NCBI RefSeq assembly: GCF_000241345.1
Contig: NZ_BAED01000020.1
Coordinates: 62,001-126,000 of the forward strand
DNA length: 64,000 nucleotides
Reading direction: 5' to 3'
Source of the DNA: Gordonia amarae NBRC 15530
Lineage (GTDB): Bacteria; Actinomycetota; Actinomycetes; Mycobacteriales; Mycobacteriaceae
This document shows positions 1 through 64,000 of the stretch, in pieces; positions within the stretch are counted from its first letter, which is position 1, and each line of letters begins with the position of its first letter. The position numbers and the translations under genes were made by a program. Under the pieces are notes generated by a model that was not told where the DNA came from, did not search any database, and saw only the letters and a list, made by a program, of their open reading frames with translations.

Positions 1-2304
1 GGACACGTCGCGGGTGCCGACCGGGGTGAGCATGCCCTTGTTGGGGTCGGGTTCGACGAGCACGTCGTCGGCCATGCCGCACGTGTTGCCGGCCAGCGCC
101 GACGTGTTGGTGCCGAAGATGCTGAACGTGTCCTGCCGCGCCGCCGCGGCCTTCGCGAACACCGCCAACTGGGCCAGCACCACGACGACGGCGATCACCG
201 CGATCGGCGACGACGCGACCGCCACCTTCCAGCGGGCCGGTTGCGCCCCCTTGTCGTGGGTGAATCCGGCGTCGGCGACGTAGTCGATCCGCAGATGCTG
301 CCACAGCGCGATCAGCAGCGCGGCCACCGCCAGCACCAGCACGGCGGTGGAGATCTGCTTGCCGGCCAGCACCGGGGCCTTGTCGAACCAGGGGATGCCG
401 AAGTAGTACGGCCACGCCCACGCGTTGCGGCCGGCGGCGACGATCGCACACACGAACAGCAGCGCCGCCGCGAACAGCGAGAAGTTACGGACCGTCCGCC
501 GCGCGGCCTGTTCGACGGCCACGCACGCCAGTGCCGCCAGCGCGGTGCCGAAGCCCGCGAACACGCCGAACTGGATGGTCCACTTGGCGGGCACGAACGA
601 GAGCAGCAGGATCGTGATCAGGGTGGCCCCGACCAGCCGCCACACGACGGCCGAGTCGACGCCGGTGATGCGTTTGCGCCGCAGCATGATCGCCAGGATC
701 ACCAGCAGCGCCGCGATCAGCAGCAGCACCGGGGTGCGCCGGACCAGCGAACCGTCGGGCGAGGGCACCAGCAGGAAGTAGTAGCGCAGGAACTCCTGAT
801 ACCAGGCCAATGTGGGGCCGACGGCGTACCGGATGCGTACGGCCTCGGCGACGGTGGCCAGGGTCTGGTCGCGGAACACGACGATGACGATGGCGGCGAG
901 CCCTGCGGCCATCGGCGCGAGCAGCGGCAGCAGCCCGGCCTCGCCACGGCGGCGGACCAGGGTGCGGATCATCGGCCGGGCACCGGTGAACAGCAGCGCG
1001 AGCGCGATGATGCCCTGCGGGGCGGCGGCCAGCGTCGCCAGCGCGGTCAGGCCGGCCAGCGCCGCCGGCAGCACCCGCCTGCTCACCACGCTCACCTCGA
1101 CGGCCCACCAGGTCAGCAGGGTGCCGGCGACGATGATCGGTTCCGGGCGCAGCCCCGAACACATCGGCAGCCAGAACGCCAGGAACACGGCCGCACCGGT
1201 GAGCATCGCCCACCGCGAATGCCGGACGGTGCGGCCCAGCCGGGGCAACAGCACCCGGCTCAGCAGCAGCCAGCTCAGCAGACCGGCCGCCAGCGCGGGC
1301 AGCCGCATCCAGACACCGGCCGTCGAGACCTCCGACCAGTGCGACAGGAAGCTGAAATACCAGTCGAACGGTGCCTCGGGGCTGCCGTAGTAGCGGTAGT
1401 AGTTGGCCAGCACACCGGTGTGCTGGGCGTCGCGGCCCATATTGAGGATGTAGCCGTCGTCGGCGGTGCCACCACCGAGGAAATGCCACGCCACCAGCAC
1501 GAACCCGACTGCCCCGTCGACCGGGGTGGGGATCAGCGCCCGCACCCGGCTGACCGATCGGGCGAACCGGCGGTGGTAGCCGTGGATCCGGTCGAGCATC
1601 CACACCGCCACCAGTGCGGCGATCGCGGCGAGGATCCCGACGACCATCACCAGCCACTTGATGAGCGACGGTGAGGAGTCGAACCGGTTGTCGACGACGA
1701 TCCGCGCGGCCAGCCCCTGCGCACCGGTGACCTGTGCGGTGGACAGCGCGGTGAACAGCCCCGCGACCTGCGGCTGCGACGCCGGATCGGTGGTCCCGGC
1801 CGGGCCGAGGCCCACGAACCGTGCACCGGTGTCGGTCGAGTTCGCCCAGATGTGCAGTTCGCGGCACTTGTCCAGGTCGGCGCGCGGGGCGCGGGCCGGG
1901 ACCTGGTTGCGGATCGACACATCGACCCGCTCGGCGCCCGCCGTCACCACCAGTCCGAGCGGTTTGGCCCGCGGCGCGGTCGGCGGCATCGTCGCCAGCA
2001 CCACCGTCGACGCATCGGCCGGGGTCTGCGCCAGCAACGAGCAGGGGATGCGAATGTCGAGGTCACGGGCGGTCTGAGCGACCAGCGGCGAGGTCACCGA
2101 CGGTGTCGCCCCCGAGAGTTGCTGCCCCTGCGGCCAGGTGATGGTCGCGGTCACCGTCGACACCGGCAGCAGCGGCGTCAACACCCCCGCAGCCACCGCC
2201 ACGAGCCCGGCGATCGTCGCGATCAGCGCATACAACCGGGATTGGGACTCGGGTTTTCCTGCGGAAACGTCGTCCGATGGTGTCACTTCCGGCGTTCTTG
2301 GCAC
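1..2304 (-). CDS. EmbA-type arabinosyltransferase, fourth Emb gene, cut by left edge
   Basis: Polytopic GT-C arabinofuranosyltransferase using decaprenylphosphoryl-arabinose to build cell-wall arabinan. The 768 codons present run in frame from GTG at 2304 off the window edge, so the C-terminal carbohydrate-binding part is missing. Visible: an N-terminal membrane anchor ending TPLLPVST, an extracytoplasmic loop, then the family motif DDGYILNMGR followed by PEAPFDWYFSF and many membrane helices. The PFDW form groups it with the gene at 6065-9433 rather than with the PFGW genes at 2704 and 9502. An in-frame GTG at 2337 would add 11 residues; neither start has a strong Shine-Dalgarno. It is separated from the upstream emb gene by 399 bp holding two palindromic repeat units. 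No symbol is given because the usual locus has only three emb genes. Confidence 0.9.
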   Translation of the reverse strand, partial: MPRTPEVTPSDDVSAGKPESQSRLYALIATIAGLVAVAAGVLTPLLPVSTVTATITWPQGQQLSGATPSVTSPLVAQTARDLDIRIPCSLLAQTPADASTVVLATMPPTAPRAKPLGLVVTAGAERVDVSIRNQVPARAPRADLDKCRELHIWANSTDTGARFVGLGPAGTTDPASQPQVAGLFTALSTAQVTGAQGLAARIVVDNRFDSSPSLIKWLVMVVGILAAIAALVAVWMLDRIHGYHRRFARSVSRVRALIPTPVDGAVGFVLVAWHFLGGGTADDGYILNMGRDAQHTGVLANYYRYYGSPEAPFDWYFSFLSHWSEVSTAGVWMRLPALAAGLLSWLLLSRVLLPRLGRTVRHSRWAMLTGAAVFLAFWLPMCSGLRPEPIIVAGTLLTWWAVEVSVVSRRVLPAALAGLTALATLAAAPQGIIALALLFTGARPMIRTLVRRRGEAGLLPLLAPMAAGLAAIVIVVFRDQTLATVAEAVRIRYAVGPTLAWYQEFLRYYFLLVPSPDGSLVRRTPVLLLIAALLVILAIMLRRKRITGVDSAVVWRLVGATLITILLLSFVPAKWTIQFGVFAGFGTALAALACVAVEQAARRTVRNFSLFAAALLFVCAIVAAGRNAWAWPYYFGIPWFDKAPVLAGKQISTAVLVLAVAALLIALWQHLRIDYVADAGFTHDKGAQPARWKVAVASSPIAVIAVVVVLAQLAVFAKAAAARQDTFSIFGTNTSALAGNTCGMADDVLVEPDPNKGMLTPVGTRDVS

Positions 2305-2394
2305 ACGCGCATCGTAGTCAGCCCAGCTGAGTGACACGCAATCACGTCGGGTCCCGCGGACAGCTGGTACCCAACTGAAACGTAGCCCCGGCCG

Positions 2395-2534
2395 GTCGAG
2401 GTGCGACGAGCCGCTAGGCGAGGAGCCTCGAAACCTGGTGAGACGACAATGTTCATCTCTCGAAACCTGGTGAGACGACAATGTCATCTCACGGGGCTTC
2501 GAGGCTCGGTCGCTGGGCGACCTCGCACCTCAAC
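2395..2534. repeat. intergenic palindromic repeat, copy 1a
   Basis: First unit of the dispersed palindromic family in the 2305-2703 spacer. It opens with GTCGAGGTGCGACGAG and closes with CTCGCACCTCAACC, which are inverted terminal arms. Inside are the conserved blocks GAGCCTCGAAACC and GGTGAGACGACAATG. The central segment CTCGAAACCTGGTGAGACGA is duplicated (about 2427 and 2459), so this copy is longer than the others. No open frame of its own. Apart from the two repeat units, I see nothing gene-like in the spacer. Confidence 0.8.
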
Positions 2535-2547
2535 CGGCGACCTTTTG

Positions 2548-2640
2548 CTGGTTGAGGTGCGACGAGCCGCTAGGCGAGGAGCCTCGAAACCCGGTAAGAC
2601 GACAATGTCATCTCACGAGGCTTCGAGGCTCGGTCGGCGA
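2548..2640. repeat. intergenic palindromic repeat, copy 1b
   Basis: Second unit in the same spacer, 13 bp after copy 1a. It begins CTGGTTGAGGTGCGACGAG, contains GAGCCTCGAAACCCGGTAAG and the mirror block CACGAGGCTTCGAGGCTCGG, and lacks the distal CTCGCACCTCAACC arm, so it is truncated on the right. Its RNA would fold into a long hairpin in either direction and could terminate transcription between the two emb genes. Confidence 0.75.
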
Positions 2641-2703
2641 GGGGGCGACTTTCCGAACGTGTGCGAGCCGCGCAGACGTCAGCGGCACCGCCGCGGTCCT
2701 GGT

Positions 2704-5700
2704 TCAGTAGCCGACCGAGCGCATCGGGGCCGGGTTCCACAGGCCGGAGCGGCGGGCGGTGCCCAGGTGCAGCTCGGCAGGTTGGGCGGGCACGATCTCG
2801 GTGAAGCGTTGCAGGCCGCCCCAGTCGCGTCCCCAGTCGTTGCGCAGATACGTGGGCACGAGGGTCGGGGTGAGCATGCCGGTGCTGATGCCGAGCGGTC
2901 CGCCCGACTTGCCCGACATCCAGGTCTGGCTGTTCTTCTTGGTGGCCTCGGCGTCGGGCATGATGCGCCACTTGGGCACCTCGAGGATGCCGTTCTGGAC
3001 GCGCATCGGCCGCTGGCACGGGAACACCAGCCCGACCACCCAGTCGATGAACACCGGATCGGTGTCGCCGACCACCTCGTTGAGCGTCGCCAGCTTCGGC
3101 ACGCGCGGCGGGGTGAGCGCCACCCACTGTCCGGGGGCGGCCTTCTCGTCGACGACGATGCGCACGACGGTGGCGCGCGGCGGGGCGTCGGCCAGCGGGA
3201 ACCGCAGGTTGCGCCACGTCGGCGGGTCGATGACGTCGAGCGGGGCGAGCCGGGCGATGGGGACCACCGCGCCGTTCGTGCCGACGCGGCCGAACTCGGC
3301 GACCACCTTGCGGCCGGGGACCGCCGCGCCGACGGGATCGGTGGCGGCGACGAAACCGGCGACGGCGAGGGTGAGCAGCGGCCGGTCGCCGGAGCGGGCC
3401 GGCAGCCGGTACCAGCCGGTGGTCAGCGACGACGTGCCCGGCGTGGTGGCGTTGCCCAGGACGGGGGTGCGGGCCGGGTCGAGACCGAACGGCAGGCGCG
3501 CCGTCGAACCGTTGATGCCCGGCGCCCGGCCGGCGGTGGACGTTGCGGGAGTGGTCGTGGCGTCCCCGGACCCCGGATCCGGGGCTTCGCCGCTCTCGGA
3601 GTCGGGGCTGACCGAGTCGGTGCCGGCGCCGCCCGCGTCCCCGGCGCCGCCGGTTTCGTCGGTGTCGTCCTCGGGTTCGTCCTTCTCGGTGGCATCGATC
3701 ATCACCGCTGCGGGGATGCCGTTCGGGGTGAACCCGGTGGACCGCCCGGCCAGCGCGGCGGCCGCGCCCGGCGCGGGTTTGCCGTCGACGGCGGCGGGGC
3801 TGAGCGTGGCCGCGTTCGGATCGGCCTCCACCATCACGTCCTCGGCGAGGGCGCACGGATTGCCTTGGAACGCACTGAGATTCGACTTGGCCCAGGACCA
3901 CGACTCGCGCTGTCCGTAGGCGCCCTTGGCGAGTGAGGCCACCATGAACAACACCATCAGGAGCGAGATCACCGGCAGCGGAGAGAATTTCAGCTTCGAG
4001 TACCAGCGGTCGCCGCCCCGGGCGCGGGTCCGCTCGTCGACGAAGTCGTCGCGGAAGTGGAACCACAGTCCGGCCAGGGCGCAGGCGATGGCCGCGGCCA
4101 GGATGAACCAGTACAGGTCGATACCGGCCAGCCGCGGCGCCCGATCCCACCACGGCACACCGTAACTGCCGACAAACCAGTAGCCGTTCGGACCGGCGAA
4201 CGAGATCCCGGTGATCACCAGCACCGCCGAGGCGAAGAACGTCCGGTTGCGCCGCGACCGCAGGATCGCCGGCGACATCATCGCACCGGCCACCGCGGCG
4301 AGCGCCCCGGCGATCCCGGCGTACACACCGAAGTGGTGCGTCCACTTGGTGGGGGTGAACGAGATCAGGAACATGGTGCCGAGGGTGACCGCCACCAGCC
4401 GCCAGATGGGGGCGCGGGCGATACCGTTGGGGTGTTCGCGGCGCAGCAGCCGCAGCAGGACGACGACCAGGCACAGGATCATCGCGAGCACCCCGAACCG
4501 GCGGGCGAGGGTGCCGTCGGCGGTGGGCAGGTCGAGCCAGTAGTAGCGGACCGGTTCCTGCCACCATTCCATCGTCGGACCGACGTCGGTGGCCACCTTG
4601 TTGCCCTCCAGCAGCACCCCGAGCGGCTGGTCGGCGAAGACCTGGAACAGCACCGCGGTGCCCGCGGCGAGGACGGGGGCGAGCATCGCGGCCGGCGACA
4701 GCCACCGCTCGCGCGGGTCGAGCCGCACCACGATGGTCTTCACGACCGGGCGGATACCGGCCAGCAGCGCCGCCACCGCCATCAGCCCGCCCGGGGCCAG
4801 CGCCAGGGTGAACGCGGCGGTGACCACACCCACCGCGTACGGCAGCAGCCTGCGGGTGGCGATGGCCCGTTCCACACAGCACCAGGTGAGCAGCGCACCG
4901 ACGGCCTCGGCCGGCTCGGGCCGCAGACCGTTGTTGTACGGAAGCCACATCGCCAGGAACACGAATGCCGCCGACCACACCGCCGGCGACGAATGCCGCA
5001 CCGTGCGGCCAAGCCGTGGGATCACCTCACGGCTGATCAGCCACCAGCCGAGCAGCCCGAGCGCGAACGCGGGCAGCCGCATCCACGGCCCGGCCACCGA
5101 GAGCTGCGACATCCAGGAGATCACCTGGAAATGCCACCCGAACGGGTCCTGCGGCACCCCGAAGTAGCGGAAGTAGTTGTCGGCGTACCCGGCGTCGGCG
5201 GTGATGCGGCCGACGACGAAGTTGTAGCCGTCGTCGGAGGTATTGGCGCCCGCGATCCACCAGAAGGCCAGGATCGCGGCCACCACCACGTCGGGCGGGC
5301 GGATGGTGAACCAGCCCGCCGGGAGGAAGCGCCGGTGGCGGCGGCCGTCCTGTTTGTCGAGCATGTGCAGCGCCACCAGCGACAACAGTGTCAGCAGCAC
5401 CCCGAGGACGATGGCGACAAACTTGAGCGTGGTCGGGGAGGAGACGTAGCGGGTGTCGACGGTGGCGTGCAGCGACAGCCCGTCGCGCGGGGTTCCGGCG
5501 GGCAGCGCGGTGTACACGCCGACGATCTGCGGGCGCATCTGCTGGTCGTCGAGGGTGAACTCGGTGCGCGGATCGTCGTCGTCGGCGGTACCCGTCGAGG
5601 TGAGGCCGGCGAACTTCGCCGTGGTGCGGGTGCCGTCGGCGGAGAACTCGATACGGCAGTCCGGATTCGACTGCGCGGCACGACGATCGGCACTGAGCAA

Positions 5701-6075
5701 CACCAGGTCGCGGTCGGTCACGGTGATCGCGTCGGCCGTGGCCCGGACGAACAGTCCACGCGCCGAGGCGGATTGACCTTTCGACGGCATCGTCGACACC
5801 AGCACGCCACCCTCGCGGGGCAGTCGCGCGGCCAGCGCACACGGCACCGTCAGGTTCATGTCGATCGGCACGAACGACGCCAGCGGCGCCGTCACATTGC
5901 CGACGGTATCGCGCTGCGGCCAGTTCAGTTCGGCGGTGGTCTGTTTCACCGGCAGCAGCGGCATCGCGATCGCCAGGAGCGCGCCGATCAGGCCGGCGAC
6001 CACAGCGATGATCCGCCATAGGCGGGTGCGGTCGGGCGCTGTGGAAGCGGTCTCGGGGGCGGCGTCAGTCGTCAT
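2704..6075 (-). CDS. embB: EmbB-type arabinosyltransferase
   Basis: Membrane arabinosyltransferase of 1123 residues, close to the usual Emb length of about 1100. N-terminal anchor (about 18-42, ending MPLLPVKQTT), an extracytoplasmic domain, then the catalytic GT-C motif D281-D282-G-Y, PFGWHFQ and WMRLP, a multi-helix core, and a C-terminal carbohydrate-binding region with the conserved FPCQRPM segment. The acid-rich linker with TDETGGAGDAGGAG near residues 780-810 is an unusual low-complexity insert. ATG at 6075 overlaps the end of the preceding emb gene by 11 bp, implying translational coupling. Third in the C-A-B order. Residue V288 occupies the position of M306 of M. tuberculosis EmbB. 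Assignment as EmbB rather than EmbC rests on position and PFGW type. Confidence 0.88.
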   Translation of the reverse strand: MTTDAAPETASTAPDRTRLWRIIAVVAGLIGALLAIAMPLLPVKQTTAELNWPQRDTVGNVTAPLASFVPIDMNLTVPCALAARLPREGGVLVSTMPSKGQSASARGLFVRATADAITVTDRDLVLLSADRRAAQSNPDCRIEFSADGTRTTAKFAGLTSTGTADDDDPRTEFTLDDQQMRPQIVGVYTALPAGTPRDGLSLHATVDTRYVSSPTTLKFVAIVLGVLLTLLSLVALHMLDKQDGRRHRRFLPAGWFTIRPPDVVVAAILAFWWIAGANTSDDGYNFVVGRITADAGYADNYFRYFGVPQDPFGWHFQVISWMSQLSVAGPWMRLPAFALGLLGWWLISREVIPRLGRTVRHSSPAVWSAAFVFLAMWLPYNNGLRPEPAEAVGALLTWCCVERAIATRRLLPYAVGVVTAAFTLALAPGGLMAVAALLAGIRPVVKTIVVRLDPRERWLSPAAMLAPVLAAGTAVLFQVFADQPLGVLLEGNKVATDVGPTMEWWQEPVRYYWLDLPTADGTLARRFGVLAMILCLVVVLLRLLRREHPNGIARAPIWRLVAVTLGTMFLISFTPTKWTHHFGVYAGIAGALAAVAGAMMSPAILRSRRNRTFFASAVLVITGISFAGPNGYWFVGSYGVPWWDRAPRLAGIDLYWFILAAAIACALAGLWFHFRDDFVDERTRARGGDRWYSKLKFSPLPVISLLMVLFMVASLAKGAYGQRESWSWAKSNLSAFQGNPCALAEDVMVEADPNAATLSPAAVDGKPAPGAAAALAGRSTGFTPNGIPAAVMIDATEKDEPEDDTDETGGAGDAGGAGTDSVSPDSESGEAPDPGSGDATTTPATSTAGRAPGINGSTARLPFGLDPARTPVLGNATTPGTSSLTTGWYRLPARSGDRPLLTLAVAGFVAATDPVGAAVPGRKVVAEFGRVGTNGAVVPIARLAPLDVIDPPTWRNLRFPLADAPPRATVVRIVVDEKAAPGQWVALTPPRVPKLATLNEVVGDTDPVFIDWVVGLVFPCQRPMRVQNGILEVPKWRIMPDAEATKKNSQTWMSGKSGGPLGISTGMLTPTLVPTYLRNDWGRDWGGLQRFTEIVPAQPAELHLGTARRSGLWNPAPMRSVGY

Positions 6076-9000
6076 CGGTGTGCGGCTCCAGCCTGATTGA
6101 ACTGGTCCGCGACCAGCCCCACTGTGTGATGTCGGTGGCGCGGACCCGGGCCGCGCCCGGTGCGGGCGCGAACGGGATCAGCCGTTCCAGCGCACCCCAA
6201 TCGCGCACCCAGTCGTCTTTGAGATAGGTGGGTACGGCCTGCGCCTGTGTGGTGGCCTGCGAGATGCCGAGCAGGCCGCCGTCGGTACCGCGCTCCCACG
6301 TCTTGGACTGCGAGTTGGCGACGATGTAGTCGGGCAGGATCCGCCAGCGCGGCACGTCGGCCACCCCGTGCCGCACCTGCATCGGCCGCTGGCACGGGAA
6401 GTGCGCCGCCGCACTGAAATCGATGAGGGTGGGGGTGTCCTCGCCGACCACCTGCTGCAGGGTCCGCAGGTGCGGGGCCCGCGGTGGGGTGATCGCGATG
6501 AACTGTTTCGGCCCGAGGTTGTTGTCCAGCAACGACAATCGCATCACCGTCGCGTCGGCGGGCACCGCCGACATCGGGATCCGGAGGTTGCGCCACGGCC
6601 GGTTCATGATCTGCGGACCCGGATCGATCGGCGTCACCTCCTCACCCGACTTCTCGAAGTGTCCACCTGATACAGCCTTGCCGAACTGCACCACCAGTTT
6701 CTGCCCGAAATTGCGCACCCCGTAGGCGTCGACGGTGGACACCGCACCGGCGGTGGCGAACACGAGCAGCGGCGACACCGAGCGCTGTGCCGGCAGCTCG
6801 TACCAGCCGGTGGTCAGCCGCGCCTCGCCGCGATAACCGGAACTGCCCAGCACCGGGGTGCGCGCCGGGTCGAGCCCGAACGGCAGCGCGGCAGTCGATC
6901 CGTTGACGGTCTTCGGTCCGGTACCGCCGGTGGTGCCCGCGCCCAGACCGCCGCTGACGATGAACGCCTTGGCGACGGTGTAGTCCACGTTCATCCGTCC
7001 CGGGCGCCGCACCTCGCCGTCGGGATACAGGTCGTCGGGGATCCCGTCGGGGGTGAATCCGACCGGCCGCGCACCCGACAGCGCCGCCGTCGCCGACAGT
7101 CCGCCGGCCGGCGTCAGCATGCCCTCGTTCGGGTCGGTCTCGACGAGGACCTTGTCGGCGAGCCCACAACTGTTGCCGCCCAGCGCGTTCAGATGCTCCG
7201 ACAGCACGGTCGGCGCGGGGGCGCGGGTGATGGCGGCCTTGGCGAACACCACCACGTCGGCGAGCACGATGAGCGCGGCGACCACCGCGATCGGCGACGA
7301 CGCCGCGAGCAGCCGCCGCCGGTCACCGGACGCATCGGCGTGTTCGGGTCCGCTGCCGGGCTGGTCGTCGGCGTGCGCGATGCCCTTGTGCGCCACATAG
7401 TCCTGGCGCAGATGCTGCCACGCGGCCAGCGCGGCGGTGAGTACCGCCAGCACCAGCGCGATCACCGACAGGTCGACGCCGAGGATCCGGGGTGCCCGGT
7501 CGAACCACGCGATGTCGAAGTCGTAGACGTAGGTCCACGCGTTGTAGCCGGCGAGCGCGGCCGCCATCGCGAACAGCAGCCCGGAGATGAACACCGTCAA
7601 GTTGCGGGTGGAACTGCGCGCCGCCGTCACCACTGCGACGGTGGCGGTGGCCGCGAGCGCCGTGCCGAGCCCGGCAAGCACCCCGAACTGGATGGTCCAT
7701 TTGGTGGGGGTGAACGTCAGCAGCACCAGCGTCACACCCACGCCGCCGATCAGCCGCCACACCGGGCCGCTCTCCAGCCCCTGAATCCGGCTGCGGCGCA
7801 ACAGCACCGCGACAGTCACCACGACGCATGCCAGTAACAGCAACAGCGGTACGCGGCGGGCGAGCGCGGCGTCGTCGGTGGCCACCGTCACGAAGTAGTA
7901 CCGCATGAAGTCCTGGTACCAGGGGATGACCGGGCCGACGCTCCACCGGACCTTGACCGTCTCGTAGATCGTGGCCAGGGTCTGCTGCCGGAACATCACC
8001 ACCACCACGAGCGCACCCGCCGCGGCGAGCGGTGCGGCCAGGCTCACCGCCGACAGCCACCGGGAGCTCCGGTCGCGCCGGGCGAGCAGCACGTGCAGCA
8101 TCGGGCGCGCGGCCACCAGCAGGATCGCCACCCCGATCACCCCGTGCGGCGCCACACCCAGCGTCAGCCCGGCCGTCAGCGCGGCCAGTGCGGCGGGCAG
8201 CATCCGCCTGGTGGTGATCGCCGACTCGGCCGCCCACCAGGTGAGCAGCGAACCCAGCACGATGACGGTTTCGCTGCGCAGCCCCGACGCGAACGGCAGC
8301 CAGAACGCGGTGAACGTCAGCGCCGCCGCCCACAGCGCCCAGCCGGTGATCGCCGATCCCAGCCGGGGCAGCAGCACCCGCGACAGCACGAACCACGACA
8401 CCAGACCGGCGACGAGCTGCGGCACATGCATCCACAGCAGCGACGTCGACACCGACGACCAGTGCCCGAGGAAGGCGTAGTACCAGTCGAACGGCGCCTC
8501 GGGGATGCCGTAGAAGCGGTAGTAGTCGGCCAGGTAGCCGAAGTTGCCGGCGGTGCGGCCCATGTTGAGGATGTAGCCGTCGTCCGGCGATCCGGCGCCC
8601 AGGAACGTCCACACCAGCAGCGTCGCGGTGACCAGCGCATCGGTGGGCCGCATCGCCACCAGCCGACGCAGCGACGGCCGTGACCCGAGGGCGCCGAGTT
8701 CGTGCCGGTCGAGCGCCCACAACGCCCACAACGCGACGAGCACCGCGAGCACGGCGACGACCATCACCAGCAGTTTGAGGACCGACGGCGAGTTCTCGTA
8801 CCGGTTGTCGACCGCCACACTCACCCGCAGGCCTGTGGCCCCGAGTACCTGCCGGGTGCCCAGGTCGCTGTAGATGCCGTTGACCTTGGGCCGTTTGTCG
8901 GGTTCGAGGGTGGTCGCGGGGCCGGCGCCGACGAACTGCGCGCCCGGCCCGGTGGGTGCCGACCAGATCCGCAACACCTTGCAACGTGCCAGGTCGGCGC

Positions 9001-9433
9001 GCGAGGCGCGGGCTGCGACGTTGTTGCGGAAGGTGACGGTGACCGTGTCTTTGGCGGCCACCACGAACAGCCCGGAACCCTTGGCGTTCGGGGCGTCGGC
9101 GGGCATCGTCGACAGCACGATCGTGGGCCGGGTGACGGTGGTCCCGGCGGTCTCCCGGATGCCCGGCGCCTGCGTGGTGGCGGGCGCGGCGGCCAGCAGC
9201 GCACACGGGATGCGGGCGTCCAGCGTGCGCGGGGTCTGCGCGATCAGCGGCGCCGACACCGAGGGATTCTGGCCGAGCTTCTGCCCGTGCGGCCAGGTGA
9301 CCGCCGCCTCTGTGGTGGTGACCGGCAGCAGCGGCGTCAGGGCGCACGCCACGATGCCGATCAGACCGGCCACCAGGGCGATCAGCCGCAGCCGGGACAC
9401 TGCCGGGTCGGCGGACGTAACGCTGGTGGACAC
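6065..9433 (-). CDS. embA: EmbA-type arabinosyltransferase
   Basis: 1122-residue Emb-family arabinosyltransferase. N-terminal membrane anchor (about 16-38, ALTPLLPVTT), an extracytoplasmic jelly-roll-like region, then DDGYILNMGR, PEAPFDWYYAF and a multi-helix membrane core. The C-terminal soluble domain has FPCQRPMQV and the late WERGTDGGLLGIS segment shared by the family. In mycobacteria EmbA pairs with EmbB to add 1,3-branched arabinofuranose to arabinogalactan; here it overlaps the embB-like gene by 11 bp, which fits a heteromeric pair. It follows the embC-like gene after a 68-bp gap without a terminator-like structure. The start is ATG at 9433. Confidence 0.9.
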   Translation of the reverse strand: MSTSVTSADPAVSRLRLIALVAGLIGIVACALTPLLPVTTTEAAVTWPHGQKLGQNPSVSAPLIAQTPRTLDARIPCALLAAAPATTQAPGIRETAGTTVTRPTIVLSTMPADAPNAKGSGLFVVAAKDTVTVTFRNNVAARASRADLARCKVLRIWSAPTGPGAQFVGAGPATTLEPDKRPKVNGIYSDLGTRQVLGATGLRVSVAVDNRYENSPSVLKLLVMVVAVLAVLVALWALWALDRHELGALGSRPSLRRLVAMRPTDALVTATLLVWTFLGAGSPDDGYILNMGRTAGNFGYLADYYRFYGIPEAPFDWYYAFLGHWSSVSTSLLWMHVPQLVAGLVSWFVLSRVLLPRLGSAITGWALWAAALTFTAFWLPFASGLRSETVIVLGSLLTWWAAESAITTRRMLPAALAALTAGLTLGVAPHGVIGVAILLVAARPMLHVLLARRDRSSRWLSAVSLAAPLAAAGALVVVVMFRQQTLATIYETVKVRWSVGPVIPWYQDFMRYYFVTVATDDAALARRVPLLLLLACVVVTVAVLLRRSRIQGLESGPVWRLIGGVGVTLVLLTFTPTKWTIQFGVLAGLGTALAATATVAVVTAARSSTRNLTVFISGLLFAMAAALAGYNAWTYVYDFDIAWFDRAPRILGVDLSVIALVLAVLTAALAAWQHLRQDYVAHKGIAHADDQPGSGPEHADASGDRRRLLAASSPIAVVAALIVLADVVVFAKAAITRAPAPTVLSEHLNALGGNSCGLADKVLVETDPNEGMLTPAGGLSATAALSGARPVGFTPDGIPDDLYPDGEVRRPGRMNVDYTVAKAFIVSGGLGAGTTGGTGPKTVNGSTAALPFGLDPARTPVLGSSGYRGEARLTTGWYELPAQRSVSPLLVFATAGAVSTVDAYGVRNFGQKLVVQFGKAVSGGHFEKSGEEVTPIDPGPQIMNRPWRNLRIPMSAVPADATVMRLSLLDNNLGPKQFIAITPPRAPHLRTLQQVVGEDTPTLIDFSAAAHFPCQRPMQVRHGVADVPRWRILPDYIVANSQSKTWERGTDGGLLGISQATTQAQAVPTYLKDDWVRDWGALERLIPFAPAPGAARVRATDITQWGWSRTSSIRLEPHTDDD

Positions 9434-9501
9434 GATGACTGATCGTATGCCACATCAACGATGCTCAATGCCGCATGGTGTGCACCGCTGTGATCGGGTC
9501 G

Positions 9502-12500
9502 TCAGTACCGCATGGGCGCCGGGCTCCACAGCCCGCTGCGGGTGACGGTCCGCTTGGTGATCTCCGCCTGCTGCGTCACCCCGTCGTACGGGGTGTACCG
9601 CTCCAGCGCGCCCCAGTCGCGGCCGATGTCGCCCGGCAGGTAGGTGGCCAGCGCCGTCGCCTCCTGCGACACCTCCAGCCAGCCGAGCGGACCGCCGCCG
9701 AACGCGTTCTGCCACGCCGACACCGCGGCCGCCAGGTCGGCGCCCGGCTTGATCCGCCACTGCGGGATCTCCGCGACCCCCGCGTGATGGGTGAACGGCC
9801 GCTGGCACGGGAACGCCAGCCCCGACGTCCAGTCCAGATGCACCGGATCCTTGTCGCCGACGATCTGCTGCAGCGTCGACATCTGCGGCACCCGCGGCGG
9901 CGTGAGCGCCACGAACCGGCCGTCGGACAGGTTGTCGTCGACGACGTGCACGCGCACCGCGGTGATGCCGGCGGGCAGGTCGTCGGTCTCGTAGCGCAGG
10001 TTGCGCCACGACGGCCGCGGCCCCGGATCGATCAGGGTGGTCTCGCCGGCCTTGACGAGGGTGTCATCGCGGATGCCGGGGGTGATCGGGGTGGTCGAGT
10101 ATTCGAGCATCACCTCGGGTGTGTCGAACGCACCGGCCACCGACATCGTCAGCAGCGGCCGGTCCCGCCAGCCGTCGGGAAGCTTGTACCAGCCGGTGGT
10201 GAGGCGGGCCGGAACCTGATCGGTCTCCGAGTAGCTGCCCAGTACCGGGGTGGTGGCAGGGTCGAGCCCGAACGGCAGCGCGGTATGGCTGCCGTTGACA
10301 CCGGGGGTGTCGAGGAGCCCGCCGCCGGTGCCGCCCGGATTGGACCGCAGCACGTCGGGGGATGCCTGCGCGTTGCCGGCCAGCACGCCGAGCGAACCCG
10401 ACGAGGCCACCGAATACAGTTCCTCGGGCACCCCGTCGGGGGTGAACCCGTAACTCGCGTCGGTACCCGGGCGCGCGGGACCGCCCGCGAGGGGGTTCTC
10501 CAGCGTGGTGTCGACAGGCTTGAGCATGTCCCGGTTGGGGTCGGTTTCCACCCAGATCTTGTCGGCCATCGCGCACTGCTTGCCGGTGAGCGCGGCCAGG
10601 TTGGACTGCGGCACCGAGAATGACCGGCTCTGGTTGATGCCGGTGAACACAGCGGTGAGCAGCTCGAACACGACGATCGCCAGCGCCAGATAGGCAAGCG
10701 GGGCGCCTGCCACCGAACGCCACACCCGCCGCACGGCCAGCGCGGCCCGGCCGGGTTCGGGTGCGTCGGTGTGCGGGCGCCGCGGGGTGTCGACGCCGAC
10801 GAACGGTTCGCGGAAGTGGAACCACAGCGCGACCAGCAGCAGCACCAGCGCCGCGTACAGGAACGCCTCGTGCAGCATCACCGGGCCGAGTTTGGTCTGC
10901 GCCCAGCCCCACGGCATACCCCACGACGAGTAGTAGTAGTACGAGTTGGGGGAGGCGAACGAGAAACCGCCGACGAACAGCACCAACGCCGCGAACAGGG
11001 TGCGGTTGCGGCGCGAATGCATCGCCGAATGGCTCGCCGCGATCGCCGCGATCGCCGCCAGCGCCGCGCCCAGCCCGGCGAACACCCCGAAGTGATGCGT
11101 CCACTTGGTGGGGGTGAACATCAGGAACACCAGCGACGCGAAGGTGATCCCGACGATGCGCCGCGACGGTCCCAGCGCCGTGCCGGGGATCCGGTTCTTA
11201 CGGATCAGCACCCCCGCCGACACGATCAGCCCCAGGATCATCGCCAGCACCGCGAACCGGCGGGCCAGCGAACCGTCGGCCGAATACGAGAACAAGGCGG
11301 TGTAGCGGCTGATCTCGTCGTACCAGTGCATCGACGGGCCGAGCGCGGTCTTCATCGTGGACGAGTCGGTGAACGAGCGCAGCGTCAGGTCGGAGAACAC
11401 CACGAACAGCACGAACGTGCCGGCGGCCAGGATCGGTGCGAGCAGCGACGCGTACGACCACAGGTCGGCCGGTTTGGGGAAGGCGGGCAGGCTCGTCCGG
11501 CCGGTCGCCTTGCCGTCGGGTTCGGTGTCCGGGCCGTCCGCGTCGGCCGCCGCGGTGCCGTCGGGCTGCGGGCTGCCGGTGATGACACGGGCCCGTTTGA
11601 CGAGCGCGGTGATGATCGGCCGCGCCCCGGCGATCATCGCCGCCACCGCCAGCAGACCGGTCGGCCCGGCGGCCAGGCTGAACGCCCCGAACAGGCAGGC
11701 CAGCGCCGCGGGCAGCAATCGCCCGGTGGCGATGGCCCGCTCCACCGAACACCAGGTGAGCAGCGCGCCCAGGCAGATGATCGGTTCGGGCCGCAGACCG
11801 TTGTTGAACGGGAACCACGAGGCCAGGAACACGAACGCGGCCGTCCACCCGACCACCGGGCGGGTCAGCGCGGCCCGGCCCAGGCGCGGCAGGATCTCGT
11901 GGCTGACGATCAGCCACACGATGATCCCGCAGGCCAGTGCGGGCAGCCGCATCCACGGGCTGGCCACCGAGATCTTGCTGAGCCAGCCGAACACCTCGTA
12001 GTACCAGCCGAACGGTGCCTCGGGCGCCCCGTACCAGCGGAAATAGTTGGCCGTGTAGTCGCTGTCCTGCGCCACCCGCGACATGGTGAGCAGATAACCG
12101 TCGTCGGAGGTGTTGGGGCCGATCATGTGCCACACCAGCAGCGCCCCGATCACCACATAGTCGCGCGGATGCAGCCGCCACCAGCGGGCGGGGAAGATCC
12201 GCCGGTGCCCGCGGCCGTCGGTGGCGTCGAGGGTGGCCAGCGCGCCGAGGGAGACAAGCGTGAGGACGATGCCGATGAGCAGCACCAGCAGCTTCAGCAG
12301 GGTGGGCGAGGTGGAGTAGCGGGAGTCGATGACGACGTGCGCGTCGAGCCGGGTCAGGTCGTCGGCGTCGTCGGCGGTGGGGGCGGCCTGATCCAGGGCG
12401 CGGGTCATCGTGACCCCGTTGAGCGGAGCATAGGCCAGGTCGGCGACACTGCCGGTCAGATCGGTGAACAGGCCGGTCACCTGCGGGCGCTCGTCGGCCG

Positions 12501-13017
12501 GATAGGTGGGGGAGACGCGGGTGGCGGTGGTGCCGGCCAGCGGTTTGCCGTCGGGGCCGTTCATGCCGACGAACTCGGCGCTCACCTCGTCGGCGGTGGC
12601 CCGCACGGTGATGGCGCGGCAGTCCTGGGCGCGCATATCGGCCACGGCGGCCGCGACGATCGGCACGTTGCGGATCACGACCTCGATCGACGTCCCGTTG
12701 CTGCTGCCCGTCTTACGCACCGTCAGGCCGCGCTGTGCCGACTTCTCCGCATCCTTCGGGGTCGTCGACAGCAACACGGTGCCGTCGGGCCCGAGGTGAT
12801 CGATCACCGCACACGGGATGGTCGCCGACATCGTGATCGGCACATAGGCGGTCAGCGGCGCCGACACCGACGTCACCGGACCGGTCGCCGACGGCCAGTG
12901 GATCTCCGCGCTGGTCTGCTTCACCGGCATCAGCGGGGTGGCGAGTGCGAGCACGAAGCCGAGGAGTCCGGTGACGATGGCGAGGAGCTTTGCTCGTCGA
13001 ACTGTCGGCGCTGGCAC
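9502..13017 (-). CDS. embC: EmbC-type arabinosyltransferase
   Basis: 1171 residues, the longest of the four Emb proteins. It has an N-terminal anchor (about 8-30, LATPLMPVKQTS), DDGYLLTMSR with PEAPFGWYYEV, the WMRLP helix start, and a C-terminal domain with LAFPCQRPF. An extra hydrophilic loop of about 45 residues rich in D, G and P (PDGTAAADADGPDTEPDGKA, near 475-500) sits between two membrane segments and accounts for the length. First in the array, it occupies the place of embC, whose mycobacterial product extends lipoarabinomannan; whether this one serves LAM or arabinogalactan cannot be told from sequence. ATG at 13017 follows a 127-bp spacer holding a half palindromic repeat. Confidence 0.87.
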   Translation of the reverse strand: MPAPTVRRAKLLAIVTGLLGFVLALATPLMPVKQTSAEIHWPSATGPVTSVSAPLTAYVPITMSATIPCAVIDHLGPDGTVLLSTTPKDAEKSAQRGLTVRKTGSSNGTSIEVVIRNVPIVAAAVADMRAQDCRAITVRATADEVSAEFVGMNGPDGKPLAGTTATRVSPTYPADERPQVTGLFTDLTGSVADLAYAPLNGVTMTRALDQAAPTADDADDLTRLDAHVVIDSRYSTSPTLLKLLVLLIGIVLTLVSLGALATLDATDGRGHRRIFPARWWRLHPRDYVVIGALLVWHMIGPNTSDDGYLLTMSRVAQDSDYTANYFRWYGAPEAPFGWYYEVFGWLSKISVASPWMRLPALACGIIVWLIVSHEILPRLGRAALTRPVVGWTAAFVFLASWFPFNNGLRPEPIICLGALLTWCSVERAIATGRLLPAALACLFGAFSLAAGPTGLLAVAAMIAGARPIITALVKRARVITGSPQPDGTAAADADGPDTEPDGKATGRTSLPAFPKPADLWSYASLLAPILAAGTFVLFVVFSDLTLRSFTDSSTMKTALGPSMHWYDEISRYTALFSYSADGSLARRFAVLAMILGLIVSAGVLIRKNRIPGTALGPSRRIVGITFASLVFLMFTPTKWTHHFGVFAGLGAALAAIAAIAASHSAMHSRRNRTLFAALVLFVGGFSFASPNSYYYYSSWGMPWGWAQTKLGPVMLHEAFLYAALVLLLVALWFHFREPFVGVDTPRRPHTDAPEPGRAALAVRRVWRSVAGAPLAYLALAIVVFELLTAVFTGINQSRSFSVPQSNLAALTGKQCAMADKIWVETDPNRDMLKPVDTTLENPLAGGPARPGTDASYGFTPDGVPEELYSVASSGSLGVLAGNAQASPDVLRSNPGGTGGGLLDTPGVNGSHTALPFGLDPATTPVLGSYSETDQVPARLTTGWYKLPDGWRDRPLLTMSVAGAFDTPEVMLEYSTTPITPGIRDDTLVKAGETTLIDPGPRPSWRNLRYETDDLPAGITAVRVHVVDDNLSDGRFVALTPPRVPQMSTLQQIVGDKDPVHLDWTSGLAFPCQRPFTHHAGVAEIPQWRIKPGADLAAAVSAWQNAFGGGPLGWLEVSQEATALATYLPGDIGRDWGALERYTPYDGVTQQAEITKRTVTRSGLWSPAPMRY

Positions 13018-13078
13018 AAACAGTGATCGTAGTCGCTGGCTCCCTACTCCCCGGTCAGCCCCGCTGACCTGGCCCCCG

Positions 13079-13144
13079 CTGGTTGAGGTGCGAAGAGGCG
13101 CTGGCCGATTAGTCTCGAAACCCGGCGAGATGACAGTGTCACCG
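13079..13144. repeat. intergenic palindromic repeat, copy 2 (half element)
   Basis: One arm of the dispersed palindrome: CTGGTTGAGGTGCGAAGAGG followed by TCTCGAAACCCGGCGAGATG. The mirror half is missing and the element stops at the aroQ stop codon. It lies between aroQ and embC. Its divergence (GGCCGATTAGT in place of the usual centre) suggests an old, decayed copy. Confidence 0.65.
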
Positions 13145-13603
13145 TCAGCTCACCAGCTCGGCCAGTCTCCTCACCGCGAACTCGTAGCCGCGGATGCCGT
13201 ATCCGGCGACGACGCCCGACGCGATCGGCGACACATAGGAGTGTTGCCGGAACTTCTCCCGCTTGTGCACATTGCTGATGTGCACCTCCATGATCGGCAC
13301 ATCGGGGATCACCAGGGCGTCGGCCAGCGCCACCGAGGTGTGCGTCCAGCCGGCCGGGTTGATGACGATGCCGCTGATCTTGCCGACCGCCTCGTGGATC
13401 GCGTCGATCATCTCGCCCTCGTGGTTGGTCTGCAGCGCCCGCACCCCGAAGCCCAGTTCGGCGGCGGCGCGTTCGGCGAGCTCGACGACGTCGGCGAGGG
13501 TGTCGGTGCCGTACACCTCCGGCTGCCGCATCCCCAGCGTGTTCAGGTTGGGCCCGTTGAGCAGCAGGATCGGCAGGCGAGGCGAATCAGGGGTCTCAGT
13601 CAT
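13145..13603 (-). CDS. aroQ: type II 3-dehydroquinate dehydratase
   Basis: Cytoplasmic enzyme of the shikimate pathway, converting 3-dehydroquinate to 3-dehydroshikimate by the type II mechanism. The 152-residue length matches the family. Near the N terminus is LLNGPNLNTLGMRQPEVYG, containing the conserved Asn and the catalytic loop with Arg26 and Tyr31. QTNHEGEMID follows at about 60, and NPAGWTHTSVAL and VHISNVHKREKFR supply the conserved Asn and His residues. ATG at 13603 was chosen because the reading frame upstream runs into the neighbouring gene. The start lies 16 bp after the stop of the metallo-hydrolase gene, so the two are probably cotranscribed. An aro gene inside an arabinan cluster is a positional oddity. 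Confidence 0.93.
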   Translation of the reverse strand: MTETPDSPRLPILLLNGPNLNTLGMRQPEVYGTDTLADVVELAERAAAELGFGVRALQTNHEGEMIDAIHEAVGKISGIVINPAGWTHTSVALADALVIPDVPIMEVHISNVHKREKFRQHSYVSPIASGVVAGYGIRGYEFAVRRLAELVS

Positions 13604-13619
13604 GGTGACTAGATAACCA

Positions 13620-14381
13620 TCAGTTCTTGAGGGTGAGCGCCCGCTCCGCTGCTTCGGCGACGCTGCCCTGATAGAACGGGCCGTGGCCGGGGAGCAGGGT
13701 GTCGGCGTCGAGGGTGGTGAAGTGTTCGACGGCGCGCCGGTTGGCGGCGGCGTCGTGCTGGAATGCGCCGTGCAGGCACTGCGGTCCGGTGATACGGGAG
13801 ACGTCGTGGCCGCTGACGAGGGCGTCGCCGGAGACCAGCGCCTGACCGGAGGCCACCAGGTAGGCGCTGTGGCCGTCGGTATGTCCGTGCGCGGCAACGG
13901 GTTCCGGACGGCCAGGGAGGTCGAGCGGACCGGTCTCGCCGAATGCCAGCCCCTGCAGGCCCTTGCGGCTGAGCACGCCCAGCGGCAGCACCTTGCTCAT
14001 CCACCGCAGCACCAGCGGCAGGTTGCGCAGCGGGATGCTCGCCAGGGTGGCCGCGTTGGCCTGCTGCAGGTAGTCGCGGCGGGCGTGGGCCACCTCGACC
14101 GGATCCATGTACACGTCGAATCCGTAGCGCTGCTGCAGTTTCACCAGCCCGCCGAGGTGGTCGACGTGGGCGTGGGTGAGCAGCGCGCCGCGAATATCCT
14201 CGGGCCGCCGCCCGATCCGCTCGATCGACTCGACCACCTTGTCGGCCTGGCCCGGATACCCGCCGTCGATGAGGGTCAGGTCGGTACCCTCTTGCAGCAG
14301 AACCCAATTCACCACTCCGGCGTCGACGAGGTAGGCGGTCGACGACCCCGCGTCGACCCGGGACATGGTCAGCTCTTCCAC
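13620..14381 (-). CDS. metallo-beta-lactamase-fold hydrolase
   Basis: Cytoplasmic MBL-fold protein of 253 residues. The zinc-binding signature THAHVDHLGG (HxHxDH) lies near residue 74, with GHTDGHSAYL, SGDALVSG and the late PGHGPFYQG contributing the remaining metal ligands. Closest in look to the broad glyoxalase II/MBL group; substrate unknown. GTG at 14381 was taken as the start because GGAG lies 6 bases upstream; an in-frame ATG at 14366 preceded by GGAAGAG is the alternative. Transcribed toward aroQ with a 16-bp gap, between aftA and the emb genes. Nothing visible ties it to arabinan synthesis. Confidence 0.85.
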   Translation of the reverse strand: MEELTMSRVDAGSSTAYLVDAGVVNWVLLQEGTDLTLIDGGYPGQADKVVESIERIGRRPEDIRGALLTHAHVDHLGGLVKLQQRYGFDVYMDPVEVAHARRDYLQQANAATLASIPLRNLPLVLRWMSKVLPLGVLSRKGLQGLAFGETGPLDLPGRPEPVAAHGHTDGHSAYLVASGQALVSGDALVSGHDVSRITGPQCLHGAFQHDAAANRRAVEHFTTLDADTLLPGHGPFYQGSVAEAAERALTLKN

Positions 14382-14423
14382 GGTTATCTCCTCACTGATT
14401 GTTGCTCCAAAACGCCCCCTCCG

Positions 14424-14536
14424 CCGGTTGAGGTGCGAAGAGCCGCTAGGCGATGAGCCTCGAAACCTCGCAAGCTGACATTGTCGTCTCACGGGGTTTC
14501 GAGGCTCGGTCGCTGGGCGACCTCGCGCCTCAACCG
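14424..14536. repeat. intergenic palindromic repeat, copy 3
   Basis: A complete element between aftA and the MBL gene. Left arm CCGGTTGAGGTGCGAAGAG, inner block GAGCCTCGAAACCTCGCAAG, mirror block CACGGGGTTTCGAGGCTCGG and right arm CTCGCGCCTCAACC. The outer arms pair almost perfectly. Located 20 bp past the aftA stop, so it could act as a terminator or processing hairpin for the dprE1-dprE2-aftA transcript. Confidence 0.8.
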
Positions 14537-14557
14537 ACGGGGTGGGCGACACGGTGA

Positions 14558-16531
14558 TCACTTCCGGACGACGAGCACAAACGGTCCGACGGTGGTGGTG
14601 CGGAAACTCTTGTCGGCGAAGGCCGCCTGGTTGAAGGTGACCGTATACCGCTCGACATTCGGGTCGTTCGGGTAGACGTCCTTGGCCAGCCGCAGCGTGG
14701 GTCCGTCGTCGCCGTGCCGGAACAGGAACACCCGCGGTGCCGGCCACGGCGACTTGTCGAGCTTGGCGATCAGCTCGGCCGAGGTGGCCGCGGTCGCCCA
14801 GTCGGCGATGGTGGCGGCGCGTTTGTCGAAGTCCGCCAACGGATTCGCGTAGTGCGAGGTGAGGCCCTGGAAACCGCGGTACGGGTACACCGACAGGAAT
14901 CCGTAGTCGGCGGTCAGCACGATCGTGTCGCGGGCGGGCATCCCGGTCTGTTCGGCGATGAGCGTGTTGAGCTGCGGGAAGTACGATTCGGCGCCGGCGG
15001 GGCGTTTGTCGGCGCGTACCCCGTTGCCGTCGGTGTCGGTGTAGGCGACGGTGATATCGGTCGACAGATGTCCCGGGATACCTTGCGCCACAGTGATGGC
15101 CGCGGCCACGCCGAGCACACCGACGACGGTGCGCACATCACCGAACTGCCGCACCGCCCACGACCCGAGCTCGGCCGCCGCGAAAATACCTGCGGCGGAA
15201 AGGATCGCGATCAGCACCGGTTCGAGGCGGAACGCCAGCAGGGTGGTGCCGGCGGCGGTCGCCGCCATCGACAGCAGGCAGAACAGGTACACCGCCACCA
15301 CGGCGATACCCAGCGCCATCGCCAGGGTGCGCTGGGAGAACCGCAGCACCAGCCACAGGAAACCGGCCATGGTCAGAGCGCCCACCAGCGACCAGTGGAA
15401 CATCGGCATCGGCAGCCACGACCCGCGTTCGGGCAGGTAGTGGGTCGCCGTTCCGGTGCCGGCGGCCTCGCCCGACACCCGGTCGAGCAGGTACGGCGCC
15501 CACACCGTCAGCGCCACGATCCCTGACACCGCGGCCATCGCCACCAGCCGCACCCCGACGGCACCGACGACCCGCATGCGCGCGGCCCGCACCTCGGCGT
15601 CGGGCCGGGAGCTGTTGCTGGCGGCAAACCAGGCCGACACCGCCAGATACAGCGCCATCAGGCAGGCGACGAATGCGAACAGTCCGGCGTACAGCGTGTA
15701 GAACATCGCGCACACACCCAGGAACAGCCCGGAGGCCAGCACGGCCGCCCAACTGGTCCCGGCGCGCAGCTCGCCCACCACTCCGCCGGCCAGCCGGGAC
15801 CGGCCGCGCAGCGCGTACAGCATCGTCACCAGCAGCGGAGTGCCCAGCAGGATCAGCACCGCCGAGTACGGCTCGGGCGAGGCGTACATCAGCGTTGCCA
15901 CCGTCACCGCCAGCGCGACCGCCGAACCCTTGTCGGTGCCCACCATCCGGTTCCACAGCACCACCGCGATCGCCGCGGCGACGGCCATCGAGATGATCGC
16001 CCACGGCTTGTAGGCCTCCCAGCCGTCGAGGCCACGGGCGGCGGCGAAGCGGCCCCCCCACCAGAACCAGCCCGCCGGATAGTAGGGCGGCAGGTCGGCG
16101 TACGTCATGTCCGACAGCCGCGGCGAATCGGTGAGCCGCGTCAGATACTCGGTGCGGAACTGCTGGTCGACGCTCAGCCCGAACAGGTACAGCTTGGTGG
16201 CGCCCAGCGGCATCCCCAGCGTGACGGTGACCAGGCCCGCGACCCCGATCGTCGACGCCAGCAGCTGCCCGATCGCCGACCGCCCGTACCGGTACAGCAG
16301 GGCCGCCACCACCAGGAACGCGATCGAGAGGACCTGCCCGAGCGTCGTCAGCGACCGCGCCACATTGGACGAGTTGTAGGCGGGCCAGTCGACGGCGCCG
16401 ATCACCTCGAGGCCGGCAAAGGACACCAGCCCGCCGACCACGACGGCCACCACCAGCGCCACCGGCGCCGACACGGGCGACGGTCGGCGGGCGTCGGTGG
16501 GTGCGGGGGCATCGGTGGCTGTAGCGGTCAC
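14558..16531 (-). CDS. aftA: arabinofuranosyltransferase AftA
   Basis: Membrane GT-C enzyme that primes arabinan by adding the first arabinofuranose from decaprenylphosphoryl-arabinose to the galactan chain. 657 residues, near the 643 of the M. tuberculosis protein. At least eleven hydrophobic segments occupy residues 20-480. The loop YADLPPYYPAGWFWWGGR near 150 is the family's conserved periplasmic motif. A soluble C-terminal domain follows. GTG at 16531 was chosen: codons upstream run into the palindromic repeat, and AAGAAGGA precedes this GTG, although unusually close (1 base). GTG about 21 codons downstream is an alternative. It sits directly downstream of dprE2, as in mycobacteria. Confidence 0.92.
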   Translation of the reverse strand: MTATATDAPAPTDARRPSPVSAPVALVVAVVVGGLVSFAGLEVIGAVDWPAYNSSNVARSLTTLGQVLSIAFLVVAALLYRYGRSAIGQLLASTIGVAGLVTVTLGMPLGATKLYLFGLSVDQQFRTEYLTRLTDSPRLSDMTYADLPPYYPAGWFWWGGRFAAARGLDGWEAYKPWAIISMAVAAAIAVVLWNRMVGTDKGSAVALAVTVATLMYASPEPYSAVLILLGTPLLVTMLYALRGRSRLAGGVVGELRAGTSWAAVLASGLFLGVCAMFYTLYAGLFAFVACLMALYLAVSAWFAASNSSRPDAEVRAARMRVVGAVGVRLVAMAAVSGIVALTVWAPYLLDRVSGEAAGTGTATHYLPERGSWLPMPMFHWSLVGALTMAGFLWLVLRFSQRTLAMALGIAVVAVYLFCLLSMAATAAGTTLLAFRLEPVLIAILSAAGIFAAAELGSWAVRQFGDVRTVVGVLGVAAAITVAQGIPGHLSTDITVAYTDTDGNGVRADKRPAGAESYFPQLNTLIAEQTGMPARDTIVLTADYGFLSVYPYRGFQGLTSHYANPLADFDKRAATIADWATAATSAELIAKLDKSPWPAPRVFLFRHGDDGPTLRLAKDVYPNDPNVERYTVTFNQAAFADKSFRTTTVGPFVLVVRK

Positions 16532-16561
16532 GTCCTTCTTTGTAGCAGGCGCCCCCCTACG

Positions 16562-16664
16562 CTGGTTGAGGTGCGAGGAGCGCAAGCGACGAGCCTCGAA
16601 GCCTGGTGAGACGACATTGTCATCTCACCAGGTTTCGAGGCTCGCGGGGCTCGCACCTCAACCG
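16562..16664. repeat. intergenic palindromic repeat, copy 4 (most symmetric)
   Basis: The best-preserved unit. CTGGTTGAGGTGCGAGGAGC leads in, and the centre GGTGAGACGACATTGTCATC continues into CTCACCAGGTTTCGAGGCTC and ends at TCGCACCTCAACC. Nearly the whole 100 bp pairs with itself. It lies between dprE2 and aftA. Both flanking genes are read on the minus strand, so the element would be transcribed as a long hairpin. Confidence 0.85.
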
Positions 16665-16755
16665 GCGGAGGGCTCACTCGGCGGAGGGCTCACTCGGCGG
16701 AGGGTTCAACCGGCGGAGGGGCTCGACCGGTGGAGGGGCTCGACCGGCGGAGGAG
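16663..16755. repeat. 16-17 bp tandem repeat, about 6 units
   Basis: Directly abutting palindrome copy 4 is a run of CGGCGGAGGGCTCACT-type units: two identical units, then CGGCGGAGGGTTCAAC, then two 17-bp units of the CGGCGGAGGGGCTCGAC type, then a partial unit ending 2 bp before the dprE2 stop codon. The CGGCGGAGG core is also the outer flank of palindrome copies 3 and 5, so the array looks like slippage amplification of an element end. Confidence 0.85.
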
Positions 16756-16757
16756 TG

Positions 16758-17519
16758 CTACACCGGCAGCTTGCGGAAGATCGGCCGCGGCACGTGCCGC
16801 AACACCGACATGATGAGCCGGAACGGGGCGGGCGCCCACACGATTTCCTTGCCCTTGTCGGCGGCGGCCACCACCAGCTTGCCCACCTCGTCCTTGTTCA
16901 TGGTGAGCGGGGCCTCGGCGACGTGCGCCGACAGCCGGGTGCGGACCATGCCCGGACGCACTACGAGAACCCGGATGCCGAACTCGCGCAGCGCCTCGCC
17001 CAGGCCCAGGTAGAAGCCGTCGAGGCCGGCCTTGGTGGAGCCGTACACGAAGTTGGAACGGCGCACCCGCTCACCGGCCACCGAGCTCATCGCGATGATC
17101 TGCCCGAACCCCTGCGCGCGCAGCTTCTGGCCCAGCAGCACACCCACCGACACCGCGGCGGTGTAGTTGATGTCGGCCTCGGCGACGGCCAGCTTGTGGT
17201 CCTGCCACGCCTGCTCGTCGTCGCCCTGGATGCCGAACGCGACGATCGACACATCGACGTCGCCACCGGCGAACGCCTTGTCGATGACCTCGGGATGCGT
17301 TTCGGGGGCGCGGGCGTCGAAGTCGATGCGCTCGACCGACGACGCGCCGGCGGACTTCATCTGCTCGACGGCCGCGTCACCGGTCGGGTCGCCGGGGACG
17401 GTGGCCAGCACCACCCGCATCGGCCCTTTCTTCAGGTACTCCTCGGTGATGGCCAGCCCGATCTCCGAGCTGCCGCCCAGGACCAGGATCGATTGGGGAA
17501 CGCCGACGGCGTTGAACAT
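16758..17519 (-). CDS. dprE2: decaprenylphosphoryl-2-keto-ribose reductase DprE2
   Basis: NADH-dependent SDR that completes epimerisation of decaprenylphosphoryl-ribose to decaprenylphosphoryl-arabinose, the only arabinose donor for AftA and Emb enzymes. 253 residues, family length. Visible: the nucleotide-binding loop [10 protein letters not shown] (12-21), the MSSVAG strand end with catalytic Ser, and YGSTKAG with catalytic Tyr and Lys near 158-164. The C-terminal RPMFRKLPV-like tail (here [10 protein letters not shown]) is typical of the DprE2 group. ATG at 17519. It lies between dprE1 and aftA, separated from each by a palindromic repeat, which is unusual because in mycobacteria these genes are tightly packed. 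Confidence 0.95.
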
Positions 17520-17544
17520 GTGACTTGCTCTCTTTCAGTCCGTT

Positions 17545-17660
17545 GCCGGTTGAGGTGTGAGGAGCGCTAGCGACGAGCCTCGAAACCCGGTGAGACGACA
17601 ATGTCATCTCACGAGGTTTCGAGGCTCCTCGCCTAGCGGCTCGTCGCACCTCAACCGGCG
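17545..17660. repeat. intergenic palindromic repeat, copy 5
   Basis: Full-length unit between dprE1 and dprE2. GCCGGTTGAGGTGTGAGGAG at the left, GAGCCTCGAAACCCGGTGAG and CACGAGGTTTCGAGGCTCCT in the middle, and TCGTCGCACCTCAACCGGCG at the right. It also carries the GCTAGCG/CGCCTAGCGGCTC segment seen in copies 1 and 3, which makes a longer inverted pair here. Confidence 0.85.
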
Positions 17661-17682
17661 GAGGGGCGGGGTTGTCATGGTG

Positions 17683-19107
17683 TCAGGCCAGTTCGAGGCG
17701 CCGGCCCATGTCGGACATGAACACACGGTTGGGGTCGATGCGCCGGCGCACCGAGATCCACTCGTCGATCCGCGGGTACATCTTGTGGAAGCTCTCCGCC
17801 GAGGTCCGCGAATCCTTCGCCGTGTACAGCCGTCCGCCCATCGCCATGACGCGCTGGTCGAGGTCAGTGAGGAATTCGGCCAGGCCCCGCTTGACGGGGA
17901 AGTCCAGGCACACGTTCCAGCCCTTGAACGGGAAGCTCAGCGGCGCCTTGTTGCCGTCGCCGAACAGCTTGATCACGTTGAGGAAGCTGACATGTCCCGA
18001 CGCCTGGATGTGCTCGATGGTCCGGGTGAATTCGTCCTCGTTGCCCGTGGGCACGATGAACTGGTACTGGCAGAAGCCGCCGCCACGTCCGTACGCGTTG
18101 TTCCAGTCCCCGAACACGTCGAGCATGTGATAGAACTGCGCGAGATTTTTGACCTTGCCCTCGCTCGGCGGCCCGATCCGGTAGTACACCTCGCCGACCG
18201 CGGAGAAGCTCAGTTTGTTGGCCAGGCCGCGCGGGAAGATGTCGGGGAAGGTCACCAGCGGCTTGTTGTTGAAGCTCAGCGGATCCTTCTGATACTTCGC
18301 CGGCAGCTCGTCGACACGGGCGAGGTTGCCGCGGCTGAACGTGCCGCGACCGAGCTTCGGCGGTGCGCTGATCGTGTCGAACCAGCCGGATGCGTATTCG
18401 TAGCCGTCCTCGAATCCGTCCGACAGGTGCAGGTCGAGCGTCTCCTGCAGCGAACCCGTCTGCGCGGTGTCGGCGATGAAGTACGCGCTTTCGGTGCGCT
18501 TCATCGCGATCGTGGCCCGCAGCACGATGCCGGTGAGCCCGATCCCGCCGATGGTGGCCCAGAACAGCGACGCATCGGGGTCGTCGCCGGAGCCGTCGGG
18601 GGTGAGGGTGAGGATGCGGCCGTCGGCCACCAGCAGCTGCAGTTCGACGATGTGGTTGCCGAAGCTGCCCTGGCTGTGGTGGTTCTTGCCGTGGATGTCG
18701 TGGGCGATGGCGCCGCCGACGGTGACCTGCCGGGTGCCGGGGAGCACCGGGACCCACAGTCCGTACGGCAGGGCCGCCTGCATGAGGGTGTCGAGGCTGA
18801 CTCCGGCGTCGACCTCGACGGTCGCGGTGTCCGGGTCGATGGCGTAGATCCGCTGCAGCGGTGTCATGTCGATGGTCAGGCCGCCACTGTTCTGGCCGGA
18901 CTCGTTGTACGAGCGGCCCAGGCCTCGGGCGATGACTCCACGCTTGAGGTAGTCGGGTTTGTCGGCGTTGTCGTCGGCGACTCGGGCGACGGCCTCGGCG
19001 ATGACCTCGGGGTACGGCGTGGACAAAACGTGCCCGGTGATCGGGGTGGTGCGCGACCACCCCACCAGTTTCCGGGTCTCGATCGGCAGTAGCTCTTCTG
19101 TAGACAT
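17683..19107 (-). CDS. dprE1: decaprenylphosphoryl-beta-D-ribose 2'-epimerase flavoprotein DprE1
   Basis: FAD oxidase that converts decaprenylphosphoryl-ribose to the 2-keto intermediate reduced by DprE2. 474 residues. N-terminal FAD-binding PCMH domain with [11 protein letters not shown] and [20 protein letters not shown] (flavin-pyrophosphate loop), then the substrate domain with [16 protein letters not shown] and [12 protein letters not shown]400 in that last motif corresponds to C387 of M. tuberculosis DprE1, the residue modified by benzothiazinones. C-terminal [16 protein letters not shown] is conserved. ATG at 19107 gives MSTEELL; an in-frame ATG 24 bp upstream is possible. First gene of the dprE1-dprE2-aftA run; its promoter must lie in 19108-19266, where I recognise no clear -35/-10. 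Confidence 0.96.
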
Positions 19108-19266
19108 CGGGGCACAGACTACTCCTGCCATCCTGAGGATTTGGCATCTTGACGGTGTGACCTGCGGCGATGGTGGCGCCCGTCTCACCCGAAAACGGGC
19201 GATACGGGGACTCCGACGGCCATATGTCCTTGCGAACCGCTATATCGACCGACAGTGTGCACGGGA

Positions 19267-19779
19267 TCAGCCCAGGACCAGGGAGTCGCCCTCGGCGCGC
19301 ACCGACTTCGATTCCAGGGGGCTCGACGCCGGGCCCTGCTTCACTGAGCCGTCCAGGCCGAATTTGCTGCCGTGGCAGGGGCAATTGATGGTCCCGCCGC
19401 TCACCTGGGACACCTTGCAGCCGGCGTGGGTGCAGGTGGTGGACAGGGCGACGAACCTTCCCGAGGTGGGCTGGGTCAGCACGGTGTCGCCGACGATGAT
19501 GCCGCCGCCGACGGGCACGTCGGAGGTCTTGGCGACGGCGTTCGCCGCGGCCCCGCCCCCATCGTCGCTGCCGCCCCCGCCCCCGTCATCGACGTTGCCG
19601 GTGGTCTCGTCGGCTCCGGTGTCCTGCGGGGCCCGCGGTGCGGGTGCCGGGTCGGAGGGTTTGTCGCCGTAGGTGGCGCATGCCGCGGCGGTCAGTGCGA
19701 CGCCGCCGATCAGGACGGCGCGGCGGGTGGTGCCCGGCCTGCGAGCGCAGTCCTGACATGGATCCGGGCTGGGGATCAT
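19267..19779 (-). CDS. exported Rieske 2Fe-2S protein
   Basis: Small electron-transfer protein of 170 residues. The N terminus has a twin-arginine-type signal (TTRRAVLIGGVALTAAACA, about 17-35); the cysteine after TAAA could also be lipid-modified, though the lipobox is not ideal. A Gly/Asp-rich linker (GNVDDGGGGGSDDGGG) follows. The Rieske domain has the two cluster-binding boxes CTHAGC and CPCHGSKFG near 114 and 133. Good Shine-Dalgarno AAAGGA before ATG 19779. It lies 15 bp after a multi-helix membrane protein in the same transcript, so the membrane protein is a likely electron partner. Too short and context-free to be the QcrA Rieske subunit. Confidence 0.9.
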   Translation of the reverse strand: MIPSPDPCQDCARRPGTTRRAVLIGGVALTAAACATYGDKPSDPAPAPRAPQDTGADETTGNVDDGGGGGSDDGGGAAANAVAKTSDVPVGGGIIVGDTVLTQPTSGRFVALSTTCTHAGCKVSQVSGGTINCPCHGSKFGLDGSVKQGPASSPLESKSVRAEGDSLVLG

Positions 19780-19794
19780 TGGAGTCCTTTCCGG

Positions 19795-20703
19795 TCAGAG
19801 GACGAAGCCGGCGTTCTGGAAGAACCACAGCGACGAGGTGGACCAGATGCCGACGAACGCCGCGAGCAGCACGCCGCCGAAGAGCGGAACCGCCCACGAC
19901 GGCGTGGATTTCCGGGTGAGGAGCAGCATTTTGGCGACGAACACGCCGTACAGGAAGCAGCCGAGGATCGAATGCACCATCACCCGGGTTTCGTGGTCGG
20001 CGTAGCCGAGTGCGTATAGGCAGTGCACCGCCACCGGCACCGACACCAGTACGGCGAGCCGTCCGGTCCACACATGGACGATGCCCAGGGCGGGTTTGGG
20101 GGCTCCGAGTTTGCCGTACATCGCGGCGGCCGACAGGAGCTGTGTCAGCGCGAGGGCCGCGGCCAGGGTGGCTATCCACGCCTTCACCGACACCGGGCTG
20201 GAGAACCCGGCCACGTTCACCGAAAAGAACTGCGGGTCATGAACTTTCGCGAACACGCCGAGGCCGGTGCTGACCGCGGCGCCCACCAGTAGCGGAACGA
20301 ACACAGCGGCGGCCGACGGGGTGTCGGCGGGGGGCGGAGCCGGGTGTCCACCCGGATCTGCTTGTGACCCCGGATCTGCTTGTGACCCCGGATGATTGGG
20401 AAACACGGCCTGCCGGGTCGGACCGCCGAACGCGCCCTGGCCGGCGTACTGGGTGGGCGGGTAGGGCGGTGCGGCCGGGGGCTGCTGCGGTCGCATGATC
20501 CGGTCGGTCCGCTGAGCCGGTCCCTGCGGAGGGCGTGCCTGCGGAGGGGGCGCGGCGTGCTGGGTGGGCGGGTACCCGGGTGGCGGCCGCTGACCGGCCC
20601 GCTGTGCGGGTGGGGCGGAGGGCATGTCGGGGCGTGGGGCGGAGGGCATGCCGGGGCGTGGAACGGGGGGCATGCCGCGACGCGGGGGCTGGTCAGGATA
20701 CAT
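19795..20703 (-). CDS. proline-rich membrane protein (DUF6529-like) with intramembrane histidines
   Basis: 302 residues in two parts. Residues 1-130 are a proline- and glutamine-rich cytoplasmic tail with repeats such as RPGMPSAPRPDMPSAP. Residues 130-300 hold five hydrophobic segments. Segment 3 has His at both ends (GIVHVWTGR and AVHCLYALGY) and segment 4 begins VMVHSIL, a pattern like bis-His haem b sites in cytochrome b561-type proteins. I place it in the DUF6529 group from memory of its look; no function is established. It overlaps the upstream gene by 11 bp and precedes the Rieske gene by 15 bp, so all three appear to be one operon. Confidence 0.75.
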   Translation of the reverse strand: MYPDQPPRRGMPPVPRPGMPSAPRPDMPSAPPAQRAGQRPPPGYPPTQHAAPPPQARPPQGPAQRTDRIMRPQQPPAAPPYPPTQYAGQGAFGGPTRQAVFPNHPGSQADPGSQADPGGHPAPPPADTPSAAAVFVPLLVGAAVSTGLGVFAKVHDPQFFSVNVAGFSSPVSVKAWIATLAAALALTQLLSAAAMYGKLGAPKPALGIVHVWTGRLAVLVSVPVAVHCLYALGYADHETRVMVHSILGCFLYGVFVAKMLLLTRKSTPSWAVPLFGGVLLAAFVGIWSTSSLWFFQNAGFVL

Positions 20704-21388
20704 CGTCGGGACTTGTCACCTGGATCACCGACGGGTCGGTGAGCTTGCCGTCGCGCAGCGGGATGTCGGGTGCGGCGGTGGTACTTCCGTCGGCCAGGAG
20801 TTTCACACCGGTGACCGAACCGGCGGCGTCGACGATCCAGGCGGTGACCTCGCCGTTGCTCTTCTCCACGTACAGGCCGGCGGGGGAGCGCACCTGGCCG
20901 ACGGTGTAATTCCACCGCTTCTGGCCGAGGTTGAGCACTCCTACGACGTCGGTACCGTCGAGGGTTCCGGTCATCCGCGCGTTGTTCTTTCCTGTGAGGT
21001 CGAGTTTTCCGTCTTTCGCCGACCCGCTCAGCCACGATTCGACGGTGTCGCCGTCGCATGCATACGCGAGTGCCTTGTCGCCGTCGACGGTGACCGACAG
21101 GGTCATGGTGCCGCTCGGCTCGGGCGGCAGCGTTCCCACGTACTTCCCCTTGGACGGGAAAAGATCCCCGGCCGGACCGCCGTCGTTTCGGGTGTCATCG
21201 TTTCCGGTCGCGCCGGCTCCGGTCTTGTCACCGGACGGCGCCGTACCCGACCGATCGGCGCTCGTGCTCTTCGTCGACGCGGTGGGCGTGGAGTTGTCGT
21301 CGTTGCCGTTGAACACGTTGACTGCGATCAGGATGAGACCGAGGAGCGCGACGGCGGCGATGGTGAACAGAGGTCCGCGCTTACTCAT
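20693..21388 (-). CDS. membrane-anchored extracytoplasmic protein, unknown function
   Basis: 231 residues. One N-terminal transmembrane segment (about 7-25, LFTIAAVALLGLILIAVNVF), a Ser/Thr/Asp-rich linker to about 75, then a compact domain with repeated beta-strand-like stretches (TMTLSVTVDGDKALAYACDG, GKLDLTGKNNARMTGTLDG). I do not recognise a catalytic motif. ATG at 21388 is the first gene of the three-gene run with the DUF6529-like and Rieske genes and overlaps the next by 11 bp, so it may be an accessory of that redox module. The 225 bp upstream to 21613 hold nothing I can support beyond a possible 18-codon frame. Confidence 0.75.
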   Translation of the reverse strand: MSKRGPLFTIAAVALLGLILIAVNVFNGNDDNSTPTASTKSTSADRSGTAPSGDKTGAGATGNDDTRNDGGPAGDLFPSKGKYVGTLPPEPSGTMTLSVTVDGDKALAYACDGDTVESWLSGSAKDGKLDLTGKNNARMTGTLDGTDVVGVLNLGQKRWNYTVGQVRSPAGLYVEKSNGEVTAWIVDAAGSVTGVKLLADGSTTAAPDIPLRDGKLTDPSVIQVTSPDDVS

Positions 21389-21613
21389 AGCGACGCCTGC
21401 TCACGACAGCGCGTGCTCATGGCAACCACAGGGGCGCCGCACGAGGGACGATGATGCCATGACGGACTCCGATCGGTGGCGTGGGCTGGGTTTTGCCCCG
21501 ATCTGGTCAGCGTAGGTTTGTGCGATGCGGCCCGGCAGCGTAGTCGACTACTCGACCTACCCGGCCGTACTACCCGATTCGTGTGGCCGGCTACTCGTGG
21601 CCCGGGACGCGGC

Positions 21614-22858
21614 TCACCGCAGAATGCGCGCCACGAACGGGGTGGAGTCCTTCAGCGAGGTGAGCACGGTTCCCGAGTGGTCCTTGTCCGGGTAGACGTG
21701 CAGTTCGACGGGCTGGTTGTTCGCCTTCATCTGTGCGTACAGCGACAGCGCCGACGGCGCGGGCACGTCTTCGTCGAGCAGGCCCTGCCCGAGGAAGATC
21801 GGCCGGTCGTAGCCGGAGTACGGGGTGCCCATGTACTTGTTGAGCGCGACCCGGGCGTTCGGCAGGCTCGACACCGGTTTACGGAACATGGTGCTCAGGT
21901 TGACGCCGTCGACCACGGCGGCCATGTCGTCGTAGCAGAGCCGGGTGGCCTGCTCGAGGACCTTCCGGCCCTGTGCCGTGAACAGCCCTTTGACGTCGAG
22001 GTCGGGTCGGGCGTCGGCGAATCCGGCGAAGATGTATGCGGCGTAGGCGTTGAGTGCGGCGGGCAGCGTGACCGGCGGGAAGCTCGGCCCGCCCATTCCG
22101 ATGATCAGCTCGATGTTGGCGGGGGTGCCGGTGGCCACCACGCCGCGGTAGTCGAGGCCGCTGCCCGCCGAGAACGCCGTCGCGTACCGGGCGCCGGACA
22201 GTGCCGCACCCGCGCCCTGGGACTGCCCGACGATCGCCCACTTCCGCGCCAGCGGCAGGCCGAGCTGCCGAACGGCTTTGACGGAGTCGACAATGGAGTG
22301 GGCCTCGGTGGTGCCGTTGAGGTAGCTCATCAGTCCGGGTGTGCCCAGGCCGACGTAGTCGGTGGAGACGATCGCGTAACCCTGCTTCAGCCAGTGCGCC
22401 AGGTACGCCGAGTCGCGCGGGCTGCGCGAATGCGTCGACGGCGAGCAGTCGTCACCGAGTCCGGTGGTGCCGTGTGCCCACGCGATCACCGGCCAGCCGC
22501 CCTTCGGGGCGGTACCGCCCGGGAGGAACACGGCGGCGGTGCTGGTGGCCATTGTCCCGTGCACGTCCCGCGTCGAGTACAGGAAGCGTTGCGCGCGTGC
22601 GGTATCAGGAACCCAAAGACGTTTGTCGAGATCGACGGAACGGATGACGGTGCCCGCCGTGGCGGGGATCGCTCCCGCGTAGCCGCGGGTGTCCATGCCC
22701 GACCAGCTGCGGTACCGGGGGGCGTCGGCGGTGGCCATGCCACCGCCGAGACCCAGTGTCAGCGCGGCGATCACTGTGCACGCTCCGGTGGCCAGTCCGG
22801 TTCGCCGGCGGCGGCCGATCGGTCGTGGTCGCCGGGGCAAAACGCGCGTGCCATTCAT
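21614..22858 (-). CDS. secreted lipase / alpha-beta hydrolase (secretory lipase family)
   Basis: 414 residues. The N terminus is basic (RRPRPIGRRRR), followed by a hydrophobic stretch (about 22-42) and an ATA-like cleavage region, so export is likely. The alpha/beta-hydrolase core has the oxyanion region AWAHGTTGLGDDCSP, nucleophile elbow VGQSQGAGAA (Ser near 200), a candidate Asp in LLDEDVPAPS and the His in YPDKDHSGTV. This order fits the fungal-type secretory lipase (LIP) family found in actinobacteria. ATG at 22858 was chosen because it starts the signal peptide. It is divergent from the aldo/keto reductase, sharing a 63-bp promoter gap. Confidence 0.87.
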   Translation of the reverse strand: MNGTRVLPRRPRPIGRRRRTGLATGACTVIAALTLGLGGGMATADAPRYRSWSGMDTRGYAGAIPATAGTVIRSVDLDKRLWVPDTARAQRFLYSTRDVHGTMATSTAAVFLPGGTAPKGGWPVIAWAHGTTGLGDDCSPSTHSRSPRDSAYLAHWLKQGYAIVSTDYVGLGTPGLMSYLNGTTEAHSIVDSVKAVRQLGLPLARKWAIVGQSQGAGAALSGARYATAFSAGSGLDYRGVVATGTPANIELIIGMGGPSFPPVTLPAALNAYAAYIFAGFADARPDLDVKGLFTAQGRKVLEQATRLCYDDMAAVVDGVNLSTMFRKPVSSLPNARVALNKYMGTPYSGYDRPIFLGQGLLDEDVPAPSALSLYAQMKANNQPVELHVYPDKDHSGTVLTSLKDSTPFVARILR

Positions 22859-22921
22859 CTGATCGACCCTATAGCGCGAGTTGCACCGCGTATACAGCGA
22901 GTGCACCGTATCGTTACCAAA

Positions 22922-23752
22922 GTGGACATACCGACAGTTGCACTCAACAACGGGTATTCGATCCCATTGGTCGGGCTCGGGACCTCTCCCATGTTGGGGC
23001 GCCCCTGTATCCGGGCGGTGTCGACGGCGCTGCGCAGCGGTTATCGCCTCGTCGACACGGCCACGAGATATAGCAACGAACTCAGCGTCGGAATGGGTAT
23101 CACCGCGTCGGCGGTGTCCCGCAACGACATTGTGATCCAAACCAAACTCGCCGGTGGTGATCAGGGTTTCGACGAGGCCATCAACGCGGCCAAGGAGAGC
23201 GGCCGCAGGCTCGGCGTCGACCATCTCGACATCTATCTGATCCATTGGCCGTGCCCGTCGCTCGGCAAAACGGTCGAATCGTGGAAGGCGCTGCTGACAC
23301 TGGTCGACGAGGGTTATGTGCGGGTTGCGGGTGTCTCCAATTTCAAACGGCATCACCTGCAGATGCTCTATGACGAGACGGGCCGCTGGCCCGCCCTCAA
23401 TCAGATCCAGTGTTCGCCCGCCGTGCAGCGTAAAGAGCTGCGGGAGTTCATGACCGACAAGGGCATTCATACGCAGGCGTGGCATCCGACGGGAAGCAAG
23501 GAAGGCTTGCTCAGCGACCCGTCGATCATCACGCTGGCACGCAAGTACGGAAAGTCGCCCACCCAGATCGCTCTCAAATGGGCTGTCACACACGGCATCG
23601 GCGTGGTCCCCAAGTCGTCGCACGAGGGCAGGCAGATCGAGAACGCCGACCTGTTCGATTTCGAACTCGACTCCGACGACCTGGCCACCCTCGCCGCACT
23701 CGACCGCGGTGAGCAGGCCGCCCGCGACTCCGACATCGACGAAGAGTTCTGA
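22922..23752 (+). CDS. aldo/keto reductase
   Basis: NADPH-dependent carbonyl reductase, 276 residues, a single TIM-barrel. Family marks: LNNGYSIPLVGLGT at the start; the catalytic Asp and Tyr in RLVDTATRYSNE; the Lys in VIQTKLAGG; the His in YLIHWPCP. Then GVSNFKRHHL, and the NADP-binding VVPKSSHEGRQIEN near the C terminus. GTG at 22922 gives VDIPTVALNN, the normal family beginning; an in-frame GTG at 22901 would add seven residues. Substrate unknown. It sits 23 bp upstream of the GtrA gene on the same strand. Confidence 0.92.
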   Translation: MDIPTVALNNGYSIPLVGLGTSPMLGRPCIRAVSTALRSGYRLVDTATRYSNELSVGMGITASAVSRNDIVIQTKLAGGDQGFDEAINAAKESGRRLGVDHLDIYLIHWPCPSLGKTVESWKALLTLVDEGYVRVAGVSNFKRHHLQMLYDETGRWPALNQIQCSPAVQRKELREFMTDKGIHTQAWHPTGSKEGLLSDPSIITLARKYGKSPTQIALKWAVTHGIGVVPKSSHEGRQIENADLFDFELDSDDLATLAALDRGEQAARDSDIDEEF

Positions 23753-23775
23753 CTCCAGGCGCTAGGGTTGTCGTC

Positions 23776-24267
23776 GTGTCACACCCCGAGCCCGGCGAGC
23801 GCCACCACGAGGACTTCTCGACGCGCCACGCGCCGATGCCGATCGAACTCCCGATCGACGACGAGGAAGCCTCAACCGATGTCGACCTGAAAACGCAGCT
23901 CGTCCGGTTCGTCGTCACCGGAGCCGGGTCGGGCGTACTCGACTTCGGTCTCACCTATCTGCTGCAGGGGGCGGTGGGGTTCCCGCCGTGGCTGGCCAAG
24001 GCCTTCGGCTTCATCCTCGGCACCACCACCGCCTACCTGATCAACCGGCGCTGGACCTTCCGGGCCGAGCCGAGCACCGCCCGGTTCATCGCGGTGATGT
24101 CCCTGTACCTGGTGACGTTCCTGGTGCAGGTCGGCCTGTACGCACTGCTGATGCATCTGTGGTCGCACACGTTCATCTATTCGCTGCTCGCCTACGGCAT
24201 CGCGCAGGGCACCGCGACGGTCATCAACTTCGTGGTGCAGCGGGCGGTGATCTTCAAGATCCGCTGA
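23776..24267 (+). CDS. GtrA-family membrane protein (Rv3789-like)
   Basis: 163 residues with four predicted membrane segments (about 42-64, 72-92, 105-130, 138-155) after a 35-residue hydrophilic tail. GtrA proteins are small flippase-type partners for polyprenyl-phosphate sugars. In M. tuberculosis the homologue Rv3789 lies beside dprE1 and has been linked to decaprenylphosphoryl-arabinose handling. Motifs: LVRFVVTGAGSGVLDF and LINRRWTFRAE. The start is GTG at 23776 with AGGG 9 bases upstream. Here it is plus-strand and 4.6 kb from dprE1, so the usual dprE1 neighbourhood is broken and inverted. Orthology with Rv3789 is inferred from family and region. Confidence 0.85.
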   Translation: MSHPEPGERHHEDFSTRHAPMPIELPIDDEEASTDVDLKTQLVRFVVTGAGSGVLDFGLTYLLQGAVGFPPWLAKAFGFILGTTTAYLINRRWTFRAEPSTARFIAVMSLYLVTFLVQVGLYALLMHLWSHTFIYSLLAYGIAQGTATVINFVVQRAVIFKIR

Positions 24268-24289
24268 CCGCCGCGCTGGCACCGCCGGT

Positions 24290-25318
24290 TCAGGCCGCGG
24301 GTGCCGGGGAGCCTGCCTTCGCGGCGGCCCGGCGCAGGCCGAGGAAGTAGAACCCGAGCCCGACGACAAGCCAGCAGATCAGCACGACCAGCGCGTGGGT
24401 GGTGCCGTGGCCGTCGAACAGCCCGACGCCGCGCAGCAGCGCCCCGGTCGCACCGGGCGGCAGCAACTGCCCGATCTGTCCCCACGGGCTGGGCAGCATC
24501 TCGGGGGCGCTGGACAGTCCCGACAGCGGGTTGCCGAGCAGGATCAGCAGGACCGCGGCGATGCCGATGCCGACGCCGCCGAGGAGTTCGCGCAGGCCGA
24601 GCACACCCATCGCGGTGGCGGAGATGCCGAGCATGGCGGCCAGCGAGGTCAGCAGGTAGTTGCCGTCGAGGGTGCCGAAACCGAACTGGATGATCGCGGT
24701 GAGGGCCAGCCCGCCGACCACGGCGAACGCGAACACCGCGAGCAGCCGGTTCCGGGTGGTGGCGATGAGCTGCATGATGAGGATCGCCGCGATCCAGCCG
24801 CCGAGGGCAAGTGGTAGTGCGCCGCCGGACAGGCCTGCGCCGCGCGGGTCGTCGGCGGGGAAGGGCCGGACGTCGGTGATCGTCCATCCCTTCTTCATCC
24901 TGAGGGCCAGCGGCGGGCCGGCCTGCCCGATGACTTGCGCGGCCTGCGCACTTGCGGCGCTCGCGGTCATGATCTCGATGTTGTCGTCACCGACGATGAG
25001 CGCGCCGTAGATCTTTCGCTGTTCGATGGCCGTGCGGGCTTCGTCGGCGCTCGAGTACTCGCGGACGTCGAAACCGTCGAGCGCGCGGACCTTGTCGACG
25101 GCGTCCTGCGGTCCGGCCACGCCGAGCGTGATGCCGTGTGCGCCGGTGTGGATGGCGGGCAGCGCGAAGGCGCAGAGCATGATCCCGAGCAGCAGGGTCA
25201 GGCCGACGACGACGCCCACGACCTTCTTCCTCTCAGGAACGGTTTTCGCCGGAGGTGGCGTGTCGGCCGGTGCGCTGTCAGTCGACGTGGTGGCCGGTGG
25301 TTCGGTCGCGGTAGACAT
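24290..25318 (-). CDS. ABC-2 / YhgE-type membrane protein
   Basis: 342 residues. A proline-rich N-terminal tail, a first membrane segment (about 34-55, VVGVVVGLTLLLGIMLCAF), a roughly 110-residue extracytoplasmic domain, then five further segments to the C terminus. This one-plus-five layout with a large outer loop fits the ABC-2 permease/YhgE-Pip group, usually involved in export or membrane homeostasis. No ATPase gene is adjacent. ATG at 25318 has AGGGGA upstream. It diverges from a TetR gene across a 93-bp gap, so repression by that TetR is likely. It converges on gtrA, ending 23 bp from it. Confidence 0.8.
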   Translation of the reverse strand: MSTATEPPATTSTDSAPADTPPPAKTVPERKKVVGVVVGLTLLLGIMLCAFALPAIHTGAHGITLGVAGPQDAVDKVRALDGFDVREYSSADEARTAIEQRKIYGALIVGDDNIEIMTASAASAQAAQVIGQAGPPLALRMKKGWTITDVRPFPADDPRGAGLSGGALPLALGGWIAAILIMQLIATTRNRLLAVFAFAVVGGLALTAIIQFGFGTLDGNYLLTSLAAMLGISATAMGVLGLRELLGGVGIGIAAVLLILLGNPLSGLSSAPEMLPSPWGQIGQLLPPGATGALLRGVGLFDGHGTTHALVVLICWLVVGLGFYFLGLRRAAAKAGSPAPAA

Positions 25319-25411
25319 CTGATTCCCCTTTGGGTACGGAACGTATCTTATTTTCGGGAGGTTAGTGAGTAAGGATGTAAAGCACAAGCCGACGACCGAA
25401 AGTGAGGCGTG

Positions 25412-26008
25412 ATGCCCCCGACGCGAAGGCGCGGTGCCGATCTGGAACGCGCACTGCACCAGGCGATACTCGACGAGACGGCCGCCGTCGGCTACGACGC
25501 CGCGACCGTCGAAGGGTTTGCAGCTCGGGCGGGCACCAGCAAACCGGTGCTCTACCGCCGCTGGCCGACGAAGTTCGAGATGGTGCTGGCCGCGATCGCC
25601 GCGGCGTCGGTGGAGTCGGTCGCGGCGCTGGCCGCCGATGCCGGGAACCTCCGCGCCGACCTGTTTGTCCTGCTGAACGGGGTCACCACGATCTTCGCCC
25701 CCGACAAGCGGCGCACAATGCTCGGCCTGCTCGCCGCCGCTGACGCCGACAACGCCGACCCCATCGACAGGCTTCTGCTCACCCGGGCGTCCGGACTTGT
25801 CGCCGACATCGCGGCCCGCGCCCGCACGCGCGGTGAACTCGGCCCCGGCGACCTGACCGCCGACGTTCTCACCGTGCCGTTGGATCTGGCGCGCAACGAC
25901 ATCGTGGTCCGCGGGACGATCGGCGATCTGCGGGTCGCGGCGATCATCGACGACATCACGATCCCGCTCTGGACGCGGCACTCGCACCTCAGCTCCGGGG
26001 CGCGGTGA
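25412..26008 (+). CDS. TetR-family transcriptional regulator
   Basis: 198 residues. N-terminal helix-turn-helix at about 28-55 (TVEGFAARAGTSKPVLYRRW) and the following WPTKFEMV helix are typical of TetR; the C-terminal ligand domain is variable. ATG at 25412 is preferred over the overlapping GTG at 25409 because GAGG sits 4 bases upstream of ATG. It is divergent from the ABC-2-type membrane gene and overlaps the next gene by 4 bp (GTGA), so it is cotranscribed with the FAD oxidoreductase and probably controls both directions. Confidence 0.92.
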   Translation: MPPTRRRGADLERALHQAILDETAAVGYDAATVEGFAARAGTSKPVLYRRWPTKFEMVLAAIAAASVESVAALAADAGNLRADLFVLLNGVTTIFAPDKRRTMLGLLAAADADNADPIDRLLLTRASGLVADIAARARTRGELGPGDLTADVLTVPLDLARNDIVVRGTIGDLRVAAIIDDITIPLWTRHSHLSSGAR

Positions 26009-27462
26009 CGGCCGGCGCGCCGTCGACGGCCGTCGTCGTGGGCTCCGGCCCGAACGGTCTGGCCGGGGCGGTGGTGCTGGCCCGCGCCGGTCTCGACGTG
26101 ACGGTGCTGGAGGCGGCCGACGAGATCGGCGGCGGCACCAGAAGTTTCGTACGCAACGGCATGGTCCATGACCACTGCTCGTCGGTACATCCGCTCGGCG
26201 CCGGATCGCCCGCGTTCGCCGGGCTGGAGCGCCACGGTCTGCGCTGGGCGTGGCCCGAGATCGACTGCGCCCACCCCTTCGACGACGGCACCGCCGCCGT
26301 GCTGAGGCGCGATATCGACAGCACGGCAGCAGGATTGGGCACCGACGGTGATCGCTGGCGCGCGCTGTCCGGTCCATTCGGAGACGGCGGTGTGCTCTAC
26401 GACGACGTGCTCGGCCCGATGCTGCGCATCCCCGGTCATCCGATCACGCTGGCCCGCTTCGGTATTCGTGCCCTCGTCCCGGCGACAGTGCTGGCCCGGG
26501 CCTTTCGCGAGGACCGCACCCGCGGCCTGTTCGCGGGGATCGCGGCGCACGCCACCACCCGCCTCGACCGGCCCGGTTCGTCGGCGCCCGGGCTGGCGCT
26601 CATCGCCGCGGGCCACCGCAACGGCTGGCCGGTCGCGGTCGGCGGTTCGCGGGCCATCGCCGACGCCCTCGTCGCGGAGCTGACCGCGCACGGTGGCCGC
26701 GTCGAAACCGGGGTCACGGTCACTGATTTCAGCCGGCTCGACGCCGACATCGTGCTGCTCGATGTCGCGCCGCGTGCCGCGCTCGGCATTCTCGGAGACC
26801 GGGTGCCGTCCCGGATCCGCCGCTCCTGGCTGCGGTTCCGTCGCGGCCCCGCCGCCTTCGCCGTACGCGTCGTCGTCGACGGCGACATCCCGTGGCGGGC
26901 AGCCGAATGCGGACGGGCGGGCACGGTCCATCTGGGCGGCGCCGCCGAGGAGATAGCCGCCGCCGAATCGGCCTGCGCCGCCGGCCGCCTGCCGGCGCGC
27001 CCCTTCACCCTCCTCACCCAGCAGTACGTCGCCGACCCGACCCGCCTGCGGATCCACCCCGAATCGAAGGATCCTCCGTCAACGAATGGTGGATCCTGCG
27101 GTTCGGGGAGGAACATCATGGCCTACTGCCATGTGCCGCACGGCTATCCGGGCGATGTCACCGACGTTGTACTCGGCCGGATCGAACGCTTCGCCCCCGG
27201 CTTCCGCGACCGCATCGTTGACGTCGAGTCCGTCGGCCCGGCCGCCTTCGAACGCTTCAACCCCAACAACGCCGGCGGCGACATCGGCGGCGGGGCCAAC
27301 GATCTGCGGCAGCTTCTGGCCCGCCCCCGGCTGTCCCCGAACCCGTACGCGACGGGCGTCCCCGGTGTCTATCTGTGCTCGTCCTCGACGCCGCCGGGTG
27401 GGGGAGTGCACGGCATGTGCGGCTACCGTGCCGCCCACATGGCGCTTGCGGCTATCCGTTGA
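26005..27462 (+). CDS. FAD-dependent oxidoreductase, phytoene desaturase-like
   Basis: 485 residues. N-terminal dinucleotide-binding motif VVVGSGPNGLAGAVVLARAG and the downstream EAADEIGGGTRS are those of the phytoene desaturase/NAD(P)-binding amine oxidase group. AVGGSRAIADAL and the C-terminal PGVYLCSSSTPPGGGVHGMC are also family features. Translation is coupled to the TetR gene through a GTGA overlap. The stretch between DPTR and AYCHVPHG is odd: relatives have about nine residues there, this protein about 25 (RIHPESKDPPSTNGGSCGS), matching a DNA palindrome at 27057-27108. The gene remains open, so activity is possible. It converges with the F420-type gene, overlapping 11 bp. Confidence 0.87.
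   Translation: MTAGAPSTAVVVGSGPNGLAGAVVLARAGLDVTVLEAADEIGGGTRSFVRNGMVHDHCSSVHPLGAGSPAFAGLERHGLRWAWPEIDCAHPFDDGTAAVLRRDIDSTAAGLGTDGDRWRALSGPFGDGGVLYDDVLGPMLRIPGHPITLARFGIRALVPATVLARAFREDRTRGLFAGIAAHATTRLDRPGSSAPGLALIAAGHRNGWPVAVGGSRAIADALVAELTAHGGRVETGVTVTDFSRLDADIVLLDVAPRAALGILGDRVPSRIRRSWLRFRRGPAAFAVRVVVDGDIPWRAAECGRAGTVHLGGAAEEIAAAESACAAGRLPARPFTLLTQQYVADPTRLRIHPESKDPPSTNGGSCGSGRNIMAYCHVPHGYPGDVTDVVLGRIERFAPGFRDRIVDVESVGPAAFERFNPNNAGGDIGGGANDLRQLLARPRLSPNPYATGVPGVYLCSSSTPPGGGVHGMCGYRAAHMALAAIR
27057..27108. repeat. 52-bp palindrome inside a coding region
   Basis: Two 21-bp arms (27057-27077 and 27088-27108) pair at 18 of 21 positions around a 10-bp loop (GTCAACGAAT). Each arm contains GGATCC. 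The palindrome lies in frame within the phytoene desaturase-like gene exactly where the protein has extra residues relative to its family. It does not resemble the 100-bp palindrome family of 2.4-17.7 kb. Confidence 0.75.
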
Positions 27463-28330
27463 CCTTGGCGATGACGTTGTCGGCGTACCAGTTCAGGTGG
27501 TCGATCTTCTTCTGCAGCGGCTCGGTGTCGGGGCCCTTGATGTAGGGGACGCGGAAACCGACGATGACGTCGGTGATGCCCTTGTCCTCCAGGCGTTTCA
27601 CCCCGTCGACGGTGTAGGCGTCGAGGGAGATGACGTGAATCTCGAACGGGTCGTTGAGTTTTCCCTCCGCCTTGCGGATGTCGGCGATCTTCTCCAGCAG
27701 CGCGTCGAGTTCCTCGCCCGGACCACCGCCGTGCATCCAGCCGTCGCCGCGGACCACCGCCCGGCGCAGCGCGGCGTCGGCGTGCCCGCCGACGAGCAGC
27801 GGGATCGGCTGTGTGGGTGCGGGTGTCATCTTGATCTTGGGGATGTCGTAGAACTCGCCGTGGAACTCGAAGTAGTCGCCGGTGGTGAGGCCGCGGATGA
27901 TGTCCATGCATTCGTCCATCCGCTTGCCGCGGCGGCGGAAGTCGACGCCCATGATGTCGTAGTCCTCCGGCCACGGGCTGGTGCCCACGCCGAGGGCGAG
28001 CCGGTTGCCGGTCAGGTACGCCACCGACGCCGCCTGCTTGGCGACCAGGGCCGGCGGGCGTACGGGCAGCTTCAGCACGAACGGGGTGAAGCGGATCGTG
28101 GAGGTGACCGCCCCGAGCGACGCGGCGATGATGAACGTCTCGATGAAGGCCTTGTCCTCGAGGAACTCGCGGTTGCCGTCCTCGGTGTACGGATACTTGG
28201 CGTCGGACTCCTCGGGGTAGGCGAGGGAGTCGGGGATGGTGAACCCGGCGAATCCGGCCTGCTCGGCGGCCTGGGCGAGCGGGGCGTAATAGGCGGGATC
28301 GGTCATCGCTTCGGCGAAGGTGAATCGCAT
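27452..28330 (-). CDS. F420-type LLM-class oxidoreductase
   Basis: 292-residue luciferase-like monooxygenase-fold protein, probably using coenzyme F420 or flavin. Features: MRFTFAEAMTDPAYYAPLA at the start, TIPDSLAYPEESDAKYPYT, GVGTSPWPEDYDIMGV, RGKRMDECMDIIRGL and PIPLLVGGHADAALRRA. The sequence strongly recalls M. tuberculosis Rv3520c, a KstR-regulon gene; that comparison is from memory. ATG at 28330 was chosen because a perfect KstR-type operator ends 10 bp upstream and the longer open frame would read through it. It is convergent with the flavoprotein gene, overlapping by 11 bp, and divergent from the SGNH gene. Confidence 0.9.
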   Translation of the reverse strand: MRFTFAEAMTDPAYYAPLAQAAEQAGFAGFTIPDSLAYPEESDAKYPYTEDGNREFLEDKAFIETFIIAASLGAVTSTIRFTPFVLKLPVRPPALVAKQAASVAYLTGNRLALGVGTSPWPEDYDIMGVDFRRRGKRMDECMDIIRGLTTGDYFEFHGEFYDIPKIKMTPAPTQPIPLLVGGHADAALRRAVVRGDGWMHGGGPGEELDALLEKIADIRKAEGKLNDPFEIHVISLDAYTVDGVKRLEDKGITDVIVGFRVPYIKGPDTEPLQKKIDHLNWYADNVIAKVNG

Positions 28331-28339
28331 ACCCGATAC

Positions 28340-28353
28340 TAGAACACGTTCTA
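28340..28353. promoter_or_regulatory. KstR-type operator
   Basis: TAGAACACGTTCTA matches the published KstR consensus TNNAACNNGTTNNA at every fixed position and is part of an 18-bp palindrome (ACTAGAACACGTTCTAGT, 28338-28355). It lies 10 bp upstream of the ATG of the F420-type oxidoreductase, where a bound repressor would block transcription. KstR is the TetR regulator of cholesterol catabolism in mycolic-acid bacteria; its gene is not in this window. Confidence 0.8.
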
Positions 28354-28521
28354 GTTTTCCCGCCAGGGTTGAGAAGTTTGGCGGGAAACTTGGTGTGGCG
28401 TGCGTCACGCTTGGGGTTCCCGTTGGTAACGCTCAGGTATCGACGGATAGATTAGCCAGTCGAACCTCACTTCATGCGCGCCGATCGGCGTCCTATGGCT
28501 CACCGTGAAAGGGTCCAGGTT

Positions 28522-29343
28522 GTGTTGAAGAAGTCGATCGTCGCCGTGTCCATGCTGGCCGCCCTCGCCGTGCCCGCCCCGGGAATCGCCGCCGCCGCAC
28601 CCACCGGCTCCAGCGACGTCGTCTCCTCCGGCTCCAGCGACGCCCTCGTCACCGGCTCCAGCGAACTCGGCTCCTCCAATGCTGGCTCGAGCACCGGCTC
28701 GCTCGGCTCCACCGGTTTCGGTGCACCTCGCACCCTCAACGACTGCCGCAAGGTCGGGCTCGTCGGCGCCAGCCTGAGCGCCGGATCGTGGCGCGGTGGC
28801 GGTGGCAGCATGCAGCGCCTCAAGGACAACCTCCGCAAGACCGGCAAGCCGTTCCTGTTCAGCGCCGCCTCCGGTCGCTCGGTCACCCAACCCGGCAACT
28901 ACACCGTCGGCTACCGCGGTAACGCGATCCAGGTGATCCGCTGGATGCGCGGCCAGGGCGTCAACTGCTACATCGTGCAGATCGGCACCAACGACGCCGC
29001 CGCCACCAAAGGCGACGCCACCCAGCTCCGTAGCCGCATCGACCAGGTCATGAACGCCGTGGGCTCCCGCTCCCGCGTCGACTGGATCACCCCGCGCACC
29101 ATCGTCCAGTCCTCATCGCCGCGCTACATGAACCACGCGTTCCTCGACAAATACATGGCCGTCATGCGCCGCGAACTGATCATCGCCGACGTCCAGTACG
29201 CCAACCTCGACATCAACCACTGGGACCGCGCCTTCACCTTCTACCCCGGCTTCTGGGCCCGAGACGGCGTCCACCTGCGCCTCGGCCGCACCGTCTTCGC
29301 CGACTACGTGGTCCGCTCCCTGTACATCGCCGGCACGCGGTAG
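28522..29343 (+). CDS. secreted SGNH-like hydrolase
   Basis: 273 residues. A signal peptide (KKSIVAVSMLAALAVPAPG, cleaved near AAAAP), then a Ser/Gly linker with repeated GSS units (about 30-70), then a catalytic region. SGNH blocks: VGASLSAGS (block I, nucleophile Ser), IGTNDAA (block III, oxyanion Asn) and DGVHLRLG (block V, Asp and His). Such enzymes act as esterases or acyltransferases outside the cell; the substrate is unknown. GTG at 28522 was chosen because AAAGGG lies 8 bases upstream and it opens the signal peptide; ATG at 28474 would place 16 residues before it. Confidence 0.8.
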   Translation: MLKKSIVAVSMLAALAVPAPGIAAAAPTGSSDVVSSGSSDALVTGSSELGSSNAGSSTGSLGSTGFGAPRTLNDCRKVGLVGASLSAGSWRGGGGSMQRLKDNLRKTGKPFLFSAASGRSVTQPGNYTVGYRGNAIQVIRWMRGQGVNCYIVQIGTNDAAATKGDATQLRSRIDQVMNAVGSRSRVDWITPRTIVQSSSPRYMNHAFLDKYMAVMRRELIIADVQYANLDINHWDRAFTFYPGFWARDGVHLRLGRTVFADYVVRSLYIAGTR

Positions 29344-29387
29344 TTTCGCGGCCAAACAGGTTGTTGCCTTGGCATGGGCCTGGTGCG

Positions 29388-30035
29388 CTAGGCGGTGGTG
29401 ACGATGTCGTTGAGGGCTGCTGTGGGTTGACCGCGGAGCAGTGGTGTTGCGTGTTCGGGTAGCTCCTGGACGATCTCGATCCCGGCGTCGAGCACGGTGT
29501 CGAGGAAGCGCGGCAGGTGATCCATAGCGCCGGTCGGCACGTCGTGGGTGACCAGCACATTCCATTCGCGCTCGTCGAGCCGCGCCAGCGCCCGGTCAGC
29601 CCAGAGGTCGGGTTCGTGTGGATCGCGGACATACAGGTCCCACATCACGACGGTGAAACCGTTCTCGGCCAGATAGTCCGCCGCGTCCTGGCTCAGCAGG
29701 TGGTGCCCGACGCTGCCCGCACCGTTGGGGCGGAAGAATTTGTCGGGATGGGCGAGGTCGCCGAGCGATTCCTGGGTGAGCGCAATCTCGCCGACTTCCA
29801 CGGCGCGATCGCCGCGTCTCCCGAGCGGCACCCCATGGGTGTAAGTGTGGTTGCCCAGCCAATGGCCTTCGGCATGAACCCTTTCGGCGAGTTCTCGGAT
29901 GCCGGGTGAGTCGAGCCACGAGCCGACCACAAAGAACGTGGCCGGCAGGTCACGCTCGCGCAAGGCGTCCAGAACGCCCTCGGTGACACCGGGTGTGGGG
30001 CCGTTGTCGAAGGTCAGCGTGAGTCTGCCGGTCAT
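29388..30035 (-). CDS. polysaccharide deacetylase-like (NodB-fold) protein
   Basis: 215 residues. NodB motif 1 appears as TLTFDNGPTPGVT (about 6-18) in place of the usual TFDDGP; motif 2 is NHTYTHG (HxxxH metal ligands, near 62); FFRPNGAG is motif 3; LVTHDVPTG is a late His motif. The Asn replaces the second Asp, normally a metal ligand, so metal binding may differ; some NodB-fold proteins act on C-N bonds other than N-acetyl sugar. No signal peptide, so a cytoplasmic role is likely. It overlaps the preceding hydrolase gene by 4 bp at the end of the catabolic operon, which argues for a small-molecule rather than cell-wall substrate. Confidence 0.78.
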   Translation of the reverse strand: MTGRLTLTFDNGPTPGVTEGVLDALRERDLPATFFVVGSWLDSPGIRELAERVHAEGHWLGNHTYTHGVPLGRRGDRAVEVGEIALTQESLGDLAHPDKFFRPNGAGSVGHHLLSQDAADYLAENGFTVVMWDLYVRDPHEPDLWADRALARLDEREWNVLVTHDVPTGAMDHLPRFLDTVLDAGIEIVQELPEHATPLLRGQPTAALNDIVTTA

Positions 30036-30727
30036 GCGGTCTCCTCAGGGATGGTGGCGACGATCGCATCGAAACACTGCGCCAGCTCGCGCTGATGCGA
30101 CAGGAACAGCGAATGGCCGCCGGGCAGTTCAATCGCGGTGACACCGAGCCGTTCGGCAGCCGCGGCGCGCATCCACGCCGGGTCCACCACCGCGTCGTCC
30201 TCGCCGAACACGTACGACACGTTGACCGGTGGCCAGATCGTGTCGGACGGACTGGGCAATTCGTGCTGGGGCCGAAGCAATCCGACGGCCCTGTCGACGA
30301 TCTCCGGTGAACATCCGGCGAATACTTGCTCTGCACCCGCCCGGGTCAGCACCGATCGTCCCAACTCGTCGGCCGGTGGACCTCCGGCGGTCGGCCCGCC
30401 CGATCGCGGGCGCGGTGTGCTCACATACGGCGGGGGCAGCAGGCCGCCGGGAATCGCCGCCGCCAGCAGGATCAGGTTCCGGTACCCACCGCGTTCCAGG
30501 AGCCGCGGGACCATCCGGCCCGACCTCGAATGCGCGACGACGACCGTCCCCGGATCACCGAACGTGCCGAGCGCGGAGTCGACGTGATCGTCCCACGACG
30601 CAGTCACGTCATCGATGGGCAGATCGACGGCGATTGCCCAGTGCCCCAGCTTGTTCAGTTCGGGGATGAGAAGGTCCCAGCACCAGGCCCCTTCAAAGGC
30701 GCCGTGTAGCAGCCCGAATACCGCCAT
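30032..30727 (-). CDS. alpha/beta hydrolase
   Basis: 231 residues. FGLLHGAFEGAWCWD (oxyanion loop HG), nucleophile elbow VAHSRSGR (Ser near 67), FGEDDAVVDP (Asp) and LPGGHSLFLS (His) give a complete triad. The short form resembles the esterase/hydroxynitrile-lyase-like group (EstC, salicylate-esterase type). Cytoplasmic. Start ATG 30727; 4-bp overlap with the deacetylase-like gene downstream and 31 bp after the SDR gene upstream. In the operon it could open a lactone or ester product of ring cleavage, which is inference. Confidence 0.87.
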   Translation of the reverse strand: MAVFGLLHGAFEGAWCWDLLIPELNKLGHWAIAVDLPIDDVTASWDDHVDSALGTFGDPGTVVVAHSRSGRMVPRLLERGGYRNLILLAAAIPGGLLPPPYVSTPRPRSGGPTAGGPPADELGRSVLTRAGAEQVFAGCSPEIVDRAVGLLRPQHELPSPSDTIWPPVNVSYVFGEDDAVVDPAWMRAAAAERLGVTAIELPGGHSLFLSHQRELAQCFDAIVATIPEETA

Positions 30728-30758
30728 GACAACGAAAATCCTTGTCTTTCAATTATTC

Positions 30759-31541
30759 TCAGAACAACGATGGATGAGTGCCGCCGTCGACGTGCAGATT
30801 CTGTCCGGAGATGTACCCGGACAGGCTGCCGCACAGGAAGGCACAGGCCGCACCGACCTCCTCCGGGCGGCCGAACCGCCGGGCTGCGATGTCGGAGGCG
30901 ACGAACGCGCGGGCCTCCTCGTAGCTGATGCCCTGCCGTTCGGCCTCCAGTTCGGAGATCTGTTTCATCCGGCCGGTGTCGACACGTTCGGGGAGCACAT
31001 TGTTGATGGTGACGTTGTACGGCGCCAACTCCATCGACAGGGCCTTCACCACCGAGGTCAGTCCGGTCCGGACCGCCGACGACACCGCCATGATCGGTTT
31101 CGGTGCCGTGACCATCGCCGAGGTGATGTTGACGATCCGGCCGAACTTCCGCTCACACATGTCGTCGGTGACCCGGTCGATCAGCCGCAGATGGTTGAGC
31201 AGATTTCCTTCGATACCGCGCTGCCAGTCCTGCGCCGTCACGTCCCGCAGCCGGGCTGGGCGTGGGCCGGCATTGTTGGTGACCACGATGTCCGGTTCCG
31301 GGCACGCCGCGAGCAGCGCGTCGGTGGCGGCGGGGGAGAGGAGGTCTGCCTGCACCTGGATCACCGTCCCCGACGCCCCCGTCTGCCGGATGCGATCGGC
31401 GGCGGCGGCGAGCCGGTCGCCGTCCCGCCCGTTGAGAACGACGTTCACGCCCTCCGCCGCCAGCGCCTCCGCGCAGGCCAGGCCCAGTCCCGAGCTGGAC
31501 GCGCAGACGATCGCCCAGCGCCCACTGATACCGAGATCCAT
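30759..31541 (-). CDS. SDR-family protein lacking the YxxxK motif
   Basis: 260 residues with a Rossmann fold: ASSSGLGLACAEAL (10-24 cofactor loop), NNAGPRP, the NITSA strand with Ser, and the C-terminal GQNLHVDGGTHPSLF. The usual catalytic Tyr-x-x-x-Lys is absent: the corresponding stretch reads IMAVSSAVRTGL, with Ala/Val and Arg at those places. A subgroup of SDRs linked to 3-oxoacyl reductases shows the same loss, so it may be non-redox or use other residues. ATG at 31541, 33 bp after the monooxygenase gene. Part of the VOC-to-deacetylase operon. Confidence 0.85.
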   Translation of the reverse strand: MDLGISGRWAIVCASSSGLGLACAEALAAEGVNVVLNGRDGDRLAAAADRIRQTGASGTVIQVQADLLSPAATDALLAACPEPDIVVTNNAGPRPARLRDVTAQDWQRGIEGNLLNHLRLIDRVTDDMCERKFGRIVNITSAMVTAPKPIMAVSSAVRTGLTSVVKALSMELAPYNVTINNVLPERVDTGRMKQISELEAERQGISYEEARAFVASDIAARRFGRPEEVGAACAFLCGSLSGYISGQNLHVDGGTHPSLF

Positions 31542-31574
31542 TCAGCTACCTATCGTGTCGTCTGATTCAGGCAT

Positions 31575-32813
31575 TCAGTCGGCCTGCGGTAGCAGCCTCA
31601 GTTGCCCGATGTCCCGGTGGTACAGGTCGATCTGCACGACGTACACGTGGGTGCGCGCCGTCGACATGTCCCGCCAGATCCGCTGGATCCGCGAGCCGTC
31701 GCCGATGGCACCGGTACCGGCGCCGGGAAGGATGATCTCCTGCACCGCATCCCAGGCCAGGGTGAACGCCTCACCCGCCAACGCCGATGTCTCCAGGTCG
31801 ATCAGGGCGGTGAACTCCTGGCTGCCGTCGGCCTGGTCGCGGCACGCCTGCTGGTGGTGCTCCCCGCCTTGGCGGATCAGGGCTTCGGCCGCGAACAGTT
31901 TCGAGAATGCCCGCCCGTACAGTCGCTGATAGTCGGGGTCTTCGGCACGGATGATCTGCGGCGGCCGCATGGTGCGTTTGGTGGCCAGCAGCGTCTCGTA
32001 CTCGTCGAGGGCGCCGAGGGCCATGCCGGTCATCAACGCCGCCATGTCGAGGGTGATCGGGCCGACGGTGCGTCCGGTGTAGATCGGGTTGTCGTGCAGC
32101 CGGAGGCCCGGCATCCCCTGGCCCACAGGGAAATCAATGGCGAGGGTGTTGGGAACGACGTAGTCGTCGGGGATCACCGCACCGTCGAATTTGATGCTGT
32201 TGGAACCACTTCCGCGCAGGCCGAGGGTCCAGCCCCAGTCGTCCACCATCTCCCAGGTGCCGGGAGGTGCGATGAACAGGGAGGGTGGCCCGACAGGCGG
32301 ACCGTCCTCGCTCTCGACGGGCAGCGCCTGCCCCATGTAATAGGTGGAATACGGTATTCCGGAGGCGAACTGGGCGGTGCCGGTGAGGCTCCAGCCACCC
32401 TCCACCTTGCGGATACGCAAGGTCGGGGCGGCCACCTCGGCGGCGCGGAACTCGGCGGACAGGACCTGGTCCTGCACGTGTTCGGGAAAGATGGTGGCGG
32501 CCTGCACCACGTGCCGGGCGGCCAGGCAGAATCCCCAGGCCGTCGACGGGCAACCGCGGGCGAGCTGCTTGACGATCTCGGTGAACGTCGTGATGTCCTG
32601 CTCGTAGCCGCCGTAGCGGCGGGGGATGAGGGTGCGGTACAGGCCGGCCGCGCGGATGGCCTCGTGCACCTCGGGTGAGCAGCGGGTGGCCTGCTCGGTG
32701 CGGTCCTGATTCTCGATCAGCAAGGGAATCAGGTCTTTTGCGCGCTGGATCAGTTCGCCGGCGGTGGGCTCGTCGGTTGCGACGGCCGGTGCCGACTCCG
32801 AAATGGTGGTCAT
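31575..32813 (-). CDS. HsaA-type flavin-dependent monooxygenase (copy A)
   Basis: 412 residues with an acyl-CoA-dehydrogenase fold of the group D, reductase-dependent monooxygenases (HsaA, HpaB-like). Marks: RRYGGYEQD, GCPSTAWGFCLAARHV, the mid-protein GLRGSGSNSIKFDGAVIPD and the C-terminal IQRIWRDMSTARTHV. Such enzymes hydroxylate phenolic rings with FADH2 or FMNH2. AGGA lies before ATG 32813. The nearest flavin reductase is at 41795, in another operon of the island. It is the most divergent of the three paralogues here (GSGSNS against GTGSDT in the other two). Confidence 0.85.
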   Translation of the reverse strand: MTTISESAPAVATDEPTAGELIQRAKDLIPLLIENQDRTEQATRCSPEVHEAIRAAGLYRTLIPRRYGGYEQDITTFTEIVKQLARGCPSTAWGFCLAARHVVQAATIFPEHVQDQVLSAEFRAAEVAAPTLRIRKVEGGWSLTGTAQFASGIPYSTYYMGQALPVESEDGPPVGPPSLFIAPPGTWEMVDDWGWTLGLRGSGSNSIKFDGAVIPDDYVVPNTLAIDFPVGQGMPGLRLHDNPIYTGRTVGPITLDMAALMTGMALGALDEYETLLATKRTMRPPQIIRAEDPDYQRLYGRAFSKLFAAEALIRQGGEHHQQACRDQADGSQEFTALIDLETSALAGEAFTLAWDAVQEIILPGAGTGAIGDGSRIQRIWRDMSTARTHVYVVQIDLYHRDIGQLRLLPQAD

Positions 32814-32856
32814 GGTGGTCCTGTCGGGGAAAGCGGAGGTGGCTGCTGGCGCGGTG

Positions 32857-33171
32857 CTACGAGACCGCGGGCGGTGGAGGGGCTCCGGGGGTGACGATCT
32901 CGGCCTTGGCCATCAGGGTGGATTCCCAGATCCCTTCTCGAACATAGGGATCCTGCTCATAGAAGGCCTGGGCCGCAGCGGCCGAATCGGTGTCGAGAAG
33001 GAAGTGTCCGCCGATGAGGGTGGTGCCGTCGGTATCGAACAGCCGACTCAGCGAGGTGACCAGCCCGGATTCGACGTTGCGCTGGACGTGTGCGATGTGG
33101 GCGTCACGGAACTCGGTGCGGGCGTCGCCGGAGGCATCGGCGCGCAGTGTGTTGACGAGGAGGAAGGTCAT
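32857..33171 (-). CDS. YciI-like protein
   Basis: 104 residues, one alpha+beta (dimeric ferredoxin-like) domain with the YciI-type middle and end: GGHFLLDTDSAAAAQAFYEQ and DPYVREGIWESTLM. Relatives are found beside aromatic degradation genes and resemble muconolactone isomerase in fold, so an isomerase or dehalogenase-like step is conceivable, but no catalytic assignment is possible. The Ala/Pro-rich tail (TPGAPPPPAVS) is disordered. Its ATG overlaps the VOC gene stop by 4 bp. Confidence 0.8.
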   Translation of the reverse strand: MTFLLVNTLRADASGDARTEFRDAHIAHVQRNVESGLVTSLSRLFDTDGTTLIGGHFLLDTDSAAAAQAFYEQDPYVREGIWESTLMAKAEIVTPGAPPPPAVS

Positions 33172-33833
33172 GCCTGATCACCGGGGACCGGGCGCGGAGT
33201 GACCTTGTAGAGGGCCTTGCCGGGGAACACCTGGGGTCCGGTCCGCACCTCCCAGTCGTGGTTGGGGGAGTGATCGCCGGCCACCCACCGGTCCAGGTCC
33301 GGGCGGGCGTTGACGCGGGCTTTCTCCGCGATCTCCTCGACGTCCTCGGGGTCGACGCAGACCTCGAACTGCAGGCCGTCGGGCGAGAGCACGTACAGCG
33401 ACTTGACGTAGCCGTGATCGATGATCACGTGCTCGACACCGGCGTCGAGCAGTCGCTGATGTACGGCGTCCTGGCCGGCCTGATCGGTCTCCAGGGCGAT
33501 GTGCTGGAAGATGTTGGTGTGCCCGATGAGAAAGTCGGGTGTGTCGATCTGGAAGAACGCGACCGCGGACTTGTCGGCGAGTTCGTAGAACGTGTGCGTC
33601 ATCGTGGTGCCCGGCTTGGTGATCAGCCATTCCGTCGGCATCGGGATGGGCTCGGCGTCCTCGGGCAGGTCGAGGCCGCCGACCTGCTCACTCCAGGTGG
33701 CCACCAGCGGGATGCCGAGCAGATCTTCCATGAACTGCCGGGTCGCCTCGGAGTCGGCGATGGGGAAGGCGCTGTGGTGCAGGCGGCGCAGCCGGGAGAC
33801 GGGGCGGCCGGTCTCGGAGTCGGTGATTGTCAT
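33168..33833 (-). CDS. VOC-family (glyoxalase/dioxygenase) protein
   Basis: 221 residues. Two beta-alpha-beta-beta-beta units form one VOC module: LRRLHHSAFPIADSEATRQF opens the first, NIFQHIALETDQAGQD the second, and GLQFEVCVDPED closes it. Candidate metal ligands are the His of LHHSAF, the Glu of FYEL, the His of FQHIAL and the Glu of FEVCV. Fold and context point to a metal-dependent dioxygenase, isomerase or glyoxalase of the catabolic pathway. ATG at 33833 has GGAG 8 bases upstream. First gene of an operon running to 29388; a LysR-type box lies about 180 bp upstream. Confidence 0.82.
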   Translation of the reverse strand: MTITDSETGRPVSRLRRLHHSAFPIADSEATRQFMEDLLGIPLVATWSEQVGGLDLPEDAEPIPMPTEWLITKPGTTMTHTFYELADKSAVAFFQIDTPDFLIGHTNIFQHIALETDQAGQDAVHQRLLDAGVEHVIIDHGYVKSLYVLSPDGLQFEVCVDPEDVEEIAEKARVNARPDLDRWVAGDHSPNHDWEVRTGPQVFPGKALYKVTPRPVPGDQA

Positions 33834-34012
33834 CGGATCATCTCCAGATCGCAGGGTGCTGTGAGGAATCGGGGTGAGGTGAGTGCGCGGTGGTGGGGGC
33901 GCCGGGCGGCGCATCCTGTCATTTCCGGCGGGCGGGTGGGGTCTGGTGTGACCCACCACACCATCATGCTTCCGGTGTGAGGCCGAGTCGATATCGGGAA
34001 TGTATGCCCGGT

Positions 34013-34028
34013 GATGCGTGGCGTGCAT
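34013..34028. promoter_or_regulatory. LysR-type T-N11-A box, site C
   Basis: GATGC-gtggcg-TGCAT, matching the GATGC-N6-TGCAT motif found at 39507 and 43712. It lies in the 328-bp spacer 33834-34161, upstream of the VOC operon. The rest of that spacer holds only the lysR terminator hairpin (34073-34107) and no gene that I can support. Confidence 0.6.
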
Positions 34029-34072
34029 GATCTTCCCGGCGCGCGGGCATCCGCGCGAGCCGCACGGAAAGA

Positions 34073-34107
34073 GCCGGCCGGTACGTGTGGCACACGTACC
34101 GGCCGGC
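34073..34107 (-). terminator. hairpin terminator of the lysR gene
   Basis: A perfect 16-bp inverted repeat (GCCGGCCGGTACGTGT at 34073-34088 and its complement at 34092-34107) with a 3-base loop. On the minus strand it follows the lysR stop codon by 54 bp and is succeeded by CTCTTTCC. The U-run is short, as is common in actinobacteria. Confidence 0.75.
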
Positions 34108-34161
34108 GATGAAAAACATTACGGTGCAGGAGAATCCCGCGCCCAAACGACGGACCGGACT

Positions 34162-35094
34162 TCAGACGGCCTTGCTCAGGGTGCGTGGGGTGGCAGTGCC
34201 GGGGTCCCGTCCGGCCCCGAAATCCGATGTCTCGGCGACAAATCGGAGAACCTGGCGGGCGGCATTGCCGTGCGGTCCCGAACGACGCACCACGGCGCCG
34301 TAGGGGCGGAACGCGCCCGGATCACTGATCACGATGCGTCTGGTGGGGATCAGATGCTCGTCGGGGGCGACGGGAACGATGGCGATACCCGCGCTGTGCC
34401 TGACCAGCGCGCGCAGCGTCGATAGTTCGGTTGCCTCCATGGTGATCTGGGGTTTGAGGCCGGCCGCCTCGAACAGCCGGTCCACCGTCTGCCGCAGGCC
34501 GTACTCGGTGCCGAGGGCCACCATCGGGCGTTCGGCGATCTCGGCGATCGACACCTCGGTGCGGTCGGCCCACTCGTCGGTCTCGGGCACCTCCAGGCAG
34601 AGCCGTTCCTTGCCGAGCGGAACCCACACCAGATCGTCGGTGGTGGGTTCGGGGGCGACGAAGCCGATGTCGATACGTCCGGAGCGGACGGCCTCCACGA
34701 TGGTGTTGGCGGGTCCGCCCTCGAGCTCGAACGTGGTGTTGGGTGCCTTCGCGCGGTAGCGGTCCATGAGGGTGGGGATCAGCCAGCCGCCGAACGAATG
34801 CAGGAAGCCGAGGGAGACCACCCCGCTCTCCGGGTCGACAAGGGTGCGGATCTCCTCCTCGCAGTCCTCGAGTTCCTTGATCGCCTTGATGACGTGGGAC
34901 TGGAAGATCTCGCCGTACTTGTTGAGCCGGAGGCGGTTCTGGTTGCGGTCGAAGAGCTTGACGCCGAGCTTGCGCTCGACCCGGCCGAGGGCTCGCGACA
35001 GGGTGGGCTGGCTGATGTGCAGTTCCGTCGCGGTGTTGGTCATGCTCTGACTCTTCGCGAGGGCTAGGAACCACTGAAGTTCACGTACCTCCAT
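34162..35094 (-). CDS. LysR-family transcriptional regulator
   Basis: 310 residues. The N-terminal winged helix-turn-helix (MEVRELQWFLALAKSQSMTN, LHISQPTLSRALGRVERKLG) is followed by KLFDRNQNRLRLNKYGEIF. The inducer domain starts SGVVSLGFLHSFGGW and includes IDIGFVAPEP. It sits between the VOC operon and the dioxygenase operon. T-N11-A boxes of one sequence type lie upstream of the main catabolic operons, so it is the best candidate for the island's activator (inference). A 15-bp palindrome (35121-35135) lies just upstream of its ATG and may serve autoregulation. Confidence 0.93.
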   Translation of the reverse strand: MEVRELQWFLALAKSQSMTNTATELHISQPTLSRALGRVERKLGVKLFDRNQNRLRLNKYGEIFQSHVIKAIKELEDCEEEIRTLVDPESGVVSLGFLHSFGGWLIPTLMDRYRAKAPNTTFELEGGPANTIVEAVRSGRIDIGFVAPEPTTDDLVWVPLGKERLCLEVPETDEWADRTEVSIAEIAERPMVALGTEYGLRQTVDRLFEAAGLKPQITMEATELSTLRALVRHSAGIAIVPVAPDEHLIPTRRIVISDPGAFRPYGAVVRRSGPHGNAARQVLRFVAETSDFGAGRDPGTATPRTLSKAV

Positions 35095-35120
35095 GCCTGT
35101 CCACGATAGAGGCCGTAGTG

Positions 35121-35135
35121 ACCCGTGTCACGGGT
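35121..35135. promoter_or_regulatory. palindrome upstream of lysR
   Basis: ACCCGTGTCACGGGT, a perfect 7-bp inverted repeat around one base, centred about 34 bp upstream of the lysR start. It differs from the GATGC-N6-TGCAT boxes. An autoregulatory operator is possible but unsupported by a second copy. Confidence 0.4.
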
Positions 35136-35148
35136 CTGAGGCAAGAAA

Positions 35149-35164
35149 TCTCTGTTTTCAGAGA
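35149..35164 (-). terminator. weak hairpin after the dioxygenase operon
   Basis: TCTCTG and CAGAGA arms with a 4-base loop. In minus-strand sense the hairpin comes about 35 bp after the extradiol dioxygenase stop and is followed by TTTCTT. The stem is short, so this is tentative. Confidence 0.4.
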
Positions 35165-35198
35165 AAAATTGTCAGACCCGTGACCGGTACGGCGATCG

Positions 35199-36407
35199 TC
35201 AGCCGATCGGCCCCCAGAACGTCTCGCCGGCGTAGGTGTCGGACATCGGTTCGAGGGCCTCCGGCCAGGTGCCGGTCTGCACCTTCCGGCGCTGGTCGGC
35301 GGGGCGCACCCGGCCGTCCCAGCCCACCTGCTCCATCGAGTAGTACAGCGCCATGACATGCCCGGCCGGGTCGACGGCGTGCACCACATAGTCGATGCCG
35401 GGATGCAGTTCCTGCGGCAGGTCGATGAGCTTGACCCCGTGCGACTCCAGGAACGCCCGCGAATCGCGCAACTGGGCGTACGAGCCGAGCTGAATACCGA
35501 AGCTGCACAGGGTGCTCTCGTCAGACAGGCCGAGTGTCTCGCGGGCCTCGAGCGGCAGCAGCGCCAGGCTGTGATGCTCGGTGTTCACCCGCAGAAAAAG
35601 CGCGCGGTGGCCTGCGACGACGGTCTCCTCGGACTTGGTCATGCCGAGGGTCTGGGTGTAGAAGCGTTCGGCGGCGTCGAGGTCGTCCACGAACAGGCTC
35701 ACCGGCCCGAGTCGTACCGGGACGAAGGGGCGGCCCAGCAGCACCCCGCCGACGTCGTACTTCTTCTCTGACTTGTCGAGCCAGCGGAACCCGGAGGCGA
35801 GATCGATGCCGTCGGCGATCGCCGCGGCCAGCTCGGTACCCTCCGAACCGGCGGGCAATTCGGGATGCTCTTGCACCCACGGCCACATCGCCTGTGGCTT
35901 GCTGCGCCCGTCCCAGCCCACCTGCTCGATGCCGTACTCCAACTCGTTGGTGTGCCCGGTCGGATCGGGGAAATAGGTGTGCCAGTTGGACCCGGGGTCG
36001 CGGCCGTACCGGTCGATCTTGCGTCCCTGCTCCTGCAGCCACAACCGGGCCTGCACGACCTCCCGGAGCGTGGACACCTGCCAGGTGACCTGGTTGACGG
36101 TGATGTCGGGCCGGGCCGGGGGTTCCATGTGCTCGATCCACGGACGCGGCATCAGCACGAACGTGTGATGGTCGGAATTGTGCCGCAGGAAGTACACATT
36201 GGTGTCGGGCAGGCCCTCGTGCCAAGGGCCGGGATCGGTGACGGCGGTGTCGATCACGTCGGCGAGTTTGAAACCGAGCAGATCCCGGTAGAACGTCAGG
36301 GCAGCACCGGTGTCGTGCACCGAGATACCGAAGTGGTTGAGCCGGCGGATCTTGAAGGGCCGCTCGTACAGGATGCCGCCGACGTCGTGCAGCGTCTGCG
36401 CGGTCAT
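35199..36407 (-). CDS. extradiol dioxygenase-like two-domain VOC protein
   Basis: 402 residues, two VOC domains joined by a linker near 190-215. Both end in the same EQVGWDGR segment, showing internal duplication. The N-terminal domain keeps a 2-His-1-carboxylate set: RRLNHFGISV, SDHHTFVLMP and TNELEYGIEQ. The C-terminal domain has RLGPVSLFV, TEHHSLALLP and HVMALYYSMEQ, so the first His and the Glu are replaced. Two-domain extradiol dioxygenases normally bind iron in the C-terminal domain, so the arrangement here looks swapped. Likely meta-cleavage of a catecholic intermediate. Its ATG shares one base with the stop of the FAH-type gene, so the two are tightly coupled. Confidence 0.82.
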   Translation of the reverse strand: MTAQTLHDVGGILYERPFKIRRLNHFGISVHDTGAALTFYRDLLGFKLADVIDTAVTDPGPWHEGLPDTNVYFLRHNSDHHTFVLMPRPWIEHMEPPARPDITVNQVTWQVSTLREVVQARLWLQEQGRKIDRYGRDPGSNWHTYFPDPTGHTNELEYGIEQVGWDGRSKPQAMWPWVQEHPELPAGSEGTELAAAIADGIDLASGFRWLDKSEKKYDVGGVLLGRPFVPVRLGPVSLFVDDLDAAERFYTQTLGMTKSEETVVAGHRALFLRVNTEHHSLALLPLEARETLGLSDESTLCSFGIQLGSYAQLRDSRAFLESHGVKLIDLPQELHPGIDYVVHAVDPAGHVMALYYSMEQVGWDGRVRPADQRRKVQTGTWPEALEPMSDTYAGETFWGPIG

Positions 36408-37417
36408 CAGTCGGCCTTCACGATCTCGTTGGTCAGGGTGCCCAGCAGAGGGGAGAACACCTCGACGACGTCACCCGGCTTCAGGAAGGCCGAATCATCG
36501 AGGAAGGTCCCGTCGGGTTCGCGCTTGGACGAGTCGACGGCGGTGCCTTTCGGGGTACCCGAGAGGATCATGTCGCCCGGGTACAGAGTCAGATCCCGGG
36601 ACAGGTGGGCACCGAACGCGCCCCAATCGTGCACCATCTGGTCGGTGTTGCCGTCCTGGCGGACCTCGCCGTTGACCTTGAGGCCCACCGGGATATCGAG
36701 GGGGTCGATGGATTCGTCGACGACGATCCACGGGCCCAGGCCGGTGCCGGTGTCGAAGTTCTTGGAGTACTGGAAGTCCGGGCCGAAGGAGACGTTGCTG
36801 CGGATCGACCAGTCGTTGGCCAGGGTGTAGCCGTAGATGACCGGGGTGAAGTCCCCGGCGGCGACGTCGCGGACCTGCTTGCCGATCACCACGGCCACCT
36901 CGGCCTCGTAATCCATCAGGGTGGTGCGGGCCGGGTAGCGGACCGGATCACCGTCGGTGGACGCGGCGCGAGCATCCTTCATGAAGTACTTCGGGCCGCC
37001 GGCCTGCAGTTTGTTGATGGTCTCCACGGTGGCGGCGTCGGTGGTGTTCTTGGCCGCGGCCTGCATGTGCGCCGAGAAGTTCGCCAGCGCCGCGAAGATC
37101 CGTGACGGACCCTCGATCGGTGGATGCAGCCGGGTCTGGCCGAGAGCGAAGACGATCTGCCGGCCGTGCACGCCGGTAGTGCTGCCGGTGGACTCACCGG
37201 TGACGTGCTCGACGGCGGTGCGGGACGCGGCCAGGGCTGCGGCGCCCTCCTCGATGAAGCTGTTGAGGCCGGCCGGGACGAAGGCGTCGGCGTGCTCCTG
37301 CGCACGGACGGCGCCGGTGTCGGCGAGGTACTTGGCGTAGGCGCCGTTGGCGTCGATCACCGAGTCGTTCTCGATGATGCCGACACGGCGGTCAGGTCCG
37401 AATACTGCGATCTTCAT
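36407..37417 (-). CDS. fumarylacetoacetate hydrolase-family enzyme
   Basis: 336 residues. An N-terminal cap region, then the FAH catalytic domain with GQTRLHPPIEGPSRIFA, metal-binding MDYEAEVAVVIG and YGYTLANDWSIR, GTGLGPWIV and the C-terminal LYPGDMILSGTPKGTA and LKPGDVVEV. The family hydrolyses C-C bonds of 1,3-diketones such as fumarylpyruvate or acylpyruvates, or hydrates and decarboxylates related ring-cleavage acids. Placed directly upstream of the dioxygenase gene, it probably processes that product. AGAGGAGA lies before ATG 37417. The exact reaction cannot be assigned. Confidence 0.9.
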   Translation of the reverse strand: MKIAVFGPDRRVGIIENDSVIDANGAYAKYLADTGAVRAQEHADAFVPAGLNSFIEEGAAALAASRTAVEHVTGESTGSTTGVHGRQIVFALGQTRLHPPIEGPSRIFAALANFSAHMQAAAKNTTDAATVETINKLQAGGPKYFMKDARAASTDGDPVRYPARTTLMDYEAEVAVVIGKQVRDVAAGDFTPVIYGYTLANDWSIRSNVSFGPDFQYSKNFDTGTGLGPWIVVDESIDPLDIPVGLKVNGEVRQDGNTDQMVHDWGAFGAHLSRDLTLYPGDMILSGTPKGTAVDSSKREPDGTFLDDSAFLKPGDVVEVFSPLLGTLTNEIVKAD

Positions 37418-37489
37418 GGATTTCTCCTCTGTGCTGGAAGGGTATCTGTGCCGATTGCTCAGATGCGCGGAAGATGTTGTGCGCGAGGG

Positions 37490-39415
37490 CTACTGATTGC
37501 CCGGATCCTTACCGACCTTGTCGAAGAGCTTGCCGTCGGTCAGGGTCAGGCTGTAGATGGCCAACCGGCTGATCTTGCCGTCGACGACGGTGAAGAAGTC
37601 GGCCAGCGTCACCGTGGAGCCGCCCGCGTCCAGGTCGATTTCGACGCTGACGTGGTTGCCGTCGACGACCATGCGGCGCGGACTCGGCCGCATCGCTCCG
37701 GGTGTGACGCCCGTGCGGTACATCCGCGCGATCGCCGCGGCGCCGTACAGGGTGCCGGCGGCGTTCTGCAGCACCGCGTCGTCGGCGAACAGGTCGGCCA
37801 GCGCCTCCGAGTTGCCGGCGGTGACGCACGCGAAGTACGCCTCGACGACGTCGGCCGCATTGCTCGGGGCGGTGTCGGCGGGGCTGGGCACCGCCGCGCT
37901 GTCCTGTTGCACCGGAGCCGATTCCGCCGCAGCGGGGGTGAGGTACTTGGCCGAGGCGTAGATCGACTTGTACTGCAGGTAAGGCTCCAGCCCCAACTCG
38001 CCGCCGAGTTCACGCCCGATACCCGATTCCTTGTAACCGCCGAACGGCGCCCCGAGGTCGAGCAGGTAGTAGTTGAGTCCCACTGTGCCGGAACGGATTT
38101 GCTGGGCCACCCGCAGGGCGTGGTCCTCGTCGGAGCTGTAGACGACCGCGGCGAGACCGAAGTTCGTCTCGTTCGCCAGGCGGATCGCGTCGGCCTCGTC
38201 GTCGAAGGGCGTCACCGCGATAACCGGGCCGAAGACCTCTTCCCGGGCCAGCCTGTCGCCGGGGGCGACGTCGGCGAACACGGTCGGTTCCAGGAAGTAT
38301 CCGTCCGGCAGATCTTTGGGCCGGCGCCCACCGGCCACCAGACGCGCTTGGGTCTTCTTGGCCGCCTTGATGTATCCGTGCACCCGGTGGTGATGTCCGG
38401 CGCTCGCCATCGGACCCAGCGTCACCGCCGGGTCGAGCGGATCGCCGATGGTGAAGTGCGAATCGGCGTAGTCGGCGAGCGCGTCGACCACTTCGGCGTA
38501 GCGGGACCGGTCGACGAGGATGCGCGACTGCGTGGTGCAGGTCTGGCTGTTGTTGAGGAACGACGCCCCGTCGAGGGCGGCCAGGAAGGTGTCCAGGTCG
38601 GCGTCCTCGAGGAACAGGCCCGGCGACTTGCCGCCGAGTTCGAGGGTGACGGGGCGGATCAGGCGGCCGCATTCGGCGCCGATCGCGCGCCCGGCCTCCG
38701 TCGAACCGGTGAAGGCGATCTTGTCCACCAGCGGATGCGACACCAGCGCGGCGCCGGCGTCCCGATCACCCAGGACGACGTTGAATACGCCCTCGGGCAG
38801 TCCGGCCTCGGCGGCGGCATCAGCGAAAATGTATGCGTCGAGCGCGGTTTCGGGTGACGGTTTCAGGACCACGGTGTTGCCGGCGGCCAGCGCGGGCGCG
38901 AATTTGAAGGCGGCGAGTGCCTGCGGGAAGTTCCACGGCACGATGGCGCCGACCACACCGAGCGGTTCGCGGCGCACCAGGGTCGACCCGGCGCCGCTGG
39001 GCTGGGCCACCTCTAGGTCGAGGCCGGCCACCATATCGGCGTACATCCGGACCAGGAAGGCGGGCACCCCGCCGTTGACCTGCTCGGAGAAGCCGATCGG
39101 CATGCCGTTCTCGCGGCTGACGAGGGTGGAGGTGCCCGCGGCGCGGCGTTCGAGGCTGTCGGCGAAGCGGTGCAGGACCGCTGCCCGTTCGGCCGGGGTG
39201 GTGCGGCCCCAGGGGCCGTTGTCGAAGGCCCACCGGGCGGCCCGGACGGCGGCGTCGATGTCGGCCTCACCGCCCAGCGAGGCGGTGCCGATCACCTTGC
39301 CGGTAGCGGCCTCGGTCTGCTTGTGAACCCGGTCGCTCACCGAATCCACCCACCGGCCACCGATGTAGAAGCGCCTGCGGTCCAGGCCGCCGGGTTGCCG
39401 GGTGGTGAGAGGCAT
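37490..39415 (-). CDS. aldehyde dehydrogenase fused to a SnoaL/NTF2-like domain
   Basis: 641 residues, about 150 longer than a normal ALDH. Residues 1-490 form a full NAD(P)-dependent ALDH: VVGAIVPWNFPQALAAFKFA, FTGSTEAGR, the general base in LELGGKSPGLF and the nucleophile Cys in NNSQTCTTQSR. EVFGPVIAV and GGYKESGIGRE are also present. After an Ala/Pro linker (about 495-520) comes a SnoaL/NTF2-like domain: VVEAYFACVTAGNSEALADL and TVVDGKISRLAIYSLTL. The frame is continuous, so this is a genuine fusion. ATG at 39415 has AGGAG 7 bases upstream. An 11-bp inverted repeat and a T-N11-A box lie just upstream. First structural gene of the operon with the FAH-type and dioxygenase genes. Confidence 0.92.
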   Translation of the reverse strand: MPLTTRQPGGLDRRRFYIGGRWVDSVSDRVHKQTEAATGKVIGTASLGGEADIDAAVRAARWAFDNGPWGRTTPAERAAVLHRFADSLERRAAGTSTLVSRENGMPIGFSEQVNGGVPAFLVRMYADMVAGLDLEVAQPSGAGSTLVRREPLGVVGAIVPWNFPQALAAFKFAPALAAGNTVVLKPSPETALDAYIFADAAAEAGLPEGVFNVVLGDRDAGAALVSHPLVDKIAFTGSTEAGRAIGAECGRLIRPVTLELGGKSPGLFLEDADLDTFLAALDGASFLNNSQTCTTQSRILVDRSRYAEVVDALADYADSHFTIGDPLDPAVTLGPMASAGHHHRVHGYIKAAKKTQARLVAGGRRPKDLPDGYFLEPTVFADVAPGDRLAREEVFGPVIAVTPFDDEADAIRLANETNFGLAAVVYSSDEDHALRVAQQIRSGTVGLNYYLLDLGAPFGGYKESGIGRELGGELGLEPYLQYKSIYASAKYLTPAAAESAPVQQDSAAVPSPADTAPSNAADVVEAYFACVTAGNSEALADLFADDAVLQNAAGTLYGAAAIARMYRTGVTPGAMRPSPRRMVVDGNHVSVEIDLDAGGSTVTLADFFTVVDGKISRLAIYSLTLTDGKLFDKVGKDPGNQ

Positions 39416-39430
39416 GGTGTAGCTCCTGCG

Positions 39431-39458
39431 GTAGAAGGTGATTCGGGTCACCTTCTAC
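39431..39458. promoter_or_regulatory. inverted repeat in the ALDH 5' region
   Basis: GTAGAAGGTGA and its exact complement TCACCTTCTAC are separated by 6 bp (TTCGGG). The repeat is 16 bp upstream of the ALDH ATG and downstream of the LysR-type box, overlapping its Shine-Dalgarno side. It could be an operator for the adjacent MarR protein or a hairpin in the leader RNA. Confidence 0.6.
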
Positions 39459-39502
39459 ATTCGGCGTGTACAGCCCTCCCGACAATGCGCAGAAGTTCGC
39501 CG

Positions 39503-39527
39503 GGTCGATGCACCGTTTGCATCGACC
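39503..39527. promoter_or_regulatory. LysR-type T-N11-A box, site A
   Basis: A perfect 10-bp inverted repeat: GGTCGATGCA, 5-bp spacer, TGCATCGACC. The core GATGC-N6-TGCAT recurs at 43712 and 34013 and, with one change, at 47338. It is about 90 bp upstream of the ALDH-SnoaL start. The most symmetric of the set. Confidence 0.7.
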
Positions 39528-39553
39528 GGCATGGTTGGACCCGTCCTGCCGGG

Positions 39554-40123
39554 TCAGTCCGTCAGCCCGGCGTCGAGCCGGCCCAGGACAAGCAGGACCG
39601 CGTCGAGGTCGGCATCGGGTCCGATGAGGGGTCCCAGGGTTTCCGCCCAGATACTGCGGACCTCGGCGACCTCGGCGTGAGCCGCCTCGGTGAGCCGGAA
39701 ATGGGAACGGCGGCGGTCGGTTTCACCGACATCCTTGGTGATCAGGCCTTTGGCCTCCAGCGACCGCAACGCTGTGCTCGTGTTTCCGCTGCGCAGATCC
39801 AGATCGGCGCTGATCTTGCCGGGAACGATGCCGGGATTGACGTCGATATGCCGCAGTATCAGGCTCTCCACATTGCTCAGGTACATCGCCCGATCACCGA
39901 GGTTGATCCGCTGGATCTTGCGGGCCAGGAAGAAGATCGACTGGATGATCGAGGCGATCGCCTGTTCGCGGTCCAGGGGCGGCTCCGCGCCGGGTGCATT
40001 CTCGTCGGCGCGGTCCACCTCGTCCTGTTGTGCGGTATCCCGATGCGATTGAGTGCAGCCCGGGCCGTCCGGGCTGTATTCCTCGTCCGGTGGGCTCCCC
40101 GCCACGTCACCGTCGTTGGCCAT
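39554..40123 (-). CDS. MarR-family transcriptional regulator
   Basis: 189 residues. The first 50 are hydrophilic and low in structure; the winged helix-turn-helix spans about 75-150: SNVESLILRHIDVNPGIVPG, SGNTSTALRSLEAKGLITKD and DRRRSHFRLTEAAHAEVAEV (the wing with DRR). Ligand unknown. Cotranscription with or control of the downstream ALDH operon is likely. GACTG-N7-CAGTC (40127-40143), immediately upstream of the ATG, could be its own operator. Start ATG 40123; a shorter start is possible because the N-terminal 45 residues are not conserved-looking. Confidence 0.87.
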   Translation of the reverse strand: MANDGDVAGSPPDEEYSPDGPGCTQSHRDTAQQDEVDRADENAPGAEPPLDREQAIASIIQSIFFLARKIQRINLGDRAMYLSNVESLILRHIDVNPGIVPGKISADLDLRSGNTSTALRSLEAKGLITKDVGETDRRRSHFRLTEAAHAEVAEVRSIWAETLGPLIGPDADLDAVLLVLGRLDAGLTD

Positions 40124-40145
40124 GTCGACTGACGCTAGCAGTCAA

Positions 40146-40176
40146 GGCCCCCGGGTTCTGGATGAACCCGGGGGCC
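40146..40176 (-). terminator. strong hairpin terminator after the monooxygenase operon
   Basis: A perfect 13-bp GC-rich stem (GGCCCCCGGGTTC and its complement) with a 5-base loop, 20 bp past the stop of the ABM-fold gene in minus-strand sense. No U-run, as usual in high-GC actinobacteria. It separates the monooxygenase operon from marR. Confidence 0.8.
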
Positions 40177-40195
40177 CTGACTGGGGTGTTGCCGC

Positions 40196-40519
40196 CTAGC
40201 CGTTGACGCCGGCGGTGGCCACGTGGATGACGTGCGGAGGTCCGGCGCAATAGGACTTCAGCACCTCGAACACCTGCTGCCCGGCCTCGGAGGCGGGGAA
40301 GTGTTCGGTGTGGTCCTCCAGCCGTGCCCAGTCGACACGCAGCACGTACGTGTCGGGAACGTCGACGCTGCGCAGCAGTTCGGCGCCCAGACAACCCGAT
40401 GCGGAGCGCAGTGCCGGCAGCACCTTGCCGAAGGCCGCCTCGAACTCGCCCGCCGAGCCGGGGACGATGGTGAGCTGAGCCAGCTCCTGAACGGCGCTCA
40501 CAGCGAGGTCGGGGCTCAC
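40196..40519 (-). CDS. ABM-fold (antibiotic biosynthesis monooxygenase-like) protein
   Basis: 107 residues, one dimeric alpha+beta barrel: ELAQLTIVPGSAGEFEAAFG, SASGCLGAELLRSVD, TYVLRVDWARLEDHTEHF. ABM proteins include cofactor-free quinol monooxygenases, so oxidation of a hydroquinone or trihydroxy intermediate is plausible. GTG at 40519 overlaps the stop of the monooxygenase gene (GTGA). An 18-bp tandem duplication repeats this junction, so a second GTG at 40501 is also well placed and would give 101 residues. Last gene of the operon, ahead of the strong terminator. Confidence 0.8.
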   Translation of the reverse strand: MSPDLAVSAVQELAQLTIVPGSAGEFEAAFGKVLPALRSASGCLGAELLRSVDVPDTYVLRVDWARLEDHTEHFPASEAGQQVFEVLKSYCAGPPHVIHVATAGVNG

Positions 40520-40531
40520 AGCGAGGTCAGG
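40496..40531. repeat. 18-bp tandem duplication at a stop/start junction
   Basis: GCTCACAGCGAGGTCGGG (40496-40513) is followed directly by GCTCACAGCGAGGTCAGG (40514-40531), 17 of 18 identical. Each unit carries a GTGA on the minus strand; the first met by the ribosome ends the monooxygenase gene and starts the ABM gene. Confidence 0.85.
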
Positions 40532-41724
40532 GCCGGCTCGGGATCGCCGAGCAGCACCGCGCCGTAGGCCTCGCGGCCGAGGGCGGAGGTGACCAGGGCG
40601 TGCCGGGCGGCGGTCTCCGAGTCGCGCCAGATCCGGCTGAGCACGTTGGCCTCGGCGAACGAACCCGAACCGGCAGCCGTGAGCAGCAGGTTGATCGCGT
40701 CCTTGCACAGTTCGGCGATGACGCCGGTGTTGTTGCGGATGCGTGCTTTGTCCTCCAGGTCGAACGGCACGCCTGCCTCGACGACGCGGTCGACGTCGTC
40801 GGCGGACTGGGCGAGCAGCAGGCCGGCGAGGTTGATTTTGGTGGCGGCGTCGGCGACGGCGAGCTGGTGCGTCGGCGACAGGCGGCCCTGCGTGTACTTG
40901 GTGTACAGGATCGGCTTGCCCACGATCGACTGCCGGACGATCTCGAGGGCGTGCCGGGCCAGACCCAGTTGCGGGGCGGCCAGGATCAGCGCGGCCACCG
41001 AACCGAACGGCACGCGGGCGATCCGGTCCTCCTTGTGCGAGGTGGCGAAGTCGCCCGCGAACATCCCGGTCAGGCGCTGGATGCGGTGGTCGGGGACGAA
41101 GGCGTTGTCGACGACGATGGTGTCGCTGCCGGTGCCCTTCATACCGGTCACGTACCACGAGTCCTCGATGGTGAAGTCCGAGGCGGGGATGTGGGCGAGG
41201 GCGACGGGGTTCTCGGTGGGGTCGTCGACCTCGACGAGCATGCCGAGGGAGGCCCAGGTGGCGGCGAAGGAACCCGACGAGTACGGCCAGCGGCCGCTGA
41301 TCACGTAGCCGCCGTCGACGCGCTTGACGTCGGGGGTGGGCTGGAAGGTGCCGGACAGCTTGGCGCGCGGGTCGGCGCCCCAGATCTCCTCCTGTGCCTG
41401 ATCGTTCCAGGTGGCGCCGAAGGCGGTGCCCGAGGACAACAGCGTCAGCACCCAGGCGGTGGCACCGTCGCCACGGGCGACCTCGGCGATGGTCTCCAGC
41501 GCGGTGTGCATCGACACGTCCAGGCCGCCGAGCCGCGCGGGCAGGAAGATCCGGAGGAGTTCGGACTCATCGAGGGCGGCGACAACTTCGGGGGAGATCT
41601 TCCGGTTCTCGGCGCCTTCGGTGGCGTGTTCGCGGATCAGCGGGACCAGTGCGGTTGCGCGGGCGACGATCTCGGGATCCAGTCCGGGCAGGGTGGTTGC
41701 GGGCGGGGTCAGCGTGGTGGTCAT
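40516..41724 (-). CDS. HsaA-type flavin-dependent monooxygenase (copy B)
   Basis: 402 residues, acyl-CoA-dehydrogenase fold, reductase-dependent group D hydroxylase. Marks: PARLGGLDVSMHTALETIAE, the helix GDGATAWVLTLLSSGTAFGA, GRWPYSSGSFAATWASLG, GMKGTGSDTIVVDNAFVPDHR and the C-terminal VLSRIWRDSETAARHALVT. The GTGSDT and WRDSETAARHA motifs are shared with copy C at 42360, which looks like a tandem paralogue. Expected to hydroxylate a phenolic ring using reduced flavin from the reductase encoded just upstream (41795-42310). The start is ATG at 41724. Confidence 0.88.
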   Translation of the reverse strand: MTTTLTPPATTLPGLDPEIVARATALVPLIREHATEGAENRKISPEVVAALDESELLRIFLPARLGGLDVSMHTALETIAEVARGDGATAWVLTLLSSGTAFGATWNDQAQEEIWGADPRAKLSGTFQPTPDVKRVDGGYVISGRWPYSSGSFAATWASLGMLVEVDDPTENPVALAHIPASDFTIEDSWYVTGMKGTGSDTIVVDNAFVPDHRIQRLTGMFAGDFATSHKEDRIARVPFGSVAALILAAPQLGLARHALEIVRQSIVGKPILYTKYTQGRLSPTHQLAVADAATKINLAGLLLAQSADDVDRVVEAGVPFDLEDKARIRNNTGVIAELCKDAINLLLTAAGSGSFAEANVLSRIWRDSETAARHALVTSALGREAYGAVLLGDPEPALTSL

Positions 41725-41794
41725 TGTCGACTTCCTTTGCGTGGGTTGGATTCTGGATAGGTTCAGGGGGAATGTCTGTGTGCCGGATGGTCGG

Positions 41795-42310
41795 TCAGGG
41801 GACGGTGGGCGGGGTCAGGTCGAGGAATCCGCCCTGCACGAACACTAGTGGCGGGTCGGCCGCCCGCACTTCCAGCGATTCGACCCGGCCGACGACCTGG
41901 TAGTGATCTCCGATCACGTCGACCTTCACGCGGGTGCATTCGAGGGCGACGATCGCCTCGTCGAGCAGGGGGATGCCGTGCGGCGATGGCTGCCAGTCGA
42001 CTCCCTCGAACCGGTCGGCGACGGGGCGGGAGAAGGTGCGGCACAGTTCGCTGTGCCGGTGCCCGAGCACGTTGACCCCGAAGCGGTCGGATTCGTACAT
42101 GAGCGGCCAGGTGGAAGAGCCCTTGTCGATGAAGAAGGCGATGAGCGGCGGCGTGAGCGAGACCGAGGTGAACGACCCGATCGTCATCCCGATCGGGCCG
42201 CCGCGGCCCGTCGCGGTGATGATCGACACGCTGGTGGGAACGTGGCCGAGCGCCTTGCGATAGTGCGCCGGGTCGGACACCGCGGGGGTCTGGGGGGCTG
42301 GGCTGCTCAT
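41795..42310 (-). CDS. flavin reductase (HpaC/HsaB-like)
   Basis: 171 residues, split-barrel flavin reductase: YRKALGHVPTSVSIITATG, IGMTIGSFTSVSLTPPLIAF, FGVNVLGHRHSELCRTFS, the GDHYQVVGRVE strand and VFVQGGFLDL. Supplies FADH2 or FMNH2 to the partner monooxygenases, using NAD(P)H. It lies between two HsaA-type genes (40516 and 42360) in one operon and is the only flavin reductase in the window, so it probably serves all three monooxygenases. ATG at 42310 with GAAGGAGA about 10 bases upstream. Confidence 0.93.
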   Translation of the reverse strand: MSSPAPQTPAVSDPAHYRKALGHVPTSVSIITATGRGGPIGMTIGSFTSVSLTPPLIAFFIDKGSSTWPLMYESDRFGVNVLGHRHSELCRTFSRPVADRFEGVDWQPSPHGIPLLDEAIVALECTRVKVDVIGDHYQVVGRVESLEVRAADPPLVFVQGGFLDLTPPTVP

Positions 42311-42359
42311 GGGCTGCTCGTCTCCTTCGCAGGACGGGGCTTTCAGAAAGACGGGGCTT

Positions 42360-43565
42360 TCAGAGGACGATGGTGGGTTGGAGGTTGCCGAGCAGGACGC
42401 GCCCGTAGGTTTCGCGGCCGATGTCGGGCGTGACCAGCGCGTGGCGGGCACCGGTCTCCGAATCACGCCAGATCTGGTTCAGCACATTGGCGTCGGCGAA
42501 CGATCCGGCGCCGTTGGCGGTCAGCAGTTGTGCGATCGCGTCATTGACGAGTTCGACAGCGGTGCCGCAGTCGTTGCGGATGCGGGCCTTCGTCTCCAGG
42601 TCCAGGCGCTCCCCGGTCACCGACGCCGAGTCGATCTCGTCGCAGATCTGCCCGACGAGCAGCTCGGCGATGTGCAGGTTCGTGGCCGCCTTCGCCACGC
42701 TCACCTGGTGCGTGGGCGATTGCCTGGCCTCACCGTAGATGCTGTACGCGACGGGTTTCGACGGCAGGTGCGCGCGGGTGAGTTCCAGGGCGTGCCTGCC
42801 GAGTCCGAGCTGCGGGGCCACCAGGATCACCGAGGCGGCCGCGTTGAACGGGATGTTGGCGATCGCGTCGTCGGTGTACGGCGTGGCGAACTCGGCCTCG
42901 AACATGTCGGAGACCCGCTGCAGCCGGTACTCGGGCAGGAAGTGGTCTTTCACCACGATCGTGTCGCTGCCGGTGCCCTCCATCCCGGCGACGAACCAGG
43001 TGGGCGCGATGGTGAAGGCCTCGCGCGGGATCTGGCCCATGGCCAGTGCCCCGTCCTCCAGCTCGATGGTGATCGACGCCCAGTCGGCCGCGAAAGAACC
43101 TGAGGCGTAGGGCCATTGGCCGCTGACCCGGTATCCGCCGGGAACTTTTGCCGGCTTGTCGCCGGGGGAGAACACGCCGCAGATCTTCGGCCGGGCGCCG
43201 ACACCGAAGATGTCGTCCTGACAGGGGGCCGACCAGGTGGCCGAGAACGCGGTGCCCATCATCATGAGGGCGGCAACCCAGCCGGTGGAGCCGTCGCCGC
43301 GGGCGATCTCGCTGGTCGCATCGACAGCGGTGCGCAGACAGACGCCGGCGCCGCCGAGGCGGGTGGGCACCATCGCGTGGAACATCCCGATCTCATCGAT
43401 GGCGGCGATGACCTCGGGGGCGACGCGACGCGCCTCGGTGCCCTGCGCGGCGTACTCCCGGATCAGCGGGATCAGTTCGGTGGCGCGGGCGGTGAGGTCC
43501 GTGCCGGCCGGATCCGTGTCGGCGGCCGCGACAGGCCTCTCGGTGCGGGTGGTGGTGACGGTCAT
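42360..43565 (-). CDS. HsaA-type flavin-dependent monooxygenase (copy C)
   Basis: 401 residues, same fold and motifs as copy B: PTRLGGAGVCLRTAVDATSE, GDGSTGWVAALMMMGTAFSA, GQWPYASGSFAADWASI, GMEGTGSDTIVVKDHFLPEYR and VLNQIWRDSETGARHALVT. First gene of the operon with the reductase, copy B and the ABM protein. AGGGGCAGCA precedes ATG 43565. Divergent from the P450 gene; the 333 bp between them (43566-43898) hold a T-N11-A LysR-type box and no gene that I can support. Substrate specificity relative to copy B is unknown; a heteromeric enzyme is possible. Confidence 0.88.
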   Translation of the reverse strand: MTVTTTRTERPVAAADTDPAGTDLTARATELIPLIREYAAQGTEARRVAPEVIAAIDEIGMFHAMVPTRLGGAGVCLRTAVDATSEIARGDGSTGWVAALMMMGTAFSATWSAPCQDDIFGVGARPKICGVFSPGDKPAKVPGGYRVSGQWPYASGSFAADWASITIELEDGALAMGQIPREAFTIAPTWFVAGMEGTGSDTIVVKDHFLPEYRLQRVSDMFEAEFATPYTDDAIANIPFNAAASVILVAPQLGLGRHALELTRAHLPSKPVAYSIYGEARQSPTHQVSVAKAATNLHIAELLVGQICDEIDSASVTGERLDLETKARIRNDCGTAVELVNDAIAQLLTANGAGSFADANVLNQIWRDSETGARHALVTPDIGRETYGRVLLGNLQPTIVL

Positions 43566-43707
43566 TGCTGCCCCTGGGGTTTTCGGCGTGGGTGGGAGAG
43601 CCGGTGCGGTCGGGAGTTCCTGGTCGGATCGGGTGACCGCTGTCACATCGGCGATGGATTCAGCATGGGCGCGCGGCTCGGTCCCGGCAATGCCGCGAAA
43701 GTGACCG

Positions 43708-43732
43708 GGTCGATGCGTTTTCTGCATCGAAT
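43708..43732. promoter_or_regulatory. LysR-type T-N11-A box, site B (divergent promoter)
   Basis: GGTCGATGC, 6 bp, TGCATCGAAT. Its fixed bases match site A at 39503 at every position of GGTCGATGC-N6-TGCATCGA. It sits near the middle of the 43566-43898 spacer, about 145 bp from the monooxygenase start and 167 bp from the P450 start, where it could control both directions. A T6 run follows at 43735. Confidence 0.7.
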
Positions 43733-43898
43733 GCTTTTTTCCGCGGCGGGAAACGCGGGGTGCACGGGGTATTCACCTCGCGCATGGAGCAATGAACAAA
43801 ACGATGTTTGTCGTCGCGACGTGACCCGGCTCACGATGGACGGGAACCACGGGCCGGACATCCCACGCCCGATCGCAACGACGAAGGAGCTCCCCGTG

Positions 43899-45074
43899 AT
43901 GAGCGCCCCCACCATCTTCGATCCGTTCGCCCCGGACACCGATCAGCATTCCGGCGGCGCCTTCCACGGACAATCCATTGTCTCCGGCGACTACGGCTAC
44001 GCTGTCACCGATTACGAGACCGCTGGAAAGGTACTGCGCGACAAACGGTTCCGAAACTCCGCCCTGAGGCTGATGGAGGAGATCGGCATCACCGACGGCC
44101 CGGTCCACGACTTCCGTGAGCGCAGCATCATCATGATCGAGGGCAAGCCGCATCTGCACCTGCGCTCCCCGCTGGCTCGCTGGATGGGGCCGGCGCGGGT
44201 GAAGAAGATCCAGGATGTGCTGCGGGGCATCATCGACGAGATCGCCGACGAACTCGACGACACCGCGCCGATCGACGTCCACGACACCGTCGCCCGGCGC
44301 ATCCCGTCGATGGTCTACTGCTATCTGGCCGGTGCGCCGATGTCGGACGCGCCCAAGGTGCAGTCGATCTCCGAGCGCACGCTGTCGCTGCTCACCCGCG
44401 ACCGCACCGTCGCCGACACCGTCCGGGGCGCCTACGTCGAGCAGTGGGAGTATCTCGACGACCTGATCGCCCGCAAACGGGCCGCGGGTCTCGGCGAGGA
44501 CATGCTGTCGTACCTGATCCAGCAGGGCGACGAGGGCAAGCTCACCGAGGAGGAGGTGGTCACTGAGGCGACCTCGATGCTGGAGGCCAGCTCGGTCAAT
44601 ACCGCCCACCAGGCGTCGCTGGTGGTCTGGGCGCTGTTGCGGGAACCGGAGGCGTGGCAGCGCATCGTCGCCGACCCCGGGCTGATCCCGGACGCCGTCA
44701 CCGAGGTACTGCGCCTGTACCCGCGGACCGGCATGATCAGCAAGATCGCCACCGAGGACATCGAGGTGGGTGAGGTGACGATCCCGGCCGGCAGTGATGT
44801 CCACATCGCGGTGTGGTCGGCCAATCGCGACCCCGAACGTTTCGAGAACCCGGATGTCTTCGATCTCGACCGGGAACGCAATGTGCCGCTGACGTTCAGT
44901 TCCGGCCCGCACAACTGCCTCGGGCAGGCCCTCGCGACGGCCGAGATCGCGGAGGTCGTCGGGATGCTGGCCCGCCGCTACCCGGAGGCGACGATCGTGG
45001 AGTCCGAGACGAGTGTCGGGCAGGCCGGGGGCCGCTGGCTGATCGACAAGCTCACGCTCAACCTGCGGGGCTGA
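43899..45074 (+). CDS. cytochrome P450 with atypical I-helix
   Basis: 391 residues, soluble bacterial class I P450. The haem loop is FSSGPHNCLGQALA (Cys near 340), the ExxR motif is EVLRLYP, and PERFENPDVFDLDR is present. The I-helix, normally AGxET or AGxDT, here reads ASSVNTAH, so the acid becomes Val and the conserved Thr becomes Asn. ATG at 43899 overlaps a GTG at 43896; AAGGAG lies 9 and 6 bases upstream respectively. First gene of a nine-gene plus-strand operon. No ferredoxin partner is encoded nearby; only the 3' end of a ferredoxin reductase appears at the far right edge. Confidence 0.93.
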   Translation: MSAPTIFDPFAPDTDQHSGGAFHGQSIVSGDYGYAVTDYETAGKVLRDKRFRNSALRLMEEIGITDGPVHDFRERSIIMIEGKPHLHLRSPLARWMGPARVKKIQDVLRGIIDEIADELDDTAPIDVHDTVARRIPSMVYCYLAGAPMSDAPKVQSISERTLSLLTRDRTVADTVRGAYVEQWEYLDDLIARKRAAGLGEDMLSYLIQQGDEGKLTEEEVVTEATSMLEASSVNTAHQASLVVWALLREPEAWQRIVADPGLIPDAVTEVLRLYPRTGMISKIATEDIEVGEVTIPAGSDVHIAVWSANRDPERFENPDVFDLDRERNVPLTFSSGPHNCLGQALATAEIAEVVGMLARRYPEATIVESETSVGQAGGRWLIDKLTLNLRG

Positions 45075-45080
45075 ACCAGC

Positions 45081-46469
45081 ATGTCCCAGAGTCCCGTCCG
45101 GGAGAACCCCACACTCACGCAATCCCTTGCCGCGCACTGGTCGCGGGTTACCTTCGATGATCTGCCGGCCGAGGATGTCGCCGGTATCAAGGACCACATC
45201 CTCGACACGCTCGCGGTCGCGATGTACGGCGCCGCCACGCCCGAGGCCGGCCGGGTCATCCGCGCGCTCACCGGCATTCAGGACTCCGCCAGCGGAAGTC
45301 TGGTGTGGGGAACCGGGTTCCGGCTCAACCCCGCGCAGGCGGCACTGGCGAACGGAACCTCGGCACATGCCCGCGATTTCGACGACGGCGGCGGTTCCGG
45401 GCATGCCGGTGTGACCGTCCTGCCCGCCGCGATCGCCGCCGCCGAGGTGGTGGGTGCCTCCGGGCGGGAACTGATCACCGCCACCATCGCCGGCTACGAC
45501 ATCGGCTTTCGTGCCCTCGCCGCACTCGGCGGGTTCGGTGCGCACACCGACCGCGGCTGGCACACGACCGGCACGATGGGCAGCCTGAGCGCCGCTGCTG
45601 CCGCCGCGAAATGCCTTGGCCTCGACGCTGATCGGTTCACCGACGCCCTCGGCATCGCGGGTTCCTTCACCGGTGGCATCTGGGCGTTCAAGGATGACGG
45701 GGCGATGACTAAACGCCTGCACCCCGGAAAGGCCTGCGAGACAGGCGTCGACGCCGCGGTCCTCGCCCGCGCCGGAATCACTGGCCCGAGCAGGCTTTTC
45801 GAGGCCGAGTGGGGAGGTATCATCGCCACCTACAACGGCGGGACCGGTTATCCCGAACGGGCCGTGGAGAACCTCGGCACCGACCTCAACGTCGCCAGCT
45901 CCTACCTCAAGCCGTACGCCTGTTGCCGTGGTTCGCATTCCGCGGTCGATGTGGTGATGGCGCTGCTCACGCGGCGGTCGCTCACCGCCGAGGATGTGCG
46001 GTCCGTCAGGGTCGCGCTCGGCGAGACCGCGTACAACATGCTGTCGGTCGAGCGGATCGAGACGGTGTTCGACGCCCAGTTCAGCCTCCCGTACGCGCTG
46101 GCACTGGCCCTGTGCGGCGGGCGGCTGGGTCTCGACGAGTACGAGCCGCTGCGGCTCGCTGAGCCGCGCATCCGCGGGGCCATGGCCAAGGTGTCCCTCG
46201 AGGTCGAACCCGGTATCGGTCTGCTCGACGGTCCGCGACTGGAGTTCACCCTCACCGACGGTGAGGTCATCGTCCTGGAGGCCGGCGACCCCACCGACGC
46301 CAAGGGTTCGGCGAAGAACCCGATGACGCACGCCGAGGTCGTCGCCAAGGCCACGTCCCTGCTCGGCCCACTCGGTGACGGCAGGGCGCAGCGGCTCGTC
46401 ACCGCCGTCGAGAATCTCGACAACGCAAGCGATCTCACCGAACTTCTGCACGCACTCGGCACCAACTGA
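45081..46469 (+). CDS. MmgE/PrpD-family protein
   Basis: 462 residues. The family includes 2-methylcitrate dehydratase, cis-aconitate decarboxylase and related lyases of branched tricarboxylates and dicarboxylates. Features: DHILDTLAVAMYGA, ANGTSAHARDFDDGGGSGHAG (His and Asp active-site region), FTGGIWAFKDDGAMTKRLHPGKA and KPYACCRGSHSAVDVV. Located 6 bp after the P450 and 9 bp before a CoA-ester hydratase, so it belongs to the catabolic operon and not to a methylcitrate cycle; no prpB or prpC is near. The precise substrate is unknown. Confidence 0.9.
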   Translation: MSQSPVRENPTLTQSLAAHWSRVTFDDLPAEDVAGIKDHILDTLAVAMYGAATPEAGRVIRALTGIQDSASGSLVWGTGFRLNPAQAALANGTSAHARDFDDGGGSGHAGVTVLPAAIAAAEVVGASGRELITATIAGYDIGFRALAALGGFGAHTDRGWHTTGTMGSLSAAAAAAKCLGLDADRFTDALGIAGSFTGGIWAFKDDGAMTKRLHPGKACETGVDAAVLARAGITGPSRLFEAEWGGIIATYNGGTGYPERAVENLGTDLNVASSYLKPYACCRGSHSAVDVVMALLTRRSLTAEDVRSVRVALGETAYNMLSVERIETVFDAQFSLPYALALALCGGRLGLDEYEPLRLAEPRIRGAMAKVSLEVEPGIGLLDGPRLEFTLTDGEVIVLEAGDPTDAKGSAKNPMTHAEVVAKATSLLGPLGDGRAQRLVTAVENLDNASDLTELLHALGTN

Positions 46470-46478
46470 AGGAAGCTC

Positions 46479-47318
46479 ATGACCACCACCGAAGACGCCA
46501 CCACCAGCACCACCCCGGACCAGATCGAGCGGACCGAGATCATCGCAGCTGAACCCGCCGAATCCCTCGCCGCGATGCTCGACATCGAGGTGCCGTTCGG
46601 TGCCGGTGACACCATCGCACCCCTGTGGCACTGGATGTACCTGCTCGAACGCAGCCCCGAACGCGACCTCGGTTACGACGGCCATCCCGTGGTCGGCATC
46701 CCGGCGCCGCCCGGGGAGGGCCGTCGCCGGATGTTCGCCGGTGGCCGCGTCACCACCTACGGGCTGCTCAAGATCGGCGCCCCCGCCACCAAGGTGACCT
46801 CGGTCAAGAAGTCCGTCGACAAGCAGGGGCGCACCGGTCTGCTGACCTTCACCACGGTTGCCCAGCAGATCTTCCAGGACGATGAACTCGTCATCCACGA
46901 GGAACAGGACATCGTCTACCGGGCAGGCGGTTCCAATGCCTTGCCCACACCGCCCACCCCGCCCGCACCGCCGGGCGGACCCACCCTCGACCTGGCCGTC
47001 GACGAGCGGATGCTGTTCCGGTTCTCGGCGCTCACCTACAACGCCCACCGCATCCATTACGACGTCGACTTCTGCCGCTCCGAGGGCTACGACGGTCTGG
47101 TCATCCACGGCCCGTTGCTGGCGCTGATGATGGGCGAGCACTATCGCCGCGAGGGTATCGACCTGGTGGGCAAGACCTTCGGATACCGGCTGGTGTCGCC
47201 GATGACCCGGCCGCAGACATTCACCGTCGTCCCGGGCACCGACGGCCTGGACGCCGGCGCGGAGGCCCGCAGCGCCGCCGGATCGGTCTGCGCGGTCAGT
47301 ACCTTGACCGGGATGTGA
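46479..47318 (+). CDS. MaoC/HTD2-family hydratase, itaconyl- or mesaconyl-CoA hydratase-like
   Basis: 279 residues in two hot-dog halves. The first contains LWHWMYLLERSPERDLGYDG and GRRRMFAGGRVTTYGLL, the second LFRFSALTYNAHRIHYDVDF and GYDGLVIHGPLLALMM; the Asn-His pair of the second is the usual hydratase site. The GHPVVGIPAPP and RMFAGGR segments are typical of the mesaconyl-C4-CoA/itaconyl-CoA hydratase branch. A Pro-rich linker (PTPPTPPAPPGGP) joins the halves. Together with the CaiB-type CoA transferase at 48670 it suggests CoA activation and hydration of an unsaturated dicarboxylate. No citramalyl-CoA lyase is in the window. Confidence 0.85.
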   Translation: MTTTEDATTSTTPDQIERTEIIAAEPAESLAAMLDIEVPFGAGDTIAPLWHWMYLLERSPERDLGYDGHPVVGIPAPPGEGRRRMFAGGRVTTYGLLKIGAPATKVTSVKKSVDKQGRTGLLTFTTVAQQIFQDDELVIHEEQDIVYRAGGSNALPTPPTPPAPPGGPTLDLAVDERMLFRFSALTYNAHRIHYDVDFCRSEGYDGLVIHGPLLALMMGEHYRREGIDLVGKTFGYRLVSPMTRPQTFTVVPGTDGLDAGAEARSAAGSVCAVSTLTGM

Positions 47319-47337
47319 ACGCCGCGCCCGCCGAGTC

Positions 47338-47353
47338 GATGCGCGCCGAGCAT
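47338..47353. promoter_or_regulatory. degenerate LysR-type box, site D
   Basis: GATGC-gcgccg-AGCAT in the 137-bp gap 47319-47455, one base from the GATGC-N6-TGCAT pattern and preserving T-N11-A. The preceding bases GAGTC also match the GGGTC flank of sites A and B. About 100 bp upstream of the FAD monooxygenase, so the plus-strand operon may have a second promoter here. Confidence 0.45.
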
Positions 47354-47455
47354 GACCACACCGAACGACGGTTATTGGCGCCCGGCGCGGTAGTGCGGGA
47401 TGGTGAATCCGTGGCCACGATGTGGCCTGTATTACATTGATAGGAGAGTGAACTC

Positions 47456-48664
47456 GTGGCAGACGATCAACAGGTCATCGTCGCCGGCGCCGGGCCGACA
47501 GGCCTCCTCAACGCGCTCGGACTCGCCCGGCAGGGAGTCCGGGTGACCGTGGTGGAGCGATTCCCGGAGATCCCGAGCGCTCCGCGGGCACCGCTCTACC
47601 ACTGGTCCGTCCTGGAAGGCCTGGAACGACTCGGTGTGCTCGAGGACGCTCTGGCGGCCGGATTCACCAAGCAGGACTACGAGTATCGCGTCCGGGAGAC
47701 CGGCGAGATCGTCGCCTACGGCCTGCAATGCCTCGAAGGGCACGTGAAGTACCCGTTCAATCTACATCTCGGTCAGCACCGGCTCGCCGAGATCGCCCTG
47801 CAGCACCTGGAACGGTACGACAACGCCCGGGTCCTGTTCGGGCACAAGGTCACCGGTGTCTCGCAGGACGACGGCGGCGTCGATGTCACGGTGTGGTCCG
47901 ACGCCGGCGAGCATACCTTGCACGCGCAGTGGCTGATCGGTGCCGACGGCGCGCAGTCCGCGGTCCGCAAGGCCCTGCCCGTCGAGTTCGACGGCATGAC
48001 CTGGCCCGAACGCTTCGTCGCCACCAACCTCCGCTTCCCGGACAACCGGGAGGGCTGGTCGCAGACCACCTTCTACCTCGACGGCCCTCGCGGGGCGATC
48101 ATTGTCAAGATCGACAACTCGGGCGAGCACGGGCTGTGGCGGTACACCTGGATGGAGGACGCCGCGCTGCCCGAGGAGACGGTCGGCGAGCGCCTTCCCG
48201 GCATGCTCGCTCACGTCTTCGGCGAGGATGTGGCCGCCAGGTGTGAGATCGTCGCGACGGCACCATATCGCATGCACCAGCGGGCGGCGTCCAGCTTCCG
48301 CGCCGACCGGGTTCTCCTGGCCGGCGACGCCGCGCACATCACCAATCCCTCTGGGGGACTGGGCCTCACGATGGGCCTGTTCGACAGCTACGTGCTCAAT
48401 GAGGCGATTGGGGCCGTCATCGCCGGGGACGCCGACGAGAGCATTCTCGACCAGTATGCCGAATTGCGCAGGGCCGCCTTCCTGGACAAGGCCAGCCCGC
48501 GGGCCGTGGCCAACAAGACACTGATCTTCCACTCCGACGACCCGTCGGAACGTGACCGGAACCTGGAGGTTTTCCGACGTATGGGCAGCGATCCCGACCT
48601 CGCGCGCGAGGTCCTCTCCTTCACGAAAACACTTGAGACACCGTCCCTTATCGGGGCGTGGTGA
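47456..48664 (+). CDS. FAD-dependent aromatic hydroxylase (PHBH/PheA-like)
   Basis: 402 residues, single-component group A flavoprotein monooxygenase. Marks: IVAGAGPTGLLNALGLARQG (FAD-ADP loop), the middle motif WLIGADGAQSAVRKAL (DG) and LLAGDAAHITNPSGGLGLTM (GD). Such enzymes hydroxylate phenols, for example resorcinol to hydroxyquinol; the downstream intradiol dioxygenase and maleylacetate reductase fit that product. Start GTG at 47456 with GGAG about 10 bases upstream (AGGAGAGTGAACTC). It has its own 137-bp upstream gap carrying a degenerate LysR-type box, and its stop overlaps a GTG of the CoA transferase frame. Confidence 0.92.
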   Translation: MADDQQVIVAGAGPTGLLNALGLARQGVRVTVVERFPEIPSAPRAPLYHWSVLEGLERLGVLEDALAAGFTKQDYEYRVRETGEIVAYGLQCLEGHVKYPFNLHLGQHRLAEIALQHLERYDNARVLFGHKVTGVSQDDGGVDVTVWSDAGEHTLHAQWLIGADGAQSAVRKALPVEFDGMTWPERFVATNLRFPDNREGWSQTTFYLDGPRGAIIVKIDNSGEHGLWRYTWMEDAALPEETVGERLPGMLAHVFGEDVAARCEIVATAPYRMHQRAASSFRADRVLLAGDAAHITNPSGGLGLTMGLFDSYVLNEAIGAVIAGDADESILDQYAELRRAAFLDKASPRAVANKTLIFHSDDPSERDRNLEVFRRMGSDPDLAREVLSFTKTLETPSLIGAW

Positions 48665-48669
48665 GTGCC

Positions 48670-49830
48670 ATGACACCATTGCGGGGAATCACCGTCGTCG
48701 CCCTCGAACAGGCCGTCGCCGCGCCGTTCGCCACCCGTCAGCTCGCCGATCTCGGCGCCCGCGTCATCAAGGTCGAGCGGCCCGGGGTCGGTGACTTCGC
48801 CCGCGGCTACGACGAAACGGTCAAGGGCATGGCCAGCCATTTCGTCTGGCTGAACCGGGGCAAGGAATCCATCGCCCTCGACCTCAAATCCGAGGAGGGG
48901 TTTGCCGCGGTCAAGGCGCTCGCCGAGACCGCCGATGTGTTCATCCAGAACCTGGCCCCCGGCGCCGCCGAACGGCTCGGCCTGGGCGCCGACGCGCTGC
49001 GCGAGATCAATCCCGGGCTCATTCACGTGTCCATCTCCGGCTACGGCGCGGGCGGACCGTACACCCAGAAGAAGGCGTACGACCTGCTCGTACAGTGCGA
49101 GGCCGGCCTGGTCTCGATCACCGGCACCCCCGACGAGCCGTCCAAGGTGGGCATCTCGATCGCCGACATCGCCTCGGGCATGTACGCCTACACCGGCATC
49201 CTCACCGCGATCATCGAACGCGGGCAGACCGGCACCGGCGCCACCATCGAGGTCGCGATGCTGGAGGCGCTCGCCGAGTGGATGGGCTACCCGCTCAACT
49301 ACGCCATGTACGGCGGCAGCGCACCCGACCGCACCGGCGCCCGGCACGCCTCGATCTACCCGTACGGTCCGTTCACCTGCGGCGAGGGACTGGTGTTCCT
49401 CGGCCTGCAGAACGAACGCGAATGGGCAACGTTCTGCGACAAGATCCTCGGCAACCCCGATCTCGCCGCAGACCCGCGCTTCGTGCGTAATTCGTTACGG
49501 GTGGAGAACGCCGACGAACTGCGCGCCGAGATCGAGCGGGTGTTCGCCGACCGCACCTCAGGGCAGGTCGCCGATGAACTGGAGGCCGCCGGCATCGCCA
49601 ACGCCATGCTCCGCGACATGGGGGAGCTTGCCGATCATCCGCAGCTCGAAGCCCGGAACCGTTGGCGCACCTACGATTCCCCTGCCGGTGAACTGCGCGG
49701 TCTGATACCGCCGGTCACCTTCGCGGGCACGGAACCGCTCATGGGCGCGATCCCGGAGGTCGGTGAGCACACCGAGGCTATCCTGGCCGAGCTGGGTCTG
49801 CGCTCCGAAGCGGCGACGGCGGCATCGTGA
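48670..49830 (+). CDS. CaiB/BaiF-type (class III) CoA transferase
   Basis: 386 residues. N-terminal LRGITVVALEQAVAAPFATR and QLADLGARVIKVERPGVGDF, LNRGKESIALDLKSEEG, the catalytic Asp in KKAYDLLVQCEAGL (near 140), and the C-terminal TSGQVADELEAAGIANAMLR. Transfers CoA between carboxylic acids, commonly succinyl-CoA to a dicarboxylate. ATG at 48670 gives the usual family beginning; GTG at 48661 overlaps the previous stop (GTGA) and would add three residues. With the itaconyl/mesaconyl-type hydratase in the same operon, the acceptor may be an unsaturated C4-C6 dicarboxylate (inference). Confidence 0.92.
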   Translation: MTPLRGITVVALEQAVAAPFATRQLADLGARVIKVERPGVGDFARGYDETVKGMASHFVWLNRGKESIALDLKSEEGFAAVKALAETADVFIQNLAPGAAERLGLGADALREINPGLIHVSISGYGAGGPYTQKKAYDLLVQCEAGLVSITGTPDEPSKVGISIADIASGMYAYTGILTAIIERGQTGTGATIEVAMLEALAEWMGYPLNYAMYGGSAPDRTGARHASIYPYGPFTCGEGLVFLGLQNEREWATFCDKILGNPDLAADPRFVRNSLRVENADELRAEIERVFADRTSGQVADELEAAGIANAMLRDMGELADHPQLEARNRWRTYDSPAGELRGLIPPVTFAGTEPLMGAIPEVGEHTEAILAELGLRSEAATAAS

Positions 49831-49853
49831 ACACGCGAAACGAGGACACAGTG

Positions 49854-50630
49854 ATGACTCGACGAGTAGCCGCGGTCACCGGCGCTGCCCAGGGCCTGGG
49901 CGCCGAGATCGCCATCCGGCTGGCCGCCGACGGCTTCGATGTCGCCCTGCTCGACATCCAGGCCGACCGGCTGGAGAAGACCAGCGTCGACGCGGAGGCG
50001 GCGGGCGCGCGGACGCTCACCCTCGCCGCCGACCTCACCGACGAGGACGCCGTGATCGCGGCGTTCGCACGGATCGATGAAGGCTTCGGGCGTCTCGACG
50101 CTCTCGTCAACGTCGCGGGCGGCAGCGGCTCGGATCAGGTCCGGTCGCTCGCCGACCTGTCAGGCGACATCTGGCGCAAAGTCCTCGACAACAATCTCAC
50201 CAGCGCATTCCTGTGTGCCCGTGAGGCTGTCGCATTGATGCAGCGAAACGGGTACGGACGGATCGTCAACTTCTCGTCGGCGGTGGCCAACGGCAAGTTC
50301 GGGCCGTCGGGCACGGTCGGTGCGCGACTGCCGTACGCCGCGTCGAAGGCCGCGCTGAACGGGTTCACCAAACAGCTCGCCAAGGACCTCGCCCGCACCG
50401 GTATCACCGTGAATTCGGTTGCGCCGGGCCTGATCCTGCCGACGGTCGGCCGGGTGCGCGACATCTTCGAGGCCCAGTCGCCGCAGGCGCGGCAGGCCAC
50501 GCTCGACTCGCTGCCCGCCGGCCGCACCGGCACCGGCACCGAGGTGGCGGCGGCCGTGTCCTATCTGGTGTCCGAGGATGCCGGTTTCACCACCGGTACG
50601 ATTCTCGCTGTCGACGGTGCGGAGGTCTGA
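49854..50630 (+). CDS. short-chain dehydrogenase/reductase
   Basis: 258 residues, classical SDR: AVTGAAQGLGAEIAIRLA (cofactor loop TGxxxGxG), NVAGGSGSD, IVNFSSAVANG (Ser) and YAASKAALNGF (Tyr and Lys), and the C-terminal GTILAVDGAEV. ATG at 49854 is preferred: AGGA lies 8 bases upstream and the residue run MTRRVAAVTG is normal. GTG at 49827, overlapping the CoA transferase stop, is the alternative. Likely reduces or oxidises a hydroxyacyl intermediate of the pathway; NAD(H) preference is suggested by Asp in LLDIQADR at the end of the second strand. Confidence 0.93.
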   Translation: MTRRVAAVTGAAQGLGAEIAIRLAADGFDVALLDIQADRLEKTSVDAEAAGARTLTLAADLTDEDAVIAAFARIDEGFGRLDALVNVAGGSGSDQVRSLADLSGDIWRKVLDNNLTSAFLCAREAVALMQRNGYGRIVNFSSAVANGKFGPSGTVGARLPYAASKAALNGFTKQLAKDLARTGITVNSVAPGLILPTVGRVRDIFEAQSPQARQATLDSLPAGRTGTGTEVAAAVSYLVSEDAGFTTGTILAVDGAEV

Positions 50631-50631
50631 G

Positions 50632-51339
50632 ATGTCAAGCATTCCTGTGGTATTCGTTCCCGCCCTCGGCGCGGACGAACGGCTGTGGCAACCGGTGATC
50701 GACCGTCTCGGCGACGGTGTGCGGGCGCACGTGCTCCGTGGCAACGGAGCGTCGATCGCCGACATGGCCGACGACATCCTGGCCCGTGCCCCCCGCGAGT
50801 TCTATCTGGCCGGTATCTCGATGGGCGGCTACGTCAGTCTCGATATCGCGTTGCGCGGCACCGGCCGGGTGCGGGGACTCGCACTGGTCAACACCTCCGC
50901 GATCGCCGCACCCGAGGACAAGCGGCAGAACTCGCTGGGCCTGATCGACATGATCGGCTCCGGTGGGTTCGAGCAGGCCGCCGACCTGGTGTCCGGCGCC
51001 GTGGCACCGCACCGGCCGGACGTCGTCGAGACCGCCGGCTCCATGGTCCGCACCCTCGGCGCCGACGTGCTGCGGGATCAACAGCTGGCCGTTCTCGACC
51101 GTCGTGACCGCCGCGCCGAACTGGACACGATCGATGTGCCCACCGTGATACTCGTCGGCAGCGCCGACACGATCATCCCACCCGAACTCGGCGCCGAACT
51201 CGCCGCTGGGATCGCGGGCGCCGAACTCGTGTCCGTCGACGGTGCGGGCCACTTCTCGCCGCTCGAAGATCCCGCCGCGGTCGCCGCCGCGCTCACGGCG
51301 TGGCTCGACCGGGCCGAATCCCGTTCGGCTGCACGGTGA
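50632..51339 (+). CDS. alpha/beta hydrolase, enol-lactonase-like
   Basis: 235 residues. Oxyanion region FVPALGADERLW, nucleophile elbow AGISMGGYVSL (Ser near 64), VLVGSADTIIPPELG (Asp) and VDGAGHFSPLEDP (His). The form is that of small hydrolases such as 3-oxoadipate enol-lactonase. Two bases separate it from the SDR stop and GGAGG is close upstream; its stop overlaps a GTG of the maleylacetate reductase frame. In context it could open a lactone formed after ring cleavage, though the hydroxyquinol route itself does not need one. Confidence 0.88.
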   Translation: MSSIPVVFVPALGADERLWQPVIDRLGDGVRAHVLRGNGASIADMADDILARAPREFYLAGISMGGYVSLDIALRGTGRVRGLALVNTSAIAAPEDKRQNSLGLIDMIGSGGFEQAADLVSGAVAPHRPDVVETAGSMVRTLGADVLRDQQLAVLDRRDRRAELDTIDVPTVILVGSADTIIPPELGAELAAGIAGAELVSVDGAGHFSPLEDPAAVAAALTAWLDRAESRSAAR

Positions 51340-51344
51340 CCGGC

Positions 51345-52406
51345 ATGCGGTTCGATCACACCACGCTCGGCCAGCGGATCCTGTTCGGCTCCGGACAGGC
51401 CGCCGACAACGTTCGGCTCGCCGCCGAGGGCTTTGGGGCCGGGGCGTCGCGGATCCTGCTGATCGCCGACGCCTTCGCAGCCGAGATCGCCGACGCCGTC
51501 GTCGGCAAGGTCGCCGTGGTGGCCCGGATCTCCGACATCGTCCAGCACGTTCCGGCCGGCAACGCCCGGGCGGCGGTGAGTGTCGCGACCGAGTCCGGTG
51601 CGGACGCGGTTGTCAGCATCGGCGGCGGCTCGGCCGTCGGGCTGGCCAAGATCATCGCCCGCGACCTTCATCTGCCCGTGATCGCGGTCCCGACCACCTT
51701 CGCCGGTTCGGAGGCCACCGACGTGTGGGGCCAGACCGAGAACAACCGCAAGGTCACCGGTAGCGACCCACATGTACTGCCCAAGGTCGTCGTCTACGAC
51801 GCGACGCTGTCCCGGTCACTGCCAGGGCAGCTGGCCGTCGCATCCGGGCTCAACGCCGTCGCCCACGCGGTGGACGGTTTCTGGGCGCCGCGGGCCGACC
51901 CGATCAACAAGGCACTGGGCACCGAGGGTCTGCGGGCCCTGATACCGGGGCTGCGCGCCCTCGGCGCCGACCCCGACGACCTCGCGGCGCGGGAACAGAC
52001 GCTGTACGGCGCCTACCTCGCCGCCGTCGCCTTCGCCTCCGCGGGTTCGGGCCTGCACCACAAGATCTGTCATGTGCTCGGCGGCGCGTACGGGCTGTCC
52101 CATTCGGAGACGCACGCCATCGTCCTGGCCTATGTCACCGCCCTCAACGCACCCGCCGCCGCCGATGCCGCGCAACGGATCTCCCAGGCTCTGGGGAAAC
52201 CGGACCCCGCCACCGGCCTGTTCGAGCTGCGCCGCGACCTCGGTGTCGTCGGTTCCCTCGCCGAGCTCGGCATGCCCGAGTCCGGGATCGACGATGCCGT
52301 CGCCCCGATCCTCGCGGCCGCACCGGTGAGCAATCCGGTACCGGCCACGGAAGAGAACATCACCGCCCTGTTGCGGAAGGCATGGGCAGGAGAGGACCCG
52401 ACATGA
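51345..52406 (+). CDS. maleylacetate reductase
   Basis: 353 residues, group III iron-containing alcohol dehydrogenase family. Marks: [12 protein letters not shown] near the start, [17 protein letters not shown] (NAD loop), [53 protein letters not shown]. It reduces maleylacetate to 3-oxoadipate, the final dedicated step of hydroxyquinol and chlorocatechol pathways. ATG at 51345 gives the usual family length; GTG at 51336 overlaps the previous stop. Stop overlaps the dioxygenase ATG (ATGA), so ring cleavage and reduction are translationally coupled. Confidence 0.92.
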
Positions 52407-53347
52407 GTACCGGAACCTTCGTGAATCCCGGTTCGGCGCAGGTCGATACGGCCGCAAGCGGGCACCGTGACGTGACCCCCGCGCAGGAGCGGATCGAGCA
52501 GAGGCTCGTCGACAACGTCGTCGCGAGCTTCGGTGCCTGCGAGAATCCACGCCTGCGGGAGATCATGGTCTCGTTGACCAAGCATCTGCACGCGTTCATC
52601 CGCGACGTGCGGCTCACCGAGGAGGAGTGGGGCAAGGGAATCGAATTCCTCACCGCCGCAGGACACATCACCGACGATGTGCGGCAGGAGTTCGTCTTGC
52701 TCAGCGATGCCCTCGGGGCGTCGATGCAGACCATCAACGTCAACAACGTCGCGTACAAAGGCGCCACCGAGGCAACGGTTTTCGGGCCCTTCTTCGTCGA
52801 GGACGCCGCCGACGTCGAACTCGGCGGCGATATCGCGTTCGGGGCGCCCGGCGAACCCTGCTGGGTCGAGGGCTCCGTCACCGACACCGACGGAAAACCA
52901 TTGCCCGGCTCGGTCATCGAGGTGTGGGAGGCCGACGAGGACGGCCTGTACGACGTGCAGCGCGACGCCCAGAGCCGCACCGCGCGCGGTCGGCTGATCG
53001 CCGACAGCAACGGCGAATTCCGGTTCTGGGGTCTCACGCCCACCCCGTACCCCATTCCCGACGACGGCCCGGTGGGCAAGATGCTCGCCGCCGTCGGCCG
53101 TAGCCCGATGCGCGCGAGCCACCTGCACTTCATGGTCAGCCACCCCGGCGCCCGCACCCTGGTGACCCACATCTTCCCGACCGGAGATCCGATCGGCAAG
53201 AAGGACACCGTGTTCGGGGTCAAGGACTCTCTCATCAAGGAGTTCGGGCCGCAACCGGCGGGCACCCCGACCCCCGACGGCCGAGTCCTCGACGGCCCGT
53301 GGAGCCGCACCCGCTTCGACATCGTCCTGGCCCCGGCGAGCACCTGA
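52403..53347 (+). CDS. intradiol dioxygenase, hydroxyquinol 1,2-dioxygenase-like
   Basis: 314 residues, non-haem Fe(III) enzyme cleaving the ring between two hydroxyls. The N-terminal helical dimerisation domain (to about 95) includes [19 protein letters not shown]. Catalytic beta domain: [20 protein letters not shown] with the first Tyr ligand, [17 protein letters not shown] with the second Tyr, and [13 protein letters not shown] with the two His ligands. Pairing with maleylacetate reductase argues for hydroxyquinol (1,2,4-trihydroxybenzene) over catechol as substrate, giving maleylacetate. ATG at 52403 follows AGGAGAGGA. Last gene of the operon; a strong terminator follows after 57 bp. Confidence 0.92.
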
Positions 53348-53404
53348 ACACGACAGCCTGAACTCAACCATACTGTGTCACAGGTGATCTGACAGAGACA
53401 GGTA

Positions 53405-53431
53405 GCGGCCCGGGCATAGTGCCCGGGCCGC
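53405..53431. terminator. bidirectional hairpin terminator
   Basis: A perfect 12-bp stem (GCGGCCCGGGCA and its complement) with a TAG loop, followed on the plus strand by TTACCGTTT. It ends the plus-strand catabolic operon and also lies 18 bp past the stop of the convergent NmrA-like gene. Confidence 0.85.
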
Positions 53432-53448
53432 TTACCGTTTCCGGACCG

Positions 53449-54261
53449 TCAGAAGTTCTCCTGCGCCCCCGATACCGTCCAGTGCCGGTGGATCAAGGCC
53501 CTGCGTTCGGTCTCGTCGCAGACGGCCAGCGCCAGGTCGGGGACGTCGATGCCGGCCGGGTGACCGTTCTCCATCGGCACGTAGTCGATGCCGAGGTGGT
53601 AACTCCCCGAACCCTTTCCGGGCCGGTACAGCCACGGCGGCGACAGGAAGCTCCAGTCGATGTCGGTGCGGTGCGCGAACAGGTCGAGCGCGATCCGGCA
53701 TCCCTCCAGCAGGGGAATCGCCTCCCATGAGTCGACCACGCCGACGATGACCGGGTCCGACTCGCGCGGGCCGAGTTCACCCCGCTCGCGGCGTTCCGCG
53801 GACTCGTGAAAGAGCCCGACGCCTGTGATCTCGCCCAGCCAGTGCAGGAACGGCGCGGGCGCGGTACCGAAGTACGTTCCCGGAAAGCCGGGGGAGTCGT
53901 AGACCTGTACGCCCGGTTCGGTATAGAGACTCGCGACGCCGCCGATGTACAGTAGGTACCCGGCGCCTGACTCCTTGAACGCACCGATGATCCGGCGTGT
54001 GCCCTCCGCTTGCCGGTAGAAGGTGTCGGGGGAAAGGTCGTGGCCCGCGGCGAATGCCGATACGACCACGTCGTGGCCCCGTAGCGCATCACGCAGCGAC
54101 GCGGGGTCGAAGATGTCGATGCCGACGTTGGTCAGGCCATCGATCTGTGGGGCCTTGTCGGCGTTTCGCGCGAGCCCGGTGACCTGGTGGCCGCGCCTGA
54201 CGAGTTCTTCGGTGATGGCTTTGCCACCCATCCCGGTGTGGCCTATGACTGCTACCCGCAC
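53449..54261 (-). CDS. NAD(P)-binding NmrA/atypical SDR protein
   Basis: 270 residues. N-terminal Rossmann motif VRVAVIGHTGMGGKAITEEL, followed by VRRGHQVTGLARNADK and DVVVSAFAAGHDL, as in NmrA-like and NAD(P)H-binding proteins. No YxxxK. LLYIGGVASLY and DIDWSFLSPPWLYRPGKG are the middle motifs of the group. GTG at 54261 has AAGGAGG 5 bases upstream, which settles the start. Function unknown; possibly a flavin or quinone reductase or a redox sensor. Convergent with the catabolic operon and outside it. Upstream 54262-54427 holds no feature that I can support. Confidence 0.85.
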   Translation of the reverse strand: MRVAVIGHTGMGGKAITEELVRRGHQVTGLARNADKAPQIDGLTNVGIDIFDPASLRDALRGHDVVVSAFAAGHDLSPDTFYRQAEGTRRIIGAFKESGAGYLLYIGGVASLYTEPGVQVYDSPGFPGTYFGTAPAPFLHWLGEITGVGLFHESAERRERGELGPRESDPVIVGVVDSWEAIPLLEGCRIALDLFAHRTDIDWSFLSPPWLYRPGKGSGSYHLGIDYVPMENGHPAGIDVPDLALAVCDETERRALIHRHWTVSGAQENF

Positions 54262-54427
54262 TGCGTCCTCCTTGAGGTTCACCCCCAGCCCGCCTCTTGC
54301 GGACTGAGACGTACACCACAATCCTTCGCCGTGACGAGGTCGGTGGAAACAGCCGAAATGTGGGTGCTCCCATGCGTTTGCGACATGAGGAGCGGTTGCT
54401 CGCCGGGCGCGGGTAACCTGGACCCCC

Positions 54428-54685
54428 GTGGCGTACGTGCGGACGGTGAAGACGGCTTCGGGGGCGACTGCTGTGCAGATCGTGTACGCCAACCGGCGCG
54501 GATCCCGGCAGATCGAGCATCTCGGGTCGGCGCACTCGGAGAAGGAACTCGACATCCTCAAGCGGGTCGCCGCGCAGCGGCTCAGCGAGGGGCAGGGGCA
54601 GCTCGACCTCGGACTGCCCGAGGAGGAACCGGCGATGACGCTATTCGGGCCGGATGAACCGTTCCCGCCGGCCGAGCCGTCGTAG
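54428..54685 (+). pseudogene. transposase N-terminal remnant (IS1634/IS1380-like)
   Basis: An 85-codon frame from GTG 54428. The residue run AYVRTVKTASGATAVQIVYA, RGSRQIEHLGSAHSEKELDI and RLSEGQGQLDLGL is what I know as the beginning of actinobacterial IS1634-type transposases, which continue for several hundred residues. Here the frame ends at 54685 after a Pro-rich tail and the last 45 bp overlap the 3' end of glfT1 on the other strand. No inverted repeats or rest of the transposase are visible, so it is a decayed fragment. It lies at the boundary between the catabolic side and the galactan genes. Confidence 0.65.
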
Positions 54686-55549
54686 CCGCACCCATTCGGC
54701 GAAACCCTTCGGGTCGTGCTGCTGGATCAGGAAGTACCAGCCGAACCGGGCGTACTCCTGCGGCAGCAGCTTGCGCATGCCGGGCTGGCTCATCAGGTAG
54801 CCGCGGTTGCGGTAGGTGAAGAACCGTTTCACCTCGTTGTCGGGGTACTGGGTGTGCATCCGCCCGCCCAGGATCGGCCGGAACTCGTCGGCGCCGTCCG
54901 GGTGCAGATACCCGGTGGTCAGGCAGGTGCCGAAGGCCAGGCCCGAACGCTGCAGCCGACGGTGGATCTCCACCTCGTCGCCCCGGAAGAACAGCCGCAG
55001 GTCGGGCACACCGACCACCTCCAGCGCGTGCGCTGAGAACAGCGCCCCGTTGAACAGCGACGCGATGCCGGGCAGCAGGTCGTCGTCGGTGGTCTCGTCA
55101 TCGGTGAACAGTTCCGACCGTTTGCGCCGCCACACCAGCCCGCGGCGCAGCGGGAAGGCGAGGGTGTCGGGGTCGTCGATGCGCGCCACCACCGGCGACA
55201 CCTCGTCGAGCCCGTGCTTGTGCGCGCACGCCAGCAGCGTCGAGAGCACCGACGGGCCGTCGGGGCGGCCGTCGTCGTCGGCGCACCACACCCAGTCCGC
55301 GCCCAGCGCGAGCGCCTGCAACATGCCCAGGGCGAAACCGCCCGCGCCACCGAGGTTGCGTTTGGAACCGATGTAGGTGGTCGGAATAGGCTGTCCGGCA
55401 ACAAGATCCGCGGCCACGGACTCGTCGGCGTTGTCGACCACCACCAGGTGATCGACCGGACGATCCTGGGCGGCAACAGCTTTCAGTGACTCGGCCAGCA
55501 GCTCAGCCCGCTTGTGGGTGACGACGACCGCGACGATACGTTCGCTCAC
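54641..55549 (-). CDS. glfT1: galactofuranosyltransferase GlfT1
   Basis: 302 residues, GT2 family, matching the 304 of Rv3782. Adds the first galactofuranose residues to the decaprenyl-PP-GlcNAc-Rha linker on the cytoplasmic face. Marks: VAVVVTHKRAELLAESLKAV, VVVDNADES, NLGGAGGFALGM, the metal and UDP site VWCADDDGRPDGP, and FFRGDEVEIHRRL with the acceptor-side acid. GTG at 55549 overlaps the wzt stop by 4 bp, so expression follows the exporter genes. The C-terminal RLGRRERFIRPE is intact even though a transposase remnant overlaps its 3' end. Confidence 0.95.
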   Translation of the reverse strand: MSERIVAVVVTHKRAELLAESLKAVAAQDRPVDHLVVVDNADESVAADLVAGQPIPTTYIGSKRNLGGAGGFALGMLQALALGADWVWCADDDGRPDGPSVLSTLLACAHKHGLDEVSPVVARIDDPDTLAFPLRRGLVWRRKRSELFTDDETTDDDLLPGIASLFNGALFSAHALEVVGVPDLRLFFRGDEVEIHRRLQRSGLAFGTCLTTGYLHPDGADEFRPILGGRMHTQYPDNEVKRFFTYRNRGYLMSQPGMRKLLPQEYARFGWYFLIQQHDPKGFAEWVRLRRLGRRERFIRPE

Positions 55550-56391
55550 TCGCTGTCCTCACCCTCGGCATTAACAGCATCGTCGGCGTTGCTGTCCTTC
55601 TCCATGTCGGCCAGCACCCGGCGCACACTCGCCGCGGCCTCCGGGCCCTCGTACGCCTCCACGACCTCCTCGATCCCGCCCTCCTGCCGGATCCGGCCGT
55701 GATCGATCCACAGCGCCCGGTCACACAGCTGCGCCAGGAACTCGTTGGAGTGGCTCGCGAACACCAGGATGCCCGAGCGTTCCACCAGCTCCTGCAGCCG
55801 CTTGCGGGACTTTTTCATGAACGCGGCGTCGACATTGCCGATGCCCTCGTCGAGGATCAGGATCTCCGGGTCGGTGCTGGTGACCACGCCGAGCGCCACC
55901 CGCACCCGCATACCCGCGGAGTAGGTGCGCAGCGGCATCTCCAGGTAGTCGCCGAGCTCGGTGAACTCCGCGATGTCGTCGACCTTGCGCAGCATCTCCT
56001 TGCGGCTCATGCCCAGGAACATGCCGCGCACCAGGATGTTCTCGTAGCCGGAGATCTCCGGATCCATGCCGACGCCCAGGTCGAATACCGGCGCCACCCG
56101 GCCCTGTACCCGGCACGACCCGCTCGTCGGCTCGTAGATGCCGGCCAGCAACCGCAGCAGTGTCGACTTGCCGGCGCCGTTGTGGCCCACCAGGCCGACC
56201 CGGTCGCCGTGCTTGAGATGAAGGTTGATGTCCTTGAGGGCCTCGACGACCATCACCTTCGACCCCGTCGACCCGATCACGCCGCCCGCGGCACCGATCA
56301 CCGACTTCTTGATCGACCGCGTCTTCGCGTCGAAGATCGGGAAATCGACACCCGCGTTCCAGGTGTCCACCCGCACATCCGAGGTTCCCAT
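55546..56391 (-). CDS. wzt: galactan ABC exporter ATPase (Wzt-like, Rv3781)
   Basis: 281 residues. Walker A GHNGAGKST (near 70), Q-loop region VFDLGVGMDPEISGYENI, signature YSAGMRVRVA (variant of LSGGQ, typical of polysaccharide-exporter ATPases), Walker B EILILDEGIGNVD and the switch His in FASHSNEF. The N-terminal DFPIFDAKTRSIKKS is characteristic of the actinobacterial Wzt group; there is no long C-terminal sugar-binding domain. It pairs with the permease 8 bp upstream to move the lipid-linked galactan across the membrane and is translationally coupled to glfT1. Confidence 0.94.
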   Translation of the reverse strand: MGTSDVRVDTWNAGVDFPIFDAKTRSIKKSVIGAAGGVIGSTGSKVMVVEALKDINLHLKHGDRVGLVGHNGAGKSTLLRLLAGIYEPTSGSCRVQGRVAPVFDLGVGMDPEISGYENILVRGMFLGMSRKEMLRKVDDIAEFTELGDYLEMPLRTYSAGMRVRVALGVVTSTDPEILILDEGIGNVDAAFMKKSRKRLQELVERSGILVFASHSNEFLAQLCDRALWIDHGRIRQEGGIEEVVEAYEGPEAAASVRRVLADMEKDSNADDAVNAEGEDSE

Positions 56392-56399
56392 CAGTTCTC

Positions 56400-57260
56400 C
56401 TACACCCAGTAGGGCACGCGGGCCCGGTAGTTACGCATCACGAACAGGGCCAGCAGCCAGCCGAAAGCGGTGCAGCCCAGGACCACCAGCCAGTGATAGA
56501 GCTCGACGTGATGGCCCAGCAGCGGCCCACGAGCCACCTCAAGGTAGTGGAACATCGGGTTGATCTCGACGATCTTGAGCCTGCTCGACGACTCGTGCGT
56601 CGTGCTGCTCAGGCTGTCGGCGGACCAGATGATCGGCGTCATGAAGAACACCAGCTGCACCGACGTCGTCAGCAACTGGCCGATGTCGCGGAAACGGGTC
56701 GACAGGATGCCGAACACGATCGCCACCCACACCGAATTGAGGATGTACAGCGCGAACGCCGGAAAAACGAGCAGTACACCCCACCCCGGATCCTGCGGGA
56801 ACACGATCAGCACGATCACGAAGATCACCAGGTTGTGGGCGAAGATGATCAGCTGCCGCCACACCACCCGGTACACGTGCACGCTCACCGGCGCCGGGAT
56901 CTGCTTGATCAGGCCCTCGTTCTTGCTGAACACCTCGGCGCCGTCGAGGATCGACATCTGGATGAAGTTCCAGAAGATGAAGCCGAGCGTCACATACGGC
57001 AGGAACGTCTTGATGTCCTGGTCGAACAGTTCGCCGTACAGCAGACCCATCGCCAGCGCGGTCACACCGGTGGCGATGGTGATCCACAGCGGGCCCAGCA
57101 CCGACCGCCGGTACCGCTGCCGGATGTCCTGCCAGCCCAGATGCAGCCACAGCTCCTGATTGCGCAACCCCGCCACCAGGTCGGCGAGACCACGCCGCAG
57201 CGTACGCGAATCCGACACCTCGGGGGCGGGGGGAACGTCGTCACCGACAACTATCGACAC
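56400..57260 (-). CDS. wzm: galactan ABC exporter permease (Wzm-like, Rv3783)
   Basis: 286 residues, ABC-2 permease with six membrane segments. Before the first is the amphipathic LWLHLGWQDIRQRYRRS, the gate helix typical of Wzm proteins; then LGPLWITIATGVTALAMGLL, FIFWNFIQMSILDGAEVF, IFAHNLVIFVIVLIVFP and later segments, ending YRARVPYWV. GTG at 57260 is first in the wzm-wzt-glfT1 operon. Upstream is only a 54-bp gap to the bpa gene on the same strand, so bpa and wzm may be read together. Confidence 0.93.
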   Translation of the reverse strand: MSIVVGDDVPPAPEVSDSRTLRRGLADLVAGLRNQELWLHLGWQDIRQRYRRSVLGPLWITIATGVTALAMGLLYGELFDQDIKTFLPYVTLGFIFWNFIQMSILDGAEVFSKNEGLIKQIPAPVSVHVYRVVWRQLIIFAHNLVIFVIVLIVFPQDPGWGVLLVFPAFALYILNSVWVAIVFGILSTRFRDIGQLLTTSVQLVFFMTPIIWSADSLSSTTHESSSRLKIVEINPMFHYLEVARGPLLGHHVELYHWLVVLGCTAFGWLLALFVMRNYRARVPYWV

Positions 57261-57314
57261 GGAGACTCAGCATACAAGCGGAACACCCTTGACCGGTGTG
57301 GCCCGCTCAGGCGG

Positions 57315-57845
57315 CTATAGATACTGTCCGGTGCTGTCGTGACCGTGACCCGGCCCGCCCGGACCACCCAGTCCCGGCGGCAACGCACCCTGCCGCATCT
57401 GCTCCAACTGCGCCCGCGCCGCCATCTGCTGCGCGAACAACGCCGTCTGGATCCCGTGGAACAGCCCTTCGAGCCAGCCGACGAGCTGCGCCTGCGCGAT
57501 CCGCAGCTCCGCATCCGACGGCGTCGCGTCGTCGGAGAACGGCAACGCCAGCCGCTCCAGCTCCTCCCGCAACTCCGGTGCCAGCCCGCTCTCCAGCTCC
57601 CGGATCGACGTCTGATGGATGTCACGCAGCCGGTTGCGGCTCGCATCGTCGAGAGGTGCCGCCCGCACCTCCTCCAGCAACTGCTTGATCATCGTGCCGA
57701 TCCGCATCACCTTCGCCGGCTGTTCCACCATCGCGGCCACACTCTGCGACTCGCCGTCTGCATCGGAGTCGACGACCACGATCTGTTCGTCGTCACCGGC
57801 CCCGGCCGCCGACGACGCGTCACTGCTGAACGGATTAGGAATCAT
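57315..57845 (-). CDS. bpa: bacterial proteasome activator Bpa/PafE
   Basis: 176 residues. ATP-independent ring-shaped activator that docks on the 20S proteasome and admits unfolded proteins such as HspR in mycobacteria. The core VEQPAKVMRIGTMIKQLLEE, PELREELERLALPF and AQLVGWLEGLFHGIQTALFA is almost the Rv3780 sequence, and the C-terminal GQYL is the docking motif. The N-terminal 35 residues are acidic and variable. ATG at 57845 was preferred because upstream residues have no family counterpart. Presence of Bpa implies a proteasome in this organism. Confidence 0.96.
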   Translation of the reverse strand: MIPNPFSSDASSAAGAGDDEQIVVVDSDADGESQSVAAMVEQPAKVMRIGTMIKQLLEEVRAAPLDDASRNRLRDIHQTSIRELESGLAPELREELERLALPFSDDATPSDAELRIAQAQLVGWLEGLFHGIQTALFAQQMAARAQLEQMRQGALPPGLGGPGGPGHGHDSTGQYL

Positions 57846-57918
57846 GGGTTCGAGCTTAGGGGGTGCTTGGGGTGGCTTTGCGTGGGTTTGGTGTGGGGTG
57901 CGCGTTAGGGTGGTGGCC

Positions 57919-59115
57919 ATGTCGTTCGATGTCGCGTATGTGCGTGGGCTGTTCCCCTCACTGGGCGACGGCTGGATCCACTTCGATCCACAGGCCGGGA
58001 TGCTGATTCCCAACTCGGTGTCCACGGCTGTGTCGACGGGATTCCGCCAGTTCGCGGCCCCTCCGAACCCGCTCTACCCGTCGGGCCGGGCTTCGGCCGA
58101 CGTGACCGACCGGGCCCGCCGGGCCATCGCCGACCTCGTGGGCGGCGACCCGGCCGGTGTCGTCCTCGGCAACTCGCGGTTCTCACTGATGTCGGCGCTC
58201 ACCGAGTCGCTGCTCGCCTCCCACAAGTCCGTCGGTGATGTGGTGGTCTCCCGCACCGACGACGAGGAGAACATCGTCCCGTGGCTGCGGCTGGCCAAAC
58301 GCAGCGGCTGGAGCCCCCGGTGGGCGGAGATCGACGTCGAGACCGGTGAGCTGCCGGCGTGGCAGTTCGAGAAGCTCCTGACCGGCCCGGTGTCGGTGGT
58401 GACGGTGTCGATGGCGTCGTCGGTGACCGGTGTGATCACCGACCTCGAACCCATCGTCGACGGCGCCGTGCACGCGCGTGCGCTGCTCGTCGTCGACGCC
58501 ACGAGTGCGGCACCTTTCGACACCCTCGACATCAACGAGATCGGTGCCGACGTGATGGTCGTGTCGGCGCAGCGCTGGGGCGGGCCGCCGGTGGCGGCGA
58601 TGGTGTTCGCCGACCCCGACCGTCTGAACGCCCTCGAATCCGTCAGCCTCGACCCGTCGGCCACCGGCCCCGCCCGCCTCGAACCCGAACGGGTCTCCGG
58701 CGCGCTGCTCGCCGGCACCGTCGCGTCGGTGGAATACCTGGCGAACCTCGACGAGGAGGCCAAAGGCAAACGCCGACAGCGCCTCACCACCGCCATCAAA
58801 GGGCAGTCCGAATACCTCGACCGGCTGCTCACTTACCTGCGTTCGACGCTGGAGAATCTCAACCAGGTGCACGTGATCGGCGAATCCGCCAACCGCGTCC
58901 CGCTGCTCAGCTTCACCGTCGCCAATGTCGGCGCCGACAAGGTGGTCCGCCGCCTCGCCGACAACGGCGTCCGCGCCCTCACCGGGATCCCCAGCCGCGC
59001 CTTCGACGTGATGGGTGTCAACGACTTCGGCGGTGCCGTCACCATCGGCCTCGGCCCCTACTCCACTCCCGTCGAGGTCGACCACCTCGTCCGCACCCTC
59101 GCCTCCCTCGGCTGA
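57919..59115 (+). CDS. class V aminotransferase-fold protein lacking the PLP lysine
   Basis: 398 residues, equal to Rv3778c. Cysteine desulfurase/aminotransferase class V fold: GWIHFDPQAGMLIPNSV, the anchor region VVLGNSRFSLMSAL, LLVVDATSAAPFD (cofactor Asp) and VVSAQRWGGPPVAAM. In active members the last motif has His-Lys before the Gly-Pro; here it is Gln-Arg, so the Schiff-base lysine is missing. As I recall, Rv3778c shows His-Ala-Trp there, so the loss appears to be a family trait. Function unknown. ATG at 57919; GTG at 57910 is possible. Divergent from bpa across 73 bp. Confidence 0.88.
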   Translation: MSFDVAYVRGLFPSLGDGWIHFDPQAGMLIPNSVSTAVSTGFRQFAAPPNPLYPSGRASADVTDRARRAIADLVGGDPAGVVLGNSRFSLMSALTESLLASHKSVGDVVVSRTDDEENIVPWLRLAKRSGWSPRWAEIDVETGELPAWQFEKLLTGPVSVVTVSMASSVTGVITDLEPIVDGAVHARALLVVDATSAAPFDTLDINEIGADVMVVSAQRWGGPPVAAMVFADPDRLNALESVSLDPSATGPARLEPERVSGALLAGTVASVEYLANLDEEAKGKRRQRLTTAIKGQSEYLDRLLTYLRSTLENLNQVHVIGESANRVPLLSFTVANVGADKVVRRLADNGVRALTGIPSRAFDVMGVNDFGGAVTIGLGPYSTPVEVDHLVRTLASLG

Positions 59116-59137
59116 CCACCACACCACCCCGAAACAC

Positions 59138-60106
59138 TCACGCACCGACGCGCAGCAGCACCTTCCCCACGGCATCCCCGCTGTCGAGGCGCGCATGCGC
59201 GGCGGCCGCGTCATCGAACCCGAACACCGAGTCGACGATCGGCACGATCCGGCCGGCCTCGATCAGCGGCCAGGTGACTTCGAGCGTTTTGGTAACGGCC
59301 TCGCCCTTGCCGCCGGGCCCGTCGACGGGCCGCGACCGCAGCGTCGTCCCGAACACCGACAGCCGTTTGGCCAGCAGCACACCCATGTTCAGCTCACCCT
59401 TCACCCCGCCTTGCAGCCCGATGGTGACCATCCGGCCCCCGGTGCGCAGCGCGGCGATGTTGCCGGGCAGGTACTTGGCGCCCATGATGTCGAGGATGAC
59501 GTCGGCGCCGCCGTTGTCCTTCATCACCTGCGCGAAGTCGTCGGTGGTGTAGTCGATGAGAATGCCGGCGCCGAGTTCGGCGCAGCGGTCCAATTTGGCC
59601 TGGTTGCGGGCGGTGACCGCGATCCGGGCGCCGAGCGCGGAGGCGAGCTGGATGGCGTGGGTGCCGATCCCGCTGGACCCACCGTGGATCAGCAGCAGTT
59701 CCCCGGCGCGCAGATTCGCGGTGAGAATCAGGTTGGATACGACTGTGCACGCCACCTCCGGCAGCGCGGCGGCGGTCTGCAGGTCGACGCCCGCCGGGAC
59801 CGGCAGCACCTGCGCCGCGGGCACCGCCACCTTCTCCGCGTAACCCCCGCCGGCGAGCAGCGCACACACCTCGTCGCCGACCCGCCAACCCCCGGCATCC
59901 GGGCCGACCGCACTGATCCGCCCCGACACCTCCAGCCCCAGGATCTCCGACGCCCCTTTCGGCGGCGGATACGCCCCGCGCCGTTGCAGCAGGTCAGCCC
60001 GGTTGACCCCGGCGGCGACGACGTCGATCACCACCTCACCCGGCCCGGCAATCGGATCGGGAACCTCGGACACGGACAGGGACTCGGTATCGGCTACGGC
60101 GCGCAC
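59138..60106 (-). CDS. zinc-less MDR quinone oxidoreductase
   Basis: 322 residues, NAD(P)H:quinone oxidoreductase/PIG3-like. Catalytic-domain GVNRADLLQRRGAYPPPKG, GLEVSGRISAVGPDAGGWRV, the nucleotide loop LIHGGSSGIGTHAIQLA (near 142) and IDYTTDDFAQVM. No structural-zinc cysteines. GTG at 60106 chosen because the run RAVADTESLSVSEVPDP is a normal MDR beginning; GTG at 60115 adds three residues. It corresponds in place to Rv3777. Convergent with the class V gene and divergent from tRNA-Ser. Confidence 0.9.
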   Translation of the reverse strand: MRAVADTESLSVSEVPDPIAGPGEVVIDVVAAGVNRADLLQRRGAYPPPKGASEILGLEVSGRISAVGPDAGGWRVGDEVCALLAGGGYAEKVAVPAAQVLPVPAGVDLQTAAALPEVACTVVSNLILTANLRAGELLLIHGGSSGIGTHAIQLASALGARIAVTARNQAKLDRCAELGAGILIDYTTDDFAQVMKDNGGADVILDIMGAKYLPGNIAALRTGGRMVTIGLQGGVKGELNMGVLLAKRLSVFGTTLRSRPVDGPGGKGEAVTKTLEVTWPLIEAGRIVPIVDSVFGFDDAAAAHARLDSGDAVGKVLLRVGA

Positions 60107-60177
60107 ATCCTCCACTCTGGCAGAACCCGTATTCGCTTTGTGGCCGGATGCCGGCGTCTTGTAGCCTCTTGACCGAA

Positions 60178-60262
60178 GGAAGCGTGGCAGAGCGGCCGAA
60201 TGCACTCGCCTTGAAAGCGAGCGTCGTGAGAGCGACCGGGGGTTCAAATCCCTCCGCTTCCG
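60178..60262 (+). tRNA. tRNA-Ser (anticodon TGA)
   Basis: An 85-nt cloverleaf: acceptor stem GGAAGCG paired with CGCTTCC and discriminator G; D-arm TGGCAGAGCGGCCGAATGCA; anticodon arm CTCGC-CTTGAAA-GCGAG with TGA at 60212-60214. A long class II variable arm follows (CGTCGTGAGAGCGACCG), then the T-arm GGGGGTTCAAATCCCTC. CCA is not encoded. Reads UCN serine codons, chiefly UCA. Confidence 0.97.
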
Positions 60263-60273
60263 CACTTAAAATT

Positions 60274-60333
60274 GCAGGTCAGGGCCGGTCTCTGGGGAGT
60301 TCGGGAGTCGTCCCTTGGCTGTCCCTGACCTGC
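60274..60333. repeat. long-loop inverted repeat downstream of tRNA-Ser
   Basis: GCAGGTCAGGG (60274-60284) and its exact complement (60323-60333) flank 38 bp that contain a smaller GGGA/TCCC pair. It begins 11 bp after the tRNA. It may be a tRNA terminator or the scar of an integrated element; no second copy of the tRNA 3' end was seen. Confidence 0.5.
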
Positions 60334-60393
60334 GTCAGCGGGTGGCGTCGTACTGGTAGGACCCGACGACCTTGTTCGAGTCGGATGCTCGGG

Positions 60394-61305
60394 TCAGGCC
60401 AGCTGCGATTCGAGGGTGACGCCGGTCAGTCGCTCCGCCTCGGCCCATAGCTGCGCGGCGACCTCGGGATCCTGGCCGGCCTTGGATACTTTGGCGACTG
60501 CAGGCGCACCGATGAGCCCGAAGCGGGGACCGTAGTAGCCGGCTTGTTCGACGCCGGTAGAGGTTGCGGCCATCAGCATGGGAGCGGCACCGGCGGCCGC
60601 CGAGTGGCGCGGGGTGATCTTCCAGGCGATCCGCAGAACCAGGATCGGCTTGCCGCCGTACTGGGTGCCGTTGTCGTAGATGCTGGTCGCCGCGTTGCCC
60701 GGGTGCGCGCCGAGCGAGATCAGGTTGAGCCCCTTGGCCTCGGCGACCCGCGCCAGCTGGCGGCTGAAGAGCAGGTCGGCGAGCTTGGAGCGGCCGTAGG
60801 CGCCGTTCGCCGAGTATCTCTTTTCCCAGTTGAGGTCGTCGAAGTCGATCGGCGCCTGATTGCCGCTGGACATGGTGACCACGCGCGGCGCCTTAGCCTT
60901 CAGCAGCAAGGGCAGCAGGCGCAATGTCAGCGCGAAGTGCCCGAGGAAGTTGGTGCCGAACTGGGTCTCGAAACCATCGATGGTCTCGTGCCGCTCGGGC
61001 AGCATCATGACGCCGGCGTTATTCAGGAGCAGGTCCAGCGGCCGCCCTTCCTTGATCAACTGCTCGGCGAACTCTTTGATGCTGTTCAGGTTCGCGAGGT
61101 CGACGCGGCGGACCTCAATGTCGGCATTCGGGGCCGTCTTGAGGATGTCGGCGCGGGCGGCCTCGCCCTTCTCCACGGTGCGCACTGCCATGATCACGCT
61201 GGCTCCGGCGGCGGCGAGAGCGCGGGCGGCTTCCTTTCCGGTACCACTGTTGGATCCGGTTACGACGGCGAGCTTGTCGGCTTGGCTTGGAATGGTGGTT
61301 GCCAC
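60394..61305 (-). CDS. SDR-family oxidoreductase, retinol dehydrogenase-like
   Basis: 303 residues. Classical motifs VVTGSNSGTGKEAARALA (cofactor loop), NNAGVMMLPE, VVTMSSGNQAP (Ser) and YGRSKLADLLF (Tyr and Lys). The length and the DFDDLNWEKRYSANGAYG segment fit the WWOX/retinol-dehydrogenase-like group. GTG at 61305 was chosen because AAGGAG lies 6 bases upstream; longer frames cross the operator region. Divergent from a TetR gene, with two near-identical operator-like sites between, so it is probably the regulator's target. Substrate unknown. Confidence 0.9.
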   Translation of the reverse strand: MATTIPSQADKLAVVTGSNSGTGKEAARALAAAGASVIMAVRTVEKGEAARADILKTAPNADIEVRRVDLANLNSIKEFAEQLIKEGRPLDLLLNNAGVMMLPERHETIDGFETQFGTNFLGHFALTLRLLPLLLKAKAPRVVTMSSGNQAPIDFDDLNWEKRYSANGAYGRSKLADLLFSRQLARVAEAKGLNLISLGAHPGNAATSIYDNGTQYGGKPILVLRIAWKITPRHSAAAGAAPMLMAATSTGVEQAGYYGPRFGLIGAPAVAKVSKAGQDPEVAAQLWAEAERLTGVTLESQLA

Positions 61306-61319
61306 GAGATTCTCCTTAA

Positions 61320-61338
61320 TAGATCTGGCGGTCTGTTG
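61320..61338. promoter_or_regulatory. TetR operator-like site 1
   Basis: TAGATCTGGCGGTCTGTTG, matching the second site at 61378 in 15 of 19 bases. It is about 15 bp upstream of the SDR start, overlapping where its promoter or leader would be. Confidence 0.55.
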
Positions 61339-61377
61339 TATGCGATCGACACTAATGAACCGCCGGTCTCTTGTCAA

Positions 61378-61396
61378 TAGGTCTGCCGGTCTGTAA
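61378..61396. promoter_or_regulatory. TetR operator-like site 2
   Basis: TAGGTCTGCCGGTCTGTAA, 11 bp upstream of the TetR ATG. The shared form TAGRTCTGSCGGTCTGT, with a related CCGCCGGTCTCTTG at 61359, suggests repeated binding of the adjacent TetR protein in the divergent promoter. Confidence 0.55.
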
Positions 61397-61406
61397 TATT
61401 CGCCCT

Positions 61407-62066
61407 ATGGATTTCCAACGTGCACGCAGCAATGAACAGCGGGAGATGCGGCGCGCCCGCATCCTTGCTGTCACCAGCGAGATGCTCGAGGAAATGCCGG
61501 TGGCCAAGGTCAGTCTCAACGAGCTGAGTCGCCGCGTCGGTCTCGCAAAGTCGAATGTGTTGCGGTACTTCGAATCGCGCGAAGCAGTGCTGCTTCAATT
61601 GCTCGATGCCGAGCTCCACGAGTGGGCAGCACAGGTTGACGCTTGGCTTGTCGAATCCCCCGCGGATTGCCTCGAGCGGATTGCGCAGGTCGCCGACGTG
61701 GTGGCGAGCTCGATTGCCGAGCGCCCGGTGATGTGTGACCTGATCAGTGCGCAGTCGGCCGTCCTCGAACGCAACATTTCTACCGAGGTGGCAGTGCAGC
61801 ACAAGTACGCGATCGCCGGCGAGGTGGAGACGATCACGCGGGCGATGGTGCGCGCGCTTCCCGAGCTCTCCAACGAGCAGGCGTGGCAAGTGGTCGCCTA
61901 CACCATCCTGCTCACTGCCGGAGCCTGGCCGCAGTCTCGGCCGGCGCCCGCCATCCAGGCCGCATACGACCTCGAACCGGATCTTGCCGCCGGCCAGATG
62001 GACTTCACCGAAACTCTTCGCGATCTGATTCGCGTCACGATCACCGGGCTACTGGCCTCAGCGTAA
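61407..62066 (+). CDS. TetR-family transcriptional regulator
   Basis: 219 residues. Helix-turn-helix VSLNELSRRVGLAKSNVLRY (about 38-57) followed by FESREAVLLQLLDAEL; the C-terminal ligand domain ends DFTETLRDLIRVTITGLL. ATG at 61407 is used because the operator-like repeats lie just upstream of it; a longer frame would translate them. Probably represses the divergent SDR gene and itself. Its last 9 bp overlap a small minus-strand frame at 62058-62231. Confidence 0.92.
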   Translation: MDFQRARSNEQREMRRARILAVTSEMLEEMPVAKVSLNELSRRVGLAKSNVLRYFESREAVLLQLLDAELHEWAAQVDAWLVESPADCLERIAQVADVVASSIAERPVMCDLISAQSAVLERNISTEVAVQHKYAIAGEVETITRAMVRALPELSNEQAWQVVAYTILLTAGAWPQSRPAPAIQAAYDLEPDLAAGQMDFTETLRDLIRVTITGLLASA

Positions 62067-62231
62067 CCACCAGAAGACCGCGCGGACCGGTGCCCTCACT
62101 CCCCGATGCCGCGAACGCAGCAGTTCGAGGCCGGCCTCATACTCGGACTGAAAGTTGAAGACGGACAGCTCTTCTGCCGACTCCGTGATGATCGGCACTT
62201 TATGCAGGTGAGGTGGCTTTTCATTCGTCAC
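62058..62231 (-). CDS. possible small protein, 57 residues
   Basis: A 58-codon frame from GTG 62231 to TGA at 62058, beginning 2 bp after the stop of the PAP2-kinase gene, so it could be translated by re-initiation. The product is soluble and charged, with NEKPPHLHKVPIITESAEEL, a middle FNFQSEYEAGLELLRSRHRG and a C-terminal RAVFWWLR. I recognise no family. No Shine-Dalgarno is visible. It fills what would otherwise be the whole gap between two genes and its residue mix is protein-like, but it is unproven. Confidence 0.35.
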   Translation of the reverse strand: MTNEKPPHLHKVPIITESAEELSVFNFQSEYEAGLELLRSRHRGVRAPVRAVFWWLR

Positions 62232-62233
62232 AG

Positions 62234-63718
62234 CTATTCATAGACCGAGCTGCCGAATACTCGTAGTTCGCGGTAGGCGACGCGGAAGTGGGCACGGGTG
62301 TGTAGGTCGCCCTCCTCACCGTCGTGGGCGACGCGGAAGGGGGCGTCGGATTCGATGGTCACGACCGGCGCCTGTAGCTCGCGGTAGATCTTGGAGTTCC
62401 GGAGCCGGCCGCTGATCCACGAAGTGAGCAGCCGAACCGTCGCGTTGCGGTGCCCGTCTTCGAGGTAGCGGACGTCGAGTACGCCGTCGTCGAGACGGGA
62501 GCGCCGACCCGGAAGAAAGCTCGGCGACCCGTAGACCGAGTTACCCAGAAAGAAGAAGGAGACTGTGGCCGCGCGGCCTTCGATGCGCACCTTTTTCGGC
62601 GACGAGTCGCGCAGCACCTTCAGTACCGCGCGCATGGTCGCCGTGGGCCGCCCGATACGCAGGCGCTGGTAGCGAGTTCGCGCACGCACGAACTCCGGGT
62701 AAGCGCCGATGCCGGCCGTGTTCAGCAGGAGCGTTTCGTCGTTTAGCCACACCACGTCGACCCGCGTCACCCGGCCGGCCTGAAACGAACTGATGGCTGC
62801 GGCGACGTCCGGTGCCTCGATGTCCTTCGCGAAATGATTGAACGTTCCGGCGGGAAACACCGCCAGCGGTTTGCCCGCTTCGATAGCGTGCCGGGCGATG
62901 GTCGCGACTGTGCCGTCACCGCCCGCGACGCCGAGGAATTCGGCGCGGCCGGCGGCATCGGCGGCGATCGCGTCGATATCGGAATCCTCGTCCAGGTCTA
63001 CGATTTCGGCCGCGGGGAGACTCCCCCGTAGCTCGTCGACGATGCGCGCACCCGACCCGTCGCCGGAGGCCGGATTGAGCACGACGACCAGCCCGGCACC
63101 ATCGGGATTCGGACCCAGGTCTTCGACGTTCGGGGCGGGGATGAGGGTCCGGCTGTCGTCGACAGGTGGGACCACCCGGGCACCGGCGACCGCGACGCCA
63201 GCGCCCACCGCGAGCCCGGCGAGCACATCACCGGGAAAGTGCGCACCCGTCGCGATACGGGAGAGCCCGACGGCTCCGGCCAGACCTGCCAGCAGATAAC
63301 CGGCGGTGCGGTTCTCCAGGCCGACGCCGATCGCGAACGCGGCCGCGCTGGCGGAATGACCGGACGGGAAGGAGTTGGATGTGGGCTGACGCCGCAGCCG
63401 GGAGAGCGGCACACCTTCGTATAGCGGACGGTTGCGTGGGTAGAGCCGCTTGAATCCCTGATTGACCACCAGGCTGGCGACTGCAAGTGTCGCCAGGCCG
63501 CGCACCGCACCGCGCCGCATCGACAGATTTCCCGACGATCCCAGCCCTGCGGCGATCAGCACCCACAGCTTGGAGTGGTCCGCGGCCGAGGACAACGGGC
63601 GCATGGTGAGGTCGAGCAGTGGGCTCGGTGACTCGGCGACGGCGTCGAACAACCGACGGTCGAGGTCGTTGAGTCCCTTGTCGAGGGTCCGCAGCGGGTA
63701 AGAGCGTGAACGCGACAT
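62234..63718 (-). CDS. PAP2 phosphatase fused to diacylglycerol kinase-like domain
   Basis: 494 residues. The N-terminal half is a membrane PAP2 phosphatase: KRLYPRNRPL, SFPSGHSASAAAFA and SRIATGAHFPGDVLAG are the three phosphatase motifs, with several membrane helices. The C-terminal half (from about 205) is a lipid kinase of the DAGK/YegS type: VVVLNPASGDGSGARIVDEL, VAGGDGTVATIARHA and FPAGTFNHFAKDI. This bifunctional arrangement is known in actinobacteria and is thought to act in phospholipid or isoprenoid-phosphate recycling. ATG at 63718. The next gene upstream ends 23 bp away on the same strand. Confidence 0.93.
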   Translation of the reverse strand: MSRSRSYPLRTLDKGLNDLDRRLFDAVAESPSPLLDLTMRPLSSAADHSKLWVLIAAGLGSSGNLSMRRGAVRGLATLAVASLVVNQGFKRLYPRNRPLYEGVPLSRLRRQPTSNSFPSGHSASAAAFAIGVGLENRTAGYLLAGLAGAVGLSRIATGAHFPGDVLAGLAVGAGVAVAGARVVPPVDDSRTLIPAPNVEDLGPNPDGAGLVVVLNPASGDGSGARIVDELRGSLPAAEIVDLDEDSDIDAIAADAAGRAEFLGVAGGDGTVATIARHAIEAGKPLAVFPAGTFNHFAKDIEAPDVAAAISSFQAGRVTRVDVVWLNDETLLLNTAGIGAYPEFVRARTRYQRLRIGRPTATMRAVLKVLRDSSPKKVRIEGRAATVSFFFLGNSVYGSPSFLPGRRSRLDDGVLDVRYLEDGHRNATVRLLTSWISGRLRNSKIYRELQAPVVTIESDAPFRVAHDGEEGDLHTRAHFRVAYRELRVFGSSVYE

Positions 63719-63741
63719 GGTCTCGAACGTACCCGCGGACC

Positions 63742-64000
63742 TCACGTGAGGATCTTGACTCGGGGTCGTCCCGCTGCGCGTCCGGCACGCCGCTCCTGCG
63801 CATCGCGGATCAGCCAGCTCTGTTGGTCCACCACGGACGGGCAGCGTGAGCGGATCACCGACTCGACGTCGGCGGCGGTCAGTGTTCTGGCGGTCGGAAG
63901 CCGCTCCAGGTCGTCGAGGAGGGATCGCACGGTGTCGCGGGCGCAGACCTTGTTGGTGCCGATGATGCCGCGCGGTCCTCGCTTGGCCCAGCCGGTGACG
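63742..64000 (-). CDS. ferredoxin-NADP reductase (FprA-type), C-terminal end only
   Basis: The frame is open to the right edge and ends at TGA 63742, giving the last 85 residues. WAKRGPRGIIGTNKVCARDT is the conserved C-terminal NADP/FAD motif of the adrenodoxin-reductase-like FprA group, which passes electrons from NADPH to ferredoxins that serve P450s. The remainder, including both dinucleotide-binding folds, is outside the window. A link with the P450 at 43899 is possible but there is 19 kb between them. Confidence 0.75.
   Translation of the reverse strand, partial: VTGWAKRGPRGIIGTNKVCARDTVRSLLDDLERLPTARTLTAADVESVIRSRCPSVVDQQSWLIRDAQERRAGRAAGRPRVKILT

Follow-up and report, generated by a model that had tools for sequence, protein, structure and literature searches.

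Judging from the DNA alone, an inserted catabolic island that carries its own LysR-type regulator most probably switches five operons through shared ATGC-N7-GCAT boxes, and the island operons very likely form one regulon. The control scheme is of a familiar type, of which this is a well-supported example. The boxes, their spacing, the TTG downstream of them, their conservation in related clusters, their co-occurrence with one LysR clade and the insertion of the island are all read directly from the sequence. This provides a regulon open to experimental test for a set of actinobacterial degradation genes. By linking five separate operons, the shared boxes narrow down which substrate and inducer to look for, and the matrix for this LysR clade can be used to find further targets in actinobacteria.

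The island and its genes

In the window, by which we mean the whole 64-kb stretch of DNA that was analyzed, the island has been inserted into a cell-wall locus that is otherwise conserved. Its roughly 20 genes probably serve the breakdown of an aromatic compound, and the degradation gene set probably ends in hydroxyquinol cleavage. No published description of this gene set was found in the titles and abstract openings returned by literature searches. The NCBIfam matches shown for ten proteins scanned were all below the curated cut-offs, and no names were taken from that source. The genes referred to below are as follows.

30759 to 33833, minus strand: site C operon (VOC, YciI, monooxygenase MO1, SDR)
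34162 to 35094, minus strand: LysR-type regulator (Pfam HTH_1 and LysR_substrate), proposed binder of all boxes
35199 to 36407, minus strand: two-domain VOC protein, extradiol-dioxygenase-like (Pfam Glyoxalase in two stretches; PDB matches weak only, best E value 3.3e-6)
36407 to 37417, minus strand: fumarylacetoacetate hydrolase (FAH) family protein
37490 to 39415, minus strand: aldehyde dehydrogenase (ALDH) fused to a SnoaL domain (ATG start read at 39415; ORF scanned as 37490 to 39451)
39554 to 40123: MarR-family protein
40196 onwards: ABM gene
40516 to 41724, minus strand: monooxygenase MO2, same family as MO3
41795 to 42310, minus strand: flavin reductase (scanned as 41795 to 42466)
42360 to 43565, minus strand: MO3, flavin monooxygenase of the acyl-CoA dehydrogenase fold (XiaF and 3-HSA-hydroxylase-like)
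43899 to 45074, plus strand: cytochrome P450
45081 to 46469, plus strand: MmgE/PrpD family protein
46479 to 47318, plus strand: FAS1-dehydratase-region-like (MaoC-like) protein (borderline Pfam match, 22.2 bits against a cut-off of 22)
47456 to 48664, plus strand: FAD monooxygenase, HspB/PnpA-like
48658 to 49830, plus strand: class III CoA transferase
51300 to 52406, plus strand: Fe-ADH family, maleylacetate-reductase-like (the top two PDB hits carry the name alcohol dehydrogenase, the third and fourth maleylacetate reductase)
52382 to 53347, plus strand: hydroxyquinol 1,2-dioxygenase-like intradiol dioxygenase (PDB 1tmx, E value 5.8e-129)

The Variovorax isoflavone catabolism (ifc) cluster, a plant-compound cluster weighed as a guide to the possible substrate, likewise combines oxidoreductases, hydrolases and regulators (PMC11069340). 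The two are likened by description only, and LysR, hydroxyquinol and Rhodococcus do not occur in that paper's main text.

Boxes and downstream elements in the window

A preliminary description had placed GATGC-N6-TGCAT at 34013, 39507 and 43712 and a one-base variant at 47338, and all of these were present. The three plus-strand copies, plus site A read on the minus strand at 39508, gave four matches in the window, compared to a mean of 0.10 in shuffled sequence (0 of 100 shuffles reached four); when up to one mismatch was allowed, there were 10 matches, 47338 included, against a shuffle mean of 3.87. The variant is exact in the symmetric form ATGC-N7-GCAT, of which a pattern scan returned exactly four copies in 64 kb (34014, 39508, 43713 and 47339), each 5' of a catabolic operon and none elsewhere in the window. 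Shuffled sequences held a mean of 0.64 and at most 3 copies, so that none of 100 reached four. This symmetric core was used in place of a loose six-mismatch scan of the window and eight loci, which returned noise. The T-N11-A of LysR-type sites, with dyad symmetry at target promoters, was kept at all four boxes, and sites A and B have GGTCGATGC-N6-TGCATCGA in common, both as described before. The sites and the elements downstream of them are listed with their scores from the matrix introduced below.

39508 to 39522, minus strand: site A, box ATGC-N7-GCAT with palindromic arms (39503 to 39527), promoter of ALDH-SnoaL/FAH/dioxygenase; score 15.1
39481 to 39489, minus strand: second half-site and putative -35, CGCATTGTC, downstream of site A
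43713 to 43727, minus strand: site B, promoter of MO3-flavin reductase-MO2; score 17.9
43686 to 43694, minus strand: second half-site and putative -35, GGCATTGCC, for site B, facing MO3
34014 to 34028, minus strand: site C, promoter of the VOC-YciI-monooxygenase-SDR operon; score 17.5
33987 to 33995, minus strand: imperfect second element of site C, GATATCGAC, at the same offset as the other second elements, without TTG
47339 to 47353, plus strand: site D, promoter of FAD monooxygenase-CoA transferase-SDR-hydrolase-Fe-ADH-intradiol dioxygenase; score 13.0
47372 to 47380, plus strand: second half-site and putative -35, TTATTGGCG, for site D
43771 to 43785, plus strand: imperfect fifth box, ATTC-N7-GCAT, proposed for P450-MmgE/PrpD-MaoC; score 10.0, window rank 6

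The matrix was built from sites of relatives only. The relatives' loci held 37 distinct AT(A/G)C-N7-G(C/T)AT places (overlaps removed, hand-counted), of which 23 near cluster or lysR genes were taken (22 distinct sites) and 14 were dropped by hand, 12 lying in called ORFs and 2 being called intergenic (L134 4469 and L139 9231). With this matrix, sites B, C, A and D took the first four ranks in the window, followed by a next score of 10.3, and the best score in the reversed window was 7.5. The expectation that matches would be found only in these promoters held for the window, where all four exact sites stand at operons, but not for the genome, which has 44 copies of the core in 5.3 Mb compared to 21 for a reversed-pattern control. 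Among the 40 copies outside the window, 29 were clearly coding on both sides and 11 were not, whereas none of the four window sites was coding by this two-sided test. It was used in place of a longest-ORF test, which did not discriminate, as it put 43 of the 44 copies, all four window sites included, in ORFs.

Of 36 promoter rows, 20 had a TTG 21 to 22 bases past the box, and no other offset had more than 3. Eight of these rows were one-mismatch or weaker sites chosen by inspection; in the exact-box rows alone, TTG at offset 21 or 22 was present in 15 of 28 and absent in 13. Three further rows (site B read in the P450 direction and a reciprocal pair from L022), none with the TTG, stand outside this count. 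A fixed-distance TTG, often with a half-site, after just over half of the boxes is a new observation. At site D, the offset and the TATTGGC of the second element are identical to those in the FAD-monooxygenase promoters of L013 and L016, and the element downstream of the fifth box, ATGTTTGTC (43804 to 43812), is similar to ATATTTGTC/ATATTTGCC, which stand at that offset in the P450 promoters of L135, L138 and L015. If this TTG represents the -35 hexamer, the box is centered at -64/-65 of the predicted starts, the textbook LysR position; calculated by hand from the TTG, these starts would lie near 39450, 43655, 43843 and 47410. On the same reading, site B faces the monooxygenase at 42360 to 43565; for P450 there is an imperfect site of its own at 43771. 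Site B, earlier given to the operons on either side, is best kept for the minus-strand monooxygenase operon and given up for P450.

The candidate regulator and its relatives

The gene at 34162 to 35094 is a real LysR gene by its Pfam domains, with an N-terminal HTH (HTH_1, 67.9 bits, 7.4e-19) and a C-terminal substrate-binding domain (LysR_substrate, 147.7 bits, 4e-43), both above cut-off. The nearest solved proteins are CatM and BenM, but the scores (87.3 bits against a family cut-off of 580 for CatM and 80 against 600 for BenM) do not make it an ortholog of either. It is the sole member of its clade in its own genome, the other LysR homologs being 24 to 29% identical and located on other contigs, and QPTLSR occurs within the recognition-helix stretch in all 11 clade members compared. 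LysR-type genes are commonly, if not obligatorily, divergent from a target and autoregulated. This lysR gene has neither trait, as it lies 3' of the dioxygenase gene on the same strand and its upstream region in the window contains no box.

The half-site spacing proved to be specific. In 43 upstream regions from this and related clusters (site B and one L022 intergenic region each entered for two genes), AT(A/G)C-Nk-G(C/T)AT occurred 24 times at k = 7 and 0 to 3 times at each of 20 other spacings; the exact box was absent from 22 of these 43 orthologous or cluster regions. Distinct sites of relatives alone, which are not independent of one another, numbered 15 at k = 7 and 0 to 2 elsewhere. 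LysR orthologs of 56 to 68% identity were found in seven of the eight related-cluster genomes, and the box was present in most of the related clusters. In L143, L144 and L145, an exact box lay between a LysR homolog (46 to 51%) and a divergent gene in three of four cases, and 14 upstream regions of LysR homologs of at least 48% identity gave 6 matches (in 5 regions) at k = 7 against 0 to 1 at other spacings. Homologs of 41 to 43% preferred k = 6 (4 matches) over k = 7 (1 match). Only one of nine lysR genes of 56 to 68% identity had the box in its own upstream region, and in Prauserella (L018), LysR is 65 to 66% identical, yet the four upstream regions tested held no exact box and a one-mismatch site at MO3 only. 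The spacer control, the other-genome matrix and the pairing of the motif with this LysR clade under different gene order nevertheless support the earlier proposal that a LysR box ties the catabolic operons together. That these operons form one pathway was borne out in part: genes of four of the five stood in one cluster in most of the related genomes found, whereas the VOC, YciI and MO1 of the site C operon had no match there among the matches listed. This comparison leaves out the ABM gene, and genome counts are not additive across comparisons, since identical coordinates mark doubled handles (G730/G800, G569/G804, G734/G801, G304/G802 and G970/G806).

It is improbable that the local MarR-family protein binds the palindrome and represses the operons. 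MarR proteins bind palindromes of about 25 bp, and site A, whose 10-bp arms span 25 bp immediately 3' of the marR gene, is of about that size. However, no close MarR ortholog was found in 12 genome handles (G304 and G802 apparently being one genome), four of which gave only partial matches of 25 to 37% (best E value 2.4e-7), whereas the box is present in most related clusters, and MarR was disfavored as the binder because of this absence. There is also no box upstream of marR itself, and the half-site spacing is that of the CatM/BenM site. LysR is therefore favored as the putative binder. Just as improbably, another LysR-type regulator encoded elsewhere could bind some or all of the sites, for instance, a homolog of the regulator that relatives encode divergently from their FAD-monooxygenase gene. 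LysR boxes are alike across the family, and in L012, L013, L016 and L014 the FAD-monooxygenase box, ATGC-N7-GTAT, adjoins a different LysR gene (23 to 27% identical) that may own it. The recognition-helix stretch of this second LysR, however, reads QPPLSSAMTK and not QPTLSRALGR, the island genes scanned include no LysR besides 34162 to 35094, and the low identity of the homologs on other contigs also argues for the island LysR. That a short palindrome recurs in intergenic DNA by chance, to which the only about twofold genome excess over the reversed pattern might point, was already disfavored and is highly improbable in light of the spacer specificity, the outside-matrix ranking and the fixed-distance second element.

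Proposed control and CRP/GlxR-like boxes

In the scheme favored here, a LysR tetramer would bind the ATGC-N7-GCAT palindrome, centered near -65 of each predicted operon promoter, and would also reach the weaker half-site abutting the -35 hexamer just downstream. Upon binding of a pathway intermediate, the putative effector, LysR would change its position on the downstream element and draw in RNA polymerase, such that five operons and about 20 genes would be turned on together. In the generic LysR scheme, as outlined in PMC8407307, a recognition site lies near -65 and an activation site at -35/-10, which the island box centre would match if the conserved TTG is the -35 of the predicted starts. 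The CatM/BenM site of benzoate and muconate catabolism in Acinetobacter baylyi is ATAC-N7-GTAT, according to PMC6628147. The island system resembles it in regulator family, in the N7 dyad with T-N11-A, in the presumed control of aromatic catabolism genes and in the succession of a consensus site and imperfect downstream sites. It differs in that the window half-site is ATGC (relatives have both forms, with exact ATAC-N7-GTAT in three upstream regions), several operons are served, the regulator is not divergent from a target, and overall similarity to CatM and BenM is low.

For three of the predicted promoters, a CRP/GlxR-type box lies at the promoter, within it or shortly after it and may add carbon-source control, perhaps through GlxR. 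Four GTGA-N6-TCAC cores, with no strand assigned, were located.

35118 to 35131: upstream of lysR
39438 to 39451: at the predicted ALDH transcription start
43633 to 43646: downstream of the predicted MO3 start
43821 to 43834: between the predicted P450 -35 and -10

The Corynebacterium GlxR consensus is TGTGA-N6-TCACA in PMC7999487; the island promoters resemble it in their four cores and differ in that none of the four matches it in full. A literature search on GlxR and TGTGA with catabolic genes in Rhodococcus found no paper. One wider reading, plausible and held tentatively, is that of a self-contained, transferable island for an undescribed aromatic (perhaps plant) compound, in which the LysR box at -65 would report substrate and three of the five promoters would respond to carbon status through a CRP/GlxR-type box close to or at the start. 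This wiring would move with the genes among this genus, Rhodococcus and Streptomyces, and the locally recruited site C operon would have acquired the box.

All four cores in the window are at island promoters, yet 7 of 100 shuffles also reach four, and the upstream regions of relatives gave three matches each for spacers of 6 and 8. The genome encodes proteins with a Crp-type HTH, the best of them a 238-aa frame at G000:C59:13543, and GTGA-N6-TCAC was present in all three Rhodococcus MO3 promoters tested. Genome-wide, there were 106 copies compared to 23 for the reversed control, an enrichment that, together with the promoter placement, is as expected of a CRP/GlxR regulon.

Boxes, operons and genomic background

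The boxes of the island, an apparently inserted block of about 20 catabolic genes, mark out a predicted regulon of a familiar type, and the prediction is well supported. The preliminary description placed GATGC-N6-TGCAT at three operon promoters and a one-base variant at a fourth, and all four were found in the window. In the symmetric form, ATGC-N7-GCAT, these sites were the sole exact matches in the 64 kb, and shuffled windows held a mean of 0.64 matches, with four reached in 0 of 100 shuffles. Genes were assigned from Pfam and PDB comparisons.

39508, site A: ALDH fused to SnoaL (37490-39415, minus strand), FAH-family protein, two-domain VOC protein (extradiol-dioxygenase-like), then LysR (34162-35094, minus strand)
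43713, site B: flavin monooxygenase MO3 (42360-43565, minus strand), flavin reductase, second monooxygenase
Opposite strand to the site B operon: P450, MmgE/PrpD, MaoC-like protein
34014, site C: VOC, YciI, third monooxygenase, SDR
47339, site D: FAD monooxygenase (HspB/PnpA-like), CoA transferase, SDR, hydrolase, Fe-ADH, hydroxyquinol-1,2-dioxygenase-like protein

The Fe-ADH resembles maleylacetate reductase, and the PDB matches of the last two site D operon genes suggest a lower pathway from hydroxyquinol to maleylacetate. ALDH and SnoaL domain form a single open reading frame in the window (37490-39451); the fusion looks local, because the two tblastn matches sit in different reading frames in five relatives (L012, L013, L014, L016 and L017).

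In the organism's own genome (5.3 Mb), ATGC-N7-GCAT occurred 44 times versus 21 for the reversed pattern. Clear coding DNA lay on both sides of 29 of the 40 copies outside the window versus none of the four window sites; the other 11 were not clearly coding on both sides. When the arms were extended to GGTCG, the best two of the 44 copies were site A, matching at all 10 positions, and site B, matching at 8 of them; D had 5 matches and C had 3. Two core matches elsewhere that are not clearly coding, L095 1501 (G000:C6:21185; matrix score, 14.2) and L149 975 (G000:C44:140374; 13.6), are possibly further targets or chance.

Conservation in related clusters

Related clusters, recognised by a VOC dioxygenase of 70-73% identity, came from Rhodococcus/Rhodococcoides (L012, L013 and L016), Prauserella (L018) and Arthrobacter (L017), as well as from records named Streptomyces (L014, L015 and L022), and most of them group the site A, site B, P450 and site D operon genes together. 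LysR orthologs (56-68% identity) were present in seven of the eight related-cluster genomes, the exception being Arthrobacter. The distribution of this LysR is sporadic: at E<=1e-75 it was found in 6 of 401 family genomes, counting the window's own, and at E<=1e-60 the sole match among 101 relatives was the window's own.

Spacing was examined in 43 upstream regions of about 350 bp, of which 8 came from the window and 35 from relatives. AT(A/G)C-Nk-G(C/T)AT gave 24 matches in 21 regions at k=7, a count that includes duplicates since site B and an intergenic region of L022 were each assigned to two genes, versus 0 to 3 at every other k from 0 to 20. Distinct sites in relatives, which are not statistically independent of one another, numbered 15 at k=7 versus 0-2 at other spacings. 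No exact box was found in 22 of the 43 regions, nor in the four tested in L018, where LysR is present.

A matrix built from 22 distinct sites of relatives ranked B (17.9), C (17.5), A (15.1) and D (13.0) first to fourth among all window positions; the next scores were 10.3 and 10.0, and the reversed window reached 7.5. Since the training list was hand-chosen with a generalised consensus, the window's letters do not enter into this test, but its geometry does. Among 40 other fetched genome pieces holding a core match, the top scores were 14.2, 13.6 and 13.6, so site D by itself would be unremarkable in the genome as a whole.

Promoter architecture and a putative second operator

With the boxes aligned towards their genes (36 rows, 28 with an exact box), 20 of the 36 carried TTG at 21-22 bases past the box, versus at most 3 of 36 at any other offset; among the 28 with an exact box, 15 had it. 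A half-site-like [GTA][CT]AT preceded the TTG position in 13 of 36. This second element at a fixed distance from the box is a new observation.

Site A towards ALDH: CGCATTGTC
Site B towards MO3: GGCATTGCC
Site D: TTATTGGCG
Site C: GATATCGAC, without TTG

Should TTG be the -35 hexamer, the centre of the box would fall at -64 or -65, the position that PMC8407307 gives for the LysR recognition site. Site B towards P450 had no such second element. ATTC-N7-GCAT occurs at 43771, followed by ATGTTTGTC, which resembles ATATTTGTC/ATATTTGCC, found at an equal offset in the P450 promoters of three relatives (L135, L138 and L015); with this separate P450 element, the promoters in the scheme seem to be five, not four.

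A CRP/GlxR-like box, GTGA-N6-TCAC, occurred four times in the window (35118-35131, 39438-39451, 43633-43646 and 43821-43834), always in island promoters. Shuffles held a mean of 1.36 and reached four in 7 of 100, so the number of boxes is weak evidence by itself, and the argument rests on where they lie. The box was enriched genome-wide (106 versus 23 for the reversed control) and present in all three Rhodococcus MO3 promoters; in relatives' upstream regions, spacer 8 was as frequent as 6 (three matches each). The full TGTGA-N6-TCACA, given as the GlxR consensus in PMC7999487, was absent from all regions tested. Reckoned by hand from predicted starts, the boxes lie at about -1 to +13 (ALDH), +10 to +23 (MO3) and -22 to -9 (P450), positions that would suit repression.

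Candidate regulator and insertion of the island

Within its own genome, the LysR of the window is the sole close member of its clade, the next seven being 24-29% identical. Among proteins of solved structure it is nearest to CatM and BenM, whose published site is ATAC-N7-GTAT within T-N11-A (PMC6628147). Where LysR homologs of 46-51% identity adjoin a CoA-transferase or MmgE gene, three of four cases had the box in the interval separating lysR from its divergent neighbour (L143, at 4856; L144; L145); the second lysR of L143 had no exact box. Upstream of lysR homologs of at least 48% identity (n=14), k=7 gave six matches in five regions versus 0-1 at other spacings, and just one of nine lysR genes of 56-68% was among those five. 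Homologs of 41-43% (10 regions) gave four matches at k=6 and one at k=7, and those of at most 39% (12 regions) gave four at k=7 versus 0-1 at others. By these counts, the motif is shared across a broader LysR clade.

For the MarR gene adjoining site A, a search of the related genomes yielded no close ortholog. This MarR-family gene (39554-40123), inside the cluster, has no LysR box upstream. In four relatives (L012 3516, L013 3498, L016 3584 and L014 3497), the FAD-monooxygenase gene has a second, distinct LysR gene of 23-27% identity as its divergent neighbour. The FAD-monooxygenase box in these four relatives abuts the start codon of that second LysR gene, no equivalent of which was found among the window genes scanned.

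The island lies within 28408-54641, between a luciferase-like and a GlfT1-like gene. A GlfT1-like match was present in 20 congeneric genomes; in the eight of these that were compared, this gene pair was separated by about 0.13-0.26 kb (three genomes; L205, L208 and L209) or 2.4-5.0 kb (five), and no island gene was matched in the 20 kb of any of the eight. The same pair is 26 kb apart in the window; thus, the island seems to be an insertion that brought its regulator and operators along. The predicted insertion point is a conserved cell-wall biosynthesis locus. One flank includes cell-wall arabinan genes (Emb and AftA), and Pfam assigned 54641-55549, which we take to be GlfT1, to glycosyl transferase 2 and 55546-56391, presumably Wzt, to ABC transporter.
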